Part shown: one piece after another, positions 1-64,000 of the stretch
Layout of the letters: the number at the start of each line of letters is the position of its first letter
Position numbering within the stretch: position 1 is the first letter of the stretch
From: Gyrodactylus bullatarudis
Taxonomy: Eukaryota; Platyhelminthes; Monogenea; Gyrodactylidea; Gyrodactylidae
Assembly (NCBI GenBank): GCA_012064415.1
Contig: SSNU01000218.1
Span: 1-64,000 of the forward strand
DNA: 64,000 nt
Reading direction: 5' to 3'
The notes under the pieces: model-generated
Seen by the model: the letters and a program-made list of their open reading frames with translations, nothing else
Database searches by the model: none
Told to the model about the DNA's origin: nothing
Program-made: the position numbers and the translations under genes

Positions 1-139
1 GTATAGAAATTAGAGTATTTTTGTTATAAAGAATGGTTGAGAATTTATTTGTTGTTGTTTATTCAAGCCTTATAAATAACTGGATAGATGCTCGAAACAA
101 TCATATGACGGGTTTATTTCGGTTTCACCATGAGAATAA

Positions 140-290
140 AAAATGTAAATTATGCTTGAATATTATTGGTTAATCCATACTTTACTCTCATTGGTTATTA
201 CTTTTGGGGCAGAGAGGTATAAAACACCTTTTCCATCAAACTTTAAACCTAACACGAGTCATCATGTGTGAAATTGACTGTATATCTTTT
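140..290 (+). promoter_or_regulatory. class B promoter module of micro-exon gene 1
   Basis: Two inverted CCAAT boxes (ATTGG at 165-169 and 190-194) precede a GGGGCAGAGAGG run and a TATAAAA box at 218-224. A stretch at 255-280 that includes GTGTGAAATTGACTG recurs almost unchanged at 14119-14144 and, more diverged, at 44283-44308, each time 30-40 bases after a TATA box. The shared order of elements points to a duplicated RNA polymerase II core promoter with a conserved downstream or first-exon element. No transcript evidence is available. Confidence 0.55.
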
Positions 291-361
291 GATTCAGAAA
301 AATTTTAAAAGATACTTGGCACTATTTCCTACGAAATAATTAAAACTACTGCAATTCTAAG

Positions 362-2186
362 AGCTCCAGAGTGAGTCAATCTTCGAAAATTCGTATTTAT
401 ATTGTTTGAAGGACTCAAGTATTCTGATTTTCTCAAAGAATTTGAGCTTGCTGATTGGTTACAATTTAAGTGTTAAGAATGAACGATAGCTTATTGGTGA
501 ATAAAGCTCTACTTCCGTAAGCTCTCTATAGACCAAACTTATATTCATGAAAATTCAGGGAATATAATAAGCTCATTAATCACAGGCATAAACACATCTC
601 TCCGTTTCCAGTTCTTTTCTATTGCTAAATTTTCTTTGGTCTGTGAACAATCCAAAAAAGGCAAAACTTTATTCAAAAAAATTCTAGCACGGCTCCCAGT
701 CAGAAAAAAATTTTAACTGATTTAATTATTTTTAATTACACTTATAAAAAAAAATAGGAATTATACGTAAGATGACGAATTTTCAACATTCCAACCTTTC
801 TTTTATTTAAAATTCCTTTTTTTATATAACCTATTACAGATCCCACAATTTATTAGAGTAAATAAGTATCCTTTGTAACTAACATTCTCAAAGTATGGAA
901 GAAGATCCAGAATTCTTGTATGTTTGTCAGGAAATTTGATTTAAGTAATTTTAATACTTGAATATAGTAGCGTAGATAAGTTTGTTTTCAATACAAATAA
1001 AAATTTATACTTCTAATACACATCTCTTTCTAGTGATCGTTTGAAACTGGAAGAGTACGTTTCAAGCATATATTTGAATCTTATAAATATAGAATGATTG
1101 TAACATCGTGAGTTTCAATTGAAGGGTCAAAGAAAATTCGATATGAGTGCAATTTTCGCAGCTCTACATATACAAATAGATTCTCATAATATTAAAGTAA
1201 AATCCAAAATTTTTCCAGAATAAATTATGAGTAAGGATTTAAATTATTTGTTAAATTTAAAATAGAGACAATGGGATGTAAGAGGAGGTTCATATTTTGA
1301 TGCTCGAAAGATTTCATATCTTGTTGTAAGGAAAATAAAAAGTATTAAGTTTCCTTTGACAGATTTATTGATTTCTGGTGAGCGAAAACTTTTGAGAAAC
1401 AGGAATTTTGAATGTTAATTTAGTGACGGAGAATGGTAGGTTTATTAAAGCAGAAATGAAATTCTCGATATTGCTGATCGATTTCTTTTTTTCCAGGCAA
1501 GAAGCATATTTGTAGGCTACTGAGTTGCGATTTTTTTACTATACGTGAAATTATATATATGGATAAATTTCATGGTATTTTTTCAAAAAGTATTGAAAAT
1601 TTTAAGTAAGTTTCTTGATCAGCATAAAAAATAATTTTAACAAAGATTATGCTATACAGTGTTAGTTTTATTATATTTAAAAATTTTATTCCTAATAAAA
1701 TATATCTTGAAGAAATAATAAGTGAGAATTATCCCTCTAAAATATTCCGTTATATTTGATATTCGATAAAAGTGAACTCAACCAAAAATATATATTTCGG
1801 TTAACTGACAAGAAAAGTTTTACTTGGCCCATAATGCTTTGTTAATAATATTGACCATCTCTAAGGAGGCCAAAAATAAGAACCATGAAATTTAGAAAGA
1901 TATTTTCAACCGTTGAGATACCTGATTTGAGTGTATGACATGATTTAAAACTCCTTGCACTTTATCAAATTTAGACATTTTTTAATTACAGACATGAGCT
2001 TACACATTCCCTCTTCAAGTGAGTTGTGTTTAAAAATTTTATTTCCATATTGATATGGATGAAATCAACAGAGAGAAGAAATTAAAGTTTTATTGTTTAT
2101 AACAGCAACATGAAATTTATACGAGAAAAAATGATAACTACAAATAATGATTTCTAATAATTTCTCTTAATCAGAAATTTGGAGCA
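362..2186 (+). CDS. micro-exon gene 1 (partial model)
   Basis: Candidate internal exons, each after an AG acceptor and before a GT donor: 362-370, 894-917, 1034-1054, 1219-1230, 1363-1377, 1497-1511, 1591-1605, 1992-2018 and 2175-2186. Lengths are 9, 24, 21, 12, 15, 15, 15, 27 and 12 nt, all multiples of three. All are open in phase 2; several (for example 1034-1054 and 1219-1230) contain a stop in phase 0. Joining them in order creates no stop at the split codons. The predicted peptide is acidic and aromatic (segments such as MEEDPEF, FIDF, HELTHSLF). The class B promoter lies just upstream. No domain is recognised; the start codon and 3' end are not identified. The exon grammar is directly visible; that it is one transcript is inference. 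Confidence 0.6.
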
Positions 2187-2209
2187 GTAAGTTTGAGAAC
2201 GAAATAATA

Positions 2210-2335
2210 CAGGTAAAAGCTCTGTAAAGTGACACGACTGAAAATAGAAGTTGACTATATATATATACCATTTCTGCCCCAAATTTCATCACATTTGGAC
2301 CAATAATATTCGAGCAATGTTAGACCAATCAGAAT
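2210..2335 (-). promoter_or_regulatory. class A promoter-like module, antisense to gene 1
   Basis: Read on the minus strand: CCAAT boxes (2325-2329, 2300-2304), a GGGGCAG run, a TATATATATA stretch (about 2257-2268), then GTCACTTTACAGAGC and TTTTACCTG. The same module occurs at 10370-10490, 18115-18215 and 22135-22255 in the same orientation, and reversed at 22835-22910 and 53030-53191. No minus-strand micro-exons follow it. It may be a relic, an antisense promoter or a bidirectional unit. Confidence 0.45.
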
Positions 2336-2379
2336 GAAGCCTTATTCTTCATAAAAATTCCCAAAGCTCCAAAATTGTT

Positions 2380-2720
2380 TCTACTATCAGATTCCTAAAT
2401 TTTACAATATAGCAATGAAATTTAGTAGATGGTCTTAATATTTAGTGCTGATTTTTATCCATTTTCGAATCATCGAGGTTAATAATCAAAAGTAATTTTT
2501 CATTTTCCCAATTTCTCACACACACACTCACATAATGCGTCATCCTTTTTTGGATATTTGTACAATGTGTGTGTACATGAGGAGGGGGTATACATGTCAA
2601 TCAGAGTTATAATGTATCTCTTCCCCTTAGTGTGAAGATTACAATCCCCTACCCAATGCGATTTGTTATTGCATTGATGTACAGTTGTACCTAAGACTTG
2701 CGTGTGGAAAATCAAACACT
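2380..2720. repeat. copy 1 of a three-copy segmental duplication
   Basis: This stretch, including the TACAATGTGTGTGTACATGA and GTGAAGATTACAATCCCCTA segments, aligns by eye with 10560-11000 and more distantly with 22330-22740. Copies 2 and 3 contain a terminal coding exon that copy 1 has lost between the matching flanks near 2470. A CA-rich microsatellite sits at 2517-2535. The duplication unit appears to be a gene 3' end plus the intergenic region before the next promoter. Confidence 0.5.
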
Positions 2721-2739
2721 TTTCAATCTCCTCCGAAAA

Positions 2740-3470
2740 TATGTTTCATATTTTTATGAATCTACTTGAAAGTAGTATTATTACCTATTTTTTACATATA
2801 TAATAATAATTACATATATAGCATTTTATAATTTTTAATTTTCACATATTTGAATAGAGCTTTTTCTGATCTTTCCATCTGTGTAGCTTTCACTGCAAAT
2901 TGACATCTCCTTGCCAAGATATTCCCTTTCAAAGTTTTTCAGATTTTAATTCATCATCAATTTTTTTCTCAACTCTGTATACCCAACTATTCATTGTTAT
3001 TTTAGCGAGTCAATCCTTTCTAAAATATGCTTCATTATTTATTTCAGAGGTGTCAAATATTTACGGTTAAACAATGTGTTACGCTTTTTATTTTTTCTCA
3101 GCTTTTTAACACTGAATGAGATTTCATGATGTATATTCCATGAAAATAGGTCTCGCATATCCGTTTGCTAATGAAAATAGGCAATGGTCTATCCATTTTT
3201 TTTGTAAAATATGAACATGGTCCATTTGTTCTTGTAATTATCCCAAATTAATTTAACCCTCGCCATGAAAATGGGGTCAAAAATTACCCCAGATCACTTT
3301 TTAGGTCACCCAACATTAAAAATAGAAAAAACACTCGTGTGAACAACTATGAATTCTATGAGTAATATTTTTCAGTATTCTTTTTTTCTTTTTCACTATC
3401 ATATGAATTACAAGCCTTCTAAAAGATAACAAATTCTATAACTGGGTTCATAAATGACCCTATATATCAT
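2740..3470. other. AT-rich stretch without recognised feature
   Basis: Long A/T runs and no open frame of note. A good acceptor at 3041-3047 is followed by an 18-nt open stretch, but the donor (GTTAAA) is poor. I see no gene here. Confidence 0.5.
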
Positions 3471-3478
3471 CATGTAAT

Positions 3479-3590
3479 ACAGGTGAAAGTCCTGTAAAGT
3501 GAGAAGAGATAAATCCAAAAAAAAATCCAAGTCTTCTCCGTTTATATAGGGCGAATTTCACTCGAATATCATTGGTTTCCTAAAAGGACC
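3479..3590 (-). promoter_or_regulatory. diverged class A promoter-like module
   Basis: On the minus strand, two CCAAT elements around 3570-3590, a CTATATAAACG TATA box and CTTTACAGGACTTTCACCTG reproduce the class A module with changes. As elsewhere it points away from the plus-strand genes. It adds a fifth minus-oriented copy to the family. Confidence 0.4.
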
Positions 3591-3799
3591 AATCCAAATT
3601 AAGAATTGCTCATGGGGAAACTTTTTTATCCTGGTCCACAATAACCCTTTTGAACGCTTAAAAAATGAGTTTTTCTTATATTCGATTTCAATAGATATAA
3701 AGACATCATTTTTCTCTATTTGAACGATAATATTTATGAACTTCATCAAGAATATTTGAGTTAGGTTCTAAACTCATTTGGAAAGAAAGAACAACAAGC

Positions 3800-4290
3800 G
3801 TATATTTGAGTGATAAATGTAATATTTCGCCGGGTCTCTTCAGACTCTACCCCGGTTAACATTTGAATACTAATTATAATAATCAATTGGGGACCTTCCA
3901 TTTGTTCATTTTCTTATTCACTCTAGTTCAATAGGGAGTGGGAGGTTTGACACATTGCTCTCGGCTTTTTGATTACTTCTGTCACCATCAATCTGTAACT
4001 GCCCATTGTGTCTCTTCCTTTTTCGTTTTGTTGTCGAGCAGTTTTTCTTCTCTCCCTTTTCTTTAATTATAGGTCGGCTGATGATTTGATTATCAACTGC
4101 TGTTGACTTCTCGTTAGTTTCACCATTTGTCTACTATATAATTGTTGCTGGGACTGTAGATTGAACTGGTGTTTGGTGATTATCAGCTGTAGCTAACGTT
4201 TCATTGATTACAATATCATTACCAGTTTTAATCTGTGTTGAAGATTGGGTTTTTTTCCAAAATTAACCACATCCTAATTGTAATCGTTTT
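3800..4290 (-). mobile_element. Penelope-like element 3' tail with hammerhead
   Basis: The minus strand contains a hammerhead motif at 3808-3847 followed upstream by a decayed basic tail region. That tail resembles the C-terminal tail after the GIY-YIG domain of the fragment at 21276-22016 (shared GATAATCAAAT and CAACCTGTAATTA-type segments). No intact open frame remains. This is a truncated 3' end of a PLE. Confidence 0.55.
3808..3847 (-). ncRNA. hammerhead ribozyme motif, PLE type (mutated)
   Basis: Minus strand: stem I GAGT pairs with ACTC, core CTGAAGA (consensus CTGATGA), an 8-nt stem-loop II, GAAA, and a weak A/T stem III. The core change and mismatches in stem III suggest it is inactive. 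Confidence 0.5.
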
Positions 4291-5174
4291 GATGGTTTTC
4301 TCACATCAAATGTTGCAGAATCTTTAAATGATAAATTATTATATATTCGCAATCTTCATCCATTTCATGGAATTACTCCATTCATAAATTGCCTCTAGGA
4401 TTTATTTTTATTAAGCAAAATGCTGATAAAACCTCCCTTTTATCTGACTTTTATCATATGCAAAAAGTTGAGAATTCTATCGAAACTTAGGAATGTTTTA
4501 ACACCTTTCTTTTACAAAATGGACTCAGTAAAAAGAGCGAGTAAAAAACCTCTGCGATCTCGAAGATCCGGAAAAGCAATGCTAGGATTATTCCCACTTT
4601 GAGGCTACTTTTGGAATTAACCCTAAAAAACATTATAAAATAATTTTAATAAATTATCGAGATACCATTCAATAGATAGGTCTTTTGATTACCTAAGAAT
4701 CGAAACTTATGATTCATAAAAAATAAGGGTCAACCAAAAAATTTTTTTTCGAAATTTTAATTTGAATTTTATCAAGCAAAATGAAAACGCCCGTTAAGTA
4801 AGTGAAAAATCGATCAAGAATAAGAATTAAAATCCAAATTTACAGATGAATAAATGATATGTAAAAATTATAGTACTTATTTCCCCGTGTAAGATCAAAA
4901 TCCGCGAGATTCTTAAAGCATATTCTAGTCTTTTTGATCTGATGTAAGTTGAACTGAAAAAAAATTAAACACTATTGAGAAGAGATATTGTTATTCATAT
5001 TAATAATTTTTACTATTATATTTCCGGGAGTTTATTTCTTGAATTGATAGATTTTATATTTTACTTTCTTTTTGTTAAAATAGTAAAATTTTTCTTCTTC
5101 GTTAATTTTTGTCATTTTTTTGATTTGTTTTGCGAAGGATTAAATTTTCATCTGTTCAATGATTTTTCGTTTAG

Positions 5175-6498
5175 TAAATCTTGGAAAGAAGAATTGTTTT
5201 TTATGTAAGTAATTAATTTTTATATTTTACTTTACGCTATTTTTCAGGTTATTATACAGAGGATATTCATTTGATTTTATATATACGTCCACTTATTTGC
5301 ATTTCAAAAATCGAAAGGTGAAATAACAGAAAATAAGAACATTAGTTTTCATAAAACTTAATGAAAATGAACATGGAAATGTAAACCTGATGCAATTTCA
5401 ATACATAGATTGTTGAAGATAGATATTGCGCCGATTAGAGATTAGAATTTTTATCGCATAAAAATTTGAATCTTCCAGATATTTATCTTGCTTTTAGAAA
5501 TGAGAAAAAATTATTTTACTATAAATTCTACATTCAAATATTTGTAGTAAGCCAATAAAGTAGTAAGCTAGAAACATGAGAGCTTCTCGATTTATTTGAA
5601 AGTCTGGAAGAGCCAGAGTAAGATTTAGCCTTAATAGATTATGACTTTTTGGGTAAAAGAGGGCCGTAACTAATACATCTTGAATTTGTTACAGTCCTGA
5701 AAAGGTTATGTGAGTCACGGAATGAATATTTAAAATATTTACAATCTGATACATAATCTTCTCAGTGAGGATTTCAACAATGAGTGAGTTCGATAGGATA
5801 TGAAGATTGAAATTAATGCATAAATATTTTTTATAAATTTGAATTTTCTTTGATAAATATTTATATTTTAAAAATATTTATTAGGGAAGAGATGTGAGAT
5901 ATATTCTGAATTGAAAGTAAAAATAAATAATGATACTTTTTTCTTATTCAGTTCATCTGAAGATGAAGAAGAAAGTGACTTTGAAGACATGTAAGTATTA
6001 AAATTTGAGAGTGAAAAAATTTCTAAATAATAATATAGCATTAGACAGAATGATAGTTTTCACTCAGAAATCTTATATACACATTCGAAAAGAGAAAATT
6101 CCAATTAATTTGGAAAAAATCATTAAGATTTTATTAATATCCAAAATAATAAATATGTATATTTAAAATGTAGAAAGAAAAAAAACTGTCCTCAGTAATC
6201 AAGATAAACCATGTATCGAAAAAACGATCAAATATTGATATTCTTCTTTTTTGGACTGGTGTCTTATTTTTTAACTATATAAGATTATTGAGTAAACATA
6301 AATTTTGAGTGAAATCTTCTAGTGGTATTAGAACAAAGATATACAATTAATGATTAGCAATATTTGATCCGATCATTTCACTAGATCTTTCATATTAAAT
6401 CTTAAATAAGATTTCAATAATTGATTGAGTCTAATATAAACCGTTTATATTATATATAATATTATATAAACGAATATTTTTAGATATACCGAAGAAGT
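5175..6498 (+). CDS. micro-exon gene 2 (partial model)
   Basis: Candidate exons 5175-5204 (30 nt), 5548-5562 (15), 5766-5783 (18), 5952-5990 (39) and 6484-6498 (15) are all multiples of three and open in phase 2. Donors are GTAAGT, GTAAGC, GTGAGT, GTAAGT and GTGAGG. The 39-nt exon encodes an acidic serine run (SSEDEEESDFED) and hits a stop in phase 0. Split codons across the joins are sense. The gene probably continued to a terminal exon at 10634, with the non-LTR and PLE insertions at 7.1-10.1 kb now inside it. No promoter or start was identified upstream, and no known family is recognised. Confidence 0.55.
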
Positions 6499-6499
6499 G

Positions 6500-7130
6500 T
6501 GAGGGAAATTTTCGATTTAAAAAAAAGTGTTGCCAAGCATGTCGTTATTCGGTAAACTTATAGATGTGATTATTGACAGGAGTAAAGGGATAGTTATTAT
6601 AACACTACCATTAATATTAGAGTTAATTCCAAAAATCCCCTCAAAAAAATTGTTTTACGAGTAATGACCCAAAACATTATCATAGATCACCCCGAAGAAA
6701 ATTCCGACGCTTCCTCAAATCAATTATTCTTATTTCAAAATTCCCCTCTCTACCAGATTTATTGTCAGATAAATTATTTGAACGGTTAAACCTAAGATGG
6801 AAAAAATTACGCGAATCTAGGTTCTTACAAATATTCGCTACCTCTGAAGAGGATTAATTCTCAAAATAGCGAAATAAGAAGAGTTATTAATTTCAATGAA
6901 CTCCAATGTTCTTGAAGTTTTGAGCAAAAATTAATGGATATCCCTGTAAACATCTGAATGCCGTGGCTAATAAGTTAGAAGTTTCACTTGAAAAGTATGC
7001 CCCAAATGAATACAAAGTTATCTCCTTGAAAGCAGCTTAATCAGAGATTATCATTTGGATTAGAAATTTATATTTGAAAAAGATTATAAATAAATCTGTT
7101 TATGAAAAATAGTTTTTAAATAAGTTGTGA
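6500..7130. other. intron-like AT-rich DNA
   Basis: No convincing exon, open frame or repeat was seen between the last candidate exon and the non-LTR element. Confidence 0.5.
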
Positions 7131-7720
7131 TCTTCTCGGATAAAAGTTTTAAGATATTCACAGGTTGGTTTAATATTGGTTGAGGGAATTTTACCAATAT
7201 ACAGTCTGAATTTAGATTGTATTGAATTGAGTATTTCTTGTGGTTTCTGGTATTGTAGTTTGGGGTGCTAGTCGGACATAATGAGTTATACAGGATTATT
7301 GAGGAGGCAATTCTTCTTAGCCAAATTGGATAAATTGAATTTGTAAAGAATTAGTTTTAAGTCAGCAGTGATTACAAATTTAGTAATAAGGTAAGTAGAA
7401 TTCCTGAGAGATTTGAGAAGAACATTAATATGAGGTTGAAATGTAGTCCTAGGTCCTTTATTTGGTCCACTACAAGTTGGCATAGATCTGGATCGAGGGC
7501 AGGAGGCGGTTTATTGTGTTTCAAAATCATTAATTTGGTTTTGCCGTTATTAATTTGAAGCCCAATGGAAGAGAGTAGATTTTTAAGATGATTGAGTTCA
7601 TTTTGAACAAGTTCATTAGAGAAATTCGGTATTAGGATTTTAAGGTCATCAGCATATTTATAGTATTTGATATCCTTATTGAATAATTTAAAAATTGAGA
7701 ATACGATATTGAAAAGTAGA
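7130..7720 (-). pseudogene. non-LTR retrotransposon RT, 3' part
   Basis: Translation of the minus strand across 7720 to 7400 gives a reverse transcriptase catalytic segment with YKYADDLKIL (motif C, ADD), followed by LQINNGKTKLMIL, the usual motif D/E region of CR1/Jockey-type non-LTR elements. A segment starting LLFNIVFSIFK precedes it. The frame then breaks near 7440. The matching 5' half of the RT lies at 9310-10110 on the same strand, so the element was split by the Penelope-like insertion between them. Confidence 0.75.
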
Positions 7721-7727
7721 GCGTTTA

Positions 7728-8903
7728 TTGTTCATCTGCTGTAAAGATGTGACGTTTTCATTTGACAACAGAATCTACGTACAAACAGATGGAGTAGCTA
7801 TGGGCTCTCCCTTGGGACCTGTGCTTGCAGAAATATTCATGGGGAAATTAGAATCAGGTCCTCTCGCTCAACTAATATCACAATCGAAATTGTATAGAAG
7901 ATATGTCGATGATACATTCTTGATTGTAGACAATGAAACAAATTTGAATATGGTTTTAGAGAAATTCAATGAAGCACACCCAAGCATACAATTTACTTTG
8001 GAAGTGGAGGTGGAGAACCAGTTGCCCTTTCTAGAAGTTTTGTTGTGTAGGAAAGAAGATGGCTCAATAATGAGAAAAGTGCATAGGAAGTTAACTTTTA
8101 CAGGAAAGCTCCTTAACTACAATTCGTTCTCACCAAAATCGACTAAGAAAGGCTTGGTAAAATCGTTATTCAGCAGGCTTGAAAAAATCGTGTCACCTGA
8201 AATTTTGTTTGAGGAGAAAAACAATCTAAAAGAAATCTTTATAGAGAATAATTATCCAATAAATTTTGTGGAAAACGTTTTGAAAGAGACCATTAGCGAG
8301 GTTGAAGGGAAAGAAGTGGAGAACAAGATCGATGTTTTCCTTCCATTCAAAGGAGATGTTTTGGCGTATACTACCCAACAAAAAATTCAACAATGGTATA
8401 ACGTAACTTTCCCTAAAACAGAACTAAGATTCCACTTCAAATCCAGAAAATTATTCAACAATACAACTAAAGACAAACTTAATCCTTTGAAAGAATCGAA
8501 TGTTGTTTACAAATTCAAATGTTTTTGCCAATCTGAATACATCGGTCACACAACGAGGAGGTTGGAAGACAGAGTGACAGAGCATTTGTACACAGGCACA
8601 ACAGCGGTTAGACAACATCTTAGGGAGTGTGAAGAAAAAGTTTCCCCTGAAAATTTTGAAATCCTTTATAAGCAAACAGGAAACAACGTCACAGCTCTGA
8701 AGACTGTTGAGGCAATTTTCATCCAGAGAGAACAACCTGACCTCTGTGTTCAAAAAAAGTTTATTCAGCCTTTAGTACTTCCCAAGCCTATCTTGAAACC
8801 GTATCAGATGAAGGAAACTAGTAAATTAAAAGTGAGACAAAGAGCACAGTCATTGGATCGAAAGAAGACGCAAACTTTGATTACCTCTTACCTAACACAA
8901 TGA
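7728..8903 (+). CDS. Penelope-like RT (C-terminal half) with GIY-YIG endonuclease
   Basis: A 391-residue open frame. Residues 19-33 carry DGVAMGSPLGPVLAE (RT motif B) and about 57-65 YRRYVDDTF (motif C with the catalytic YVDD). About 95-112 is the FLEVLLCRKEDGS segment. The C-terminal third holds VVYKFKCFCQSEYIG and HTTRRLEDRVTEH, the GIY-YIG endonuclease, which in PLEs cuts target DNA. A conserved QPDLCVQ follows, then a basic tail. RT motifs before B, including the first catalytic Asp, are absent, so it cannot be a complete polymerase. The frame is otherwise unbroken, implying a fairly recent copy. Confidence 0.9.
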   Translation: MFICCKDVTFSFDNRIYVQTDGVAMGSPLGPVLAEIFMGKLESGPLAQLISQSKLYRRYVDDTFLIVDNETNLNMVLEKFNEAHPSIQFTLEVEVENQLPFLEVLLCRKEDGSIMRKVHRKLTFTGKLLNYNSFSPKSTKKGLVKSLFSRLEKIVSPEILFEEKNNLKEIFIENNYPINFVENVLKETISEVEGKEVENKIDVFLPFKGDVLAYTTQQKIQQWYNVTFPKTELRFHFKSRKLFNNTTKDKLNPLKESNVVYKFKCFCQSEYIGHTTRRLEDRVTEHLYTGTTAVRQHLRECEEKVSPENFEILYKQTGNNVTALKTVEAIFIQREQPDLCVQKKFIQPLVLPKPILKPYQMKETSKLKVRQRAQSLDRKKTQTLITSYLTQ

Positions 8904-9221
8904 TTGATTTGTGGTTTTATCTAACTTATCATGAATTTGTAATTTAGAACTGTTAAGAACATTGGATAATTTTCTTTTAAAAAAATGGCTAATTGTATAT
9001 TTTACAATGTATGTCTCTTCTGTCATTACCTTTCATTTCATTTACTTTGTACAACTAATTATAATTGTATATTATGAGACTTGTATGTGTCTGTGTGTGT
9101 TTGGTACTCCTCACATAGACTATGTGAGGTAAGAGGACCCCATATGATGTTATGAAAGGATTAACCAATCAAAACTTTACTTTGAAATGAATATTAAAAA
9201 CTTGTATATATTGGCATGTAA

Positions 9222-9259
9222 AGACAGAAGAGTATGCCCGAAATAAAGCGCTTATCTCT
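9222..9259 (+). ncRNA. degenerate hammerhead motif in PLE-a 3' end
   Basis: The core reads CAGAAGA instead of CTGATGA, then an 8-nt GTATGCCC, GAAA, an ATAA/TTAT stem III and C, with a possible AGA/TCT stem I. The related copy at 20258 keeps CTGATGA. Probably inactive. Confidence 0.45.
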
Positions 9260-9309
9260 AAGAAATTCTTTGGCATCTCCTTTCATTAAAAAAATGAGTA
9301 ATAGCATAG

Positions 9310-10110
9310 TCACAGTCAAAGACGAAATAAGTAATCATCTCCAAGATAAAATATTTACTATCATATAAATGAGGGTGAGAAAAATAGGTAGGTTTGATAT
9401 TGGTCTATAATCAGTGGAGATGATACTTTTGGGATAGGTGTGATTTTTATTTGATTCCATGTTTTTGGGATTGAATTTATGTACAGTAGAAGAGAAAGGT
9501 AGAATGCCATTTTGAAATGAAATTGGTGAGGCAGAGTAAATAGCAATTCCAGAGAGTTAAAGTTTGTATCTTTTCGTTTTTTTGAGTTTGAGTCAAGGAT
9601 AAGATCGATAAGTAATTCTCTTGTGATCAGGGGAAATTCAATATTATGGCAGGAGATTGGTTCTACTTTATCTTTAGATATGGAGAACGTAGATTCAAAG
9701 AATAAATTTAATGAGTTAGCAGTAACTGAGTGGAATTTTGTCGAGACAGTTGACTTATTTGCAAGGAATATGAGTTTTTTCCAGGCTTTGGACGGATGAG
9801 TCTTGAGGTCACTTAAGATTGATTTTTCAAAATTAGATTGAGGCAGTTGATGGATGACTTCTTGGGAGTTTTTTGGAAATTTTACTTGATTTTTAAATGA
9901 ATTGATAGAAAAGGTCAGTGTTAAAATATGGCGTGAAAAGTTGGTCTTTCAATGACAGGAATACCTGTCTGAAGTGAGAGAATGAGGTTACATAATGGAA
10001 GGTCTCATTATTGTAGTTATTGCTGCTAGGACCAGAATCATGCTCTGTGATGCCGAAAATCTGATGAGTCGGAACTTGAAGGTTACAAAATAAATAGAAA
10101 ACATGAATGA
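9310..10110 (-). pseudogene. non-LTR retrotransposon, linker and N-terminal RT
   Basis: The minus strand encodes, with frame breaks, a linker (HQIFGITEHD region near 10060), a helical KSILSDLKTHPSKAWKKL segment, the FPLITRELLIDLI segment that precedes RT, and ISFQNGILP followed by PIPK and DYRPISNLP. These are the standard RT motif 0-1 signatures of CR1/Jockey-type elements. The rest of the palm up to motif C is missing where PLE-a inserted. The endonuclease domain expected further upstream was not found. Confidence 0.7.
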
Positions 10111-10369
10111 CCTAATAAAATTTAGTGTTAAATAAATTTATTTTTAAGAAGTTTCTTTGGAAAATTGTTTGGGTTATTTTTGTAAAAGTGTTTTATTAAA
10201 GGAGAATTTTTTTCTTCGGGGTGTTGTTTGGAAAAAAATCTTCTTGGGGTGATATCTGGAAATAGCCTTTAATATTTTGGCCACAATGACCAAAATTAGA
10301 AAATATAGTAGTTTTTAGTAGCTTAATAAACTTGATTGGTATTTTTCGTATGAAAACATAGGAATCTGA

Positions 10370-10490
10370 TACAGGTGAAGTGACACGACTTGTGTGAAAA
10401 TGGAAGTTGATTCTTTACATATACCATTTATGCCCCAAATTTCATCACATTTGGACCAATAGTATTCGAGTAATGTTAGGCCAATCAGAA
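10370..10490 (-). promoter_or_regulatory. class A promoter-like module
   Basis: Minus strand: paired CCAAT boxes, GGGGCATAAATGG, a TATATG box and TCACTTCACCTG. Nearly the same as 2210-2335 over more than 100 bases. It lies about 140 bases upstream (on plus) of the terminal exon at 10634, the same spacing as the 22135-22255 copy to the exon at 22409. Confidence 0.45.
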
Positions 10491-10559
10491 GCTATGTTCT
10501 TCCTACAAATTCCCAATGCTCCAAAAAATTTTTAACTATCAGATTCCTAAATTTAACAA

Positions 10560-11010
10560 TAGACAACTTTTGTAGATATTCTCAATATTTAGTCTGATTT
10601 TCATCCAGTTTAAATCATCTTTTTGTCATGCAGGAAAAGGCTCTAGCAAAAAAAGCTAAATTAAATATCATGAATACTTAATTTCAGTACTATTGGATTC
10701 AGCGTTAAATTCTGTATCTTTTGTTAAATGAATAACACCCAAAAATTATTTTGAAATCAGTTTCAGTTTCCTAATAATCGAGGTTGAAAATCAAAAGTCT
10801 TTTTTCATTTTTCCCAAATTCTCACACACATGATGTGTCATCCTTTTTTGAATGTTTGTACAATGTGTATGTACATGAAGGGGAGGTGGGTAAGCATGTC
10901 AATCAGAGTTATCATGAATCTCCTTAGTGTGAAGATTACAATCCCCTAGCCAATGCGTTTTATTATTTCATTGATATCTTTTACTTATGAATCCTATATA
11001 TACATTTTTA
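10560..11010. repeat. copy 2 of the segmental duplication
   Basis: Matches 2380-2720 and 22330-22740 (see those entries). It contains the terminal exon at 10634, the TGTACAATGTGTATGTACATGA segment and the GTGAAGATTACAATCCCCTA segment. Confidence 0.5.
10634..10645 (+). CDS. terminal micro-exon, micro-exon gene 2 (KRL stop)
   Basis: After a TTTTTGTCATGCAG acceptor, phase 2 reading gives G, then AAA AGG CTC TAG: Lys-Arg-Leu-stop. The paralogous exon at 22409-22420 reads G AAG AGG CTG TAG, so the only two differences before the stop are third-position and synonymous. This supports phase 2 and a conserved C-terminus. A longer phase-0 frame (to 10681) also exists in both copies but its changes are mostly non-synonymous. 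Confidence 0.55.
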
Positions 11011-11239
11011 GGGAACTTTTAGTGATAGATAGACACACGATGGCATGACTATGAATATGTTGAGGATTTATCAGACTATTATAAAAATTCAAGTATAAAA
11101 ATTATTTTATTCAAAATCATCATGCCAATTACACTTGAATTGACTGGTTGCATTTAAAAGGTTGGACGTAATTTGGTAAGTTGAAGAATTTTAATTTCTT
11201 CATCAGCTCTATTATAACTTTTTATTTTGAAACAATACA
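10980..11239 (+). promoter_or_regulatory. possible promoter and one candidate micro-exon
   Basis: A CTATATATAC TATA-like box lies near 10993. A candidate 15-nt exon at 11161-11175 sits between TTTAAAAG and GTAAGT and is open in phase 2. It fits the family grammar, but no further exon follows before the inverted repeat at 11239. Confidence 0.35.
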
Positions 11240-11476
11240 GTCAATTTCACCCATAACGACTCGAGATATCATCCTTGGCCTTTTCTCGTTTGTTTTTTAT
11301 ACCAAAACTGTTAGACAATCATATTGCGTTATTACAATAACCTATCAGAATAGACCTAGCAAATGGTTCTAGTTCTCTAATCTTTAATATCATTTCATCT
11401 CAATCCATCTCAAATTTAGTATTTAAATTTATAAAAAAAATAATAATAATTGTGATATCAATTATAAGTTGAATAT

Positions 11477-11710
11477 TTAATGAAAATCATACACATTATT
11501 GAGGTTATCATTTTCAGAAAACTCTTTAAAAAATTTTAAATCAGATAGGACCTTTATTGAGCCATATCTTTTATCTAGCTCCAGGAATGTTTTTATAAAT
11601 CTGATTCTTTCAAATACAAGAGAATTGTTTGAAACCAGCTCATTTTTGGTAATGAATTTAGTGTTATTGAAACAGTTTATAATAGTTTCCCAGGCTTTTT
11701 TCGCCGTGTA
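11477..11710 (-). pseudogene. pogo/Tigger-like transposase C-terminus, left arm
   Basis: The minus-strand frame ends in the same 76 residues as the right-arm copy at 13597-13905, including AWETIINCFNNTKF. The W..TI.NCF pattern is the C-terminal signature that follows the DDE domain in pogo/Tigger transposases. The Tc1 insertion at 11711 cuts its N-terminal side. It has no catalytic residues and is a fragment. Confidence 0.6.
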
Positions 11711-11928
11711 TAGTGGTCGAATTAATATGTGAAGCACTCTGAATATTTTGTACTGTCAATTTATTTAAAATGATAAATTTTTCAAATCAAGACCATTTGA
11801 TACATTATAAAATTCTTTATCAATTTATATCTGAATGAATTTTTTTACCTTTTCATCTTTCCCTGTACAAGTAAAAATACTATTTTTCATTGAAGTTGAA
11901 AACGAACTAATATGTGAAACACTTTATA

Positions 11929-12684
11929 TTAACCCAAAAATTCACCTTTTTCTTCTATAACATCGAAACATCTTTCATTCATGGAATTAATGAATGGTTT
12001 TATATCATTTTCAGTTAATTCTGACCACTTTTTTATAATTTCAAGTCTAAGTTCATGGACATTTTCAAATTGCCTCCCATTTGAATAAACTCTTTGAGAT
12101 AGAAGTCCCCATAGGTTTTCTATTGGGTTAAGGTCTGGACTTCGGGGTGGCCAATCAATAAAATCAATCTCATTGTAATTTAGCCATTCAATTGTCGATT
12201 TTGATGTATGGCATGGAGCATTGTCTTGTTGAAATACAAGATTATCATCTTTAAACTCATTTTTGAATGATAAAATGGAATCAATCAAAATATTCTGATA
12301 TTTTTCTGAGTTTAATTTTCCATCAACAATGACTATAGGTAAGGTTCCTTTTGAATAAATCGCTCCCCATACCATAATCGAAGCTCCACCGTGTACGCGA
12401 TTCAGTATTTTCTTAGGGACGTCCCCTTGTGGACACCAATGATAACTTGAACCATCAGGCCCATCCAAATTAAACCTTTTCTCATCAGTAAATATGACTT
12501 TATCCCAATTGATTCTTTGGCTCAATTTATCCTTGATCCAATCTACTCGAAAAATTTTATCGAAATCTGAGAGTTTCGGGACTTTTTTTGATTTCCTCCA
12601 AGACATTTTCATATTTTTTTTACATATTTTTGAATGGTTCTTAAATTTAGACTCAGATCTAGCTTTGCTTTTGCCTGGTTGCAA
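11929..12684 (-). CDS. Tc1 transposase, catalytic frame (copy 1)
   Basis: 251 residues with the full catalytic core: VIFTDEKRFNLDG (first Asp), LVFQQDNAPCHTS (second Asp) and WPPRSPDLNPIENLW (Glu). Exactly 34 residues separate the second Asp and the Glu, the DD34E spacing of Tc1. GGASIMVWGA is also typical. The DNA-binding domain is in the overlapping frame at 12609-12923, one base out of register at an A8 run (12613-12620 region). The identical disruption in copy 2 means either a shared inactivating indel or -1 programmed frameshifting. The predicted joined length of about 330 residues matches the family. Confidence 0.9.
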   Translation of the reverse strand: MQPGKSKARSESKFKNHSKICKKNMKMSWRKSKKVPKLSDFDKIFRVDWIKDKLSQRINWDKVIFTDEKRFNLDGPDGSSYHWCPQGDVPKKILNRVHGGASIMVWGAIYSKGTLPIVIVDGKLNSEKYQNILIDSILSFKNEFKDDNLVFQQDNAPCHTSKSTIEWLNYNEIDFIDWPPRSPDLNPIENLWGLLSQRVYSNGRQFENVHELRLEIIKKWSELTENDIKPFINSMNERCFDVIEEKGEFLG

Positions 12685-12923
12685 TTCATAAAGTTTTTAG
12701 TAAGGAGTCTTTTGATTTGCCCTCTCTGGATGTTTGTAATTTTCGGCTTTCGACCAGGCTTTTTTGAATTTTTATTGTAGGTTTTCTTGTTAAAAATTCT
12801 TGTAATTGTTGCAGGGGAGCATTCGAATCTTCGTGCGATTTCTCTATTTGAAATCCCAGTGTTTTTCATGGTTTTAATAGTCTTGAGTTCCTCACAATTG
12901 AAGCGACAATTATGATGGTACAT
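12609..12923 (-). CDS. Tc1 transposase, DNA-binding frame (copy 1)
   Basis: 104 residues forming the N-terminal paired-like helix-turn-helix part: ISNREIARRFECSPATITRIF is the first HTH. A KKPGRKPKI linker with a GRPR-like AT-hook core follows, then a second HTH region (RTIQKYV). It ends at a stop just after an A8 run, while the catalytic frame continues in the -1 frame. TIR binding is the expected role. Confidence 0.85.
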   Translation of the reverse strand: MYHHNCRFNCEELKTIKTMKNTGISNREIARRFECSPATITRIFNKKTYNKNSKKPGRKPKITNIQRGQIKRLLTKNFMNCNQAKAKLDLSLNLRTIQKYVKKI

Positions 12924-13596
12924 ATTTCAGAAAGTCAATGTTTTTTGAGGTATATTCTTAAATTAGTTCATGAAATTATGAAATATTAACTTACAACAGA
13001 TTTCTTAAACAACTATGTTAGGAGATAGAGAATATCAAAAGTGTTTCACATATTAGTTCGTTTTCAACTTCAATGAAAAATAGTATTTTTACTTGTACAG
13101 GGAAAGATGAAAAGGTAAAAAAATTCATTCAGATATAAATTGATAAAGAATTTTATAATGTATCAAATGGTCTTGATTTGAAAAATTTATCATTTTAAAT
13201 AAATCGACAGTTTAAAATATTCAGAGTGTTTCAGATATTAATTCGACCACTATATAGGCAACACTTTAGATCAATTTTCTTCTTAAGTTCGTTCATGGGA
13301 ATCCTCTCGTTGAAAATCTTCTCATTCATTAACTTTCTATATTTGCATTTGAATGAACGTATAACACCAGGGATATCTTAACCTGAGGTTTCGTTTTTTT
13401 ATGATTATAGGAGTCGAATCTGTTCCACTGAAATTTATTAACTGAAATGCTGTGACGAACGTATTTCGATAAGTAAGCGAAATATTGATTAAGATGTAGA
13501 ATTTGCTAGAATCGAATCACTATTATTGTGGTCGAATAATATCTTCTTTTCCAGCATTATCTTTCTTGCTATGACCTATGCAAATATAGAAAGTTA

Positions 13597-13905
13597 ATGA
13601 ATGAGAAGATTTTCAACGAGAGGATTTCCATGAACGAACTTAAGAAGAAAATTGATCTAAAGTGTTGCCTATACACGGCGAAAAAAGCCTGGGAAACTAT
13701 TATAAACTGTTTCAATAACACTAAATTCATTACCAAAAATGAGCTGGTTTCAAACAATTCTCTTGTATTTGAAAGAATCAGATTTATAAAAACATTCCTG
13801 GAGCTAGATAAAAGATATGGCTCAATAAAGGTCCTATCTGATTTAAAATTTTTTAAAGAGTTTTCTGAAAATGATAACCTCAATAATGTGTATGATTTTC
13901 ATTAA
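13597..13905 (+). pseudogene. pogo/Tigger-like transposase C-terminus, right arm
   Basis: 102 residues; from KAWETIINCFNNTKF onward it is identical to the left-arm copy. About 76 C-terminal residues end in NVYDFH. A diverged relative occurs at 43613-43816 (MNCFHHVKF ... DIFKFNE). There are no catalytic residues and no upstream continuation beyond the inverted-repeat boundary. The near-perfect arm identity suggests recent duplication or gene conversion. Confidence 0.6.
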
Positions 13906-14019
13906 ATATTCAACTTATAATTGATATCACAATTATTATTATTTTTTTTATAAATTTAAATACTAAATTTGAGATGGATTGAGATGAAATGATATTAAAG
14001 ATTAGAGAACTAGAACCAT

Positions 14020-14145
14020 TTGCTAGGTCTATTCTGATAGGTTATTGTAATAACGCAATATGATTGTCTAACAGTTTTGGTATAAAAAACAAACGAGAAA
14101 AGGCCAAGGATGATATCTCGAGTCGTTATGTGTGAAATTGACTGC
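14020..14145 (+). promoter_or_regulatory. class B promoter module (right arm), micro-exon gene 3
   Basis: An ATAGG variant of the ATTGG box, a TATAAAAAA box at 14081-14089 and the CGAGTCGTTATGTGTG...TTGACTG element at 14119-14144 match the module at 140-290. A mirrored copy is at 11239-11360 in the left arm. It faces the micro-exons from 16.4 kb on. Confidence 0.5.
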
Positions 14146-14378
14146 ATTCATACTAAAAAAAATAAAAAATTTATTGAAGCAAGGATAAGTAAGAATACTT
14201 GTGAATATTCAAATCCGTCATTCATATCTGAGATAAAAATCATAACACTGGTCGGCAAATTGAAAAAATAATATTTTACCACGCTGAATTTCACATTTCT
14301 TGCTCAGAATTTCACAAAGAACACACTGTAGTTAATAGGACTCGATTCATGTGGAAGGTTTGAGAACATGCAAGTAAT

Positions 14379-14418
14379 AAGTGATAAACGTTTTATTTCG
14401 CCGGGTCTCATCAGACTT
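14379..14418 (-). ncRNA. hammerhead ribozyme motif, PLE type
   Basis: Minus strand: stem I AAGT/ACTT, intact CTGATGA, an 8-nt stem-loop II (GACCCGGC), GAAA, then stem III with ATAAA pairing with TTTAT across a short loop, and C at the predicted cleavage position. Relative to GAGT/ACTC copies the stem I change is compensatory. All catalytic core residues are present, so it could be active. Confidence 0.7.
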
Positions 14419-14810
14419 AATCCCGGACTAGATATATATATAGTACAATGCATAATATGCCTGCCCTTCCATTGGTTCTAAGGTTCGCTGCTCAGGGAGG
14501 GTGACGGGTTGAAAATCCTGTTTCCAGGCGGCTTTACTTTCGTCTCTTCTCCAGGCTTGGGCCCTCTTTTTACTTTAGGAATCCATCCATTAGTAACTGC
14601 TCACTGTGACTTTTCCGCTTGCGTATAATTACTTTATCCGTTCTCTTCTCTTCATTTTCCTTAATTGTAGGTTGCCTTGATCTTGCATTGTTTCTCACCT
14701 CTTCTTTCACACTAATTATGGGCTGCCTGTAGTTATTCTTTATTTCGTAAATATTTTTTGTAGCCACACTAACAACTGAAAGTTTTTGCAATCCTCTCAG
14801 AGATTTTCTA
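14379..14810 (-). mobile_element. Penelope-like element 3' tail
   Basis: The minus strand has a 73-residue Lys/Arg/Asn-rich open frame (14570-14791; RKRKSHSEQLL) corresponding to the basic tail after the PLE endonuclease, then a 3' UTR with CCAAT and TATATATAT, and the hammerhead. The GIY-YIG domain is missing. Same subfamily as the fragments at 3800 and 21276. Confidence 0.6.
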
Positions 14811-14819
14811 TCGTAATAT

Positions 14820-16420
14820 TGTAATTATTAATTGTAAACCAATGTGCTTGGTATCATTCGAAAGCTAAGATAGGCCATAGAAAATATAAACATGGATGAC
14901 CAGAGTACCCTCCACGTAAACCACTTAAGATAGAAATTAATTTCATATCTGCTATAATTTTCTAGCCTCTCTCATTGACCTTCAAGTGATTGATAATCAT
15001 CTTAGAAGACTCGTAAATTTCCTTGTGCGATGACGAATATCCGATTGGCACAATAGGGTAATTATTCATAAGAATGCATTTAAAACTGCGATTAGATCCA
15101 TCAAGAAAAATTTTCCATTCATAGTTTTTGTATGGAAATCCAAGACGATAAAATAAGTTACTTGTAAGAAATTCGCATTTTAATATTTAAAAAATTGCTT
15201 CTGTGCGTTAATTCCAAATACAAAAGAGAAGGAATTAGAGTTGTAAACGCAAGACATGTTACCTAATGAAAAAAATTTCGCGTATAATTCTGCGGAAAAG
15301 ATAGTGAAGAGTATTTCAGCACAATAGTTTAATAAGCCTGACATAAGGTGTCAGTCATTTGCATTGCATTTTCCCATCATAAACAAACTTTCCTCCCCAC
15401 CCCATGAATTGTGTGTTATTTGTGATACAAAAAAACTTTAAAACGCCATAACTTTCTTAATTTTTAGGCTACTGAAAATATTTAAATATATTCGGAATCG
15501 TCGTAAAATTTCAAATTCAATGATGGTAAATTCAATAGTACATTTATGACGTAAAGTCATGAAAACGATGTTTTTCAGCTAAAAAGGCTTGTAAATTCGA
15601 ATGATAACAAGCACGTTGCTTTACAATCAATAATTACAATGTTACGATAGAAAATGTCCGAGAAGATTGCCATGGTGGCTACAAAAAGAATTTTACGAAA
15701 AATTGAATAACTCCAGTGAATTCTGAGCAAGATACGTGAAATTCAGCGTGGTAAAAAATTTTGTGCTGACCATTATAATGGAATAACAAAGAGTGAAATT
15801 AGAAACTCAAAGTAGGTCAAGATTTAAATAAAACTGAAAGCGTTAATATTTTTTAAGCCTGTTGTTAGATATTTATTCCATTAAGACTTTGAGTAACGAA
15901 TTTTTTCAATAGGTTAACGTTTTGCATTATTGAGAACAGCTGAGGGGACTTCTACTAGTATGCTAAGTAGTTTTAGTCTAACTAGAAACAAACCCTCTAC
16001 GAAAAAATTAGGCTAATATTGAGGGCCTATGTATTCTTTTATCTTGATTAGATATATTATTATAGTTGAAAAGTTGAAATAAAAGTTTTCTTACTAAATA
16101 TTCACTCTTCTTCTAATCCCTCATAGAAATAAATACTTCTACTTATACAGTCAAAATTTTTGTAGATTCTTGGCACTATTTCTCAATAAAGATTTTGTTA
16201 CCTCAGTGATATTTTAGTCGAATCCATTTTTAGAAAGTCTCCTATATTTATCTTTCCGTTCATTTCATGAATTTAAGTATTTTTATGAATTAACATAAAT
16301 CACTGATTCATGAAAATAAAAGATTTTCTTATTAAAAGATCGCACGAGTATGTTTGTAGAATTTAATATGAAGCCTACTTTTCAAGGCAAAATTTCAGAA
16401 CTTAATATCAAATTAAAATG
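14820..16420. other. intron-like AT-rich DNA
   Basis: No coding frame or clear exon seen. 15640-15660 and 14805-14830 share a short inverted match around TTACGATAGAAAATG, and 14280-14300 and 15740-15760 share an inverted TTTTACCACGCTGAATTTCA segment. Together they hint at a diverged TIR element spanning about 14270-15770 that contains the PLE tail. Confidence 0.4.
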
Positions 16421-16423
16421 CAG

Positions 16424-19400
16424 AGAAGTCAAACTAGAGTAAGCATATTCTCAAATTTTCTAGCTTCTATTTGATGTGAACAAATAGTTTTGTTTTTAAT
16501 ATTATGAACAAAATTATCATTATAATTGAAAATAATATCAATCACCCTACATTTTGTAATTTTTATTTTTCGAATAGGAAATTACTTCCATCGTGAGATG
16601 TTTTACTTTAGTTTAAAACAGCTTTCTTAGTTAAAATTTAACAGAAAAAATATATTTAAAGAGATGTATATTAGTTTATTTACAATTGGATAGTTCTAGG
16701 TGTTTGAGATAATAATTCCCCCATTACCAATTACGACGATCCTAGGGAATTCAATACAGATTCAATTAGAAAATATGTTTTTGAATGAATACTTAAAAAT
16801 TATCTCTTGAGGAAATCTAGACTTATCTTTAAATATATATCTTTAGTTAAATTTTAAAAGATGAATATTTTCAATAATCCAAACGCATTTGAAAATGAAC
16901 TTATATTTTTACTTCAAAATTCTCTGTAAACTCAGTGGTAAAACATAGTAAGTTTGAGAAAAATCTTCAATGAGAACCAGAACCATCAAAATTATTTATT
17001 TTACAGCTGTGAGGCTCGTCAAATAAAACTCCACCATTTCGAGTGAGTGAAGTGTACATTGGATGACTAATATTCTTGATATCCAAAATTATAGTTTTTT
17101 TATTGTTTTTAGACATAATTTTTCCATTGATTAAATGAAATATGAATCCCTCAGAACCCATAGCATATCCTTACATTTTTCTAACAATCTCTATTCTCTT
17201 AGTAAGGGTATCTGAGATATATCCTATTAGTATTCTATTACTTTAGTGGCGAAGTTTTGTAAGTTTCATACTATTTTGAATGGAATATAAACTACATAAT
17301 TAAAGAACTCAAAAAATTTCAGAATTACATTTTTTAGTGATTTCTCACAAGATGAGTGAGTTTCAAAAAGCTTAAAAAAGAAGGCATGAAAAACTCTTTT
17401 GATTGAACACTCGTTTTCATTAGTAGAAATATTTCGATCCAGTTTGACATAGGCTATCAAATTTAAATAATAAGATTGAAAATAGGTTCAACAAACTCTT
17501 AAGAACATATTAATTTTAAATAAATGTAAAATGAAAAAATATTTTCTCCTGCTTCTTAGAATGTAAGTTAATCTCATTTAAAAAAATGTTTTTATGCTCA
17601 ATTTATGTCAATATTTTTGTGTATAATCAAACCAGAATTCATATTGATATAAATTCTCCCTTAAATAAACAGAGTGTAAGTTACCTTAAATAATCACATG
17701 ATTCACGTAATATTTTATATCAGCTTAGTATAATTTATAATCATCATATACCTAAATCGTATATTTAGATTTGTTTAAACATTAGTACATTTGGACTTGG
17801 AGAGTGAGCTTCAAAAAAGAAAGATTTATGTTAACGGAACAAAAAATCATATTATTCTGATTTTTTTCTAAATTTTCATAGAATTGAGCCGTAAGAGTTC
17901 TTTCAATTCGAGTTATTGTCAAATTTCTCCAATCTAAAATTTATGATTTTCAACTATATTTATGAATATCTAAATGAGATTATTATAGTCAGGCATCAAA
18001 TAATTTTATTCGTATTTCATAGTATAAAACAGAACGAGTGAGATAAAACTAAGATATCTAGGACTGTAAAAAACAAAGAATATATATATGATTCATATAA
18101 TATATATACCTGTTTCACAGGTAAAAGCTCTGTAAAGAGTTAAAAATTTCAATTGTACATTGGAATGAAATTTCGACCAATAGGAATCGAAGAAAAAATC
18201 GTCCAATAAAATTAAAGCTTTATTATTTCTCTTAGATTCTATCCAAATTCGTTGTTGTATAGAATTTTTTAACCATTAAATTGACATTCTGTCACTAAAT
18301 TGAGTCTTATATAAATAAATTCGAATAAACCTTCTATGACGTCTGAAAATGGGTCAAGTTAAAAATAATGTCATGCATTTTTGATTTTAGGCTCATTAGA
18401 GAGAACTTTAAATTTTATGTAGTATAGTGAAATATTGTAATTTTTAGATAGAATATGTATCTATGCGATCAAAATTGAAATAGGTAGAAATATTGATTGA
18501 TTTTTCTAGCTCATCAAAAGTCTAATTTCATTCCCCCGAAAAACCAAGCAGATGATTGTAAGCACTAGGTACATGGCGCACCAAGAGGTGTGTTGAGAAT
18601 ATAAGATGTATGTATTTTACTATTGACATGTCTCGATATGTCAATCTGGGAGATCAATGCAATACTTTGATATTTTTATAAAATGGTTTGCTATTTTCTG
18701 ACCGCCCTACCCATCATTAAAAAAAATTATGCAAGATGTCTACGATGTTGTCTATCATTAGCAAATTGCAGTGAGTTTAATTCAAAAGAATTAATCTGTA
18801 TCATAAAAATTACAAGATTTTTTAAACTAAATTATTCAAAAAATTCTTTCTAATTACAGATGGCACTTCTACAAGTAAATATCATTCAAATGTATATGAA
18901 CAACTGTCAATTTTTGGATGAAATCGATAAAATTTTTTTTCCAAACCATTTCGGAAAGTAACTGTTTAAGAATGTTCGATCTACGTTTAATTCTCAATGC
19001 AAATTGTGATTATCAATGATTCGCTATTAATTACGCGTATGGGGTCAAGGGGTTTTATTCTAGATTTAAAATTTGATGTAAAATTTTACTCTCATCACAA
19101 ATTTGGTATTTAAAAAATTCGACCATTATTCGAAAAATTAATAATGAGCAGAAGCCGAAATCTTCTCTCCTGATTGTTTAATTTTACGAATCTTTTTTCA
19201 ACTAATGAAAAGAAAGAATTTATTAATCCTCATCTTTATTAAGTTCAAATGGCTTTATATCATAGAAGAATATTACATCAAAATTTCAAATTTAGAAAGA
19301 AACATCTTTAAGAATTTTTTTAAATAGCCATCAACAAAAATAAAATAAAAAATTTATACTTATTTTACTGGTTATTTAAAAATTTTTCCGAATTCGAATT

Positions 19401-22400
19401 TAAATTTAGATATGAATGTTTTTTTTTGAACAGCTATTCTAATGGGTGAGTTGAAATTAAGAAAGAAGATGTTTTAATTATTTCAAAAATAAGTCCTTTA
19501 TTCCTCGCATATTCATGATATAAAGTACAAATTCGCAAAAATAAATATTGATTAGAAATTATTACAATTTTGATTGATTAATCCCTTTTTTAAGCTTCTT
19601 GCTCATAGTTTTTAGTCCATCATACAGATGAATATCGTATTTATGGAGTATAGGCACCTTCATTCATTTGTGGATATCCTTTTTTTCAACAAGTAAATAA
19701 CTTTCCATTGCTCATGGAAGTAGGTCTGTTAAGGCCCTGGTATAAAGGTTGCTGAGCATTGCTCTCGCCCTCAAAGAATATAAAATAAACCTTGAAATGG
19801 AAAAACTTATGTGTCTCCCTCATCATGTAAAAGATTGAGAAATAATAATTTAGTCTTTAATTATAACGACATGAGTTGCATTCTGACAAGTTGTCTATGT
19901 ATGGAAACTTGGTTTCTAATTACACCTTCATGACTAATAAAAATTCAATAACGAATTCCATCGTAAGTAATTTTTGTTTGTTACTAATTTCGCGTGTAGT
20001 ATACAAATTCCAAGGCTGTTTGATGCACTGTATATAGGACACACAACAAGAAGGCAAGAAGATAAGGTAGATAAACATCTCTGTAATGATTCTAGAAAAA
20101 AAATTAATTATAAATGTAATCTCAAATTATTATGAAATGAAAAACTAAGATTCGGCAAATTAAAAAGGGATTGACCAACCAAAATTGTAATATGTTTGAA
20201 TAAATTATTGTATAGTAAAATGATTTGCAAATTTGCACTTATATTGCATGTATCATACTGATGAGTATGCCCGAAATAAAGGCCTTATTTGATTTTGTTT
20301 TAATAATCTTATCACTTTCAGCTTGCTTTCGGGGTGATTAATAAAATTATTTCATGAATGAAAGTTTTGCTCAATTTATTCATATATATGCCTACTTCAT
20401 TAAGGTCTAATCAAGAATCTCCGTTAGTTATTTTTAGTTTTTATTATTATTCTGGAAAAATAGCCATATATTCTCAATGTAAGTATTTGATCGTAATTGT
20501 GAAAACTAATAATATTTTTGTCGAAAAATTCGAAATATTTGATTTCTTAATCAAATTAGAGTCGACGGAAAAGTGTTAGTCAAAAAATTTAAAATAATGG
20601 TGAATGTTAATTTAATGTATACACTGACCATCAATATATCTAACTTCAAATCTTCTGGCAGCAAATTTTACAGTTCAATTTGAAATGCCAATTTATCTGA
20701 ATTTGGTCACAATACCAATTGAATAATTAAAACCTTCACTCTCTCTTCCGACTCATGTATTTTGACTCTCATATTATAACTGATTTTTGGATGAGGTTGA
20801 TTTAAATTTGAATTTGGTTTCATCAGTTACTGGAAAAATAAATTCAAAAATAGAAGTGAATAAGAATTTAGACTGGATGCTTTTTCGTCAACCACTATAT
20901 ATGATTTATGCATTCTTTGTACAAATTTTTTACAAATTCAGGCTTTGTACTCGTACATCTAGAGATTATCTAATTCAAGGTCTCTACGGTAACATATAAA
21001 CTGATGACCAGGGCACACACTGAACATAACACATACTGAAATAAAATTTTAAATTTTCCAGAAAATTACCAGAGTATCTTTTATTCTTCATCGATGTATT
21101 GACTTATTTTCCTTTAGAGATTTAAAAAAATCACAGTAATTATTCCTTCAACGAATTATGGTAATATAATAATGTTTTTAATTTTTCTTTTTAGTCCAAA
21201 ACTTATGCCGTAATTTCTTTAGTAAATTAGAATAACTAGAAGTTCTGACTTGTATATTACTGCTTTATTTTAAATATGTATTCTAGATATCAATACCACT
21301 TCAAATGCTCATGTGGATCTTCATATGCTGGACAAGCAACTCGATCACTTGGAGAGAGAGTAAGAGAACACCTCAGACCAAAACATAAAAGTGCAGTTCA
21401 ACACCATCCAGAGGCAACAGGTCACTTCGCGGATGCGTCGAGCTTTAAAATCCTATACCAAGTCAATCCAACGGAATCAAGCAAATTTGAGCTGCGCTGA
21501 GAGCCATTTCATCACCAAGTTCAAACCGAATCTATGTGTCCACAAGGAGTTTGCAAATAAATTAGGATTCAAAGGTTGTGATGTCCACATCAAAAGCAAG
21601 CAGATTGCGAAAATCGGAAGAATTCTGAATCTAGATGTTGGAACTCCCACCAGGATAATCTTCTATCTCCTATCGAGTGTACAGCCCCAGCAACTATTAC
21701 AGAATTGGCAAAATTTGAAAACAATGAGAAGTCAACAATAGTTGATAATCAAATTACCAGTCAACCTGTAATTAGTGATAAGAGAGAAAGGAAAAACTGC
21801 TCAACAACCAAAAGAAACCAGTGGGCAGTTACAAATCGACAAAAGTAATTAGCTGATCCAGAGATGAATTTTACAACCAGTTCCACACCCTTCCGAAGGT
21901 AGTTGCGATTTCAAAATGAACCAATGGAAGGTCCCAAATAGAGCATTGTAATAGTATATATATATTAACCGGGGTAGAGTCTGAAGAGACCCGGCGAAAT
22001 ATAACGTTTATCACTCGAATATACGCTTGTTTTTCTCTAACCTTCCATATGAGTTCAGAATCTAACATAAAATTTAAATTTCCTCTTTTGTTAATCAAGT
22101 AACATGTGAGTAATTTATAAAAAAATATATTATACAGGTAAAAGCTCTATAAAGTCACGAGAGTTGTGTGAATATGCAAGTATACGTTACTTATATACCA
22201 TTTCTACCCCAATACATGATTAATAGACCAATAGAAATTGAGAATTTGTCGGCCAATCAGAATCGAGCAACATTCCTCCTACAATTTTCCAAAATATATT
22301 TTGCTACCAGAATCTCAAATTTTTCAATAGGTTGATGAAATTTTGTGGATGTTCTCAATCTTTTATTCTGATTAATTTCCACTTCGAATTTTTTTTCTAT

Positions 22401-22420
22401 CTTATCAGGAAGAGGCTGTA
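16424..22420 (+). CDS. micro-exon gene 3 (partial model)
   Basis: Candidate exons: 16424-16438 (15), 16578-16592 (15), 16936-16947 (12), 17247-17258 (12), 18762-18770 (9), 18860-18874 (15), 19434-19445 (12), 20464-20478 (15), 22100-22105 (6) and terminal 22409-22420. Possible 3-nt exons are AAT at 17560-17562 and AGT at 17673-17675, both with good acceptors and GTAAGT donors. All are open in phase 2 and no stop arises at the joins tested. The class B promoter at 14020 is the likely start. PLE and Tc1 relics at 20.0-22.0 kb lie in its introns. Peptide pieces include EVKL, WHFY and KLLP. No known domain. Confidence 0.5.
18115..18215 (-). promoter_or_regulatory. diverged class A promoter-like module
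   Basis: Minus strand carries two CCAAT/ATTGG elements and CTTTACAGAGCTTTTACCTG. The TATA region is decayed. It lies between candidate exons of gene 3. Confidence 0.35.
19998..20310 (+). mobile_element. Penelope-like endonuclease and 3' end fragment (PLE-d)
   Basis: Around 20030-20090, translation gives YIGHTTRRQEDKVDKHL, the GIY-YIG core matching PLE-a (YIGHTTRRLEDRVTEHL). A short 3' UTR and a hammerhead-like motif at 20258-20290 follow. RT is absent. Confidence 0.65.
20252..20292 (+). ncRNA. hammerhead-like motif
   Basis: CTGATGA (20258-20264), GTATGCCC, GAAA, then ATAA...TTAT as stem III. Stem I pairing is poor in this copy, so activity is doubtful. Confidence 0.45.
20573..20902. mobile_element. 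deleted Tc1 derivative
   Basis: The right end (20849-20902; AATTTAGACTGGATGC then GTCAACCACTAT) matches the TIR of the element at 37455-38652, and the left end GTTAGTCAAAAAATTT is a weak counterpart. An internal TTTTTGGATGAGG...TTTAAATTTGAA region could be the first DDE motif. A short internally deleted copy is the simplest reading. Confidence 0.4.
21267..22025 (+). mobile_element. Penelope-like 3' fragment with endonuclease, tail and hammerhead (PLE-e)
   Basis: Frames at 21276-21500 and 21391-21741 together give the GIY-YIG domain (YHFKCSCGSSYAGQ, RSLGERVREHL) and C-terminal KFKPNLCVHKEFA, broken by one frameshift near 21480. A degraded tail, 3' UTR with CCAAT and TATATATAT, and hammerhead at 21977-22016 follow. 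RT is missing by 5' truncation. The tail region matches the minus-strand copies at 3800 and 14379. Confidence 0.8.
21977..22016 (+). ncRNA. hammerhead ribozyme motif, PLE type (mutated)
   Basis: Stem I GAGT/ACTC, core CTGAAGA, GACCCGGC, GAAA, stem III with one mismatch, C before the 3' strand of stem I. Forty bases, as in the other copies of this subfamily. Confidence 0.55.
22135..22255 (-). promoter_or_regulatory. class A promoter-like module, inverted partner of 22835
   Basis: Minus strand: CCAAT boxes, GGGGTAGAAATGG, TATATAAG, then CGTATACTTGCATATTCAC and CTTTATAGAGCTTTTACCTG. This is a close inverted copy of 22835-22910; about 70 bases match nearly perfectly. The two face away from each other with the terminal exon at 22409 between them. 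Confidence 0.5.
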
Positions 22421-22800
22421 GCAAAAAGAGCTAAAGCAGCAGTCAGTCAGACTTAAATTTAGTACCATTATATTCAGCATGAAATTTAGTATAAACTTGG
22501 AAATTTTCAAGCTTCTATTCTAAAATATATGGCTAAAATTCGATTTTGAAATCAGTCTCAGATTTTGAATGATTTTAGATGAAAAAAAGCCATTTTTTGT
22601 TTTCCCAATCCCATACCACTCCCCATGATTAGTCATGGGGTTGACCATTTGTACATTGTACATAGATAGGTGTGAATACAAACATGTCAATCAAAGCTGT
22701 CACACTGTTCTCTTCCTTTTACATAGAATAGGGGTTTCTACTTACACATACGCACCACTATCACAATGAACATAGAGTGGGTCACACACACACACACACA
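22330..22800. repeat. copy 3 of the segmental duplication and a CA microsatellite
   Basis: More diverged than copies 1 and 2, but it retains TGTACATTGTACAT and CATGTCAATCA-type segments. A (CA)n run of about 8 units is at 22784-22801. It is the spacer between gene 3's terminal exon and gene 4's promoter. Confidence 0.45.
22409..22420 (+). CDS. terminal micro-exon, micro-exon gene 3 (KRL stop)
   Basis: Acceptor TTTTTTTCTATCTTATCAG, then phase 2 G, AAG AGG CTG TAG: Lys-Arg-Leu-stop. It differs from the paralogue at 10634 only at synonymous third positions before the stop. It lies in copy 3 (22330-22740) of the segmental duplication. Confidence 0.55.
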
Positions 22801-22834
22801 TTCTATAGAATGTAATGTAAAATCCTACCACGCC

Positions 22835-22910
22835 ATATTTGTGGTAGAAATGGTATATAAGTAACGTATACTTGCACATTCACACAACTCTCGTCACTTT
22901 ACAGAGCTTT
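22835..22910 (+). promoter_or_regulatory. class A promoter, micro-exon gene 4
   Basis: GGTATATAAG TATA box at about 22853-22862, then CGTATACTTGCACATTCAC and CGTCACTTTACAGAGCTTTT. It faces the three micro-exons that start 50-200 bases downstream, the clearest promoter-to-exon pairing in the window. Confidence 0.55.
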
Positions 22911-22955
22911 TATTGAAAAGCTTCAGAAAATTCATACATCTTTACTAATCCTCAG

Positions 22956-23108
22956 CAATAAGAAGAGGTAAGTTTTGATTTTAAATTATTCATATTTATA
23001 CTAACTGATAAAATCAATTTAATTAAATTTTTTAGGAGTGAAAATCTAGAGTAAGTCAGGAAACAACATCTTGTTATTTAAATTTAGAGATATAAATGCC
23101 TCTTGGAA
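22956..23108 (+). CDS. micro-exon gene 4 (5' part)
   Basis: Three closely spaced candidate exons: 22956-22967 (12 nt, acceptor CTTTACTAATCCTCAG, donor GTAAGT), 23036-23050 (15 nt, donor GTAAGT) and 23088-23108 (21 nt, donor GTAAGA). Phase 2 gives NKK, SENL and DINASW, with sense split codons AGG and GAA; the second exon has a stop in phase 0. The gene is interrupted by the Tc1 relic at 23229. Confidence 0.6.
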
Positions 23109-23228
23109 GTAAGAGAAATCTTTTTTTTTCGATTAAATTTCGATTCTTAAATTACTGTGAAACAAAAAATGACAATCCGTTAATTTCCTCCTGACTTTTA
23201 ATCAGTTTTTATTTCCCCTTTAAATTAA

Positions 23229-24557
23229 ATAGTGGTTGACATAAAAAATGTAACCACTCATGGCCTTTACTCGGGTGTCTTAAGTCATCATGGAACAAAT
23301 TTTATATTAAATTGTAGATAATTAAATTTACTATCGGTTAATATACAGATTTGTATTTTTATGTCAATAATAAGCTTTATAAGTCAGTTCTACTATTTTT
23401 CATTGAAAGTAAAAACGACAAATTAAATGTTTCCACTTTATAACTGTGCTTTTTTATCTTGAAACCTCAATAATAGCTTTCAAAATCATTTTCTACATAT
23501 AAATTCACAATTCAAAATGTTAATTATTGTTTTTTAACTTGGAAAACTGATTCATGAGTTGAAAAATGGAAACTCACGAATTTTGAAAGAGATCAACTAT
23601 TAGTCTCTAATAACCTATTATAAGTATGAGGATAGCTACCGAAAAACACCTTGATAGCTACCAAAGAAATTTGATGCTCTCACCAAGCTCTAATGTATTG
23701 TTTTAATGCTAGGATTCCCAAGAAAAAGGGTACTAGCAATTCCAGACTCATTTGGCAGAAAATTCAAATTTCTTCTGATGGAAAAAAAGATTTTCATGTT
23801 CAAAGATAAAATTTCAACTTAATTTGAGATCTAGTACAAGACCCATTCAGCTTCATTTGAAGAGAGATCCTAGTGTCTACTGGGGAAGACCAAAAACTGC
23901 TCTAGATCTAAAAAGTACAAGACAAAGATGCTAGGAAAGATAGGACTATTAATTTGAGAATCAAGATCGGTCCAAATTTATCTTCTTAGATGAGAAAAAA
24001 TCAACCTAGATGGTCCTGATGGACTAACTTTATGTTAGATTGATAAATCTATGCCAGACATTACTCGATTTAACTATGATTGGGAGGCAGTAGTGTTATG
24101 GTTTGGAGATTTATAACAGCAAAAAATACTGTTGTTTTTGTAATAATGGATAAAATTCTTAATTCAATTTCTTATAAAAAGATGTTATTGCCTTTCAGAG
24201 AGAAAACTAATTAATGGAAAACTTATTTCTGGGCCATGCCACCGGTCCTACTTGATTGGTGAAAATCAATTTGTAAAGATATAGTTCAAACCGATGCGAA
24301 AAAAAATTCTTAGGTGATGTTCTAAATAACGGAGATTTTACCCAATAAATGGTGGTAACATTTAATTTGTCATTTTTACTTTCAATGAAAAATAGTAGAA
24401 CTGACTTATAAAGCTTATTATTGACATAAAAATACAAATCTGTATATCAACCGATAGTAAAATTAATTATCTACAATTTAATATAGAATTTTTACATGAT
24501 GACTTAAAAAACCCGAGTAAAGGCCATGAGTGGTTACATTTTTTATGTCGACCATTA
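23229..24557 (+). pseudogene. decayed Tc1-type transposon
   Basis: TIRs of about 220 bp: the left begins ATAGTGGTTGACATAAAAAATG and the right ends with its inverse CGACCATTATA. Between them the plus strand shows decayed transposase: DEKINLDGPDGL-like near 23980-24040 (first Asp motif) and GG.SVMVWRFITAK near 24085-24125. Stops and indels throughout. Same broad family as 11711 and 37455 but a separate lineage. Confidence 0.75.
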
Positions 24558-24611
24558 TATAATGTGTGTAATCTGCGTACCAAAAGCAATTTAAGAAAAA
24601 GATAAATTAAC

Positions 24612-24646
24612 ACCAAATACGTATTTCTTAAAGGATCATCAGTGGT
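24612..24646 (-). ncRNA. hammerhead motif in the inverted terminal copy of PLE-b
   Basis: Reverse-complement twin of 27178-27212: stem I ACCA/TGGT, CTGATGA, 8-nt region, GAAA and an ATACGTAT stem III. The core is intact. Confidence 0.65.
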
Positions 24647-24805
24647 AACACTTTAAAAATGATAAGAGTTAAATAATTGAATGAAAATAATAATTTACAA
24701 ATATGAAAGAAATAGTAAAAGTTTTAGAAATAAGAATAAATGCAAGCTGAAAAAACACCAAAACTCTCCAATAATTAGCAAAAATGGAGAGAAAAGTGAA
24801 AAAGC

Positions 24806-25014
24806 TCACATCGGCCAAGGTAGTTGAAGATTATATGAATAGTTTTTCTGAACACATATATTAGGTTTGTGTTTATTGATAAAGAATTTCTCCTTTACCC
24901 ACACATCTATGCTGTCATCTCCAGGGTTTTTATATAAAACGGATAAATTTGAAATTGAAGCATAGTGGTTTTCTTGTTTAAGATGTCTAGTATAGATCTT
25001 CATACTTATGGTTT
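24806..25014 (-). pseudogene. PLE-b inverted copy of endonuclease C-terminus
   Basis: 65 residues on minus (RHLKQENHYASISNLSVLY ... HKPNICVQ) nearly identical to the C-terminus of the plus-strand protein at 26065-27018. It starts where the inverted copy is joined to the body at about 25014. Not an independent gene. Confidence 0.85.
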
Positions 25015-25019
25015 TTAAT

Positions 25020-26072
25020 AGATTCTCCTAATTCAGCAAAGAATTTGGAAAAAGTCTTCGTTCTTATGAAAAAGGAATCTTCAACTTCACAGATATTGAG
25101 TTATCTAAGGAACAGAAGGAAATCCTATCACTTGGTTCTAATTTTTGTATTCCTAAACGTAAAAATGAAATTGAAGACAAAGCGGCTTTTGAACGTTTAA
25201 TGTATGAACTAGGTCTAACAAAGAACCGCAAAGACAATTCAAATACAGAGAAGTTTAAAATTGATCTTTTAATTATTTATAGAATTTTTGATCGAAAACC
25301 TCTTAGATCTAGTTTACTTACTGATAAGCATTTTGTAGCATTAAAAGAACTTAAATCTAATGAAAACATTTTCCTCACCAAACCTGATAAAGGAAAGGGG
25401 ATAGTTATAATGTATAAGGATGACTATTATGAAGCAGGTTTTGATTTTCTCTCAGATGAGAGTAAATTTGTTAATACTGGGAGAGATAGAACAACTTATT
25501 TTAAAGAACTGGAATTCATGGAACGATCCATGTATAAAATAGCAAAGGGATTGTTTGATAGGAATATAATTTTTGATAAAACCAGAAATTCTATAGCGAT
25601 GAAACATACAAGGATGTCAAGATTATACCTACATCCTAAGACACATAAGATTGTAGATAATGTAATCCCAGAAGTTTCCCCGATTCGGCCGATCTTGGAT
25701 ATGTCGTCATGTCCGCAACATAATTTAGCAAAATGGCTTATCGGTATCTTAAAGCATAATTACTATACTAAATATGTTGTAAAAGATACGTTTTCGTTTG
25801 TTGATAGAATTAAGGATTTAAATATAGGTTCAAATGAAATGATTTCATTAGATGTAAGTTCATTATTTCCTAGTATACCTATAGAGGAGACTCTTACTAT
25901 CATCAAATCTTTCATTGATGAACACGATGGTTTTGAAATGCAAAGTAATGAGATTGCGTCTCTTATAAGAATCTGTTGTACTAATGTTCCATTGTCATTT
26001 CAAAACAAAATTTTCATTCAAAAAGATGGGATAGCTATGGGCTATCTTTTTAGGTTGGTTAGAGATGAATAA
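25020..26072 (+). CDS. PLE-b reverse transcriptase, N-terminal frame
   Basis: The frame is open from about 25040, upstream of the first Met at 25200 (an in-frame SLGSNFCIPKR segment typical of PLE N-termini). RT motifs in order: FLTKPDKGKGIVIM, LYLHPKTHK, SPIRPILDMSSCPQHNLAKWL, MISLDVSSLFPSIP (motif A, catalytic Asp) and IFIQKDGIAMG (motif B). The frame then goes out of register where the SPLSPLL segment should be, as seen in the related copy at 62077-62358. Confidence 0.9.
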
Positions 26073-27018
26073 GATATCTGAAACTATCAATACTTTCACT
26101 GATGCTTACATCAGATATGTCGATGACACTTTTATTCTGATGAAACCTAATGTATCAATAGATGATTTTTTCTTTAAGATGAACTCATTTCATCCGAATA
26201 TTAAATTCACTATGGAAAGAGAATCTAATGGTATTTTGAGTTTTCTAGATGTAAAACTAACCAGAAAAGAAGATGGATCAATTTTAAGAAATATTTATAA
26301 GAAGAAGACTGATAACGGGAAGTATCTTCATTATGCTAGTTTCAGTCCTATATCTCATAAAATAGGCTTAGTAATTGGTCTAGGGAAGAGGATAAGAAGA
26401 ATCGCGAGTCCTGAGGAATGGACAAATGAAATAGAGAATTCGAAGTCATGTTTGATGGAAAATGGTTATCCATCCAAATTTGTTGACAAATTCATCAATC
26501 AACCTATGGTTATAGATGAGGAAGTTGAAACAGAAGAGGTGGATAAAATTACTATTTTCATGAAGCTTAACTTCAAAGGAGATGGTTTCAGTAATGATAT
26601 AAGAAGAAGACTTAATAATCTCATCGATCAACATTATAATAATATACAATTGAAAATTGTATTTAAAACACAGAGATTGTTCAGTTTGATTCATAAGGAT
26701 TTACTCAAGCCTGAAGAGAAAACTCTATTAGTTTATAAATTCCAATGTGATTGTGGCGCTTCTTACATAGGAAGAACTATTAGGAAATTGTCTACAAGAT
26801 CGAATGATCATTTACATAAGGATACCGCCGTTACTAGACATCTTAAACAAGAAAACCACGTTGCTTCAATTTCAAATTTTTCCGTTTTATATAAAAACCC
26901 TGGAGATGACAGCATAGATGTGTGGGTAAAGGAGAAATTCTTTATCAATCAACACAAACCTAATCTATGTGTTCAGAAAAACTATTCATATAATCTTCAA
27001 CTACCTTGGCCGATGTGA
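26065..27018 (+). CDS. PLE-b RT C-terminal part plus GIY-YIG endonuclease
   Basis: 317 residues. YIRYVDDTF (motif C) is near residue 17, then FLDVKLTRKEDGS and the YLHYASFSPISHKIGLV thumb segment. About 217-300 form the GIY-YIG domain (VYKFQCDCGASYIGR, RKLSTRSNDHL) and HKPNLCVQ. Both halves are well preserved, so the parent copy was probably functional until the small lesion near 26050. Confidence 0.92.
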   Translation: MNKISETINTFTDAYIRYVDDTFILMKPNVSIDDFFFKMNSFHPNIKFTMERESNGILSFLDVKLTRKEDGSILRNIYKKKTDNGKYLHYASFSPISHKIGLVIGLGKRIRRIASPEEWTNEIENSKSCLMENGYPSKFVDKFINQPMVIDEEVETEEVDKITIFMKLNFKGDGFSNDIRRRLNNLIDQHYNNIQLKIVFKTQRLFSLIHKDLLKPEEKTLLVYKFQCDCGASYIGRTIRKLSTRSNDHLHKDTAVTRHLKQENHVASISNFSVLYKNPGDDSIDVWVKEKFFINQHKPNLCVQKNYSYNLQLPWPM

Positions 27019-27177
27019 GCTTTTTCACTTTTCTCTCCACTGTTGCTAATTATTGGAGAGTTTTGGTGTTTTTTCAGCTTGCATTTATTCTTATTTCTAA
27101 AACTTTTACTATTTCTTTCATATTTGTAAATTATTATTTTCATTCAATTATTTAACTCTTATCATTTTTAAAGTGTT

Positions 27178-27212
27178 ACCACTGATGATCCTTTAAGAAA
27201 TACGTATTTGGT
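27178..27212 (+). ncRNA. hammerhead ribozyme motif, PLE-b 3' end
   Basis: Stem I ACCA (27178-27181) pairs with TGGT (27209-27212). CTGATGA at 27182-27188, 8-nt TCCTTTAA, GAAA at 27197-27200, palindromic ATACGTAT as a tiny stem III, T at the cleavage position. Stem II pairing is weak, which may require dimerisation. Confidence 0.65.
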
Positions 27213-27599
27213 GTTAATTTATCTTTTTCTTCAATTTTAATATGATTTTTAATGGATTTTCGGACGTATTTGAAAATTTACGTGAATTATTTATACAGAA
27301 AAAAGCAATTTTGAATTCAAAAATATTTATAGGCAATTAAAATTTTAAGATTCGGCACATATACATAAAGATCATCTTTAAAGGTAGGAACTGTCTCACC
27401 AACATATTGTTACCCTTCCACGATCGATTTATTCGCTTTAATAATAAAACATACAGGTTATCAGTTGTATTTCTAATTTTATTGAATATATGATCTGATT
27501 TCTCCGTAACAAGGTTGACCTGGGGTATATAACATGGTAATCATCAGAAATAAAATCTTGTTCTAGATCCAATCCTAGAGAGTTCATCAGGAAATGAGT

Positions 27600-28850
27600 T
27601 GTCCTTTCCTGTACTGGATATCAAAATTGAATAGCGAAAGCAACAATGCGGGATGAGATTCGCATGTTCTTAGCAATATCAGCAAATATGAATAGGAGTT
27701 CGTGATCCGTTTGAATATTGAACTTCTGCCCAATTAAGAATCTATAGAAATTTCTCGCATCATACACAATAGCCAGGGCCTCTCTCTCAATATTAGAGTA
27801 TTTCTTCTCAACTGGGCGTAGCGTGCGACTAGCATATTGCACTACCAATTTCATTTCAGCGTCGTATGAGATTACCGCTCCCAAACCATTTGCAGATGCG
27901 TCAGTCCTGAGATACGGCGTTCTATTGGGGTCAAAGAAGTGCAGGGAAATTGTCCTGTAAAGCTTTCGTGAGTTCAGGTTTCCAGGTCCAGGGAGCCTCA
28001 TTCTGTAGTAACTCAAAAATCTTTTTAAGCGTGAGCGAATAATCCTTGCAGAGGATACCATAGTATTGCAACATTCCAAGCACAGTTTTGTCCTTAGGTT
28101 CACCTAACGCTTTGATCTTAGAAATTCTCTCCAGCTCTAGAAAATATTGACCATTCTCAATGATAAATCCCAAAAATTGACTATAACGTTGTTCGCTTGC
28201 TGCCTGACTATGTTGTATTCTGGCTTGTATTGGTCTATCTGTATAAAAAGAAAAAGAAAAGAAAGGTCTAGTATTTCTTAAAAAATAAGGATTATAAAAA
28301 TTACAGTGATTGTTATAGTAATCAGAATTGTTAGAGTAATAACTCTGATAATATAATTCATCACTTGAAAGAAAATTAAAATTAAGATTAGAATAAAAAA
28401 ATTTAGATTACCCTGATAAAAATAGTTAGGACTCACACAATATTTCGAATACATGTCGTATTCTTCTTCTGGCGTGAGATTTTTCAAAAATCTTAAGATA
28501 CTTAAACCCTATGTGTCCTGAAGAACTACTTGGTTCAAAATTAAAAATCCCATAAACTTGATCCGCTTTTGATACTATTGGAGTTTGAGCAAGTTCATTT
28601 GAAACCCATGCAGTTGAAGACTCTTCTTAACTTTTTTAAATACTCGTACGTGCTCAGTTATACTTGACTCGCTGACATTAATTTCGTCTTGGAATACAGC
28701 AGTTTTAGGGATGCCACTTAAGGTGCCATTCTGTTCATGACTTCCTGGAATATTCTGAGAGCAGCAGACAGACCAAATTGCAACTTTTTGAACTAAAAAT
28801 ACTGTTCTTGGATCTAAAATTCACCATCGTTGAGAAATAGTGATACGATA
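27600..28850 (-). pseudogene. Ty3/gypsy pol fragment (RT to RNase H), disrupted
   Basis: Minus strand from 28850 down: KLQFGLSAALRIFQEVMNRM (RT motif B region), a degraded SITEHVRVFKKV-type segment, GFIIENGQYF, then the RNase H domain LRTDASANGLGAVISYD with YASRTLRPVEKKYSNIEREALAIVY and IQTDHELLFIF. Frames shift several times and an unrelated 360-bp insert (28185-28545) interrupts it. Gag, protease, integrase and LTRs were not seen. Distinct in sequence from the 53.7-57.3 kb copy. Confidence 0.8.
28185..28545. mobile_element. short insertion with ends repeated at 30.65 kb
   Basis: It starts CGTTGTTCGCTTGCTGCCTG and ends near GAACTACTTGGTTCAAAATT. Both end sequences reappear joined at 30655-30730 (the second in inverted orientation). 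The interior is A/T and (TTA)-like low complexity. A small non-autonomous element is likely; class unknown. Confidence 0.4.
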
Positions 28851-28859
28851 CGGGAATAA

Positions 28860-29210
28860 TAATTTTCCAAATATCAGTTAGCTTTGAATTCAAATTTAAG
28901 TGAAACAGTTTGTACTTAACTTTTATAATAATAAAATTGAATACTTTAATGTGTTGCGTTTATTCTAATGAAATAAAATATAATTTTGAGAGCCAGACTG
29001 ATTTGAAAAGAAAATAGTCTCCTTTTCAAATTGACATATTCTTTGATCAAAAACTAAAAAAGTTACTCGCCCCATTCCATTTGGATACGATTTAATGTCG
29101 AACACTCTAGTTCACATGAATACATTTTATAAGCTCGGTAATCAATGAGCTCTTTTAATCAAATTTAAATTTCAAGAATGTTTGAAACTTATCATTTATT
29201 TCCTCTCTCA
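28860..29210. other. AT-rich DNA, no feature recognised
   Basis: No exon, frame or repeat was recognised between the gypsy fragment and the first candidate exon of the next block. Confidence 0.5.
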
Positions 29211-29211
29211 G

Positions 29212-32200
29212 TAAATTTCATGAACTTGCATAGTGAGTTTTGTTTTAGAATAAATACATTTTTACCAAGCCATAACTTTTTAATGTAAGAAACATATTTG
29301 CTTATAATCATAATGATTCAAGGGAAGATAAAGTATTCCAAATGTAAGAATTGCAAAATGTTCATAACGGAAATTTAATAAAAATAAAAATTTTTCAGAG
29401 AAAAAAATGCTTGGTTTGTTCAAAATGAATGATAAATATTTTTCCGTGATGATTTCACATATTATCCTTATAATTGAATAATTTAACTTCAGGAAAAATG
29501 TTAGGTAAGACTTACTATTATAGAAAAAAGCTTATATTTTTCTTATAGGTACAGCCTCTTCAAAAATTGAATTAAAATCAAAAAATAATTTCCTGAAGAA
29601 TGATTTGCGATAATTAATCTCTTCTTCAGTATTCCCGAAATTTGGTGAAAATATAAGCTTGGCAAAATCTATTCTCGTGTTCTTGATTAACCTATTGTTT
29701 AAAAAATAGTAACGCTAGTTTCAAGTGATTTGATTATAAAAATCATTGTTAAAGGATACCTCTCTATCAATTAAGAGAAAAAAAGTGAGCTGAAAGTTTT
29801 TCAAAAATTAATTTTCAGTGACCTAAAATTTGAAAATTTAGTCTTAAATTATTCATTCTAAATTTCAGTATGAAACACAATATTTATCCAAGGTCGGAAT
29901 ATTAAATTACTGGATCCATAGTTATAGTCTACAAACTTATTTAGTTCACTTATTTTATTAAGACTTGCTGAGTAAATTTTTAAAGTGAATTTTTGAAACA
30001 TACATGGTTCGAGCGATAATTAAATTTTTTATCAATTGAATCAAGAATGAGCTTTCTCATGAGTACAGTCACATATCTACAAACAAAATAATATTGAAAA
30101 AGAAGAAATATTCCGTTCAATTTCTTCTTTTTTTCATTTAGACTATATAGAGTCTTAAATCATTCCAAGTTATTTTGATCACATTTTTACATCGAATTCG
30201 TGGGTTCTACGTCTTTTCCATACTGCATCTCATTTCCATATAACTTTTGAGCTTGAAGTCTGCTCATCTTCTTTAAAGGATTTAGGTTAGGACTACCACC
30301 ACCCAAATCGAAAACAAAATTTCATTCCTACTAACAAAGTGTGATCACTGTATCCATGTGAATCTAACTTGATGGAGATTGTCTTCTCACAAGAGAGTCA
30401 CGGTGGCATATGTAGACGCGTTTCGTTCTTACTAGGACTCGTCAGCACACCATAGCCAGTATTCGAACCCAGGTCTTCAACATCGTGAAGCAACGCTCCG
30501 AACCACTAGGCCAGAACCCCCATTCCTATCCTATTGCTTAACACTCCCATACTATTGAAACCACCTATACCCTGGTTTTTTCACCGAATCGGAAATTTTT
30601 AAAAGAGTGCGGATTGTTTCTTCTTTTTCTATAATTCTATTCAATCATAATTCTATATAATTTTGAACCAAGTAGTTTTTCAGGGACTTGTTCGGCTTAA
30701 CGTTGTTCGCTTGCTACCTGACTAAGTAATATAATTGTCTTATTCATAAATAGAGTCCTGGCTTCTCCGGCATTTTATATAACTAAGGTATGCAGGAACG
30801 TATTTTTAGGTAACATGAATTTTATTAATTCATCAAATTTATCATCAATATTTCTTTCTTAATTTTAAACCAGGATTTAGTTTCAGTAAATTGTTTGAGT
30901 ATACCATTTTTGTTCATATAACATTTATGTTTAGTCAGAAGATTGCTCATTTTCGAAAGATCAACACTATAATTCCCCTTCCCCTCTTATTCACTCTTCC
31001 TCATGAATTAATTATTACGTAACAAAATTTTATTAAAATAATCTGTATATTAAAAGTGGTCTATAATAATTTTTTCGTGCCATTACATGCAATTCTTGAG
31101 CGTCTCATTTCACACAAAAAGCCAACATTCTATATAGAGAGGTCACACGTTTAACATTAAAAAGGATCCCTTAAATTTTTATTTTATCACTGAATTGAAG
31201 GGGCCTCGTTTTTTACATCAATGTGTGATTTTAAATAAAATTAGAATCATGTATTTAATTGAGCAATCAGAGTATACCGTTCCCTTTTATGTTCAACATA
31301 ATCATTTTACCTTTTGATAATCATATTTTTTGCAGAGTTGAGGAAATGTGAGTAGTATTGAAACTTTTAGGTTCTGCTACATTCTGAATAAAATATCTCG
31401 TTGATTAAAAATTTATTATTTATATCATTGCAGAAGAAAAATGCGTGATGACACAAAAATGTGAGTTTTCAAGATCATTTTGAATATCGTTGATAATTAT
31501 AAAATGAAAAAAAAATCATATAAATAAATTGTCTATTCAAGAGCAAACCAGAAGTCAGTTTATACTCTATTAATTTTGTTGAATTATTTCGTATTATAGT
31601 TAGGGAATTTCAGTTATAAATATATCAGTGGTTGAGTTTTTAAATTAATAGTTTATAGCCTGATTCATGATCTGATTCAGCTCTTCATGAAAATTCTAAT
31701 GATATATAAAAAATGCATTAAAAAACCTTATTTTTTGATTGAGATGGAAGTTTTGTATTAACTCTAAAGGAGCAGAGAATTATTAAGTTTTTCATTTCTT
31801 CAGAGTTTTTCAATCAAAAGTCGCCACAACTTCATAATATTGAAATCATTAATAAGCAAGAAGAATAGGAACCGAAAACGCCTTATGATATTTAAAAAAT
31901 CTACTTTATAGTAGTGAAATGATTTTTTGGTCTTAAATGTCAAAAAATCGAAACTTTGTCTTTATCATGTCACTACCTACATTCTATACACTTGTATAAC
32001 CAGGCATTATTGAATCGTGAAAATTTAATTTCTCAAATCTAATATAAATTATCATATTCAAGTGTGGATTATTATAAATTTAAATTTTTAAAAAGCAAAA
32101 CAACTATACCGTAAGCCCAAAGATACTTGCTTATTCGAATATCATTCGAACAATTCTCGTTTCTTTTCATGTATATTACTTCATGCCTTCTTTAAAAGTA

Positions 32201-32216
32201 ATATGGATGAATTAAA
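29212..32216 (+). CDS. micro-exon block 5
   Basis: Candidate exons 29212-29232 (21; acceptor ATTTCCTCTCTCAG, donor GTGAGT), 29493-29504 (12), 29963-29971 (9), 31336-31347 (12), 31434-31460 (27) and 32199-32216 (18) are phase 2 and multiples of three. Peptides include KFHELA, RKMRDDTK and NMDEL. Joining 29212 directly to 29493 or 29963 would create TAG or TAA, so an exon is missing or the first belongs to another transcript. The hammerhead SINE sits in the 29971-31336 interval. Confidence 0.45.
30270..30520 (-). mobile_element. tRNA-derived SINE carrying a hammerhead ribozyme
   Basis: On the minus strand the unit begins near 30520 with a pol III A box (TGGCCTAGTGG, 30503-30513) and a B box (GGGTTCGAATAC, 30459-30470) at normal tRNA-like spacing. 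A hammerhead at 30410-30450 and an unclassified 3' part follow. Internal pol III promoter plus hammerhead is the plan of the SM-alpha family of schistosomes; other animals have retrozymes of similar plan. No second full copy was seen in the window. Confidence 0.7.
30410..30450 (-). ncRNA. hammerhead ribozyme, SINE type
   Basis: Minus strand: stem I TGTG/TACA (one G-U), CTGACGAG (30438-30445), stem II GTCCT/AGAAC with one C-A mismatch closed by a short loop, GAAACGCGTC (30415-30424) with palindromic ACGCGT as a minimal stem III and C at the cleavage site. All catalytic core positions match consensus (CTGANGA, GAAA). Different from the PLE hammerheads in stem II and III. Confidence 0.7.
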
Positions 32217-32689
32217 GTAAGAACTTAAATAATTGTTTTCTGCAAATAATTCAATCAACATTCATACACTAAATTAGTAATGAAATCTTTTCTAATCTGC
32301 ACGATACAATGTTCAGTGACTTTTGTCATCAGATACTCATTAAAAAATAGGGGTAAATAAAAAAACAATAGGAAGGGTGAGTAAAATGGTCAAAAACAAT
32401 AGGTTTCATATAAAGGATAATAGGTGATATTCGAGGTATATCCAAAACAATGGGAATATAATCACTATTAATATCTGGGGTAGAAAAGTTTTCATATTCA
32501 ATGGGATATACCAATATATATGGTCAAATATAATAGGTCAATCGAAGGTTTAATCTGTATTAATACCAATTTTGTACCTATTTTTTCAAGCTCAATGAGT
32601 CATTTCAAAATGGCAATTTAACAATTTATGTGAATTCTTTTACTTTTAGCTAAATTCCATAGAGTTTTTACAAAGATTTGGCAAAGATC

Positions 32690-33350
32690 TTAGAAATACA
32701 ATATTTAAGATAATGAAGTTTACTTGCGCTTGTAAATCCAAGTATATTGGCCAAACCAAAAGACGTCTAGAGGATATAATCGAAGAGCACCTCTACACTA
32801 GCCAAATTTGCAGTGAGAGAGCATCTGAGGACATGCAAGGCAGACGCTTCCAACGAAAATTTTGAAATTATCTATAGACCAACTGGAAACAATGTCCACG
32901 CACTTATAGCAGCTGAAGCATACCCAATAAACCAACAAAAACCAAACCTTTGCATCCAGAAAACCTTTGTCAAGCCGATTAACTTCCCCAAACCAAGAGA
33001 ACTAAAGTCATGCCAACCCCCACTAGGAAGAGGAGGAGAGAGGAAGAAGAGACGAACCAACAAATTACCGATTTTTACCAGGCAACACAATAAAAATCTG
33101 ATAATTCTGTTTTACACCCCTTTATTACCCATCCCTATCTACACCCTGACTACTGAAATATAAATAATAAGTATAGTTAATGAAATGAACGAATATGACA
33201 TTCTATTCAACCTTATGATTACAAATTATGATGCTCCAACCTGGTAACAGGTTTGAGCCAATCAAAATTGAAAAAATAAGAACCAGTAATCTTTATTTCC
33301 TGTCTTTGTTATAACCCTATATATATGGCATGTATCACAATATTTAAGAT
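32690..33350 (+). pseudogene. Penelope-like endonuclease and 3' fragment (PLE-g)
   Basis: Translation near 32718 gives KFTCACKSKYIGQTKRRLEDIIEEHL. One frameshift near 32815 leads into the frame ending 33163: VREHLRTCKADASNENFEIIYRPTGNN, QQKPNLCIQKTFV and a basic tail. Closest to PLE-a in this window (NFEILYKQTGNNV). The 3' UTR with a TATATATATGGCATGTAT segment matches PLE-a's, but the hammerhead is lost. Confidence 0.75.
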
Positions 33351-33898
33351 AATGAACACTAAATCATGTTTAAAAAATCAACCCCCTCTAATTTAGCTTT
33401 TCTATTACTTGTAGCCAGCGAAGCATTGGATTAAGAACTTAAAGTCTGAGCCAAAATATTGAGCTAGAAATAGGATACATCATTTTAAATATCACATAAA
33501 GCATTATTAAATTCAAGGAAGAACACCTCTTAAATTTCGTACATATCTAATCTTCATGTACATATGTGAAACACTTTAAATTGCCATTTTGAAATGACTC
33601 ATTGAGCTTGAAAAAATAGGTACAAAATTGATATTAATACAGATTAAACCTTCGATTGACCTATTATATTTGACCATATACAGTGGTCGAATTAATATGT
33701 GAAACACTCTGAATATTTTGAACTGTCAATTTATTTAAAATGATAAATTTTTCAAATCAAGACCATTTGAAACATTATAAAATTCTTCATCAATTGATAT
33801 CTAAATGAATTTTTTTACCTTTTCATCTTTCCCTGTACAAGTAAAAATACTATTTTTCATTGAAGTTGAAAACGAACTAATATGTGAAACACTTTATA

Positions 33899-34654
33899 TT
33901 AACCCAAAAATTCACCTTTTTCTTCTATAACATCGAAACATCTTTCATTCATGGAATTAATGAATGGTTTTATATCATTTTCAGTTAATTCTGACCACTT
34001 TTTTATAATTTCAAGTCTAAGTTCATGGACATTTTCAAATTGCCTCCCATTTGAATAAACTCTTTGAGATAGAAGTCCCCATAGGTTTTCTATTGGGTTA
34101 AGGTCTGGACTTCGGGGTGGCCAATCAATAAAATCAATCTCATTGTAATTTAGCCATTCAATTGTCGATTTTGATGTATGGCATGGAGCATTGTCTTGTT
34201 GAAATACAAGATTATCATCTTTAAACTCATTTTTGAATGATAAAATGGAATCAATCAAAATATTCTGATATTTTTCTGAGTTTAATTTTCCATCAACAAT
34301 GACTATAGGTAAGGTTCCTTTTGAATAAATCGCTCCCCATACCATAATCGAAGCTCCACCGTGTACGCGATTCAGTATTTTCTTAGGGACGTCCCCTTGT
34401 GGACACCAATGATAACTTGAACCATCAGGCCCATCCAAATTAAACCTTTTCTCATCAGTAAATATGACTTTATCCCAATTGATTCTTTGGCTCAATTTAT
34501 CCTTGATCCAATCTACTCGAAAAATTTTATCGAAATCTGAGAGTTTCGGGACTTTTTTTGATTTCCTCCAAGACATTTTCATATTTTTTTTACATATTTT
34601 TGAATGGTTCTTAAATTTAGACTCAGATCTAGCTTTGCTTTTGCCTGGTTGCAA
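33899..34654 (-). CDS. Tc1 transposase, catalytic frame (copy 2)
   Basis: 251 residues, identical to the copy 1 frame: FTDEKRF, FQQDNAPCHTS and PDLNPIENLW give DD34E. The same one-base offset from the N-terminal frame occurs at the same A8 run. Identity of a DDE frame between copies 22 kb apart suggests recent transposition, with the frameshift either tolerated in trans or read through by -1 slippage. Confidence 0.9.
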   Translation of the reverse strand: MQPGKSKARSESKFKNHSKICKKNMKMSWRKSKKVPKLSDFDKIFRVDWIKDKLSQRINWDKVIFTDEKRFNLDGPDGSSYHWCPQGDVPKKILNRVHGGASIMVWGAIYSKGTLPIVIVDGKLNSEKYQNILIDSILSFKNEFKDDNLVFQQDNAPCHTSKSTIEWLNYNEIDFIDWPPRSPDLNPIENLWGLLSQRVYSNGRQFENVHELRLEIIKKWSELTENDIKPFINSMNERCFDVIEEKGEFLG

Positions 34655-34893
34655 TTCATAAAGTTTTTAGTAAGGAGTCTTTTGATTTGCCCTCTCTGGA
34701 TGTTTGTAATTTTCGGCTTTCGACCAGGCTTTTTTGAATTTTTATTGTAGGTTTTCTTGTTAAAAATTCTTGTAATTGTTGCAGGGGAGCATTCGAATCT
34801 TCGTGCGATTTCTCTATTTGAAATCCCAGTGTTTTTCATGGTTTTAATAGTCTTGAGTTCCTCACAATTGAAGCGACAATTATGATGGTACAT
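34579..34893 (-). CDS. Tc1 transposase, DNA-binding frame (copy 2)
   Basis: 104 residues identical to copy 1's N-terminal frame: paired-like HTH (NREIARRFECSPATITRI), GRKPK linker and second HTH. It overlaps the catalytic frame by 76 bases in a different register. Confidence 0.85.
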   Translation of the reverse strand: MYHHNCRFNCEELKTIKTMKNTGISNREIARRFECSPATITRIFNKKTYNKNSKKPGRKPKITNIQRGQIKRLLTKNFMNCNQAKAKLDLSLNLRTIQKYVKKI

Positions 34894-35379
34894 CTTTCAG
34901 AAAGTCAATGTTTTTTGTGGTATATTCTTAAATTAGTTCATGAAATTATGAAATATTAACTTACAACAGATTTCTTAAACAACTATGTTAGTAGATAGAG
35001 AATATCAAAAGTGTTTCACATATTAGTTCGTTTTCAACTTCAATGAAAAATAGTATTTTTACTTGTACAGGGAAAGATGAAAAGGTAAAAAAATTCATTT
35101 AGATATCAATTGATGAAGAATTTTATAATGTTTCAAATGGTCTTGATTTGAAAAATTTATCATTTTAAATAAATTGACAGTTCAAAATATTCAGAGTGTT
35201 TCAGATATTAATTCGACCACTATATATTGGTATATCCCATTGAATATGAAAACTTTTCTACCCCAGATATTAACAGTGATTATATTCCCATTGTTTTGGA
35301 TATACCTCGAATATCACCTATTATACTTTGACCATTCTACTCACCCTACCTATTGTTTTTGTATTTATCCCTAAAAAAT

Positions 35380-36380
35380 CATGAGCTTTTCACAATAGTA
35401 ATTTTAAGTAAATCATATTATACTATTAAAATTATACAAAGTGAAGAAAATGTAATCAGAAGAGATATCGATACAGACTACAAAAGAGTTCAATTAAAAA
35501 TCTAGAGCATTATGTTGATAAAATACTCATTTATTTTGTTATAAAAGCTTTCAAAATTTAAATATTGTAAAAAATTCTTTTCTTTCTTCATTAAAATAGT
35601 TACTTTCGAAAAACTGATATTGAATAAAGCATGATAGGTTTTTCTGTATTGATCGCATAATAGATTTTGATGCATAGCCTCTTGAAATGTATTATTTTTC
35701 GAGCAATCAGAGACTGATGCACAGAGAGTTTACTCGACATTTTTTATTTTGCATAACGTTTTGATAGATTATTATTCAGATGACCCAAAATGATTAGCTA
35801 TCGCTTTCAACTTGAGGATATTTTCAACACCTCACTTCTCATTTTCATTTATTCATTTCATGTTAATAATAGGGATCATACAGTGCCTTAAAAAGTTATT
35901 GAATTCATATGTGTTTATTTAATACTATCACATTAATGATTTTATTGTAAAATGACTTCGACTCATAAATCCTCTTCTCACGAATATAACTAAAGAGTTG
36001 TAGTTTTAGAAAATTAGTAACGAGACTTTACTCTCTGATTAAATTTTTTTAAATATCGGTATATTGAGGATTAATTATCTTGATAGAATTAATTTTCCAT
36101 AAAAAATATTTCTAATAAATTAGGGATTATTTCATGGAAACAATGTAAAGATTGAGTGTAATGAAATTTTAAATTATGTTTTCTTGTTATATCAACTTTT
36201 GAAGATGTTGATTCAAAAATATTTCAAAAAGAAAATTGTAAGTTTTCAAATTTTTCTATCTCATATTAATGCGATTCTACTCTTCAAAATTCAAATTATA
36301 TGATTGAACGAAATATTTTGAAGGAACTAAAGCTCATGATAAAGAATATGTTCGGAATGAAGAGATTGATGGATTATTTT
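35380..36380. other. AT-rich DNA, no feature recognised
   Basis: No exon with both good splice sites and no protein-like frame was seen. Likely intergenic or intronic. Confidence 0.5.
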
Positions 36381-36387
36381 ATTGAAG

Positions 36388-37423
36388 ACAAGAAGATATT
36401 AAGAAGTATGTTACCTCAGTTATAAACAAAATAATTTTTACGACCCAGATCGAATATCTATCTAATGATGTTATTTTTTAGGGCTACTAAAGAGCAACAC
36501 AAGTAGGTCATAAATTGAAGAATGATATAAGAGGGAAAATTAAAAACAAAGTTGGTTAATCTAAGGAAGAGCAGGGGTTTTAAATTTTCTTCTTTTGAAA
36601 TGAAAAATTTAATACTAATGATTTGAAACGCTAGATGTATATTTTTACCACTTTGTCCTGACCTGGATGACCAATAGATATCGAGAATCTTAACAACCAA
36701 TCAAAATCGATTATTTTCTCTTCCTTTTATAAATCCTTCTAAATAATAAGTTCTACTATTTCATTTGAAGATTTCATGCTCATCAGAAAGAGTATTTTTT
36801 TGATCAAATCTGTTTAAAGTCATATTTTGTATATCCTGTCAAGATTTTCTTATAGAGCAAAATATTTTTTTTCGTTAACAAATACATCTCATGAAGTGTA
36901 TACTTTTAGGAAAGAAACACATTTCAAGTGAGTTATGAATTTAATTCATTATTTTTCAATTATCTCAGATACGAAACTTTGAATGCTATTTCTAAAGTAT
37001 AAATAATTAAATAGTGCATATCCTTCCATACCTACCTTTGTGGTTTGGGTGAGCACAATCATGACATCAGCCATATAAAATTTTCAACCTCATAATTAAA
37101 TACTTCATTTGATATAATTAATCTTTCTCATCTCTTGTTAAAACGTCAGGGGTGATTCATATTCACATGGATTTTCAAGCGAGGCAAAAGAGAAACTGTA
37201 AGGAGTACTTTTATTTCATTTTTATTTGTACAGTAAGCGAGAATACCAGTTTGTTCGAAAAAATCATACGAGAATATTTTATTTTAATAAAAATTATATA
37301 TATTTGATGATAATCCTCTGCAGCTCATTCGCTAAAACCTTTTTTTTTAATTTTTTCCTAAGAACTATTGTTTTATCTCCTGTTTCTAATATTAAGAAGA
37401 TTAGAAGACAAGGAAATATTTAG
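36388..37423 (+). CDS. micro-exon gene 6 with a terminal exon
   Basis: Candidate exons 36910-36927 (18), 37151-37198 (48) and terminal 37233-37423. Phase 2 gives KETHF, then GDSYSHGFSSEAKEK, then a 60-odd residue basic and hydrophobic C-terminus beginning KREYQFVRKNH and ending RRQGNI at TAG (37421-37423). AATAAA at 37426-37431 is immediately downstream. Frames agree across all joins. A further 18-nt candidate at 36388-36405 (donor GTATGT) lies upstream of the CCAAT/TATA module at 36665-36740 and may belong to another gene. No domain recognised. Confidence 0.45.
36665..36740 (+). promoter_or_regulatory. CCAAT/TATA promoter module, micro-exon gene 6
   Basis: CCAAT boxes at about 36671 and 36697, with a TTTTATAAAT TATA-like box near 36727. 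The spacing of a CCAAT pair separated by GATATCGAGAATC resembles the GATTCGAG-type spacer in the class A modules. The next candidate exon is at 36910. Confidence 0.35.
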
Positions 37424-37454
37424 TAATAAAGCTTTTATTTCACTAGTACTTATA

Positions 37455-38652
37455 TAGTGGTCGACAAAAAAAGGGACCAGTCTAAATTCTTATCAACTTC
37501 TATACATGAACTCTAAATAAAATAACCTATACATCATTCGATAGAGAAAAAAAGTTCTATCTGTTTATGAATTTGGTTGTATTTTTAATTCATTCATAGC
37601 CTTTTAAATTCCGTTTTACTAGGTTCCATTGAATTGTAAAACGACAAATCAAAAGTATCCATTTTTATTTTGTAAAATCTCCGTTGTTTTGAACAACACT
37701 CAGACATCTTTTAAGCATGGAATAGTAAAGACCTTCAACTGTGTCTTTGTCTATAGAAATCCATTCCTTGATTATGGCTTCTGTCAAATCTTTCTTATTC
37801 AAAAATATTTTCCCGTTCGCATAAACTTTTCGAGTTAAAATTCCCCAAAGATTCTCGATTGGGTTTAAATCTAGGCTGCGTGCGGGCCAAGATAATTAAT
37901 TGATATTGTTATCTGAAAACTACTTTTTAGTCGAAGCAGATTGATGGCAAGGCGCATTATCTTGTTGAAAAACTAGCATCTCTTTTTCGATTTCCTTCTT
38001 GAACGGTAAAAGTTGATCTTCAAGTAACTTTTGGTAAGAATTTGAATTCAATTTTTCGTCTATTACAACTAAATTGCTTGTATTTTTCGATGTAATAAAA
38101 GCCCAAACCATGATACTGCCACCTCCGAATTCACGCTTGATACGTGTCGGCTTAGGCAATGATTTATCTATCCAGCAAGTGAGACCATCTGGACCATCTA
38201 AAATGGTTCTTATCTCATCTGAGAAAATAATCTTTGACTATTCCTGGTTTTCAATTATTCTTTTTGATGTCCAATCTTCCCTAGAATTCTTGTCTTGTTC
38301 ACTCAGGTTAGGAATGTTTCTAGGTCTTCCCCAAAAGATTTCAGGAATTTTTTTCGATTTTTATCAAAAAAGAGCTAAAAGAGTATATGGCAAATAATCT
38401 TCCTATTGATGAATTATTTTGGACCGACAGAATATTAGATGTGAAAATGGATACTTTTGATTTGTCGTTTTACAATTCAATGGAAACTAGTAAAACGGAA
38501 TTTAAAAGGCTATGAATGAATTAAAAATACAACCAAGTTCATAAACAGATAGAACTTTTTTTTCTCTATCGAATGATTTATAGTTTATTTATTAGAGTTC
38601 ATATATAGAAGTTAATAAGAATTTAGACTGGATACTTTTTTTGTCGACTATA
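37455..38652 (-). pseudogene. Tc1-type transposon with decayed transposase
   Basis: TIRs of about 215 bp (left TAGTGGTCGACAAAAAAAGG, right inverse). The minus strand keeps an open 79-residue piece (37920-38159): RIKREFGGGSIMVWAFI and EMLVFQQDNAPCHQSAST, i.e. the central region with the second Asp. Flanking parts continue in other frames, including the conserved IPNLSEQDKNS-like linker near 38290 and WPARSLDLNPIENLWGI-type end near 37850-37900. Frameshifts make it inactive. The deleted copy at 20573-20902 shares its TIR. Confidence 0.8.
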
Positions 38653-38887
38653 TTGTCCGCTATATAGTTACAGTGAATCCGTGTCCTCCAGTGAATCACT
38701 AAAAGGCTAGTTATTCCGTAAACTCGGTTTACGAATTCACTAGTTATTTTGAGGAATCTCTAATAACCACTAGTAATTCCGTAGAATTTCGAATTAATTT
38801 ATTTTTTGATCATGAATTTTTGAGATAGGTTATCACTACCAAGATTATTAAAATTTAATTTTCTTCGAATCTTATATTTAAAGAAAT

Positions 38888-39124
38888 TTATTTATTCGTA
38901 CAACCTAAGCTAATATGGCAACGTGGACCTCTATCAAGAAAAATATCCAAAACTTCATTAGCTGTTTTTGTTTTGAGAGGTCGCAACTGAATGAACTTGG
39001 TGAAATGATCTTGATAAACAAGAATGAATTTATAATCCTTGTCTGGATCAATGAGATCTCTTTGGACTCTTCCATTGTGATTAGATGCTACAATGGGATG
39101 AGAGACTTCACCTTTTTTCTCCAT
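38888..39124 (-). pseudogene. Ginger/gypsy-type integrase fragment
   Basis: 78 residues on minus: GRVQRDLIDPDKDYKFILVYQDHFTKF then LRPLKTKTANEVLDIFL. This is the first part of an rve integrase core with the first catalytic Asp in DLID. The wording QRDLID..DYK.IL.YQDH.TKF.LRPLK is characteristic of Ginger-type (KRBA2-like) integrases. It is truncated after DIFL, so the second Asp and Glu are missing. A QKNLKMEKKGEV lead-in precedes it. Confidence 0.7.
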
Positions 39125-39369
39125 TTTGAGATTTTTCTGTCAAGTTAAATACAATTTCAGATATTGTGCAATTTGATCAAATGTAATAAAGATTATCCAG
39201 GGACTTTTTCAAAATTTTTTCAGTTCTTCAGATTTTCAAATCCTAAACAATAAAATGTTCGAAATAACAAAGAGAACATTCCCAGGATATCGACTCCAAA
39301 TTCTTCCCAAAACTATTACCTAACCTTAATAAAGACCCAGTACCATGACTCGAGAAGAATCAGGTAATC

Positions 39370-40270
39370 TATCAGTTTAAGTACAATTGTGGACGGTCAG
39401 ACCATTGAAAATAAGAATAAAAGAGCACTTGAGCTCGGGTAACCAAAGTTCTGCTGTTCAAGAGCACCTGCAGGCTACAAATCATGACGCTGACAAAAGC
39501 AACTTAAGCATACTGTTCCAAGCAAACACAAGCGATTCACGTGCAACAAGATCTGATGCATTATACAAGACCGAGAGCCATTTTATTAAGTCCATGAATC
39601 CGGAACTTTGCAAGCAAAAGATTCTTGCTACTCAGTTGGGTATCAAGAGAAAAAACGTTTTACACAAAAAAGTAAACTCAAGAAAATTGCTAATTTGCTG
39701 AACGATTCTCCTTTAGCTAGCTCCACTCAAAAGACAGTTAAAAGACAGTGAATCCAATGAGCAATTAGTCGAAGCAAATCCCCAATTTACTGAGCTTCTG
39801 TCAAGTGTTCCTACAGCAACTATTGATGAGAACAATCCTGCTATCCAATACAAGTCAACTGAAGTTGCTAATCCAATTAGTTCTCAATCTGCAATTAGTC
39901 TTGAAATTGTACCCGCTTCATGCCCAGTAACAACTACAGCTAAGGTTGAAAATGCAAATCAAGAAAAGTCAACGGAAGTTGATAATCAAATTGATACCCA
40001 ACCTGTAATTATCACTGAATCCAAAAAGTGTGCAATTAAAAACCGAGAAGTCAAAAGAAAAAGATGAAGCGGGCATCTACAACTAGATCCCTTTCTCAAG
40101 AAAAGACAATGAGTCCAGTGAAACCTTACCCCTCCTCCCTGTGATATTCTTTCAATTCCCATTTGTCCAATCAGAGGATTTTTAATTTTTCATTATTTTA
40201 TGTATAAATATCAAGCCAGTGTAAGAGTCTGATGAGAACCGGTGAAATAAAAGCTTTATTACTCATTATT
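39370..40270 (+). pseudogene. Penelope-like endonuclease, tail and hammerhead (PLE-f)
   Basis: The frame 39387-39701 gives the second half of the GIY-YIG domain (RPLKIRIKEHLSSGNQSSAVQ ... MNPELCKQ). An Asn/Gln/Thr-rich tail in shifting frames continues to about 40060, with a basic KNREVKRKR end. The 3' UTR contains CCAAT, TATAAATATC and an intact hammerhead. Truncated at its 5' side. Confidence 0.7.
40225..40264 (+). ncRNA. hammerhead ribozyme motif, PLE type
   Basis: Stem I GAGT (40225-40228)/ACTC (40261-40264), intact CTGATGA (40229-40235), GAACCGGT, GAAA (40244-40247), stem III ATAAA/TTTAT with a short AGC loop and T at the cleavage position. Best preserved of this subfamily together with the copy at 14379-14418. 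The palindromic ACCGGT in region II could favour dimers. Confidence 0.7.
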
Positions 40271-40484
40271 CACTCGTCTTCAAAATCCTCTAAGAAATGA
40301 ATATTTCTACTAATTCCGATGAAAAATTTTCAATGTTTCATCTGTTTTTAAAATAATCGCGGAATTACTAGTCCTTATTAGGGATTCCTCAGAATAACTA
40401 GTGAATTCGTAAACCGAGTTTACGGAATAACTAGCCTTTTAGTGATTCCGTGGAATCACTGGAGGACACGGATTCACTGTAAAA

Positions 40485-41540
40485 TATATAAACAGTTAAT
40501 TCTCTAATAATATATAAAAAGACCAACACGATAAAAAATTATCGACCCTCTACTATATAATTCTAATTTTGAAATCCTATCAATTGCTCTTAATAATTTT
40601 TAGTATAATTATTAGAGAATGTAATATATATATTTATGGATGAAATTATTTTGTCTTCTTGAAACAGTGATAGAGATCTTTAAGATTAGAAGCTCTCAAA
40701 AGCTTTGGGACCTTGATGAAAATTATATATTAACGAATAGTGTTCGATTTATTTATATATTTAATAGAATTAAAAAAAAATTTTAATTCAAAATACTCAT
40801 TTCATACATAGGATAGTTTATGATAGATTAGATTGACTAATTTAAAGCCAGAGTGATAATTTATTTTTTAAACAATTTCTGATAGATTAGTACCTCCGTA
40901 ATGGATGTGAAAAATTAACCCCCTCTTCTCTCTACCCCTGAATTTTATAAACATATCATTGTCGATACTTGAAAGTAGGCATAAAATTGTGATTCAACCT
41001 AAAAGTTTAGTTTCAGTTGAATTTTACACCATTTTATTTTCAGATCAAGACATTACAATAAACTGCATATCTTTAATTGAAAATATCCTATTTATCATAA
41101 ACTAAAGTTGATCATGCACAACTTTTTTTTTAAATCTTTTCGCAAAAATATCTTGGGTGTGAGAAGGGGCCTCTCTACCCCCAAAACAAACAACTCAACC
41201 ATCCCTGTTATGATGACTGGATTCCTGAGCTTATAATAAAAGTATATAGCTTATAAGTATATAGGAATAAACCAAGCATAGTTCAACAATATGTATGTAT
41301 AATACAAGGAAGTATTACAAGTTTATGATAAATGGGATATTTTTAATTAAAGATATGTAGTTTATTGTACAGTTTTGATCTAGAGAGAAGAGTGGGTTAA
41401 TTTTCCAGATCCATTACGGAGGTACTACTGTACTTTGGATTATATGATTATTTACGAATATTTTATCAAAATTTCAGAAATAAAATCAAGGAATTGTAGG
41501 TTCTTTAAAAAAACTCAAAGTCAGTTTTATCAAATTTTTC
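40485..41540. other. AT-rich DNA with an inverted repeat pair
   Basis: 40890-41150 and 41215-41420 share inverted segments (for example TACCTCCGTAATGGAT at 40889-40905 against ATCCATTACGGAGGTA near 41410, and TTACAATAAACTGCATATC near 41052 against its inverse near 41355). A diverged TIR or fold-back element of about 540 bp is likely. No coding frame. Confidence 0.55.
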
Positions 41541-41545
41541 TTCAG

Positions 41546-43305
41546 AGAAAAAAGCGAGTAAGTAAAAAAAATTAAAATTTGATTGATCATTTTAAAAGAT
41601 TAAGCATGGAAGAGTGAGTTCAAATTTTCGAAAAAAATTTCTCTCTTCAAAAAATTTAAAATGAAGTCTTACGTCTGTATTATTTATTATTAAATTAAAT
41701 CTTTAAAAAACAAGTTTCAGAAATGTTTAAGCTTTTGACTGATAGATCAAAAATAATTTTACTCAGGGAAAAAGCCATTATATAGAAAGCTATGTAATTT
41801 CAAAAATACTGCAATAAACTATATTTTCGTGAGTAAAAAATTTTAAAAAAATTAGAATTTATTAATCTACTTTTTTATTTGAAACCTATTTTATCGTTAT
41901 TTATATTGTCTATAACGTTGTTCGCGTTATTTATATATTTAAAATTTCCTTACAGAAAACTCAAATTAGCTATGTACGGTCATTTATGCCATGTTATTTT
42001 ATGTAGAATATATGCTTAATTTTTTAAAGTATTACTTGATTATAAACAAAAACATGTTCACAGCGTGTTCTTAAGTTTCTTATGGTTATTATATTTATAT
42101 AGAATTTTTCTACCCTGTAAAACTCTGGCGAAATTTAAAAGTTTCAAGAGTTCTGAGATGAATCCCTCATCTAACTTAATATTTCACTAAGGTTTCTTTT
42201 GCACCTCAGCCCCAAAAAATCTAACCAATAAGATTCGAGCTCTCATCAGCCAATGAGAAATGAACAGTTCCACATCTCACACATGATGATATAAACAACC
42301 TCAATAATTAAAACCTAAGACGAGATATAAAAAAATATCGCATTTATCTCGTAAAAAAGAGGGAAATAAAAATTTCGAACCTTCATGGAACATTAATTGA
42401 TGGTTAATATTTATAGGGAATATACAAAAGAGTATGTTTTTGACTAGAAAAGAGAGAAATTCAATCTTTTCATTTTCTTTTCAACTTTTGAATAAAAATA
42501 TTCTCTAGTCGGAATGAAAAATTTGATGAGTATGTTTAAAGTATAAATAAAATTTTGTTCCCAATAAAAGACAAGTGAATATTAAGTGATAAAGCTTATA
42601 TTTCAATGATTCTCATCAGAATCTTACACTGGCTTGATATATGCAGGTATATACAGTTAAAAACATCAAAAAATTTATTAAAATCTTCTGATTTTATCAA
42701 TAAGATTTCAAACACAATAAAGGTAAATAGGATAAATTATTTTTTTGTCTCCAAGGTCATTGTTTCCTCCTTATAAATTTTTCACAATATTTAATTATCA
42801 GACTGAAGAAAAAATACAAGTGAGACTTGCACAATAATAAAATATAACAATGAACAATGTTTATCAAACAAAATTATTCTCTATGCTATTTTTCATAAAC
42901 TGTATTCAGGAATGACAAAGCTAAAATGTAAACCCGAAATTTTATAAAATATGACCTTTTTTAAATCAGCGATTTGGAGTTTGTCCTATATTTATCCTAC
43001 ATTATTTTGAATGATAACCTCATGTTATCTGATTTCAGAAATTCTAATATATTTAAATAATGAGTTTGAAATTTCCCCTAGATCGAAAAAGAAAGCATAT
43101 CAGTGAGTTTATGTTTTTAATATGTCTTATTAATAATAATCTAAAGGGATATGGCGTGAGTGTTTTTATTGAAGATAATTTCATACATTTTACAGTGATT
43201 CCAAATTGGCATCGTAAATTTTACCTTAAATTAATCACCATTTATCATATAACTGAATTTTGAATATGACCTTTATTCGATTTTCAGAGTTGATATAAGC
43301 GCAGG
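41546..43305 (+). CDS. micro-exon block 7
   Basis: Candidate exons 41546-41557 (12, GTAAGT) and 41605-41613 (9, GTGAGT) lie upstream of a CCAAT module at 42195-42300. Candidates 42509-42529 (21, GTATGT), 43082-43102 (21, GTGAGT), 43147-43155 (9, GTGAGT) and 43288-43305 (18, GTGAGG) follow it. All are phase 2 and multiples of three; the joins 42509-43082-43147-43288 give GAA, CAG and GCA. Peptides include RNEKFD, SKKKAY and VDISA. Probably the end of one gene and the start of another. Confidence 0.5.
42195..42310 (+). promoter_or_regulatory. CCAAT promoter module
   Basis: CAGCCCC run, then CCAATAAGATTCGAG and CCAATGAGAA; a GATATAAAC TATA-like box near 42288. The CCAAT-spacer-GATTCGAG arrangement matches the class A modules. 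The next exon is 42509. Confidence 0.35.
42585..42650 (-). ncRNA. hammerhead remnant, solo PLE 3' end
   Basis: Minus strand reads AAGCCAGTGTAAGATTCTGATGAG, GAATCATT, GAAATATAAGCTTTATCACTT. It matches the 3' end of PLE-f but with changes in stem I and region II. Only about 60 bases of PLE remain, so this is a relic. Confidence 0.45.
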
Positions 43306-43349
43306 GTGAGGTTTATATTTATGAATTTCAATTAGTTTTATTGTAGTTT

Positions 43350-43816
43350 TTACTGTAGATGATATTTTCAAATTTAATGAATAAATCTTTGTTGTGATCA
43401 AAATGAGTTTTTTAAAACAAAATTCAGCATAGTGATTGAATATTAAATTACTGTATACTATAGTGTATAGAGTACTCCAATCGTTTTCAAAAACACTAAC
43501 ATAGATATATGATAGACCCCCTTTTTTATCTTATTCTTACAACGTGCTTTCAATATTCAATCACTATGCTGAATTTTTGTTTTAAAAATCTCATTTTGAT
43601 CACAACAAAGATTTATTCATTAAATTTGAAAATATCATCTACAATTTTTAAATAAAATATTTTGTATAATTCTGTCTTCTTCAAATCTGTCCCTCTTTTT
43701 TCTTCAGATTCAAAATAATTGATTAAAAAACTTATGGCATCAATTATCTCCTGGTTCAAACTGGACATTTTTCCAGAATTCTTATCGATAAATTTGACAT
43801 GGTGAAAACAGTTCAT
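43350..43816 (-). pseudogene. pogo/Tigger-like C-terminus with a 92-bp inverted repeat
   Basis: The minus-strand frame 43613-43816 (TIMNCFHHVKFIDKNS ... DIFKFNE) is a diverged relative of the pieces at 11477 and 13597 (TIINCFNNTKFITKNE ... VYDFH). Its 3' end is duplicated inverted: 43350-43445 against 43550-43648, with a 100-bp loop. No DDE region is recognisable upstream. The recurrence of a pogo C-terminus at an inverted-repeat boundary parallels the 11-14 kb structure. Confidence 0.5.
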
Positions 43817-44169
43817 TATAGTCTGTTGGATACTATGAAAAGATTGGCAAAGATTTTAACCTTTTCCTAAAATATTTTAAATCAAACTTCAAATCATTAT
43901 TATTCAGCGAATTGTTGAACAACTATAATGAAATTTGGTCACGAGAAGTAAAATTTTAATCGTCTATTTAATGGTGTAAATCTCAAAACAAAATAATCCT
44001 GGACAACAAAGTTATTGTATATCGGTTATTAAAGATCCTAGAGAAATATTTCTCATACCATAAAAAAGAATAGAAAATTTTCTATAAAATGATGTTTAAT
44101 TATCTATAGAGTTTTGAGAAATTGTGAAGACATGGATCCTTAAAGTTGAGAGGTTAATGAGAAGGGTTA

Positions 44170-44310
44170 ATGATAATTCTACCATTAATTTCGTTGGTCA
44201 AAATTATGCTCGAATACCATTGGTCAATGAAAATTAGGCAGAGAGGTATAAGTAACAGATTTACATTCTTGTACATCTATTTCGAGGCGTTATCTATCCA
44301 ATTGACTGTA
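44170..44310 (+). promoter_or_regulatory. class B promoter module, micro-exon gene 8
   Basis: GTTGG/ATTGG boxes (44219-44223 the clearer), GGCAGAGAGGTATAAG with TATAAG near 44247, and CGAGGCGTTATCTATCC...TTGACTG at 44283-44308. Same element order as at 140-290 and 14020-14145. Confidence 0.45.
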
Positions 44311-44942
44311 CTGCACAACGGATGCATTGTAAATCATGTAAATGCAGAAAATTAAATGTTCTCTGCAATTAAATATTGCATGGCAGCAACAGTTGTAAAA
44401 ATAAATAAACTTTTATCGTCCAAATATATTGAAACCTATATTGGTTGAAATATTCGCTGATTCTGAGATTTCAATTAAATTTTCTTTCAAATGATGTACT
44501 GTACAAAATGTAAAAGTTAATAGGAAAGAAAGTTTTTAATACTTGATTGTTCTTTTCCTAACAATTTAGGGATTTGAATTGACATAATTATTAGGTACTA
44601 TAGAAAATTGCATACATAATCAAATATCTGATAATTTATTTCTTTCCTTAATTCCTTTAAAGAACAGAAATAAAAAAAGACAAGTAGCAGAGTGTCCCTT
44701 TACCCCTGATTTTTTTGGCAAAAATGGACACTACATATACATTGATCTGATTATAAGTATTTTCCTACTAAGATTTATGTTTAATTTTGTAAAGAGATTT
44801 TTCTCTATTAAAGTTAAATCAGAATAAATGTATAATTCAATAAAATTTTCGCTTCATTCCCAAATCGACTTTCAAAACAGTAATACTATTGTTAGATTAT
44901 TTTAGTTTACACTCATACACATTTATTCATAAAATCATTTAG

Positions 44943-47900
44943 ACAAATCCAGAAGTGAGTGCAAATAAAAATTCGTTATATTAGGTTTTATCATTAAGTA
45001 GCAACTGACAGGGTGGTTTTGTAAATAATAACGTATCAATTCACAAAATAAAATATTAAATCATTAGACAGTAAAGGTAGAAACAGCCCTCACAATTAAT
45101 TACTAGATTTAAGCTAGTTGATCTAATATGTATGTATTTGAATATGAATAAGTAGTGATCACTGGCTGAAAAAAATGACATGAAGATAGTAAAATACTCG
45201 ATAATGAGATTATAATCATCTGAATATGCAACATTGGCGACAGAAGCTTTTCTTTTGATTAATATATATGGAAATATCCAGAGTTCTAACTTTTAGTATC
45301 TTAACTTCCCAAAGTAATAATTCTATTGTGATTGAAAAATACTTGAAGAATCAATACTGATAACTATATAGATGTTGCGTCCCATCTGTGTCGAAAGTCC
45401 CATATGTGTTTAAACTCAAACGGGACCTCCCATTTGTGTCGACAATTTTCAGGGGGTGGGGGACACTTTTACCTCTCTGCCCCTTCTCGGGTTTACATGT
45501 ATTTTCTTTTTTTGTTTGTTTTTAAGGTTGGAAATAGAGTATACGGTATATGAAGATGTATCCTCGGCTAAATTAGAGAACGTTTGCCCCTTTCCTTATA
45601 TTTTTATATGGGTAACCAAACGCAAAAGTTTTATTCAAATATTAGTAAGCATATCAAATACTATCTAAAACCACCATTATATGGCGATAACACAACTATA
45701 AATTTTTTTCTCATTAGGTATGTCATCCCTTATTTTGACATCATCCCTTAGAATTTTATCAGCGAATACATCACGAACAAAGTTCCTCCAGTCTACAGCG
45801 GTTTTTTCTGTGATGTCAAGCTGCTGCATCATGTTCTTAGTATTGTATAAACAAAACTCAATACCTAATCTATAATTTAGTTTAAATTTAATACATTTTC
45901 GTGAAAATTTGATTTTGAAGACGATTTTTGAGCAAAATAAGAAAAAAATTTATAGTTGTGTTATAATGGTGGTTTTTAGATAGTATTTGATATGCTTATT
46001 AATATTTGAATAAAAATTTTGCGCTTGGTTACCCATATAAAAATATAAGGAGGAGGTCAAACATTCTCTAATTTAGCCGTATCTTCTTTACAGGTATTCA
46101 AGGGATTTCAAACAGGTCCAGGATCTTGAGTGCTCGAATCCAAGAAATAAAGAGAAATTCAAATTTTTATAACTTTTTCCCTTGAACTTCTTAATTTAAT
46201 GCAACCCCTCATTCGAAAGGATATTTAATTCTGCATCAAATGTGCTTGATTTGATAACTCGATTTATATTTTGATTAGACTGTTTTATTTAATGTAAACA
46301 TTGTATTGAATTCTATTTACCAAAACTATTACTGAGGCATTTTAAACAGCTGATCACATACATTTTTTCGTATGTAAAGTATTATTCTGAGCATCTTGGA
46401 AAATTTTTGTCATTTAGATGTTGAATATCTAAAAAGATTAAATTAAGTGAACTTGAATGAAAAAAAGTTATGCTCTATAACAAGAAGCTTTAAATCCAAA
46501 TAAATCTTCAAATTTTTAGATGCAGAATTAAATATCCTTTCGAATGAGGGGTTGCATTAAATTAAGAAGTTCAAGGGAAAAAGTTATAAAAATTTGAATT
46601 TCTCCTTATTTCTTGGATTCGAGCACTCAAGATGCTGACCCTGTTTGAAATCCCTTGAATACCTGTAAGGAAGATACATTTTCATAAACCGTATACTCTA
46701 TTTCCAACCTTAAAAATAAACAAAAAAAGAAAAAACGTGAAAACCCGAGAAGGGGCAGGGAGATAAGTGTCACCCACCCCCTGAAAATTGGCGACACAAA
46801 TGGGTCGCAACATATATATTTTTCATAGATTACAACAGAATTTTGCAAAATATTTTAATTATTATTGTACACACATAAAAATATTGTTCTTCATTTTTTT
46901 GAAATTATATTTTTTACATGGTAACTATTTTTTCTTGAAATTATTATTACACGGATTTCAGATCTGCTTTCAGAATTTCGCAGCGATTAATATTTTGGCC
47001 GCTATGATTTAATCATATTGATGTATAAAAGCATGAATTAGACAGAATACTTTTATTGGTGGAAGTTTTTGATAATAACTGATTCATTAGTTTTATAAAT
47101 CAAGTTTCATCAATATGATTAAACCAATGAGAATTCAGAAATGAAAATTGATAAAAATTCTGGCTTGGAAAAAGCTCAATAACCTCCAGACGACTTATCC
47201 TACGCTAATAAAAAGGGCACCATTCGAAAGAAAAATGAATTTTACATTGGAATGCATTTAAATATTTCTAATTTTATCAAATCTACACGTCAAAAAAGAA
47301 GAAAAACACTCGAAAAATATGTATTTTTTAAAGGATTTTTCAATTTTTTCTAACTTAACGCGCGTTTTTAAAAGCTTTGCGAGAGTGTTAAATTCACGTA
47401 TTACCCATCAATCAACGCGAAATTTTACGCTCTTTTTAATGAAAATACAATCAATTTCAGATTCCTATGTTTTCATACCAATAATATCAATTAAGTTCAT
47501 TGAGATACTCAAAATTAGCAATTTCTGGTTTTTTGGCCATAGCGGCCAAAATATTAACTGCTGCAAAATTCTGAAAGCAGATCTGAAATCAGCACAAAAT
47601 TTAATTCCAGAAAAGTTAAACCTGATCAAGATCTTATAAAAAAAATTTCTAATCACTACCCGTGTTATTATTTTTTACATGATAACTATTTTATCTGAAA
47701 ATGATGAATGTAAAGCAGTACTTATGAATTTTTCAATAAATTTCATTCAAATTTAACAAGAGATTTGGATGAGTATGTAACATTTTTTTTCTAAAAAATA
47801 TATTTTACTTTCAACAAATTCAATCAATTCGTGTATACTACCATTTTTTCACAGTATTCTTTACATACTATGTTTAAAGTTTCCAAAAATTACTTGAGTA

Positions 47901-48516
47901 AGTATTAAGTAATTTTTTTTATTTCGATGAAAAGTTCAATGTCCTAGTTTGTTGATGCAAATATTCTTCTATTTTCTCAACTAAATTCAGCACTTCTACG
48001 ACAAAGTGAGCCAGATATTTATGTAGTGTTTAATTATATTCAACAATATTGTCTTTCAGAAATTTTAGATCATTCCAGCCTCATATCAATTATGCTTAGC
48101 ATGATGAAATAATATACATTATTCAAAATAACCGTTCAAAATAACTGATCGTCTTTCAGGGTTGATGAAAATATGTAGGTTAAAGCTTAATAATCGCATT
48201 TATTATCTTAATTTTTAAAAATAACTGGTCAGAACAATCGTTTACATTTCAGAAGTAATGAGGATATGTAAGTTAATCCTTGAAAATCATAATCATTATT
48301 CATGGTTTAGAACTCTTCCACCACCATTGGATGGAAAGTGAGATCAAGTTCTTAAGTTATGTTTTAAACAATTTGCAATCAATAATTCGAAATTGTAAGA
48401 AAAAAATATTCCAGAGATACTGTCAGGTGAGTGTTGATAAATCTTAAATAACGTATTTTTGACTTTTATATTTTAATATTAAATACTATGAAATTTCATA
48501 AAACAAGTACTATTAA
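44943..48516 (+). CDS. micro-exon gene 8 (partial model)
   Basis: Candidate exons 44943-44954 (12), 47761-47772 (12), 47880-47897 (18), 48160-48174 (15), 48253-48267 (15), 48415-48426 (12) and 48508-48516 (9); donors mostly GTGAGT/GTAAGT. Phase 2 gives QIQ, DLD, FQKLL, VDEN, SNED and DTV, with sense split codons throughout. 48160 and 48253 look like duplicated exons (GGTTGATGAAAATAT versus AAGTAATGAGGATAT, the same length and position). The Merlin-type element lies in the large second intron. Confidence 0.55.
45140..45372. repeat. dispersed duplicate of 60855-61090
   Basis: About 230 bp matching with roughly three quarters identity by eye, sharing GATTGAAAAATACTTGAA and ATACTC.ATAATGAGATT segments. 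The match ends where the fold-back element begins at 45373; the other copy continues into ATATAGTGTTG, so 60855-61090 may preserve the empty site. Confidence 0.45.
45373..46813. mobile_element. Merlin-type fold-back element with nested inverted repeats
   Basis: Outer arms begin GTTGCGTCCCAT and end ATGGGTCGCAAC (arms about 45373-45565 and 46670-46810). Inside, 45565-45725 is inverted at 45940-46088, and 46088-46240 is inverted at 46500-46670. The whole could fold into a three-way junction. A transposase fragment lies in the first inner loop. The termini and outer arms are visible; the fold is inferred. Confidence 0.7.
45730..45850 (-). pseudogene. Merlin (IS1016-like) transposase fragment
   Basis: Minus strand: KNMMQQLDITEKTAVDWRNFVRD then VFADKI. 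The L.I...T..DW..F.RDV pattern is the helix-turn-helix region before the DDE domain in ISXO2/Merlin transposases. Only about 40 residues survive; the DDE core is gone. Confidence 0.55.
46900..47700. repeat. inverted-repeat element with GGCC palindrome
   Basis: The segment around 46955-47005 (CAGATCTGCTTTCAGAATT ... TTTTGGCCGCTATG) is inverted at 47530-47595. TTTTTTACATGGTAACTATT near 46911 is repeated directly at about 47674. An inner inverted pair ATCATATTGATG/CATCAATATGAT is near 47008 and 47108. A short TTTTGGCCACAATGACCAAAA relative is at 10278. Non-coding; class unknown. Confidence 0.5.
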
Positions 48517-48769
48517 GTGAGTAGAATTCGAATATTTCATGCCTTTTGATAAGAATTTAAGAAATATTTAATGACGAAATATAAACATTTCTTATCAACC
48601 ATTCATTTTCCAAATATGTTTTTTAAGCATTAAAGGACATGTCTTGATTGACAAGTATTGATTAAACTTAAAAATAGGAGAAAAATACATGGGACCGTAT
48701 ACATGTCAGAGTCTGCTTTCCTACAAATTACATGAAACTCCTTCCCCCCTTTTTCAGAATATGCCGGTA

Positions 48770-48860
48770 GATACTTGTAATCCAATACTATTGGTCAATT
48801 AAACCTTTTTTCCGGGGGTAAAAGTGAAGGGTTAAAACCATGCCCAATTTGTCTATTCCT
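48770..48860 (+). promoter_or_regulatory. weak CCAAT/ATTGG module
   Basis: CCAATACTATTGGTCAATTAAACC is followed by a CCGGGGGTAAAAG run. It resembles the upstream half of the promoter modules, but no TATA box is clear. Low confidence. Confidence 0.25.
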
Positions 48861-49009
48861 TTCTGCTTTTTGGAGTTCCTTGTCATTCAAAATTAATAAT
48901 GTTTTCTGCTAACACATTTTTTAACGTGCCTGAAAGTAAATATGAAAGAGCCACAAGAAAGAGCAAGATATATGTCGTTCGATTATTGATAACAAAAAGC
49001 TATCGAGGA

Positions 49010-49920
49010 TGAACAAATTACTCAACTCTTCAAAGCGTGTAGTGAAAATTAAGGCTAGCGCTCCAAATCAAATCAAGGCTGACTTCCGTCAGTTGAAGAA
49101 GGTCCTTGGTTCTAATTTGGCTTTGTCGGTGATTGATGAAGAGTATTTTCTCAACTAAGTTGAATACTTAAATTCTAATCTACATTATAAAAGCAGACAA
49201 ACTTGTTTGTGATGACTAGCTACTTATTATTTTTTTATGAAAGATAAACTAGTAAGAAATTTTTTTAGAACGAACCTTAAAATTTATTTCTTGCGCACTG
49301 TTCACTATGGATTCATGGTCCCACAAGGGAGAAAAGTACTTGGCTATGACTCTTCATTATGTTAATAGGAATTTCGAGATAAAATCTTCCTTCTTTCTTA
49401 GTTTTATTATAGCTCTGAAAAAGCTGAGAATATCAACAAACATGTTGATAAAATTATTCTGCGTTGACTCAACTGAGATACAAAAATTTAGGTTACAGAT
49501 TATTCCGCCAAATCGCCTAACAACACAAAATATAGAGATGAATAGGAGGAATTTATTCCAATCAATGGTGTCATCCCTTCATTTTGTCCAACGGTATGGG
49601 CAATATTGTAATGAAAATAATTTACCTCAAAGATGGAATACTAGGCAAGTTTGCACCAAATAAATCTACGTTGATTTTCATAACTATTTTAGATATCGAA
49701 GAGCCCCCTCTCAGGGAAGGAGATTTCGAAAATCTAAAGCTGATTTCAGTAAGTATCAATTATGTGAGCAAGTTGATTACCAAATTTTCGTCGGACAGCA
49801 ACACGACAATAAACCAGGTCAACAAGTTGATCAACTTATTGAAGAAAGGAATTGATGAACAGAAGTCAACTGCAAATCAATTCTTCAAAGTATTCTGGGA
49901 AATTTTAGCCATCACCTAAA
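49010..49920 (+). pseudogene. hAT transposase relic
   Basis: 49307-49663 begins MDSWSHKGEKYLAMTLHYVNRNFEIKS with one break. The DSW..KG..YLA.TLHYV pattern is the hAT signature around the first catalytic Asp. Upstream, a 49-codon frame (about 49010-49157) ends in LALSVIDEEYFLN, matching the P..VVE.E.F segment just before the hAT core. Downstream, 49584-49919 contains LITKFSSDSNTTINQVNKLINLL, the late hAT segment. Frameshifts separate all three. An end with TATCGA repeats lies at 50090-50270. Confidence 0.65.
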
Positions 49921-50089
49921 CAGAAAATTTCGCTCAGCAATTAAGTAATTAATAACGTTTTGCACAACCATGCGGAGAAGAATTTCTAGATTTTTGGAAA
50001 GTTTTGATTTCCCTCAAGTAAATTTTATACAAAGTAAACCATTGAAAGAGTGTTAAGGGATTGATATAATGGGGGAAGTGTTAATTCTC

Positions 50090-50270
50090 CACTCCAAATA
50101 TCGAGACGTTATCGAATATTTTCAATAGTTTGATCGATATATTGATGCTGCTCGATATGGTATCGAAATAGATATATATCGAAAGAATATTGACCTTCGA
50201 TATTAAACACTATATCGTCATACCGAAAAATATCGAAAATCGATATGGACAGGTCTAGATTGAGCTGTAG
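50090..50270. repeat. hAT-type terminal region with TATCGA subterminal repeats
   Basis: At least eight TATCGA or TCGATA motifs occur in both orientations in 170 bp, ending GATATGGACAGGTCTAGA. Read inward from the end, TAGACCTGTCCATATCG resembles hAT terminal repeats. Together with the transposase relic just upstream this is probably the 3' end of the element. The 5' end was not found. Confidence 0.5.
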
Positions 50271-50551
50271 ATCACAAACAAATTTTTACTCTAAAAAGAA
50301 ACACACCATTGAACTCAGCTTAAAAAACTGTATCTGTCATTTCCATTCTATTACAAAGAATGAGCTTATTTTTGGAATCTATTATAGTGATTGTGAGAAG
50401 ATGAACTAGATGAATCCTCGACATCCAATATTTGTCAAACTGTCAAGATCATTATTAAAACAAGGAATTAAATAATTATTTATTCATTATAATGAACATC
50501 CCCAATGTGATAATCTTGTTTTAATAAATAAAGGAATTTGAAAAAACTTAC

Positions 50552-50584
50552 CTTGCCCCAAAGGACGTGTTGTTATTGAAATGT
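50552..50584 (-). CDS. single minus-strand candidate exon
   Basis: 33 nt between a ...CTTCTCATCAG acceptor and GTAAGTTT donor on the minus strand, open in phase 2 (HFNNNTSFGA). It follows the same grammar but on the opposite strand from all others. Isolated, so confidence is low. Confidence 0.35.
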
Positions 50585-50882
50585 CTGATGAGAAGGATAT
50601 AACAGTGATCATCAAAATATGTAATCATTTTTAAATGCTTATTATTTCGCTTTTAAAGATGAACACGAGAACGATGGTCATCTTTCAAAAAGACAATCAT
50701 TCTAAAGATGTCTAACTTAGCTCATAAAATGTGGGCCTTATATACAAAAACAAATTCAAAATTCTTCATACGGTAGATACTAATAACATTTGACACGGGG
50801 CAAATTCGATCAGAGCTATTAAACTCATTTTGTGTATAATTATAATTCAATAAGTATTTAATTAGATTTTTAACCATTTCAG

Positions 50883-51722
50883 AGATGACACCATCATGTA
50901 AATATCTAATAATTATTCGTATAAAATTTATTTCTCAGTAATATTCCTCCGCCAGTAGAATTTCAGTGAGTTGAAATGATTTTAAATTGGCATTAAAATT
51001 TAATGATTGAAAAAATATTAAATAATCTTCAATTTACAGAGATCCTCCGTGAGAATTTAATAATATAAATAATAAAAAATAATAGGGAGAGATGAAGTCG
51101 AAAGTGGATGCTTTATAATCATCAGCCTCTTACATCCCATAAATTAAACAATACAAAGAAAATTTGATCTGATTGGATCTCTATGATAGGTTTCTAGGGA
51201 GGGGTTCATCTGAAGATTTTCTGATTTCAAGCAAAAAAGTGTAACTCTGATCTAGGCTATCTTAATTGAAAGTTTTTTTCTCAACTGTAGGGAATTCGAT
51301 GGTGAAAAGTAGTTTTCTATTCAGAGAACTATAAATTCTACTTCAAATGGTACCAAATTCAGCAATTTCGGACTTGAAATAAGCAAACTTGCCTATTATT
51401 GAATATTAATGTCTGAAAAATGAACAGGTAGTAAAAACCAAAGTAAGAAAGTTTATTTCAAGATTTCAGCAAATTTCAACTTTAAATAAGGAAGGAAGTT
51501 GCTCGGTTTTCGAAAAAAGTTTGTTGGATTCTACCTAACTACTTGGGAGTAGACTCTTGAATTACTTTTTGTCAATTCCCTTATCTCACATACATTTTTC
51601 TAAATATTAGTTTAATAATAATAATAAACATGTTCGAATAAAAAAAAATATTAGAATCAATGAATATTTTCTTGGAGATTATTACAAAAAATTATGTATA
51701 ATTTCTATTTTAGTAAGCCTGC
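50883..51722 (+). CDS. micro-exon block 9
   Basis: Exons 50883-50897 (15, GTAAAT), 50939-50965 (27, GTGAGT), 51040-51048 (9, GTGAGA) and 51714-51722 (9, GTGAGT), all phase 2 with sense split codons ATT, CAA and CCT. Peptides DDTI, NIPPPVEF, DP and KP: proline-rich at the join. The acceptors are all strong (TTTCTCAG, TTTACAG, TCTATTTTAG). No promoter was identified upstream because the hAT relic lies there. Confidence 0.6.
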
Positions 51723-51739
51723 GTGAGTGGATTAGTTAT

Positions 51740-53015
51740 TTTATTTCGATCAAATATAAAATAATTTTATAAACAACTACGAGTGAAATATGATTTATTT
51801 CAATTAATCAGCTTTAACGGGAAATTTTTATAAGACTATGATTATCTATACCTCTTACAGACGAAAATATACGAAATAAGATACACATGAATTCAAAATG
51901 AGAATATATGCTTGTGTACAAAAGGCATAATGTAATTACCTAGAGTTGTATGTATAATGGTATATTAAATACTTTTAACGCATGTTATGATCAAGAAAAT
52001 TCCAATTCAAAAAATACATTTCGAATTTCAAAATGAGAAAATTAATTTAATTAAAACTTGTCTATTTATCAAAACTAGGACATATATCATATTTTGGGAT
52101 ATCACCTTCTGTTCTTGAGAATTCAAGAATTTCTTCCTTCCTCCTATCAAGGTAATTTTTATATGCTCCAAATTTTTTCTAAAGGATTTATGGAGCCAGC
52201 CTTAGAATTTAAAAATTATCATCTTCAACTCTCATCTAAATTTCCTCTCTCTTTTTAAACTTTAAGAGAACACATTGTGAGAATAGACACAAACAAAAAA
52301 TTTTCTACGTTCTATTCAAGCCCCCTAATTTTCAACCAATCATATTTCAATTAGTATTTGTCATTAAAAATTTAATCTTGTAAGACGTAAATATCACCCC
52401 TTTTTTACTGTATCATTTTGAATCTATGTAGTTCATTTTTTGTACTTAGTTTTCTTCTTATTTTCTTAATTTTTAAAAGTTATAGTAGTTTTTAGGATTT
52501 GAGGATATTTTATGAGAGGATTTGTTCTATTATATGTTATATTTTCTAATTCTTTAACATTATCAGTGAGTGAGCAAAATTATCACATATAAATAGATTT
52601 TCTGTTTTCTCTAGTTTTTATTTTTATAATATTTAATCGTATAACAAGATTCGGTAATTGTTAAGAAAGCTTACATGAAAAATTCTGAATTGGTAGAATG
52701 TTTGTTTGTAACACGTTCCCAGTCTTCCCCTGTCATATATGCGTAAAAGATTTTAATGAAAACATGGTTTGTATATATATAAACAATAGTATTAGAAATT
52801 ACTTAATATCTTAAATGTTACTTGAAATCTTATTTAGTATGAATGGTATAACAATTATATTTTTCAATTCATATTGATAAATCAGCGCTTATTAATATTT
52901 TGTACTTCGCAGAATATCAATAGATGTTCATAAATATTTGACCTATAAAAATCATAAGATTAACTCATAAATAACTACAGTGATTTGAGATAAATTAAAT
53001 TTTTACGGAGTTTTT
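51740..53015. other. intron-like AT-rich DNA
   Basis: No recognised element. A TATCAG|TGA|GTGAGC at 52561-52570 would be a 3-nt exon if real. A CCAACCAATCATATT near 52330 is a lone CCAAT pair without a downstream TATA box. Confidence 0.4.
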
Positions 53016-53024
53016 ATTTTATGC

Positions 53025-53191
53025 CCCCCCCCCAAAATTCCAACCAATCAGTGTTGAGCCCATCAGGAATAAGCAGTTTATCACCTCATTCTCACTTCTA
53101 GGAAAAAATATAATACTCACATTCACACAATATCGGTAACTTCTCTTCTCAACTCTTCTCACTTTACGGGACTTTTACCTGTAATAAAAAT
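53025..53191 (+). promoter_or_regulatory. class A promoter and first exon, micro-exon gene 10
   Basis: C-rich run, CCAATCAGTG, a TATAATACTC box near 53109, CACATTCACACAA, then CTTTACGGGACTTTTACCTG and AAAAAT before GTAAGT at 53192. The first exon would end in AT, so an initiation codon could be completed by a following exon starting with G. Exon 53464-53472 (9 nt, GTGAGT) follows but starts with A, so an intermediate exon may be missing. Confidence 0.5.
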
Positions 53192-53791
53192 GTAAGTAAT
53201 TTCTAATACTATTGCATACTGATTGTGTGTTCATTAAAGTGTATTATATATAACGCATATATAACAGGGGTAAGACTCGGAAAGTGTTACAGAAATAATT
53301 ATTTCTACCAACTCGCAATTTGTCGAACTTGAAAAATAAATTGGGGAATAATAATTAATGTAAGCTTTCTTGGCCATTATTCAGAAATCTATATTCAATT
53401 TTTTTCAAATCTATTGTTTCTTCATAATTGAATTAAACGTATTGAAAATTTTATCAAATCTAGACGGCCCGTGTGAGTAATATTTCATGAATATATAACA
53501 GACCAATATATTACATCAGATCTCATAAACCTAAAGAAGAAACTAGGAACTATCAACTAACATTGCGCTATTTCTAAAAATGAGCTCAAAATTTATTAAA
53601 AAGCACAAATTAAATGCATGTCTATGAAAGAAATACTAAAATAAAAATTGTTTGGTTGCTGTTTTGAACTGATATACGAATATAACTGAACTGAGTAAGA
53701 CGGAACTTAACAAGAAAACATGTTAATTATTTCAAAAACCGAAATCATTCAAACAAAATAACTTGTCATCCTTATTTTGGTATTTAGTACT

Positions 53792-54289
53792 TTAAACCTT
53801 TCGGCACCAAATCAAACCATCACTACCCGCCGAACTTTGGGTTTGGCTTCCTAACCCTCGAACCTCTTCTGAGGGGAACTGCTGGTAGGACCGAAGCTCG
53901 ATCAGGTGGCGATCTTCCATAGCTGAAATGATTTCCTCTATTGCATGTTGTTCATCGACTTCCAGCTCACTTTGAATTATGTCTTCAGGTGATTCCCTAT
54001 CATGAAGCACATCAGTCGGTAACTCTGTTGGCGGTATTACATACACATCCGCTTCATGTATTAAGCGCCCCTCTTCATTCCTATAGGTGGAGTCCGAATT
54101 GGGTACAATATCCTCTGGTGTCGGTATTTTCCCTTCTCTACGCACCAGCGTGAGCTCTTCCGAATTCACCGACCTGCCACTGGCTGTAGTCTTACGCCCG
54201 AAGAACACGTCCGCTGGAATGGAGCCCTGAGCACAAGGTTTGAAATTCCAGTTTTTCATAAAGGTTTTGCCGAGTTCTCTTAAGGTCAA
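53792..54289 (-). pseudogene. gypsy pol C-terminal tail
   Basis: 165 residues on minus: LRELGKTFMKNWNFKPCAQGS and PADVFFGRKTTASGR, the region after the integrase core in gypsy pol, then a long acidic Glu/Pro-rich tail (VIPPTELP, SEEVRGLG). It ends 30 bases before the direct repeat. Unbroken, but separated from the core by frame changes. Confidence 0.6.
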
Positions 54290-54560
54290 ATCAGAATTTC
54301 TTTCAGCAAATTCTTGAAAATTTTCACAGCCATCTCAGCTCTGCCATTTGACTCATGGTGACCTGGAGGAGTATAAATCCAACTGATTTTGTTATTGGCC
54401 GCAAAACTACGAACTTTTAATGCATAACGATGTCTAACTGACTATGTCCTTGTCCATATTCGGCCACCAGAACAATTCCTTACTCCATTCTTTAAATTTT
54501 TTTTATTCCCGGATGTTTGTCATGCAGAATCTCCAAGGCTTTGTTCCTTAGCTTATTTGG
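54290..54560 (-). pseudogene. gypsy integrase remnant with core deletion
   Basis: In shifting frames the minus strand gives LEILHDKHPGI and WSKELFWWPNMDKDIV (the HHCC zinc-binding region), then directly ISWIYTPPGHHESNGRAEMAVKIFKNLLKE, the end of the rve core with its catalytic Glu. The CPxC part and both catalytic Asp residues are missing, implying an internal deletion of several hundred bases. Confidence 0.7.
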
Positions 54561-54566
54561 CACAAC

Positions 54567-55363
54567 TTACTGCGACCCTTTAAGAAGCACTCCATCTGAG
54601 ATCATCAACAGCTCTTTGACACTGGAAAACGGAAGCAGATTCCTAGGAATTACCTTTGGCCAGCCATTTTTTACAAACTTTTTTAACTTCTCTAACTGCT
54701 CATCTTTCAACTCCTTTACCGCATCCAGCACTGGACTAGCTTCACTACGACATATATGGTAAATCACCTGACAAAAACAGTCCAGCTTATTCTCTTCCTG
54801 CACGATTGTTAAACGAGAGTACAGGTCAGGAAGCACATTATCGACTCCTTTGATGAACTGGATTTCAAAGTTATATTCCTGTAACAATGCCCTCCACCTG
54901 GCCAACCTCTGATTCACTGTTTCTGTACATTGTTTGAGAAAATAAAGGTAAGTGGTCTGTTATCCGACCTGAGTGTGAACTTTCTTGACCTCAGATATCT
55001 GTGGAACTTCGTGACCCCAAAAACTAACGCCAGTGCCTCCTTGTCTGTTACTGAATAATTCAATTCGTGAGGATTCAGCTTACGACTGACCACATCCACC
55101 ACTTCACTGTTTGAATGGAACAAAACTGCTGAGATGCCCGTAGCCGAAGCATCTGCAGCCACAAAGACCTCTCTATTCATTTGATAAGGCACTATGATAC
55201 CTTTTGATATCTTCTCGATGAGGTTTTGTAAACATTCCGTGTCCTCCTCAGTCCAGAACCACTCAGATTTAGCTTTGACTCTGTCATACAGTGAAGCCGT
55301 TTGTGAACCAAAATCCTTGCAGAATATATCATATTCACGTAAAACTGCGAGATAGCTAAGCAA
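54567..55363 (-). pseudogene. gypsy RNase H and connection
   Basis: Frames 54914-55363 and 54567-54917: FVAADASATGISAVLFH, VVSRKLNPHELNYSVTDKEALAL and LRSDNRPLTFIF give the RNase H domain with Asp and Glu residues. After a break, LARWRALLQEYNFEIQFIKGVDN and DLYSR are its end, followed by the linker to integrase. Confidence 0.8.
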
Positions 55364-56582
55364 TTCAGACTTGTCCTTAAACCTCTGAACCTCTTGACTT
55401 TGTCCGGATCTGGTACTAATGTCCCATTAATAATCACGAATCCCAAATATTTAACCTCATTTTGAGCAATCTGGCTTTTCTCTTGGTTAACCACAAAGTT
55501 GTTTTTCTCCAAAATATTCCGGATTTGAGCAACTTTTTCCAAATGACCTTCTCTAGTTGGGGTGCCAATCAAAATATCGTCTTGATACGCCCTGACACCA
55601 GCAATCCCATTACGCTCGGAAAAATCGCAGGAGCCGCTGAGACACCAAACTGCAATCTATTCGAGTTAAAAAATCCCAGGTGCGTTGACATAGTTGTGAA
55701 TTTCTGAGATTCTTCATCCAACGGTATTTGTAGGTAAGCATCCTTGAGATCCAATACAGTAAGCACTTTACAAGGACCTATGTCATACAGCAACTCTTGA
55801 ATGGTGGGCATATTAAACTTTTCTGCGTCGATAATCTTATTCAATGTGACATTGAAGTCTGTGCAGAGTCTCAACGGACGACTGGAACCAATTTTCTTTA
55901 TGACAGGGACTATTGGGGCTGCTACTATAGGGTTGTCTACTTTGTAAATCACTCCCTTCTTGAGCAGGAACTCAATTTCTTCCTCGACCAGTTTGAGCAA
56001 GGAATAAGGCAATTTCCTATGAGCGAAAACCATGCCTGAATAATTAGCTGAAGATTTAATCATGAAAGATGCTGTTAAACCATTATCTGCAAACTTGATT
56101 GGCATGCAGAATTTAATAACACCAACATTAACAGCATCAAAACATCCCAGTATTGGAATCCCATCTACTTTATCTGTAACTACTAAATCACAACGTAATT
56201 CTTTATAACCGATAGTTAGCACAGTATCCCTTAGTTCTCCCTTAACAGCGATACGATTCATATTAAAATCTAACAGCGTGTGCCTGTATGGAGAAAGCTC
56301 CAAATTTTCAACTTTTACCAAATACCTGATTGGAATGATGCTCACTTGAGAGCCTGTGTCAACAAGAAAACTAATTTCTACACCACACACTGTTTCTCTC
56401 ACATACATTAACTCTGATTTAACATTCTTTACTGAAAATACTGAATAAGAATTAACAAAGACTGGATAAGGTGACATAACTGATTTATTAGAGGAAGGAC
56501 TGCGATTACTAACAGCATTGATCACTCGTCGCTCCTTTGCGAAACAGTTCTTCGTAATGTGTCCTTGGCTGGAACTGTTCAA
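55192..56582 (-). pseudogene. gypsy protease and reverse transcriptase
   Basis: 56582-55569 encodes a C-terminal gag knuckle remnant (GHITKNC), an aspartic protease (FLVDTGSQVSIIP) and RT: PIVAAPIVPVIKK, LRLCTDFNVTLNK, KVLTVLDLKDAYLQIPL (catalytic Asp) and LQFGVSAAPAIF. A frameshift near 55610 leads to AYQDDILIGTPTREGHL (YQDD, 55576-55587) and the thumb KSQIAQNEVKYLGFVI. This is the Ty3/gypsy layout with the protease fused to RT. Confidence 0.85.
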
Positions 56583-57297
56583 TCGCCTCTAAGATGGCTG
56601 GGCGAATCGCATCTGTAGCATCTCAATTGTCTTCTGGGTGCTGACTTATCATTCCCGAGCCTGTCATGAACGGGTGCCTTGAACCTAGCGATTCGATAGA
56701 CAACCGGAATGTCCATGTCTCTGTCACTCTTGATTTTACTAAACGTCTCGATCTTCCTCAGCACATTGTCCAGTGTGACCTTTCCATCTTCTCTCAACTT
56801 TGCGACAAGGTCTCTGTCCTTTATACCATGCAGAAACCAATTAAGAGCCAGCTCGTCAGCCAAATTCCTTGTCTTTAATTCTCTGACCTTTGATTCCACT
56901 TCTAACAGGAAATCACTAAGGCTTTTTTCACCTTGAGTGAGCTTGAAAAAGGATCCCCACTCAATGAGAGGGTTTCTATCTGCCACATATCTTGCAAGTA
57001 CACCGCCCTTAAAATCCGGCCACGAGATGGTCGTCAACCTTTCTCTGTTGAAGATCTTAATGATCCTTTCGAGCTTGGACTTGATAAAGACCCAACCAGA
57101 TAATCGACTTTATCACCTTCTTGCAAGTTAAGGTTGGATGCTATTTGAGTCCATCTTCTCTCGAAACGATAGAAATAATCAGCAAGTTTGACATAATTTT
57201 GCGGTAGGTCAGAAATCCAATCGCATATCGCCATGTTTTGAACTGATATACGAATATAACTGAACTGAATAAGACAGAACTTAACAAGAAATTTCAA
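56579..57297 (-). pseudogene. gypsy gag
   Basis: Two overlapping frames: 57034-57297 (ICDWISDLPQNYVKLADYFY) and 56579-57037 (FLLEVESKVRELKTRNLADELAL and a CYRCDSPSHL zinc-knuckle start). The knuckle is completed in the next frame as GHITKNC, with a frameshift between. The likely gag start ATG at about 57235 lies directly at the inner edge of the right direct repeat. Confidence 0.7.
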
Positions 57298-57469
57298 AAA
57301 CCAAAATCATTCAAACCAGTTGCATCTATAGTTATTCATGAATATCGATCATTATCATTAAAGCCCTGCTAGCGCGTAAGTGAATATGATTATCTTTAAA
57401 TAAAATTCTCGTTAAGAAAAATGATATAATCTAAGCTTCAAAATTGTAGTAACCTCGTCTTGTTTTAAT

Positions 57470-58790
57470 TAAGGGTTAACCCTTTCGATCCCATACGCTT
57501 ATAAATTGAGATAGAGCTCTAATTTCAAAAGCAATGAGTCTTTGTTAAGCTCCTGGTAAATTTTGTCTTCGATCAAATTTCTGTGCGGAATCATCTTCAA
57601 CTAGATCTATGATGGGTCATATGTGACCCATTGGGATGTAAGGGAGTGGCAAAAATATGCGTCTACTTTTAAGTACATAATAATTTGGTGTTTATTATAT
57701 TGATAATATGGAATTTATTTTGATGGTATCTCATGTAACAATTGATTCCATGAGTAATACATAAAAATACATTGCATTCAGAACATAGATCTGAGACCTT
57801 CTTGTTGCAAACTCTGCATCTTCGACGGTCTTTGGAATCTGAAACTTTGACAGGAAGATGCATTTTCTTTGGCTCTTCCAAATCTTAAGAAAAATTGAGT
57901 ATTGAGCTATTATTGGATCTTTTGAATGACATTTCTTCAATGTTGCTCTGATTAGATTCATTAAATGCTCTCTTGAAGATACACGGAAGATACTGTTTCA
58001 GCCTTGACTTTCCTTTGAGCGGAATTATCGGCTCATCTACAGACTGAATTTGATCTTGAGTTCCATTTATAATGCAGTTATTTCTGAAGATCTCTGTAAA
58101 ATCTCTTATTTTGTATAGCCTATCTTCCGTATTCAGGAGAAGATTGTCTGCAAAATGCAGATTTTTTTCCATAATTCAAATTTATTCCTAGGCATGATAT
58201 TTGCAATGGCTTCAACTCTTGTCTGCTTTGTCCAAAAATTTTGATAACGTGGAAGATGTATGATACACATTTTCATAAGAAGACCAAGGAAGATTTTTCC
58301 ATCGTCCAATGTTGCGCCCAGACATTGACAATTTTGAGTCGCGTAGATATTCGATTGATTTACCATCAATGAGACCATACTTTCGCTGAAAAACAGATTG
58401 AAATACTCTAAAATTGTCTCTGCCTGGGATTTATTTTCTCTGCTTTGAAATTATATTTCTATCTTAGGATGATTTCTGGTATTTCTTAAATGATTTGTTC
58501 TCAGATCCGAATCTTCAAGTTCTTCTTCTAGATCATCTACTGGCTCATTGTTGATGAATTCTTGATCAAGAGGCTGAACTTCTTCAACTTCTTCATTTGA
58601 ATTACCATTTGAGCAGGAATCATGAGTAATGAATATGTTTTTCCGGACCGTGTACATTTGATTTCAACCTCATCTAACATTACGTTATATCCCAGTTGGT
58701 CACATATGACCCAAACTTTAAAATAATATACCTCTGGCCCATTGACCAATATAATCAATGTTTTTCATGAGGTATGATAAGCTTTCAGTC
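57470..58790 (-). pseudogene. piggyBac-type transposase relic
   Basis: Minus strand, several frames: an acidic N-terminus (58451-58657), VNQSNIYATQN ... GATLDDGKIFLGLLMKMCIIHLP and RYQNFWTKQTR (58133-58378), NLHFADN then DEPIIPLKGKSRLKQYLP (57885-58172), and the C-terminal zinc-finger RRRCRVCNKKVSDLCSECNVFLC (57669-57881). These follow the piggyBac order. DDD catalytic parts between are largely missing. TTAA at 57476-57479 followed by CCCTTTCGATCCC is a plausible left terminus; the right one was not found. GGGTCATATGTGACCCA palindromes occur inside. Confidence 0.75.
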
Positions 58791-58799
58791 AGGTATCAT

Positions 58800-59270
58800 T
58801 ACATAAAATTAGAAATCTCTATGCCATTTAGTATAGTAATTAAAGAATATTGAACGAACACTTGGTTTTCATGGTAGACAAGGATTCTTAAAAGCTGTAC
58901 AAAAGGTGCTAATTAAATTCTGGTCGCAGATTAACAGTATTTTAATAAGACGATGTTAAATTTGCGATAGAAAAAGGATAACCATTCCTTGGAAATCAAT
59001 TGTATCCACGCATGTAGTAAAATATAAAAATAATTTTACGTTCTATTATTATGCCATGGACAAAGTTTATTGAAGAGCATTTCATATCTAATGATGATTG
59101 ATTTAAAGTAATTCACAAGGTATAACTGTACAACAGACTAGAAAACTAAAGCATGTAAATGAAAAATATTAAGCATACTTTGTAAGGATATGAAAAGAGT
59201 GTATTTAAATAAAAGCTAATTATAAGAAGTATATGTATGTATTTAGGTTTTGCAATATAATCAAAATTCA
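58800..59270. other. AT-rich DNA, no feature recognised
   Basis: No frame, exon or repeat recognised. Confidence 0.5.
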
Positions 59271-59276
59271 TTCAAG

Positions 59277-59911
59277 TCGAACTGCGTGAGTATTTTTTCC
59301 TTTATTCTCTCTCTTTGATAAAGCTTTAAATAATTTTTCTTTTGACTAAATTACTAAAATTAAATTCAACCCCACCATAGTATAAAATATCCTTGAAGCA
59401 CTTCTACTCCGTAAGTTAATATGATTATCGGCAACTGCTATCAAACGAGTTGAGGGGTATTTTTGCACTAGTTAATGCATTGTCAGAACTTATCACTAAA
59501 TAAACACATAGATAATTAAATTTATTCATGTCCAATTATCTTATTAACTCTTAATATAGAGGGTATACGAAGATAGTATTTTAAAAATACTATTTTTCAT
59601 TAATCAGCTCGCTGATCCAAATTTCAATAAAGTCGATCTGGGTGAGTATTTTATATTTAAAGAAATTTAAGGCTTAGTTTTCATTATCAGGAAAATAAAG
59701 TCTTATAATTCTTGAAGGCCTATCAATGTGTAAGTAATTATTTGATGAGAATAAGATTATTAACAATTTGAACACTTAAGATGAAACATCAGTACAAGTA
59801 TTAATTCATATATTTTTTGTAGAAGACAAACATTAAAGTATGGACTCTTTTAAATCAGATTTACGAGAGAATACTAATTTCAATATCAAATAGGGCGACT
59901 ATAAAAATAAG
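59277..59911 (+). CDS. micro-exon block 11
   Basis: Six candidate exons: 59277-59285 (9), 59399-59410 (12), 59633-59641 (9), 59718-59729 (12), 59823-59837 (15) and 59894-59911 (18). Donors GTGAGT, GTAAGT, GTGAGT, GTAAGT, GTATGG and GTAGGT. All are phase 2; split codons GCC, CCT, GGG, GTA and AAG are sense. Exons 59277 (TCGAACTGC) and 59633 (TCGATCTGG) look duplicated, both followed by GTGAGTATTTT. No start or end was identified. Confidence 0.55.
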
Positions 59912-60559
59912 GTAGGTATCCGAGAATTTATACTAATTAAACTATGAAAAGTTTCTAAATCAATATTTTTCTGATCAACAATTTCTGTGGTGAAATGCTA
60001 TGCCGATTCCGAATATTAAAAATTATGTACACTAAACTTCCTTAAAAATGTATGAAAGTTAAACCGATAAGAACAACTCTGTGTAGGACTTATGAATAAA
60101 AGTATGCAATTTAAATACTTTTTGGAAACAAGGTGTCATCTTGTTTTGCCACAAATAAGTTTTTTCATCATTTTTAACGTATTAATAATAAACTTAATTA
60201 TCTGATTATCGAGATGGTTTTAATTTTATGTTAAAATCAATTAAGACTTAGATAGGTTTGAGAAATTAATCTGTAAAAAGGCACTTTTTATATAGAAATC
60301 TTTCGAAATCTGTTTATATTGGTTTTGAAGATCAAGTTCTCAAATTCAATTCTTGAAACGATGTTTGAGTTTGAATGTAGTTAGTTGTTAGCTATGTGGT
60401 TGAAAAACTTCAACTCAAATAATTATTTTACTCGGTGTATATAGATTTTATCAAAATTGGAATTAGCATAATATTTTGCATCAGAAACTGTAGATCAAAC
60501 TGTAAATATTTAACTTTCCGAGGGTAGTGCAATATGAGAAAATAATAAATTATTATTTC

Positions 60560-60630
60560 TAAAGAAGAAAGAAGAAATCCAGGAAGAGGAGGAGGAAACG
60601 CAGGAGGAGGAGAAGGAGATAAATGTGAGG
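60560..60630. repeat. polypurine tract (GGA-rich)
   Basis: About 60 bases of almost pure A/G on the plus strand with GAGGAGGAGGAAA and GGAGGAGGAGAAGGAG mirror segments. Such tracts can form intramolecular triplexes. The long minus-strand frame across it (60428-60946) reads low-complexity Pro/Ser and is not treated as a gene. Confidence 0.6.
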
Positions 60631-60854
60631 TATTAAGTTTTATTTCAAATAAACATAGATTGATGTTGAGCTTTAAAATAATGATGAAGATAATTCCTTT
60701 ACAGATCATCAGAATGAAAAATAAATTTGCACGGAACAATTCAGTCTTGTTAATAAAACTCATATAAATTACATGAAAAATTAAGTTCGCTAAAAAATAT
60801 CGGAATACCCTTCTAGGACTGAGTTTGTTAATGCTCAATTGAAAATTATGATAA

Positions 60855-61090
60855 TAACAAATAAATGAATAAATACTGATCGACTGGTTGGAAAAAAATG
60901 ACTTAAGATACTCAATAATAAGATTTTCATCTGAATATCTACGCAAAATTGGTTACAAAAGCTTTTTCAATTATACTAAATGAATCTAGAATTTTAGAGT
61001 AATTTGATAAAGTATCATGATTTCCCAGAGATTCTAATTCTATTTTGATTGAAAAATACTTGAAAAGTCAACACGGATAGCTATATTTAA
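60855..61090. repeat. dispersed duplicate of 45140-45372
   Basis: Partner of the segment next to the fold-back element. No insertion at the corresponding end. Confidence 0.45.
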
Positions 61091-61776
61091 TATATAGTGT
61101 TGAAAATCAATCAAATATGTAATTAATTTATCTTATGTATGATATTAAAATCCTACCGTTTCATTGAACCTAGAATCTAATTTGATAGAGATTTCCTTCA
61201 CACACCTATATATTTTAATTACGAATAATTAATTCACGTAGTTTTTCAAACACGTCCGAAATCCACTTATATTCATAGTTTAGAAAATTGAAAGAAGATA
61301 TATTAAAACCATGATAGAAATAGTTAAGTCAAAGAAAATAATAATAAAATGCAAGCTGAAAAAATACCAAAACTCTCCAATAAATAGCAACAGCGGAGAG
61401 AAAAGTGAAAAAGCTCACACTAGTCAAGGAAGTTGTAGATTATAGGAATAGTCTTTTTCACTTCACGTTCTCTATTTCGTTAGACCATTCCTCAGGGCTT
61501 GCTATCTTTCTTATCCTCTTACTTTGACCAATTACTAAGCCAACTTTATGAGAAATAGGACTGATACTGGCATAATGTAAATACTTCCCGGTGTCAGTCT
61601 TCTGCTAAAAAATATTTCTCAGAATTGATCCATCTTCTCTTCTAGTCAATTCGACATCTAAGAAACTCAAGATACCATTAGATTCTCTTTCCATAGTAAA
61701 AACTAAATTCGGATGAAACGAATTCATCTTGGAGAAAAAATCATCTACTGATACGTTAGGTTTCATTAAAATACAA

Positions 61777-62125
61777 GCATGTGGACTTTCTCAGCCAGAA
61801 GTACAAGCCCCTACTCCATCACGAAAAAGAAATCTGTCGACATCACCTAAGCAACAAAAAAGAAAGGGGAAACAGAGAAAACGATTACCAACCAACAATC
61901 AGACAATAGATGTATTCCTCACAGCCCCAAGAGTATGAGCACACTCAAACCCCATTGGTCAATCTTGGATGATTAATTGCTATTCGTCAGATTTTATAAT
62001 GTTCCTTAATCTTGCATGTATATAAATATATCTAAAGTCGGTGTCTGGTCTGAAGAGAACCGACGAAAATAAAACTTTATTCACCAATAATCCTTCGTTC
62101 GTTCTTAGCATGACTTCGAGTCAGC
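61777..62125 (+). mobile_element. PLE 3' tail inserted into PLE-c (PLE-k)
   Basis: The plus-strand frame to 61938 encodes a basic tail (SRKRNLSTSPKQQKRKGKQ), followed by a 3' UTR with CCATTGGTCAATC, TATAAATATAT and a hammerhead at 62046-62086. It has the same layout as PLE-e and PLE-f 3' ends. Its insertion splits PLE-c between the YVDDTFIL region and the next RT segment. Confidence 0.75.
62046..62086 (+). ncRNA. hammerhead ribozyme motif, PLE type (core mutated)
   Basis: Stem I TGGT/ACCA, CTGAAGA, GAACCGAC, GAAA, stem III AATAAA/TTTATT, C at the cleavage position. Stem I is a compensated variant of GAGT/ACTC in the sister copies. The CTGAAGA change probably reduces activity. Confidence 0.6.
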
Positions 62126-63299
62126 AAGCTTAAAATAAAAGTGTCATCAACATATCTGATGTAAACATCAGTGTAAGAATTAATTGTTTCTGACATTTTA
62201 TTTAATTCTAGCCAACCTAGTAAGATGTCTACTAAAAGAGGGCTAAGAGGTGAACCCATGACTATTCCATCTTTCTGGATGAATACTTTGTTTTGAAATG
62301 ATAACGGAACGTTTGTACAACAGATCCTAATGAGATCAGTGATTTCATTACTTTGCATTTCAAAACCTTCGTGTTCATCAATGAAAGATTTAATAACAGA
62401 TAATGTCTCCTCAATAGGTATACTAGGAAAGAGCTTACATCTAATGAAATCATTTCATTTAAACCAATATTTAAATCCTTAATTCTATCTAAAACACATA
62501 TTCAGCCAAATATGTATGTATTGGTTTCAATACATCAATTAACCACTTCGCTAAATTATGTTGTGGACATGACGACATATCCAAGATCAGCCTTACTGGA
62601 AACACCTCCGGAACTACATTATCAACTATTTTATGTGTCTTTGGATGTAAATACAACCTAGACATTCTAGTATGCTTTTTAGATATAAAACCTCCAGTTT
62701 GATCAAATATATTTTCTTATCAAATAGTCCTTTTGCTATTTTGTACATATTACGCTCCATAGATTCTATTACCTTGTAATATGACGATCTATCCTGACCC
62801 GTATTTATGAATTTACTTTCGTCTGAAAGGAAATCTAACCCTGCCTTATAGTAATCTTCCTTATACATTAAAACTATCCCTATACCTTTGTCAGGTTTAG
62901 TGAGAAAAACGTTAAGTCAAAAAAAATTTGTGCAAACAATTCTTTCGTTTTCTTCAAACTTAAAAGTACATATCATAAGATAATTCAGATCAAGTTTGGC
63001 AAAAACGTCGCTCAAAAAAGCAATATTCTCTCTCTCCTTACTGATTAAATGAAATTGATTATATTTTTGGATTAAATAGAAATATTCTTTCTCAACCCTT
63101 GAATGGGAAATTCATCTTTGCTAATTAGAGTTTTAATACTGTATACTGTATAGACTCCCAAATTCCATTCTAGGTTTAATCTGAAAAATTTTGTGAAATC
63201 TATAAGGCTCCTGTTCAACATCTTTTTTTGAATATATAAAGGTCGTTAGAGACCCCTCTTTTTATCTATTCATGCTTATCTAGATCATTCGTAATGACA

Positions 63300-64000
63300 T
63301 GTATTGACACAATAATTTATTCGTCAAAATCATAAACGCTGGAATTATGCATGGGGGAACCAATTTTTGTATTTTTCCATGCTTCAGTTGTTTCCAGTGA
63401 ATTTTTGGTTCCATTCAAGTTAAGAGCATTCAAGACGTTCGCTAGTTTCTCGAGAAGAACTTTCTGATCACTCATTGACGGTCTTTCTTTTTCTGGACTT
63501 TGAATTAGTCCGGTATGCTGCCAAAATTTGATTAAAGTTTCAGGACGAATTCCTTCCCACACTCTATGAGCCATATTGATAGCAACTGCCAGATTGAACA
63601 TTTTTGAGAGATCATCAACTGGAACAGCCGTTTTTCGTTTATCAGTTTATTATATCTAGCTTTGAACGTCCTCAAAACCCCATTGTCGATTGGTTGTAAC
63701 ACGTACTTAGGGTTATCAGGCAAAATACTAATCTAAAATTGGGAAGAATTTCTTACTTGAATCGTTCCATAACCACGACATTGATCCAAAAATATGACAA
63801 TTTTCAATCTCTCAACAATCTTTTCCAAGACAAAGCTCTATCCCAAGCAAATAGGTGGTTGATGAATATTTCTTTGGTCATCCAGGAATTTTCATTCGCA
63901 TCATACTTTACATTCCTTCTTAATGAAGGATTTTCACGAAAACATCTTGGATTATTTTTGCTTTGCCTAAAACAAATAGTTTTCGTTTCTTGCCAGTTGC
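63300..64000 (-). pseudogene. pogo/Tigger-type transposase (runs off the right edge)
   Basis: From 64000 leftwards in shifting frames: GKKRKLFVLGKAKNPRCF-like, YDANENSWMTKEIFINHLFAWDRAL, a degraded DQCRGYG in place of the DNC.AH motif, PDNPKYVLQPIDNGVLRTFKARY, and finally AVAINMAHRVWEGIRPETLIKFWQHTGL with a 70-residue C-terminus ending at 63317. This is the pogo/Tigger DDE domain order. At least two frameshifts; the N-terminal CENP-B-like domain lies outside the window. Confidence 0.8.

What the first reader, a model, noticed from the sequence alone, without database searches (positions are those of the whole stretch)
362..59911. A one-strand family of phase-2 micro-exon genes spread across the window
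More than 50 candidate exons of 9-48 nt on the plus strand have an AG acceptor and GTRAGT-like donor, have lengths divisible by three and are open in phase 2; many have a stop in phase 0. By my count all but a handful of about 40 strong plus-strand GTRAGT donors outside transposons fit, while the minus strand has about five strong donors. Random DNA would give one third for length alone and a loss to stops. The closest known architectures are schistosome micro-exon genes (symmetric exons) and aphid bicycle genes (many tiny phase-2 exons), both families of fast-evolving secreted proteins. No sequence homology to either was seen. Exons were picked by eye, so some selection bias is possible.
Basis: partly seen in the sequence, partly recalled or inferred. 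Interest (0 to 1): 0.92.

Follow-up and report, generated by a model that had tools for sequence, protein, structure and literature searches.

The report
Micro-exon genes in a fish fluke
This stretch of a gyrodactylid flatworm genome carries at least one protein gene chopped into some forty tiny exons that cut codons at the same place, so exons could be left out without breaking the reading frame, much like the micro-exon genes of blood flukes.

Summary
A fixed-rule test with nothing trained finds 19, 4 and 1 acceptor-GTRAGT pairs of length mod 3 = 0, 1, 2 on the plus strand and 2/0/1 on the minus. Codon usage learned from other genes of this genome fits phase 2 (+37 bits; other offsets +6 and -1). 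Twelve stretches elsewhere in the genome do not show it. A chain model gives 44 exons of 3-39 nt (median 15) over 58.5 kb, against 1 on the minus strand and 1-4 in 12 shuffles.

COX1 places the organism in or near Gyrodactylus, so flatworm micro-exon genes (MEGs) are the nearest known kind: exon sizes, symmetry and introns match. Aphid bicycle genes share only the tiny phase-2 exons.

I found no convincing signal-peptide or last exon and no homologue, and had no RNA. 'Secreted' and 'family' are not shown, nor is one gene separable from several. The predicted peptide is hydrophilic and disorder-like. I read it as MEG-like gene(s), built for in-frame exon skipping, in an ectoparasitic monogenean: a new variant of a known kind.

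The parts
1219..1230 (+). predicted micro-exon 12 nt, INY
   Evidence: chain model; near the 5' end of the contig, weaker donor
1992..2018 (+). predicted micro-exon 27 nt, HELTHSLF
2175..2186 (+). predicted micro-exon 12 nt, NLE
4777..4797 (+). predicted micro-exon 21 nt, KMKTPV
5175..5204 (+). predicted micro-exon 30 nt, KSWKEELFF
5695..5709 (+). predicted micro-exon 15 nt, PEKV
5766..5783 (+). predicted micro-exon 18 nt, EDFNN
5885..5893 (+). predicted micro-exon 9 nt, EE
5952..5990 (+). predicted micro-exon 39 nt, SSEDEEESDFED; its 3' part with the donor occurs once in the genome
15125..15163 (+). predicted micro-exon 39 nt (weaker), FCMEIQDDKISY
16424..16438 (+). predicted micro-exon 15 nt, EVKL
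16578..16592 (+). predicted micro-exon 15 nt, KLLP
17007..17042 (+). predicted micro-exon 36 nt, CEARQIKLHHF
17338..17355 (+). predicted micro-exon 18 nt, DFSQD
17786..17803 (+). predicted micro-exon 18 nt, TFGLG
18860..18874 (+). possible micro-exon 15 nt, strong acceptor, weak gtaaat donor
   Evidence: not in the chain
19434..19445 (+). predicted micro-exon 12 nt, YSN
20322..20333 (+). predicted micro-exon 12 nt (weaker donor), LLS
22100..22105 (+). predicted micro-exon 6 nt, N
22956..22967 (+). predicted micro-exon 12 nt, NKK
23039..23050 (+). predicted micro-exon 12 nt, ENL
29212..29232 (+). predicted micro-exon 21 nt, KFHELA
   Evidence: no repeat over it
30170..30199 (+). predicted micro-exon 30 nt, YFDHIFTSN
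31336..31347 (+). predicted micro-exon 12 nt, VEE
31434..31460 (+). predicted micro-exon 27 nt, RKMRDDTK
41478..41495 (+). predicted micro-exon 18 nt, NKIKE
41546..41557 (+). predicted micro-exon 12 nt, EKS
41599..41613 (+). predicted micro-exon 15 nt, LSME; 41-nt intron before it
42802..42819 (+). predicted micro-exon 18 nt, LKKKY
43082..43102 (+). predicted micro-exon 21 nt, SKKKAY
43288..43305 (+). predicted micro-exon 18 nt, VDISA
44943..44954 (+). predicted micro-exon 12 nt, QIQ
48160..48174 (+). predicted micro-exon 15 nt, VDEN; with its flanks a likely tandem duplicate of the next one
   Evidence: duplication
48253..48267 (+). predicted micro-exon 15 nt, SNED
48311..48337 (+). predicted micro-exon 27 nt, TLPPPLDG
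48415..48426 (+). predicted micro-exon 12 nt, DTV
50883..50897 (+). likely micro-exon 15 nt, DDTI; acceptor 13.1, weak gtaaat donor
   Evidence: not in the chain
50939..50965 (+). predicted micro-exon 27 nt, NIPPPVEF
51040..51048 (+). predicted micro-exon 9 nt, DP
51714..51722 (+). predicted micro-exon 9 nt, KP
53464..53472 (+). predicted micro-exon 9 nt, RP
59277..59285 (+). weak candidate micro-exon 9 nt; its flank resembles that of 59718
59718..59729 (+). weak candidate micro-exon 12 nt

Best explanation
The plus strand carries one or a few protein-coding genes whose coding sequence is split into about 40 micro-exons of roughly 6-39 nt, separated by introns from 41 nt to several kb into which transposons have inserted. 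The exons start with a third codon base and end with a second one, so the primary transcript could be spliced with any subset of exons and stay in frame. Because the split codon is cut before its wobble base, the residue at the join would usually stay the same too. Most likely it works like a flatworm micro-exon gene: constitutive plus alternative inclusion of short cassettes (up to 13 codons) yields a pool of related, flexible, hydrophilic proteins. A second run of the same kind lies beyond the window on the opposite strand, converging on it. Shown by computation: symmetric, open, strand-specific exons whose codon usage fits phase 2. Inferred: splicing, alternative inclusion, number of genes. 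Not supported so far: secretion.
For: Untrained, cross-validated and held-out length tests. Codon-usage test with stops given no weight: +37.2 bits for phase 2 against +6.2 and -1.3 (22 untrained GTRAGT exons); +16.3 against +0.6 and -18.2 in 26 flank exons taken without an open-frame filter. Chain of 44 exons against 1-4 in shuffles. G is richest at codon position 1 of the phase-2 reading (0.25 against 0.15-0.17). Exon lengths have median 15 nt, introns median 665 nt, 30 of 43 between 100 and 5000; S. mansoni MEGs have mostly 15-bp exons and introns of 0.1-5 kb (PMC10526429, passages). Organism: COX1 is 89% identical to Gyrodactylus. In a set of 45 plus exons, joining any exon to any later one keeps the residue of the unskipped join in 67% and makes a stop in 3.6% of 990 joins, against 21% and 11% if the same ends were read in phase 1. 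Exons 48160 and 48253 with their flanks match in register (68.5% over 89 nt, E 6e-5).
Against: No transcript was available. No convincing first or last exon: one weak phase-2 and seven phase-0 or phase-1 hydrophobic first-exon candidates on +; two last-exon candidates on + in the window, of which 46094 lies in a repeat and 62895-63048 is no better than candidates on the minus strand. No homologue of the 244-residue peptide among 5.8 billion proteins (1325 candidates scored), no Pfam match above cut-off for a 311-residue version, no significant PDB match for its last 80 residues (best E 0.19). Half of the plus GTRAGT sites (28 of 56) are not in the chain. Off-phase pairs are not absent (52/10/14 at score 15), so perhaps 2 (shuffles) to 12 of the listed exons may be false. 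The best exon duplicate shows no extra conservation of the exon (60% against 76% in the introns). Two whole-genome pattern scans show only modest excess over the reversed-pattern control (207 against 133, 97 against 79). The advantage at joins is a general property of the code, not evidence that skipping happens.
Confidence: 0.72

Rival explanations
1. An ordinary large intracellular gene (for instance a cytoskeletal or adaptor protein with long disordered linkers) happens to be encoded by micro-exons; it is not a host-facing variable protein.
For: Hydrophilic, E/K/S/D/N/P-rich peptide with a negative fold index and no hydrophobic stretch (GRAVY -0.90); proline-rich and coiled-coil-like stretches, judged by eye; no convincing signal peptide.
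Against: No Pfam domain above cut-off, no homologue, no significant PDB match for the part searched; outside transposon ORFs only two longer phase-2 exons score, both doubtful (36844, 53102); an ordinary gene would mix phases. MEG proteins are also described as disordered (PMC10526429, passages).
Confidence: 0.35
2. Several separate micro-exon genes lie head to tail on the plus strand (a cluster), as in the tandem MEG cluster of Hymenolepis, rather than one long gene.
For: Gaps of 6-10 kb between exon groups (5990-15125, 23050-29212, 31460-41478); tandem MEG family described in Hymenolepis (PMC7653826, passages); on the flank a LAMP-like gene interrupts the minus run.
Against: No convincing first or last exons found between the groups; the three gaps hold transposons, which would lengthen introns of one gene.
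Confidence: 0.4
3. The pattern is a by-product of eye selection or of AT-rich sequence with chance splice motifs.
Against: Fixed-rule, cross-validated and held-out tests, codon usage, opposite strand, shuffles and 12 control stretches separate it from chance.
Confidence: 0.02
4. The exons belong to a repeated element or a non-coding RNA.
For: The region is rich in transposons.
Against: In the three exon-bearing stretches searched, the repeat matches listed lie in intron parts and none covers an exon (in one search 40 of 1073 candidates were scored); one chain exon of 44 (38176, 3 nt) lies in a transposon span drawn by hand; length symmetry and codon usage speak for protein coding.
Confidence: 0.03

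Closest known systems
Micro-exon genes (MEGs) of schistosomes and tapeworms
   Same: Parasitic flatworm; exons of 3-39 nt divisible by three with median 15 nt; introns mostly 0.1-5 kb; runs of many consecutive micro-exons; disorder-like product.
   Different: No convincing signal-peptide 5' exon or long 3' exon found; about 40 exons in one chain against 10-20 in S. mansoni; exons in phase 2 throughout the chain; strongly hydrophilic product, whereas S. mansoni MEGs share apolar motifs (PMC10526429, passages); no transcript.
Bicycle genes of aphids, with the >100-micro-exon megacycle gene
   Same: Many tiny internal exons, almost all in phase 2 (PMC9168663, passages).
   Different: Different phylum; no N-terminal signal found and no CYC motif; only 2 cysteines in 244 residues. 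Likely convergence.
Single micro-exons in ordinary animal genes (general knowledge)
   Same: Short, symmetric, strong splice sites.
   Different: There a few micro-exons sit among long exons; here no convincing long exon was found.

Membership tests
Micro-exon gene (definition of Olson et al. 2020, PMC7653826, passages) | exons under 70 nt with length divisible by three | tested here: met
   44 predicted exons of 3-39 nt; excess of mod-3 lengths in untrained and held-out tests
Micro-exon gene (definition of Olson et al. 2020, PMC7653826, passages) | at least seven exons, at least half micro, run of four or more micro-exons in a row | tested here: inconclusive
   met by the predicted chain, but the true transcript and its long exons are unknown
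Micro-exon gene | signal peptide mostly or wholly in a long 5' exon (PMC4671649, passages) | tested here: inconclusive
   one weak phase-2 candidate on + (17943-18037), none under a tighter rule; the window starts at the contig end, so the 5' exon may be missing
Micro-exon gene | long 3' exon with the stop | tested here: inconclusive
   candidates at 46094 (in a repeat) and 62895-63048, neither better than those on the minus strand
Micro-exon gene | alternative splicing of the micro-exons | not testable with these tools
   no RNA data
Micro-exon gene | parasitic flatworm | tested here: met
   COX1 of a gyrodactylid
Bicycle gene | almost all internal exons in phase 2 | tested here: met
Bicycle gene | signal sequence and CYC motif, hemipteran insect | tested here: not met
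   no CYC and 2 cysteines in the 244-residue peptide; flatworm

The most novel reading that the evidence does not exclude
Monogeneans, the ectoparasitic branch of the parasitic flatworms, have their own micro-exon genes of an extreme form: about 40 or more micro-exons, cut in phase 2 throughout, in two converging runs that fill most of a 104-kb contig. They would encode variable disordered proteins, which would mean that micro-exon coding predates blood feeding and complex life cycles, or arose again independently.
Probability: 0.45. Interest if true: 0.75.

Novelty: new variant of a known kind. Interest (0 to 1): 0.58.

Why it matters
MEGs are known from flukes and tapeworms, and their origin has been linked to blood processing (PMC5825161, section title and passages). 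A monogenean locus built the same way would let their age and their link to parasitism be tested in a worm that lives on the outside of fish. The phase-2 rule shared with aphid bicycle genes would suggest that unrelated parasites reach the same gene structure because cutting before the wobble base makes exon skipping safe for both frame and residue. [quoted passage not shown]

Tried and rejected
A signal-peptide exon at contig 96023-95836 on the minus strand, with a phase-2 donor and a TATA-like box, first looked like the 5' exon of the flanking micro-exon run. Its relatives on C467, C5 and C428 and its own second exon show a two-exon LAMP-like membrane protein (PF01299, 30.4 bits against a cut-off of 27.2; the C467 relative tested gave no Pfam match), so I dropped that reading.

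Genome-wide pattern scans for acceptor-exon-donor were too insensitive: each caught only one site in C226, and the one ran through from an upstream acceptor. The mod-3 tallies were 40/29/26 of 95 distinct strings (one search listed only the first places of 207; 5 duplicate rows dropped) and 34/24/29 of 87 (97 rows; 10 copies or near-copies of two repeats dropped). A candidate second locus, C119:393701-399700, showed no phase-2 run.

Similarity of the plus and minus peptides: none (score 45; shuffles 38.7, s.d. 6.7, 52 of 300 as high). A weak Pfam match (PF14703, E 7e-4, below its cut-off) is put down to composition. A possible duplication of the 48253-48426 exon block at 50883-51048 is only suggestive. 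Two attempts at an 18S rRNA search did not complete. Two homologue searches found nothing, for the LAMP-like first exon and for the joined peptide.


Full report
Where it is. The window is bases 1-64000 of a 104,589-base contig (C226) of a 77.3-Mb genome in 471 contigs. It is AT-rich, about 30% GC. COX1 on a 14.9-kb contig has 12 TGA codons inside its frame; read with the flatworm mitochondrial table it is 89% identical over 97% of its length to a Gyrodactylus albolacustris entry, then 84% to Macrogyrodactylus and 83% to Cichlidarus and Paragyrodactylus. The organism is therefore a Gyrodactylus or close gyrodactylid monogenean. Published gyrodactylid assemblies are of similar size, 67-91 Mb (passages of PMC12677651; I read its column heads GB and GS as G. 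bullatarudis and G. salaris).

Is the pattern more than chance? GTRAGT occurs 56 times on the plus strand and 12 times on the minus; shuffles give 20.8 with s.d. 4.4. I tested length and phase in five ways. (a) A hand-set acceptor score, best acceptor per donor within 3-48 nt: 22 of 26 plus-strand segments have length mod 3 = 0 and 21 of those are open in phase 2; the minus strand gives 3 of 4 and shuffles about 1.4 per class. The other 30 of 56 donors had no acceptor above the cut. (b) A pure rule (pyrimidine-rich YAG, 6-48 nt, all pairs): with GTRAGT 19/4/1 on plus, 2/0/1 on minus, 2/2/1 and 1/2/2 on the two strands of 111 kb from 12 other places in the genome; with GTRAG[ACG] 8/2/1 on plus, 1/4/2 on minus, 7/7/8 and 2/2/2 in the controls; with weaker donors no clear effect (29/20/27 on plus). 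(c) Cross-validated matrices: 15/5/2 and 15/2/4 on plus, 1/4/3 and 0/0/1 on minus. (d) The unseen 40 kb next to the window: 26/4/6 on the minus strand with 24 of 26 open in phase 2, 3/6/1 on plus; by the pure GTRAGT rule 7/0/1 and 1/2/0. The same matrices give 46/46/40 (score 13) and 20/13/12 (score 15) in the 12 control stretches, both strands. (e) Codon usage: log-odds from 1338 codons of LAMP-like ORFs of the same genome, stops set to zero, give +37.2 bits for phase 2 and +6.2 and -1.3 for the other two offsets in the 22 exons of (a); +16.3, +0.6 and -18.2 in 26 flank exons taken without an open-frame filter; but only +7.8 against +6.4 and +3.3 in 15 flank exons with GTRAG[ACG] donors. This last test matters because openness alone rules out phase 0 (5 of 22 open) but hardly separates phase 2 (21) from phase 1 (18). 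Segments of 60-120 nt show no length effect.

Anatomy. A dynamic-programming chain of phase-2 exons gives 44 exons on plus (735 nt, lengths 3-39, median 15; introns 41-9134 nt, median 665), 1 on minus, and 1-4 in 12 block-shuffled copies. The false share lies between about 2 (the shuffles) and about 12 (the mean of the two off-phase classes, 10 and 14 pairs, at score 15, many of which will be mispairings of true sites); the four exons of 3 or 6 nt and those beyond 57 kb are the weakest. Three 3-nt exons of the chain (38176, 52567, 57373) are left out of the parts list, and two others (50883, 18860), with strong acceptors and weak gtaaat donors, are added; so the list is not complete. The last exon base is A or T in 33 of 45 plus exons, unusual for an animal donor (general knowledge), and goes with a strong GTRAGT on the intron side. 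Long gaps hold transposons: Penelope-like elements, a pair of Tc1-like elements, an LTR element and shorter repeats. In the three exon-bearing stretches searched against the whole genome, the repeat matches listed lay in intron parts (the list is capped).

Product. Joined in order, the exons encode about 245 residues rich in E, K, S, D, N and P, with GRAVY -0.90, a negative fold index and no hydrophobic stretch. Part of the end of the chain reads VDENISNEDITLPPPLDGKDTVSNIPPPVEFQDPPKPA, junction residues included. No homologue of the 244-residue version was found in 5.8 billion proteins, no Pfam match above cut-off for a 311-residue version, no significant PDB match for its last 80 residues. 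The flank's chain encodes about 163 residues, also hydrophilic, with no similarity to the first. Exons 48160 and 48253 with their flanks match in register over 89 nt; in a search of that segment against 400 random window segments the 12 rows I printed all came from the same place. This points to growth by tandem exon duplication, but the exon itself is not better kept than its introns (60% against 76%, gap-optimised alignment), so it gives no evidence of constraint.

Ends. On plus I saw one weak hydrophobic first-exon candidate with a phase-2 donor (17943-18037), which a tighter rule dropped, and seven with donors in other phases. Last-exon candidates in the window are 46094-46172, inside a repeat, and 62895-63048 with a poly-A signal 25 bases on; the minus strand gives similar ones. 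The one attractive first exon, on the flank, belongs to a separate two-exon LAMP-like gene. Since the window begins at the contig end, the plus gene may start off the contig.

How it most likely works. The exons are symmetric and cut between codon positions 2 and 3, so any exon can be skipped without a frame change. In the 45-exon set, 67% of 990 possible later joins keep the residue of the unskipped join and 3.6% make a stop, against 21% and 11% were the same ends in phase 1; one of the consecutive joins in that set itself makes a stop, so at least one of its exons is false or not joined there. This is the third-position redundancy of the code; it explains why phase 2 would be favoured in a gene that varies by exon skipping, but does not show that it does. 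Splicing itself, alternative inclusion and the role of the product are inferred.

Compared with what is known. Olson et al. (PMC7653826, passages) define MEGs by exons under 70 nt divisible by three, at least seven exons, at least half micro, and a run of four; the predicted chain fits. S. mansoni MEGs have 10-20 exons, mostly 15 bp, with introns of 0.1-5 kb and a constant signal peptide (PMC10526429, passages); 26 of 33 micro-exons in MEGs 26-32 are symmetric and the signal peptide lies mostly in the long 5' exon (PMC4671649, passages). For MEG-8 and MEG-9 a phase-2 last exon is noted (PMC5825161, passages). Aphid bicycle genes have almost only phase-2 internal exons, and one conserved member has over 100 micro-exons (PMC9168663, passages). 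The locus works like an MEG by structure; membership stays open because the signal peptide and alternative splicing could not be shown.

Novelty. Searches of the held library for monogenean or Gyrodactylus together with micro-exon or microexon gave no description of such genes in a monogenean. One search listed 20 of 99 papers. Of the papers I read passages of four and saw PMC8481699 only as a listing. One passage speaks of a micro-exon gene of a myxozoan fish parasite (PMC7923790). Another lists micro-exon gene organization among proposed gains of parasitic flatworms and cites Tsai 2013 and Hahn 2014 (PMC4398949). I tried the Gyrodactylus salaris genome paper under a DOI recalled from memory and it is not held, so an earlier mention there cannot be ruled out.

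Noticed in passing
contig C226 64001-104000 (L002-L005), minus strand: A second run of 20-30 symmetric phase-2 micro-exons on the opposite strand (chain model), converging on the window's run; it is outside the window.
   Followed up: partly
L005, contig C226 96023-95321, minus strand: Two-exon LAMP-like membrane protein gene (PF01299) with a TATA-like box, sitting inside the minus-strand micro-exon run; tandem relatives at C467:561-566 kb and single ones on C5 and C428.
   Followed up: yes
11709-13256 and 33679-35226: Two Tc1-like elements with transposase ORFs on the minus strand (DDE_3 in the one scanned), 99% identical over 1548 bases, so recently moved; inverted ends of about 220 bases.
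   Followed up: partly
7713-8903, 25032-27018, 39381-40067 (+), 62077-62454 (-): Fragments of Penelope-like retroelements: reverse transcriptase above cut-off in the first, a GIY-YIG match just below cut-off in the second; the last two assigned by eye only.
   Followed up: partly
53792-57109 (-): LTR-type element with reverse transcriptase and weak aspartyl-protease matches, in several frames; described only.
   Followed up: no
30316-30581 and 30731-31328: Short interspersed repeats; one search lists 119 matching pieces elsewhere for the whole stretch (40 of 1073 candidates scored). In C363 the repeat match ends 7 bases before the micro-exon at 31336, reaching into its acceptor.
   Followed up: no
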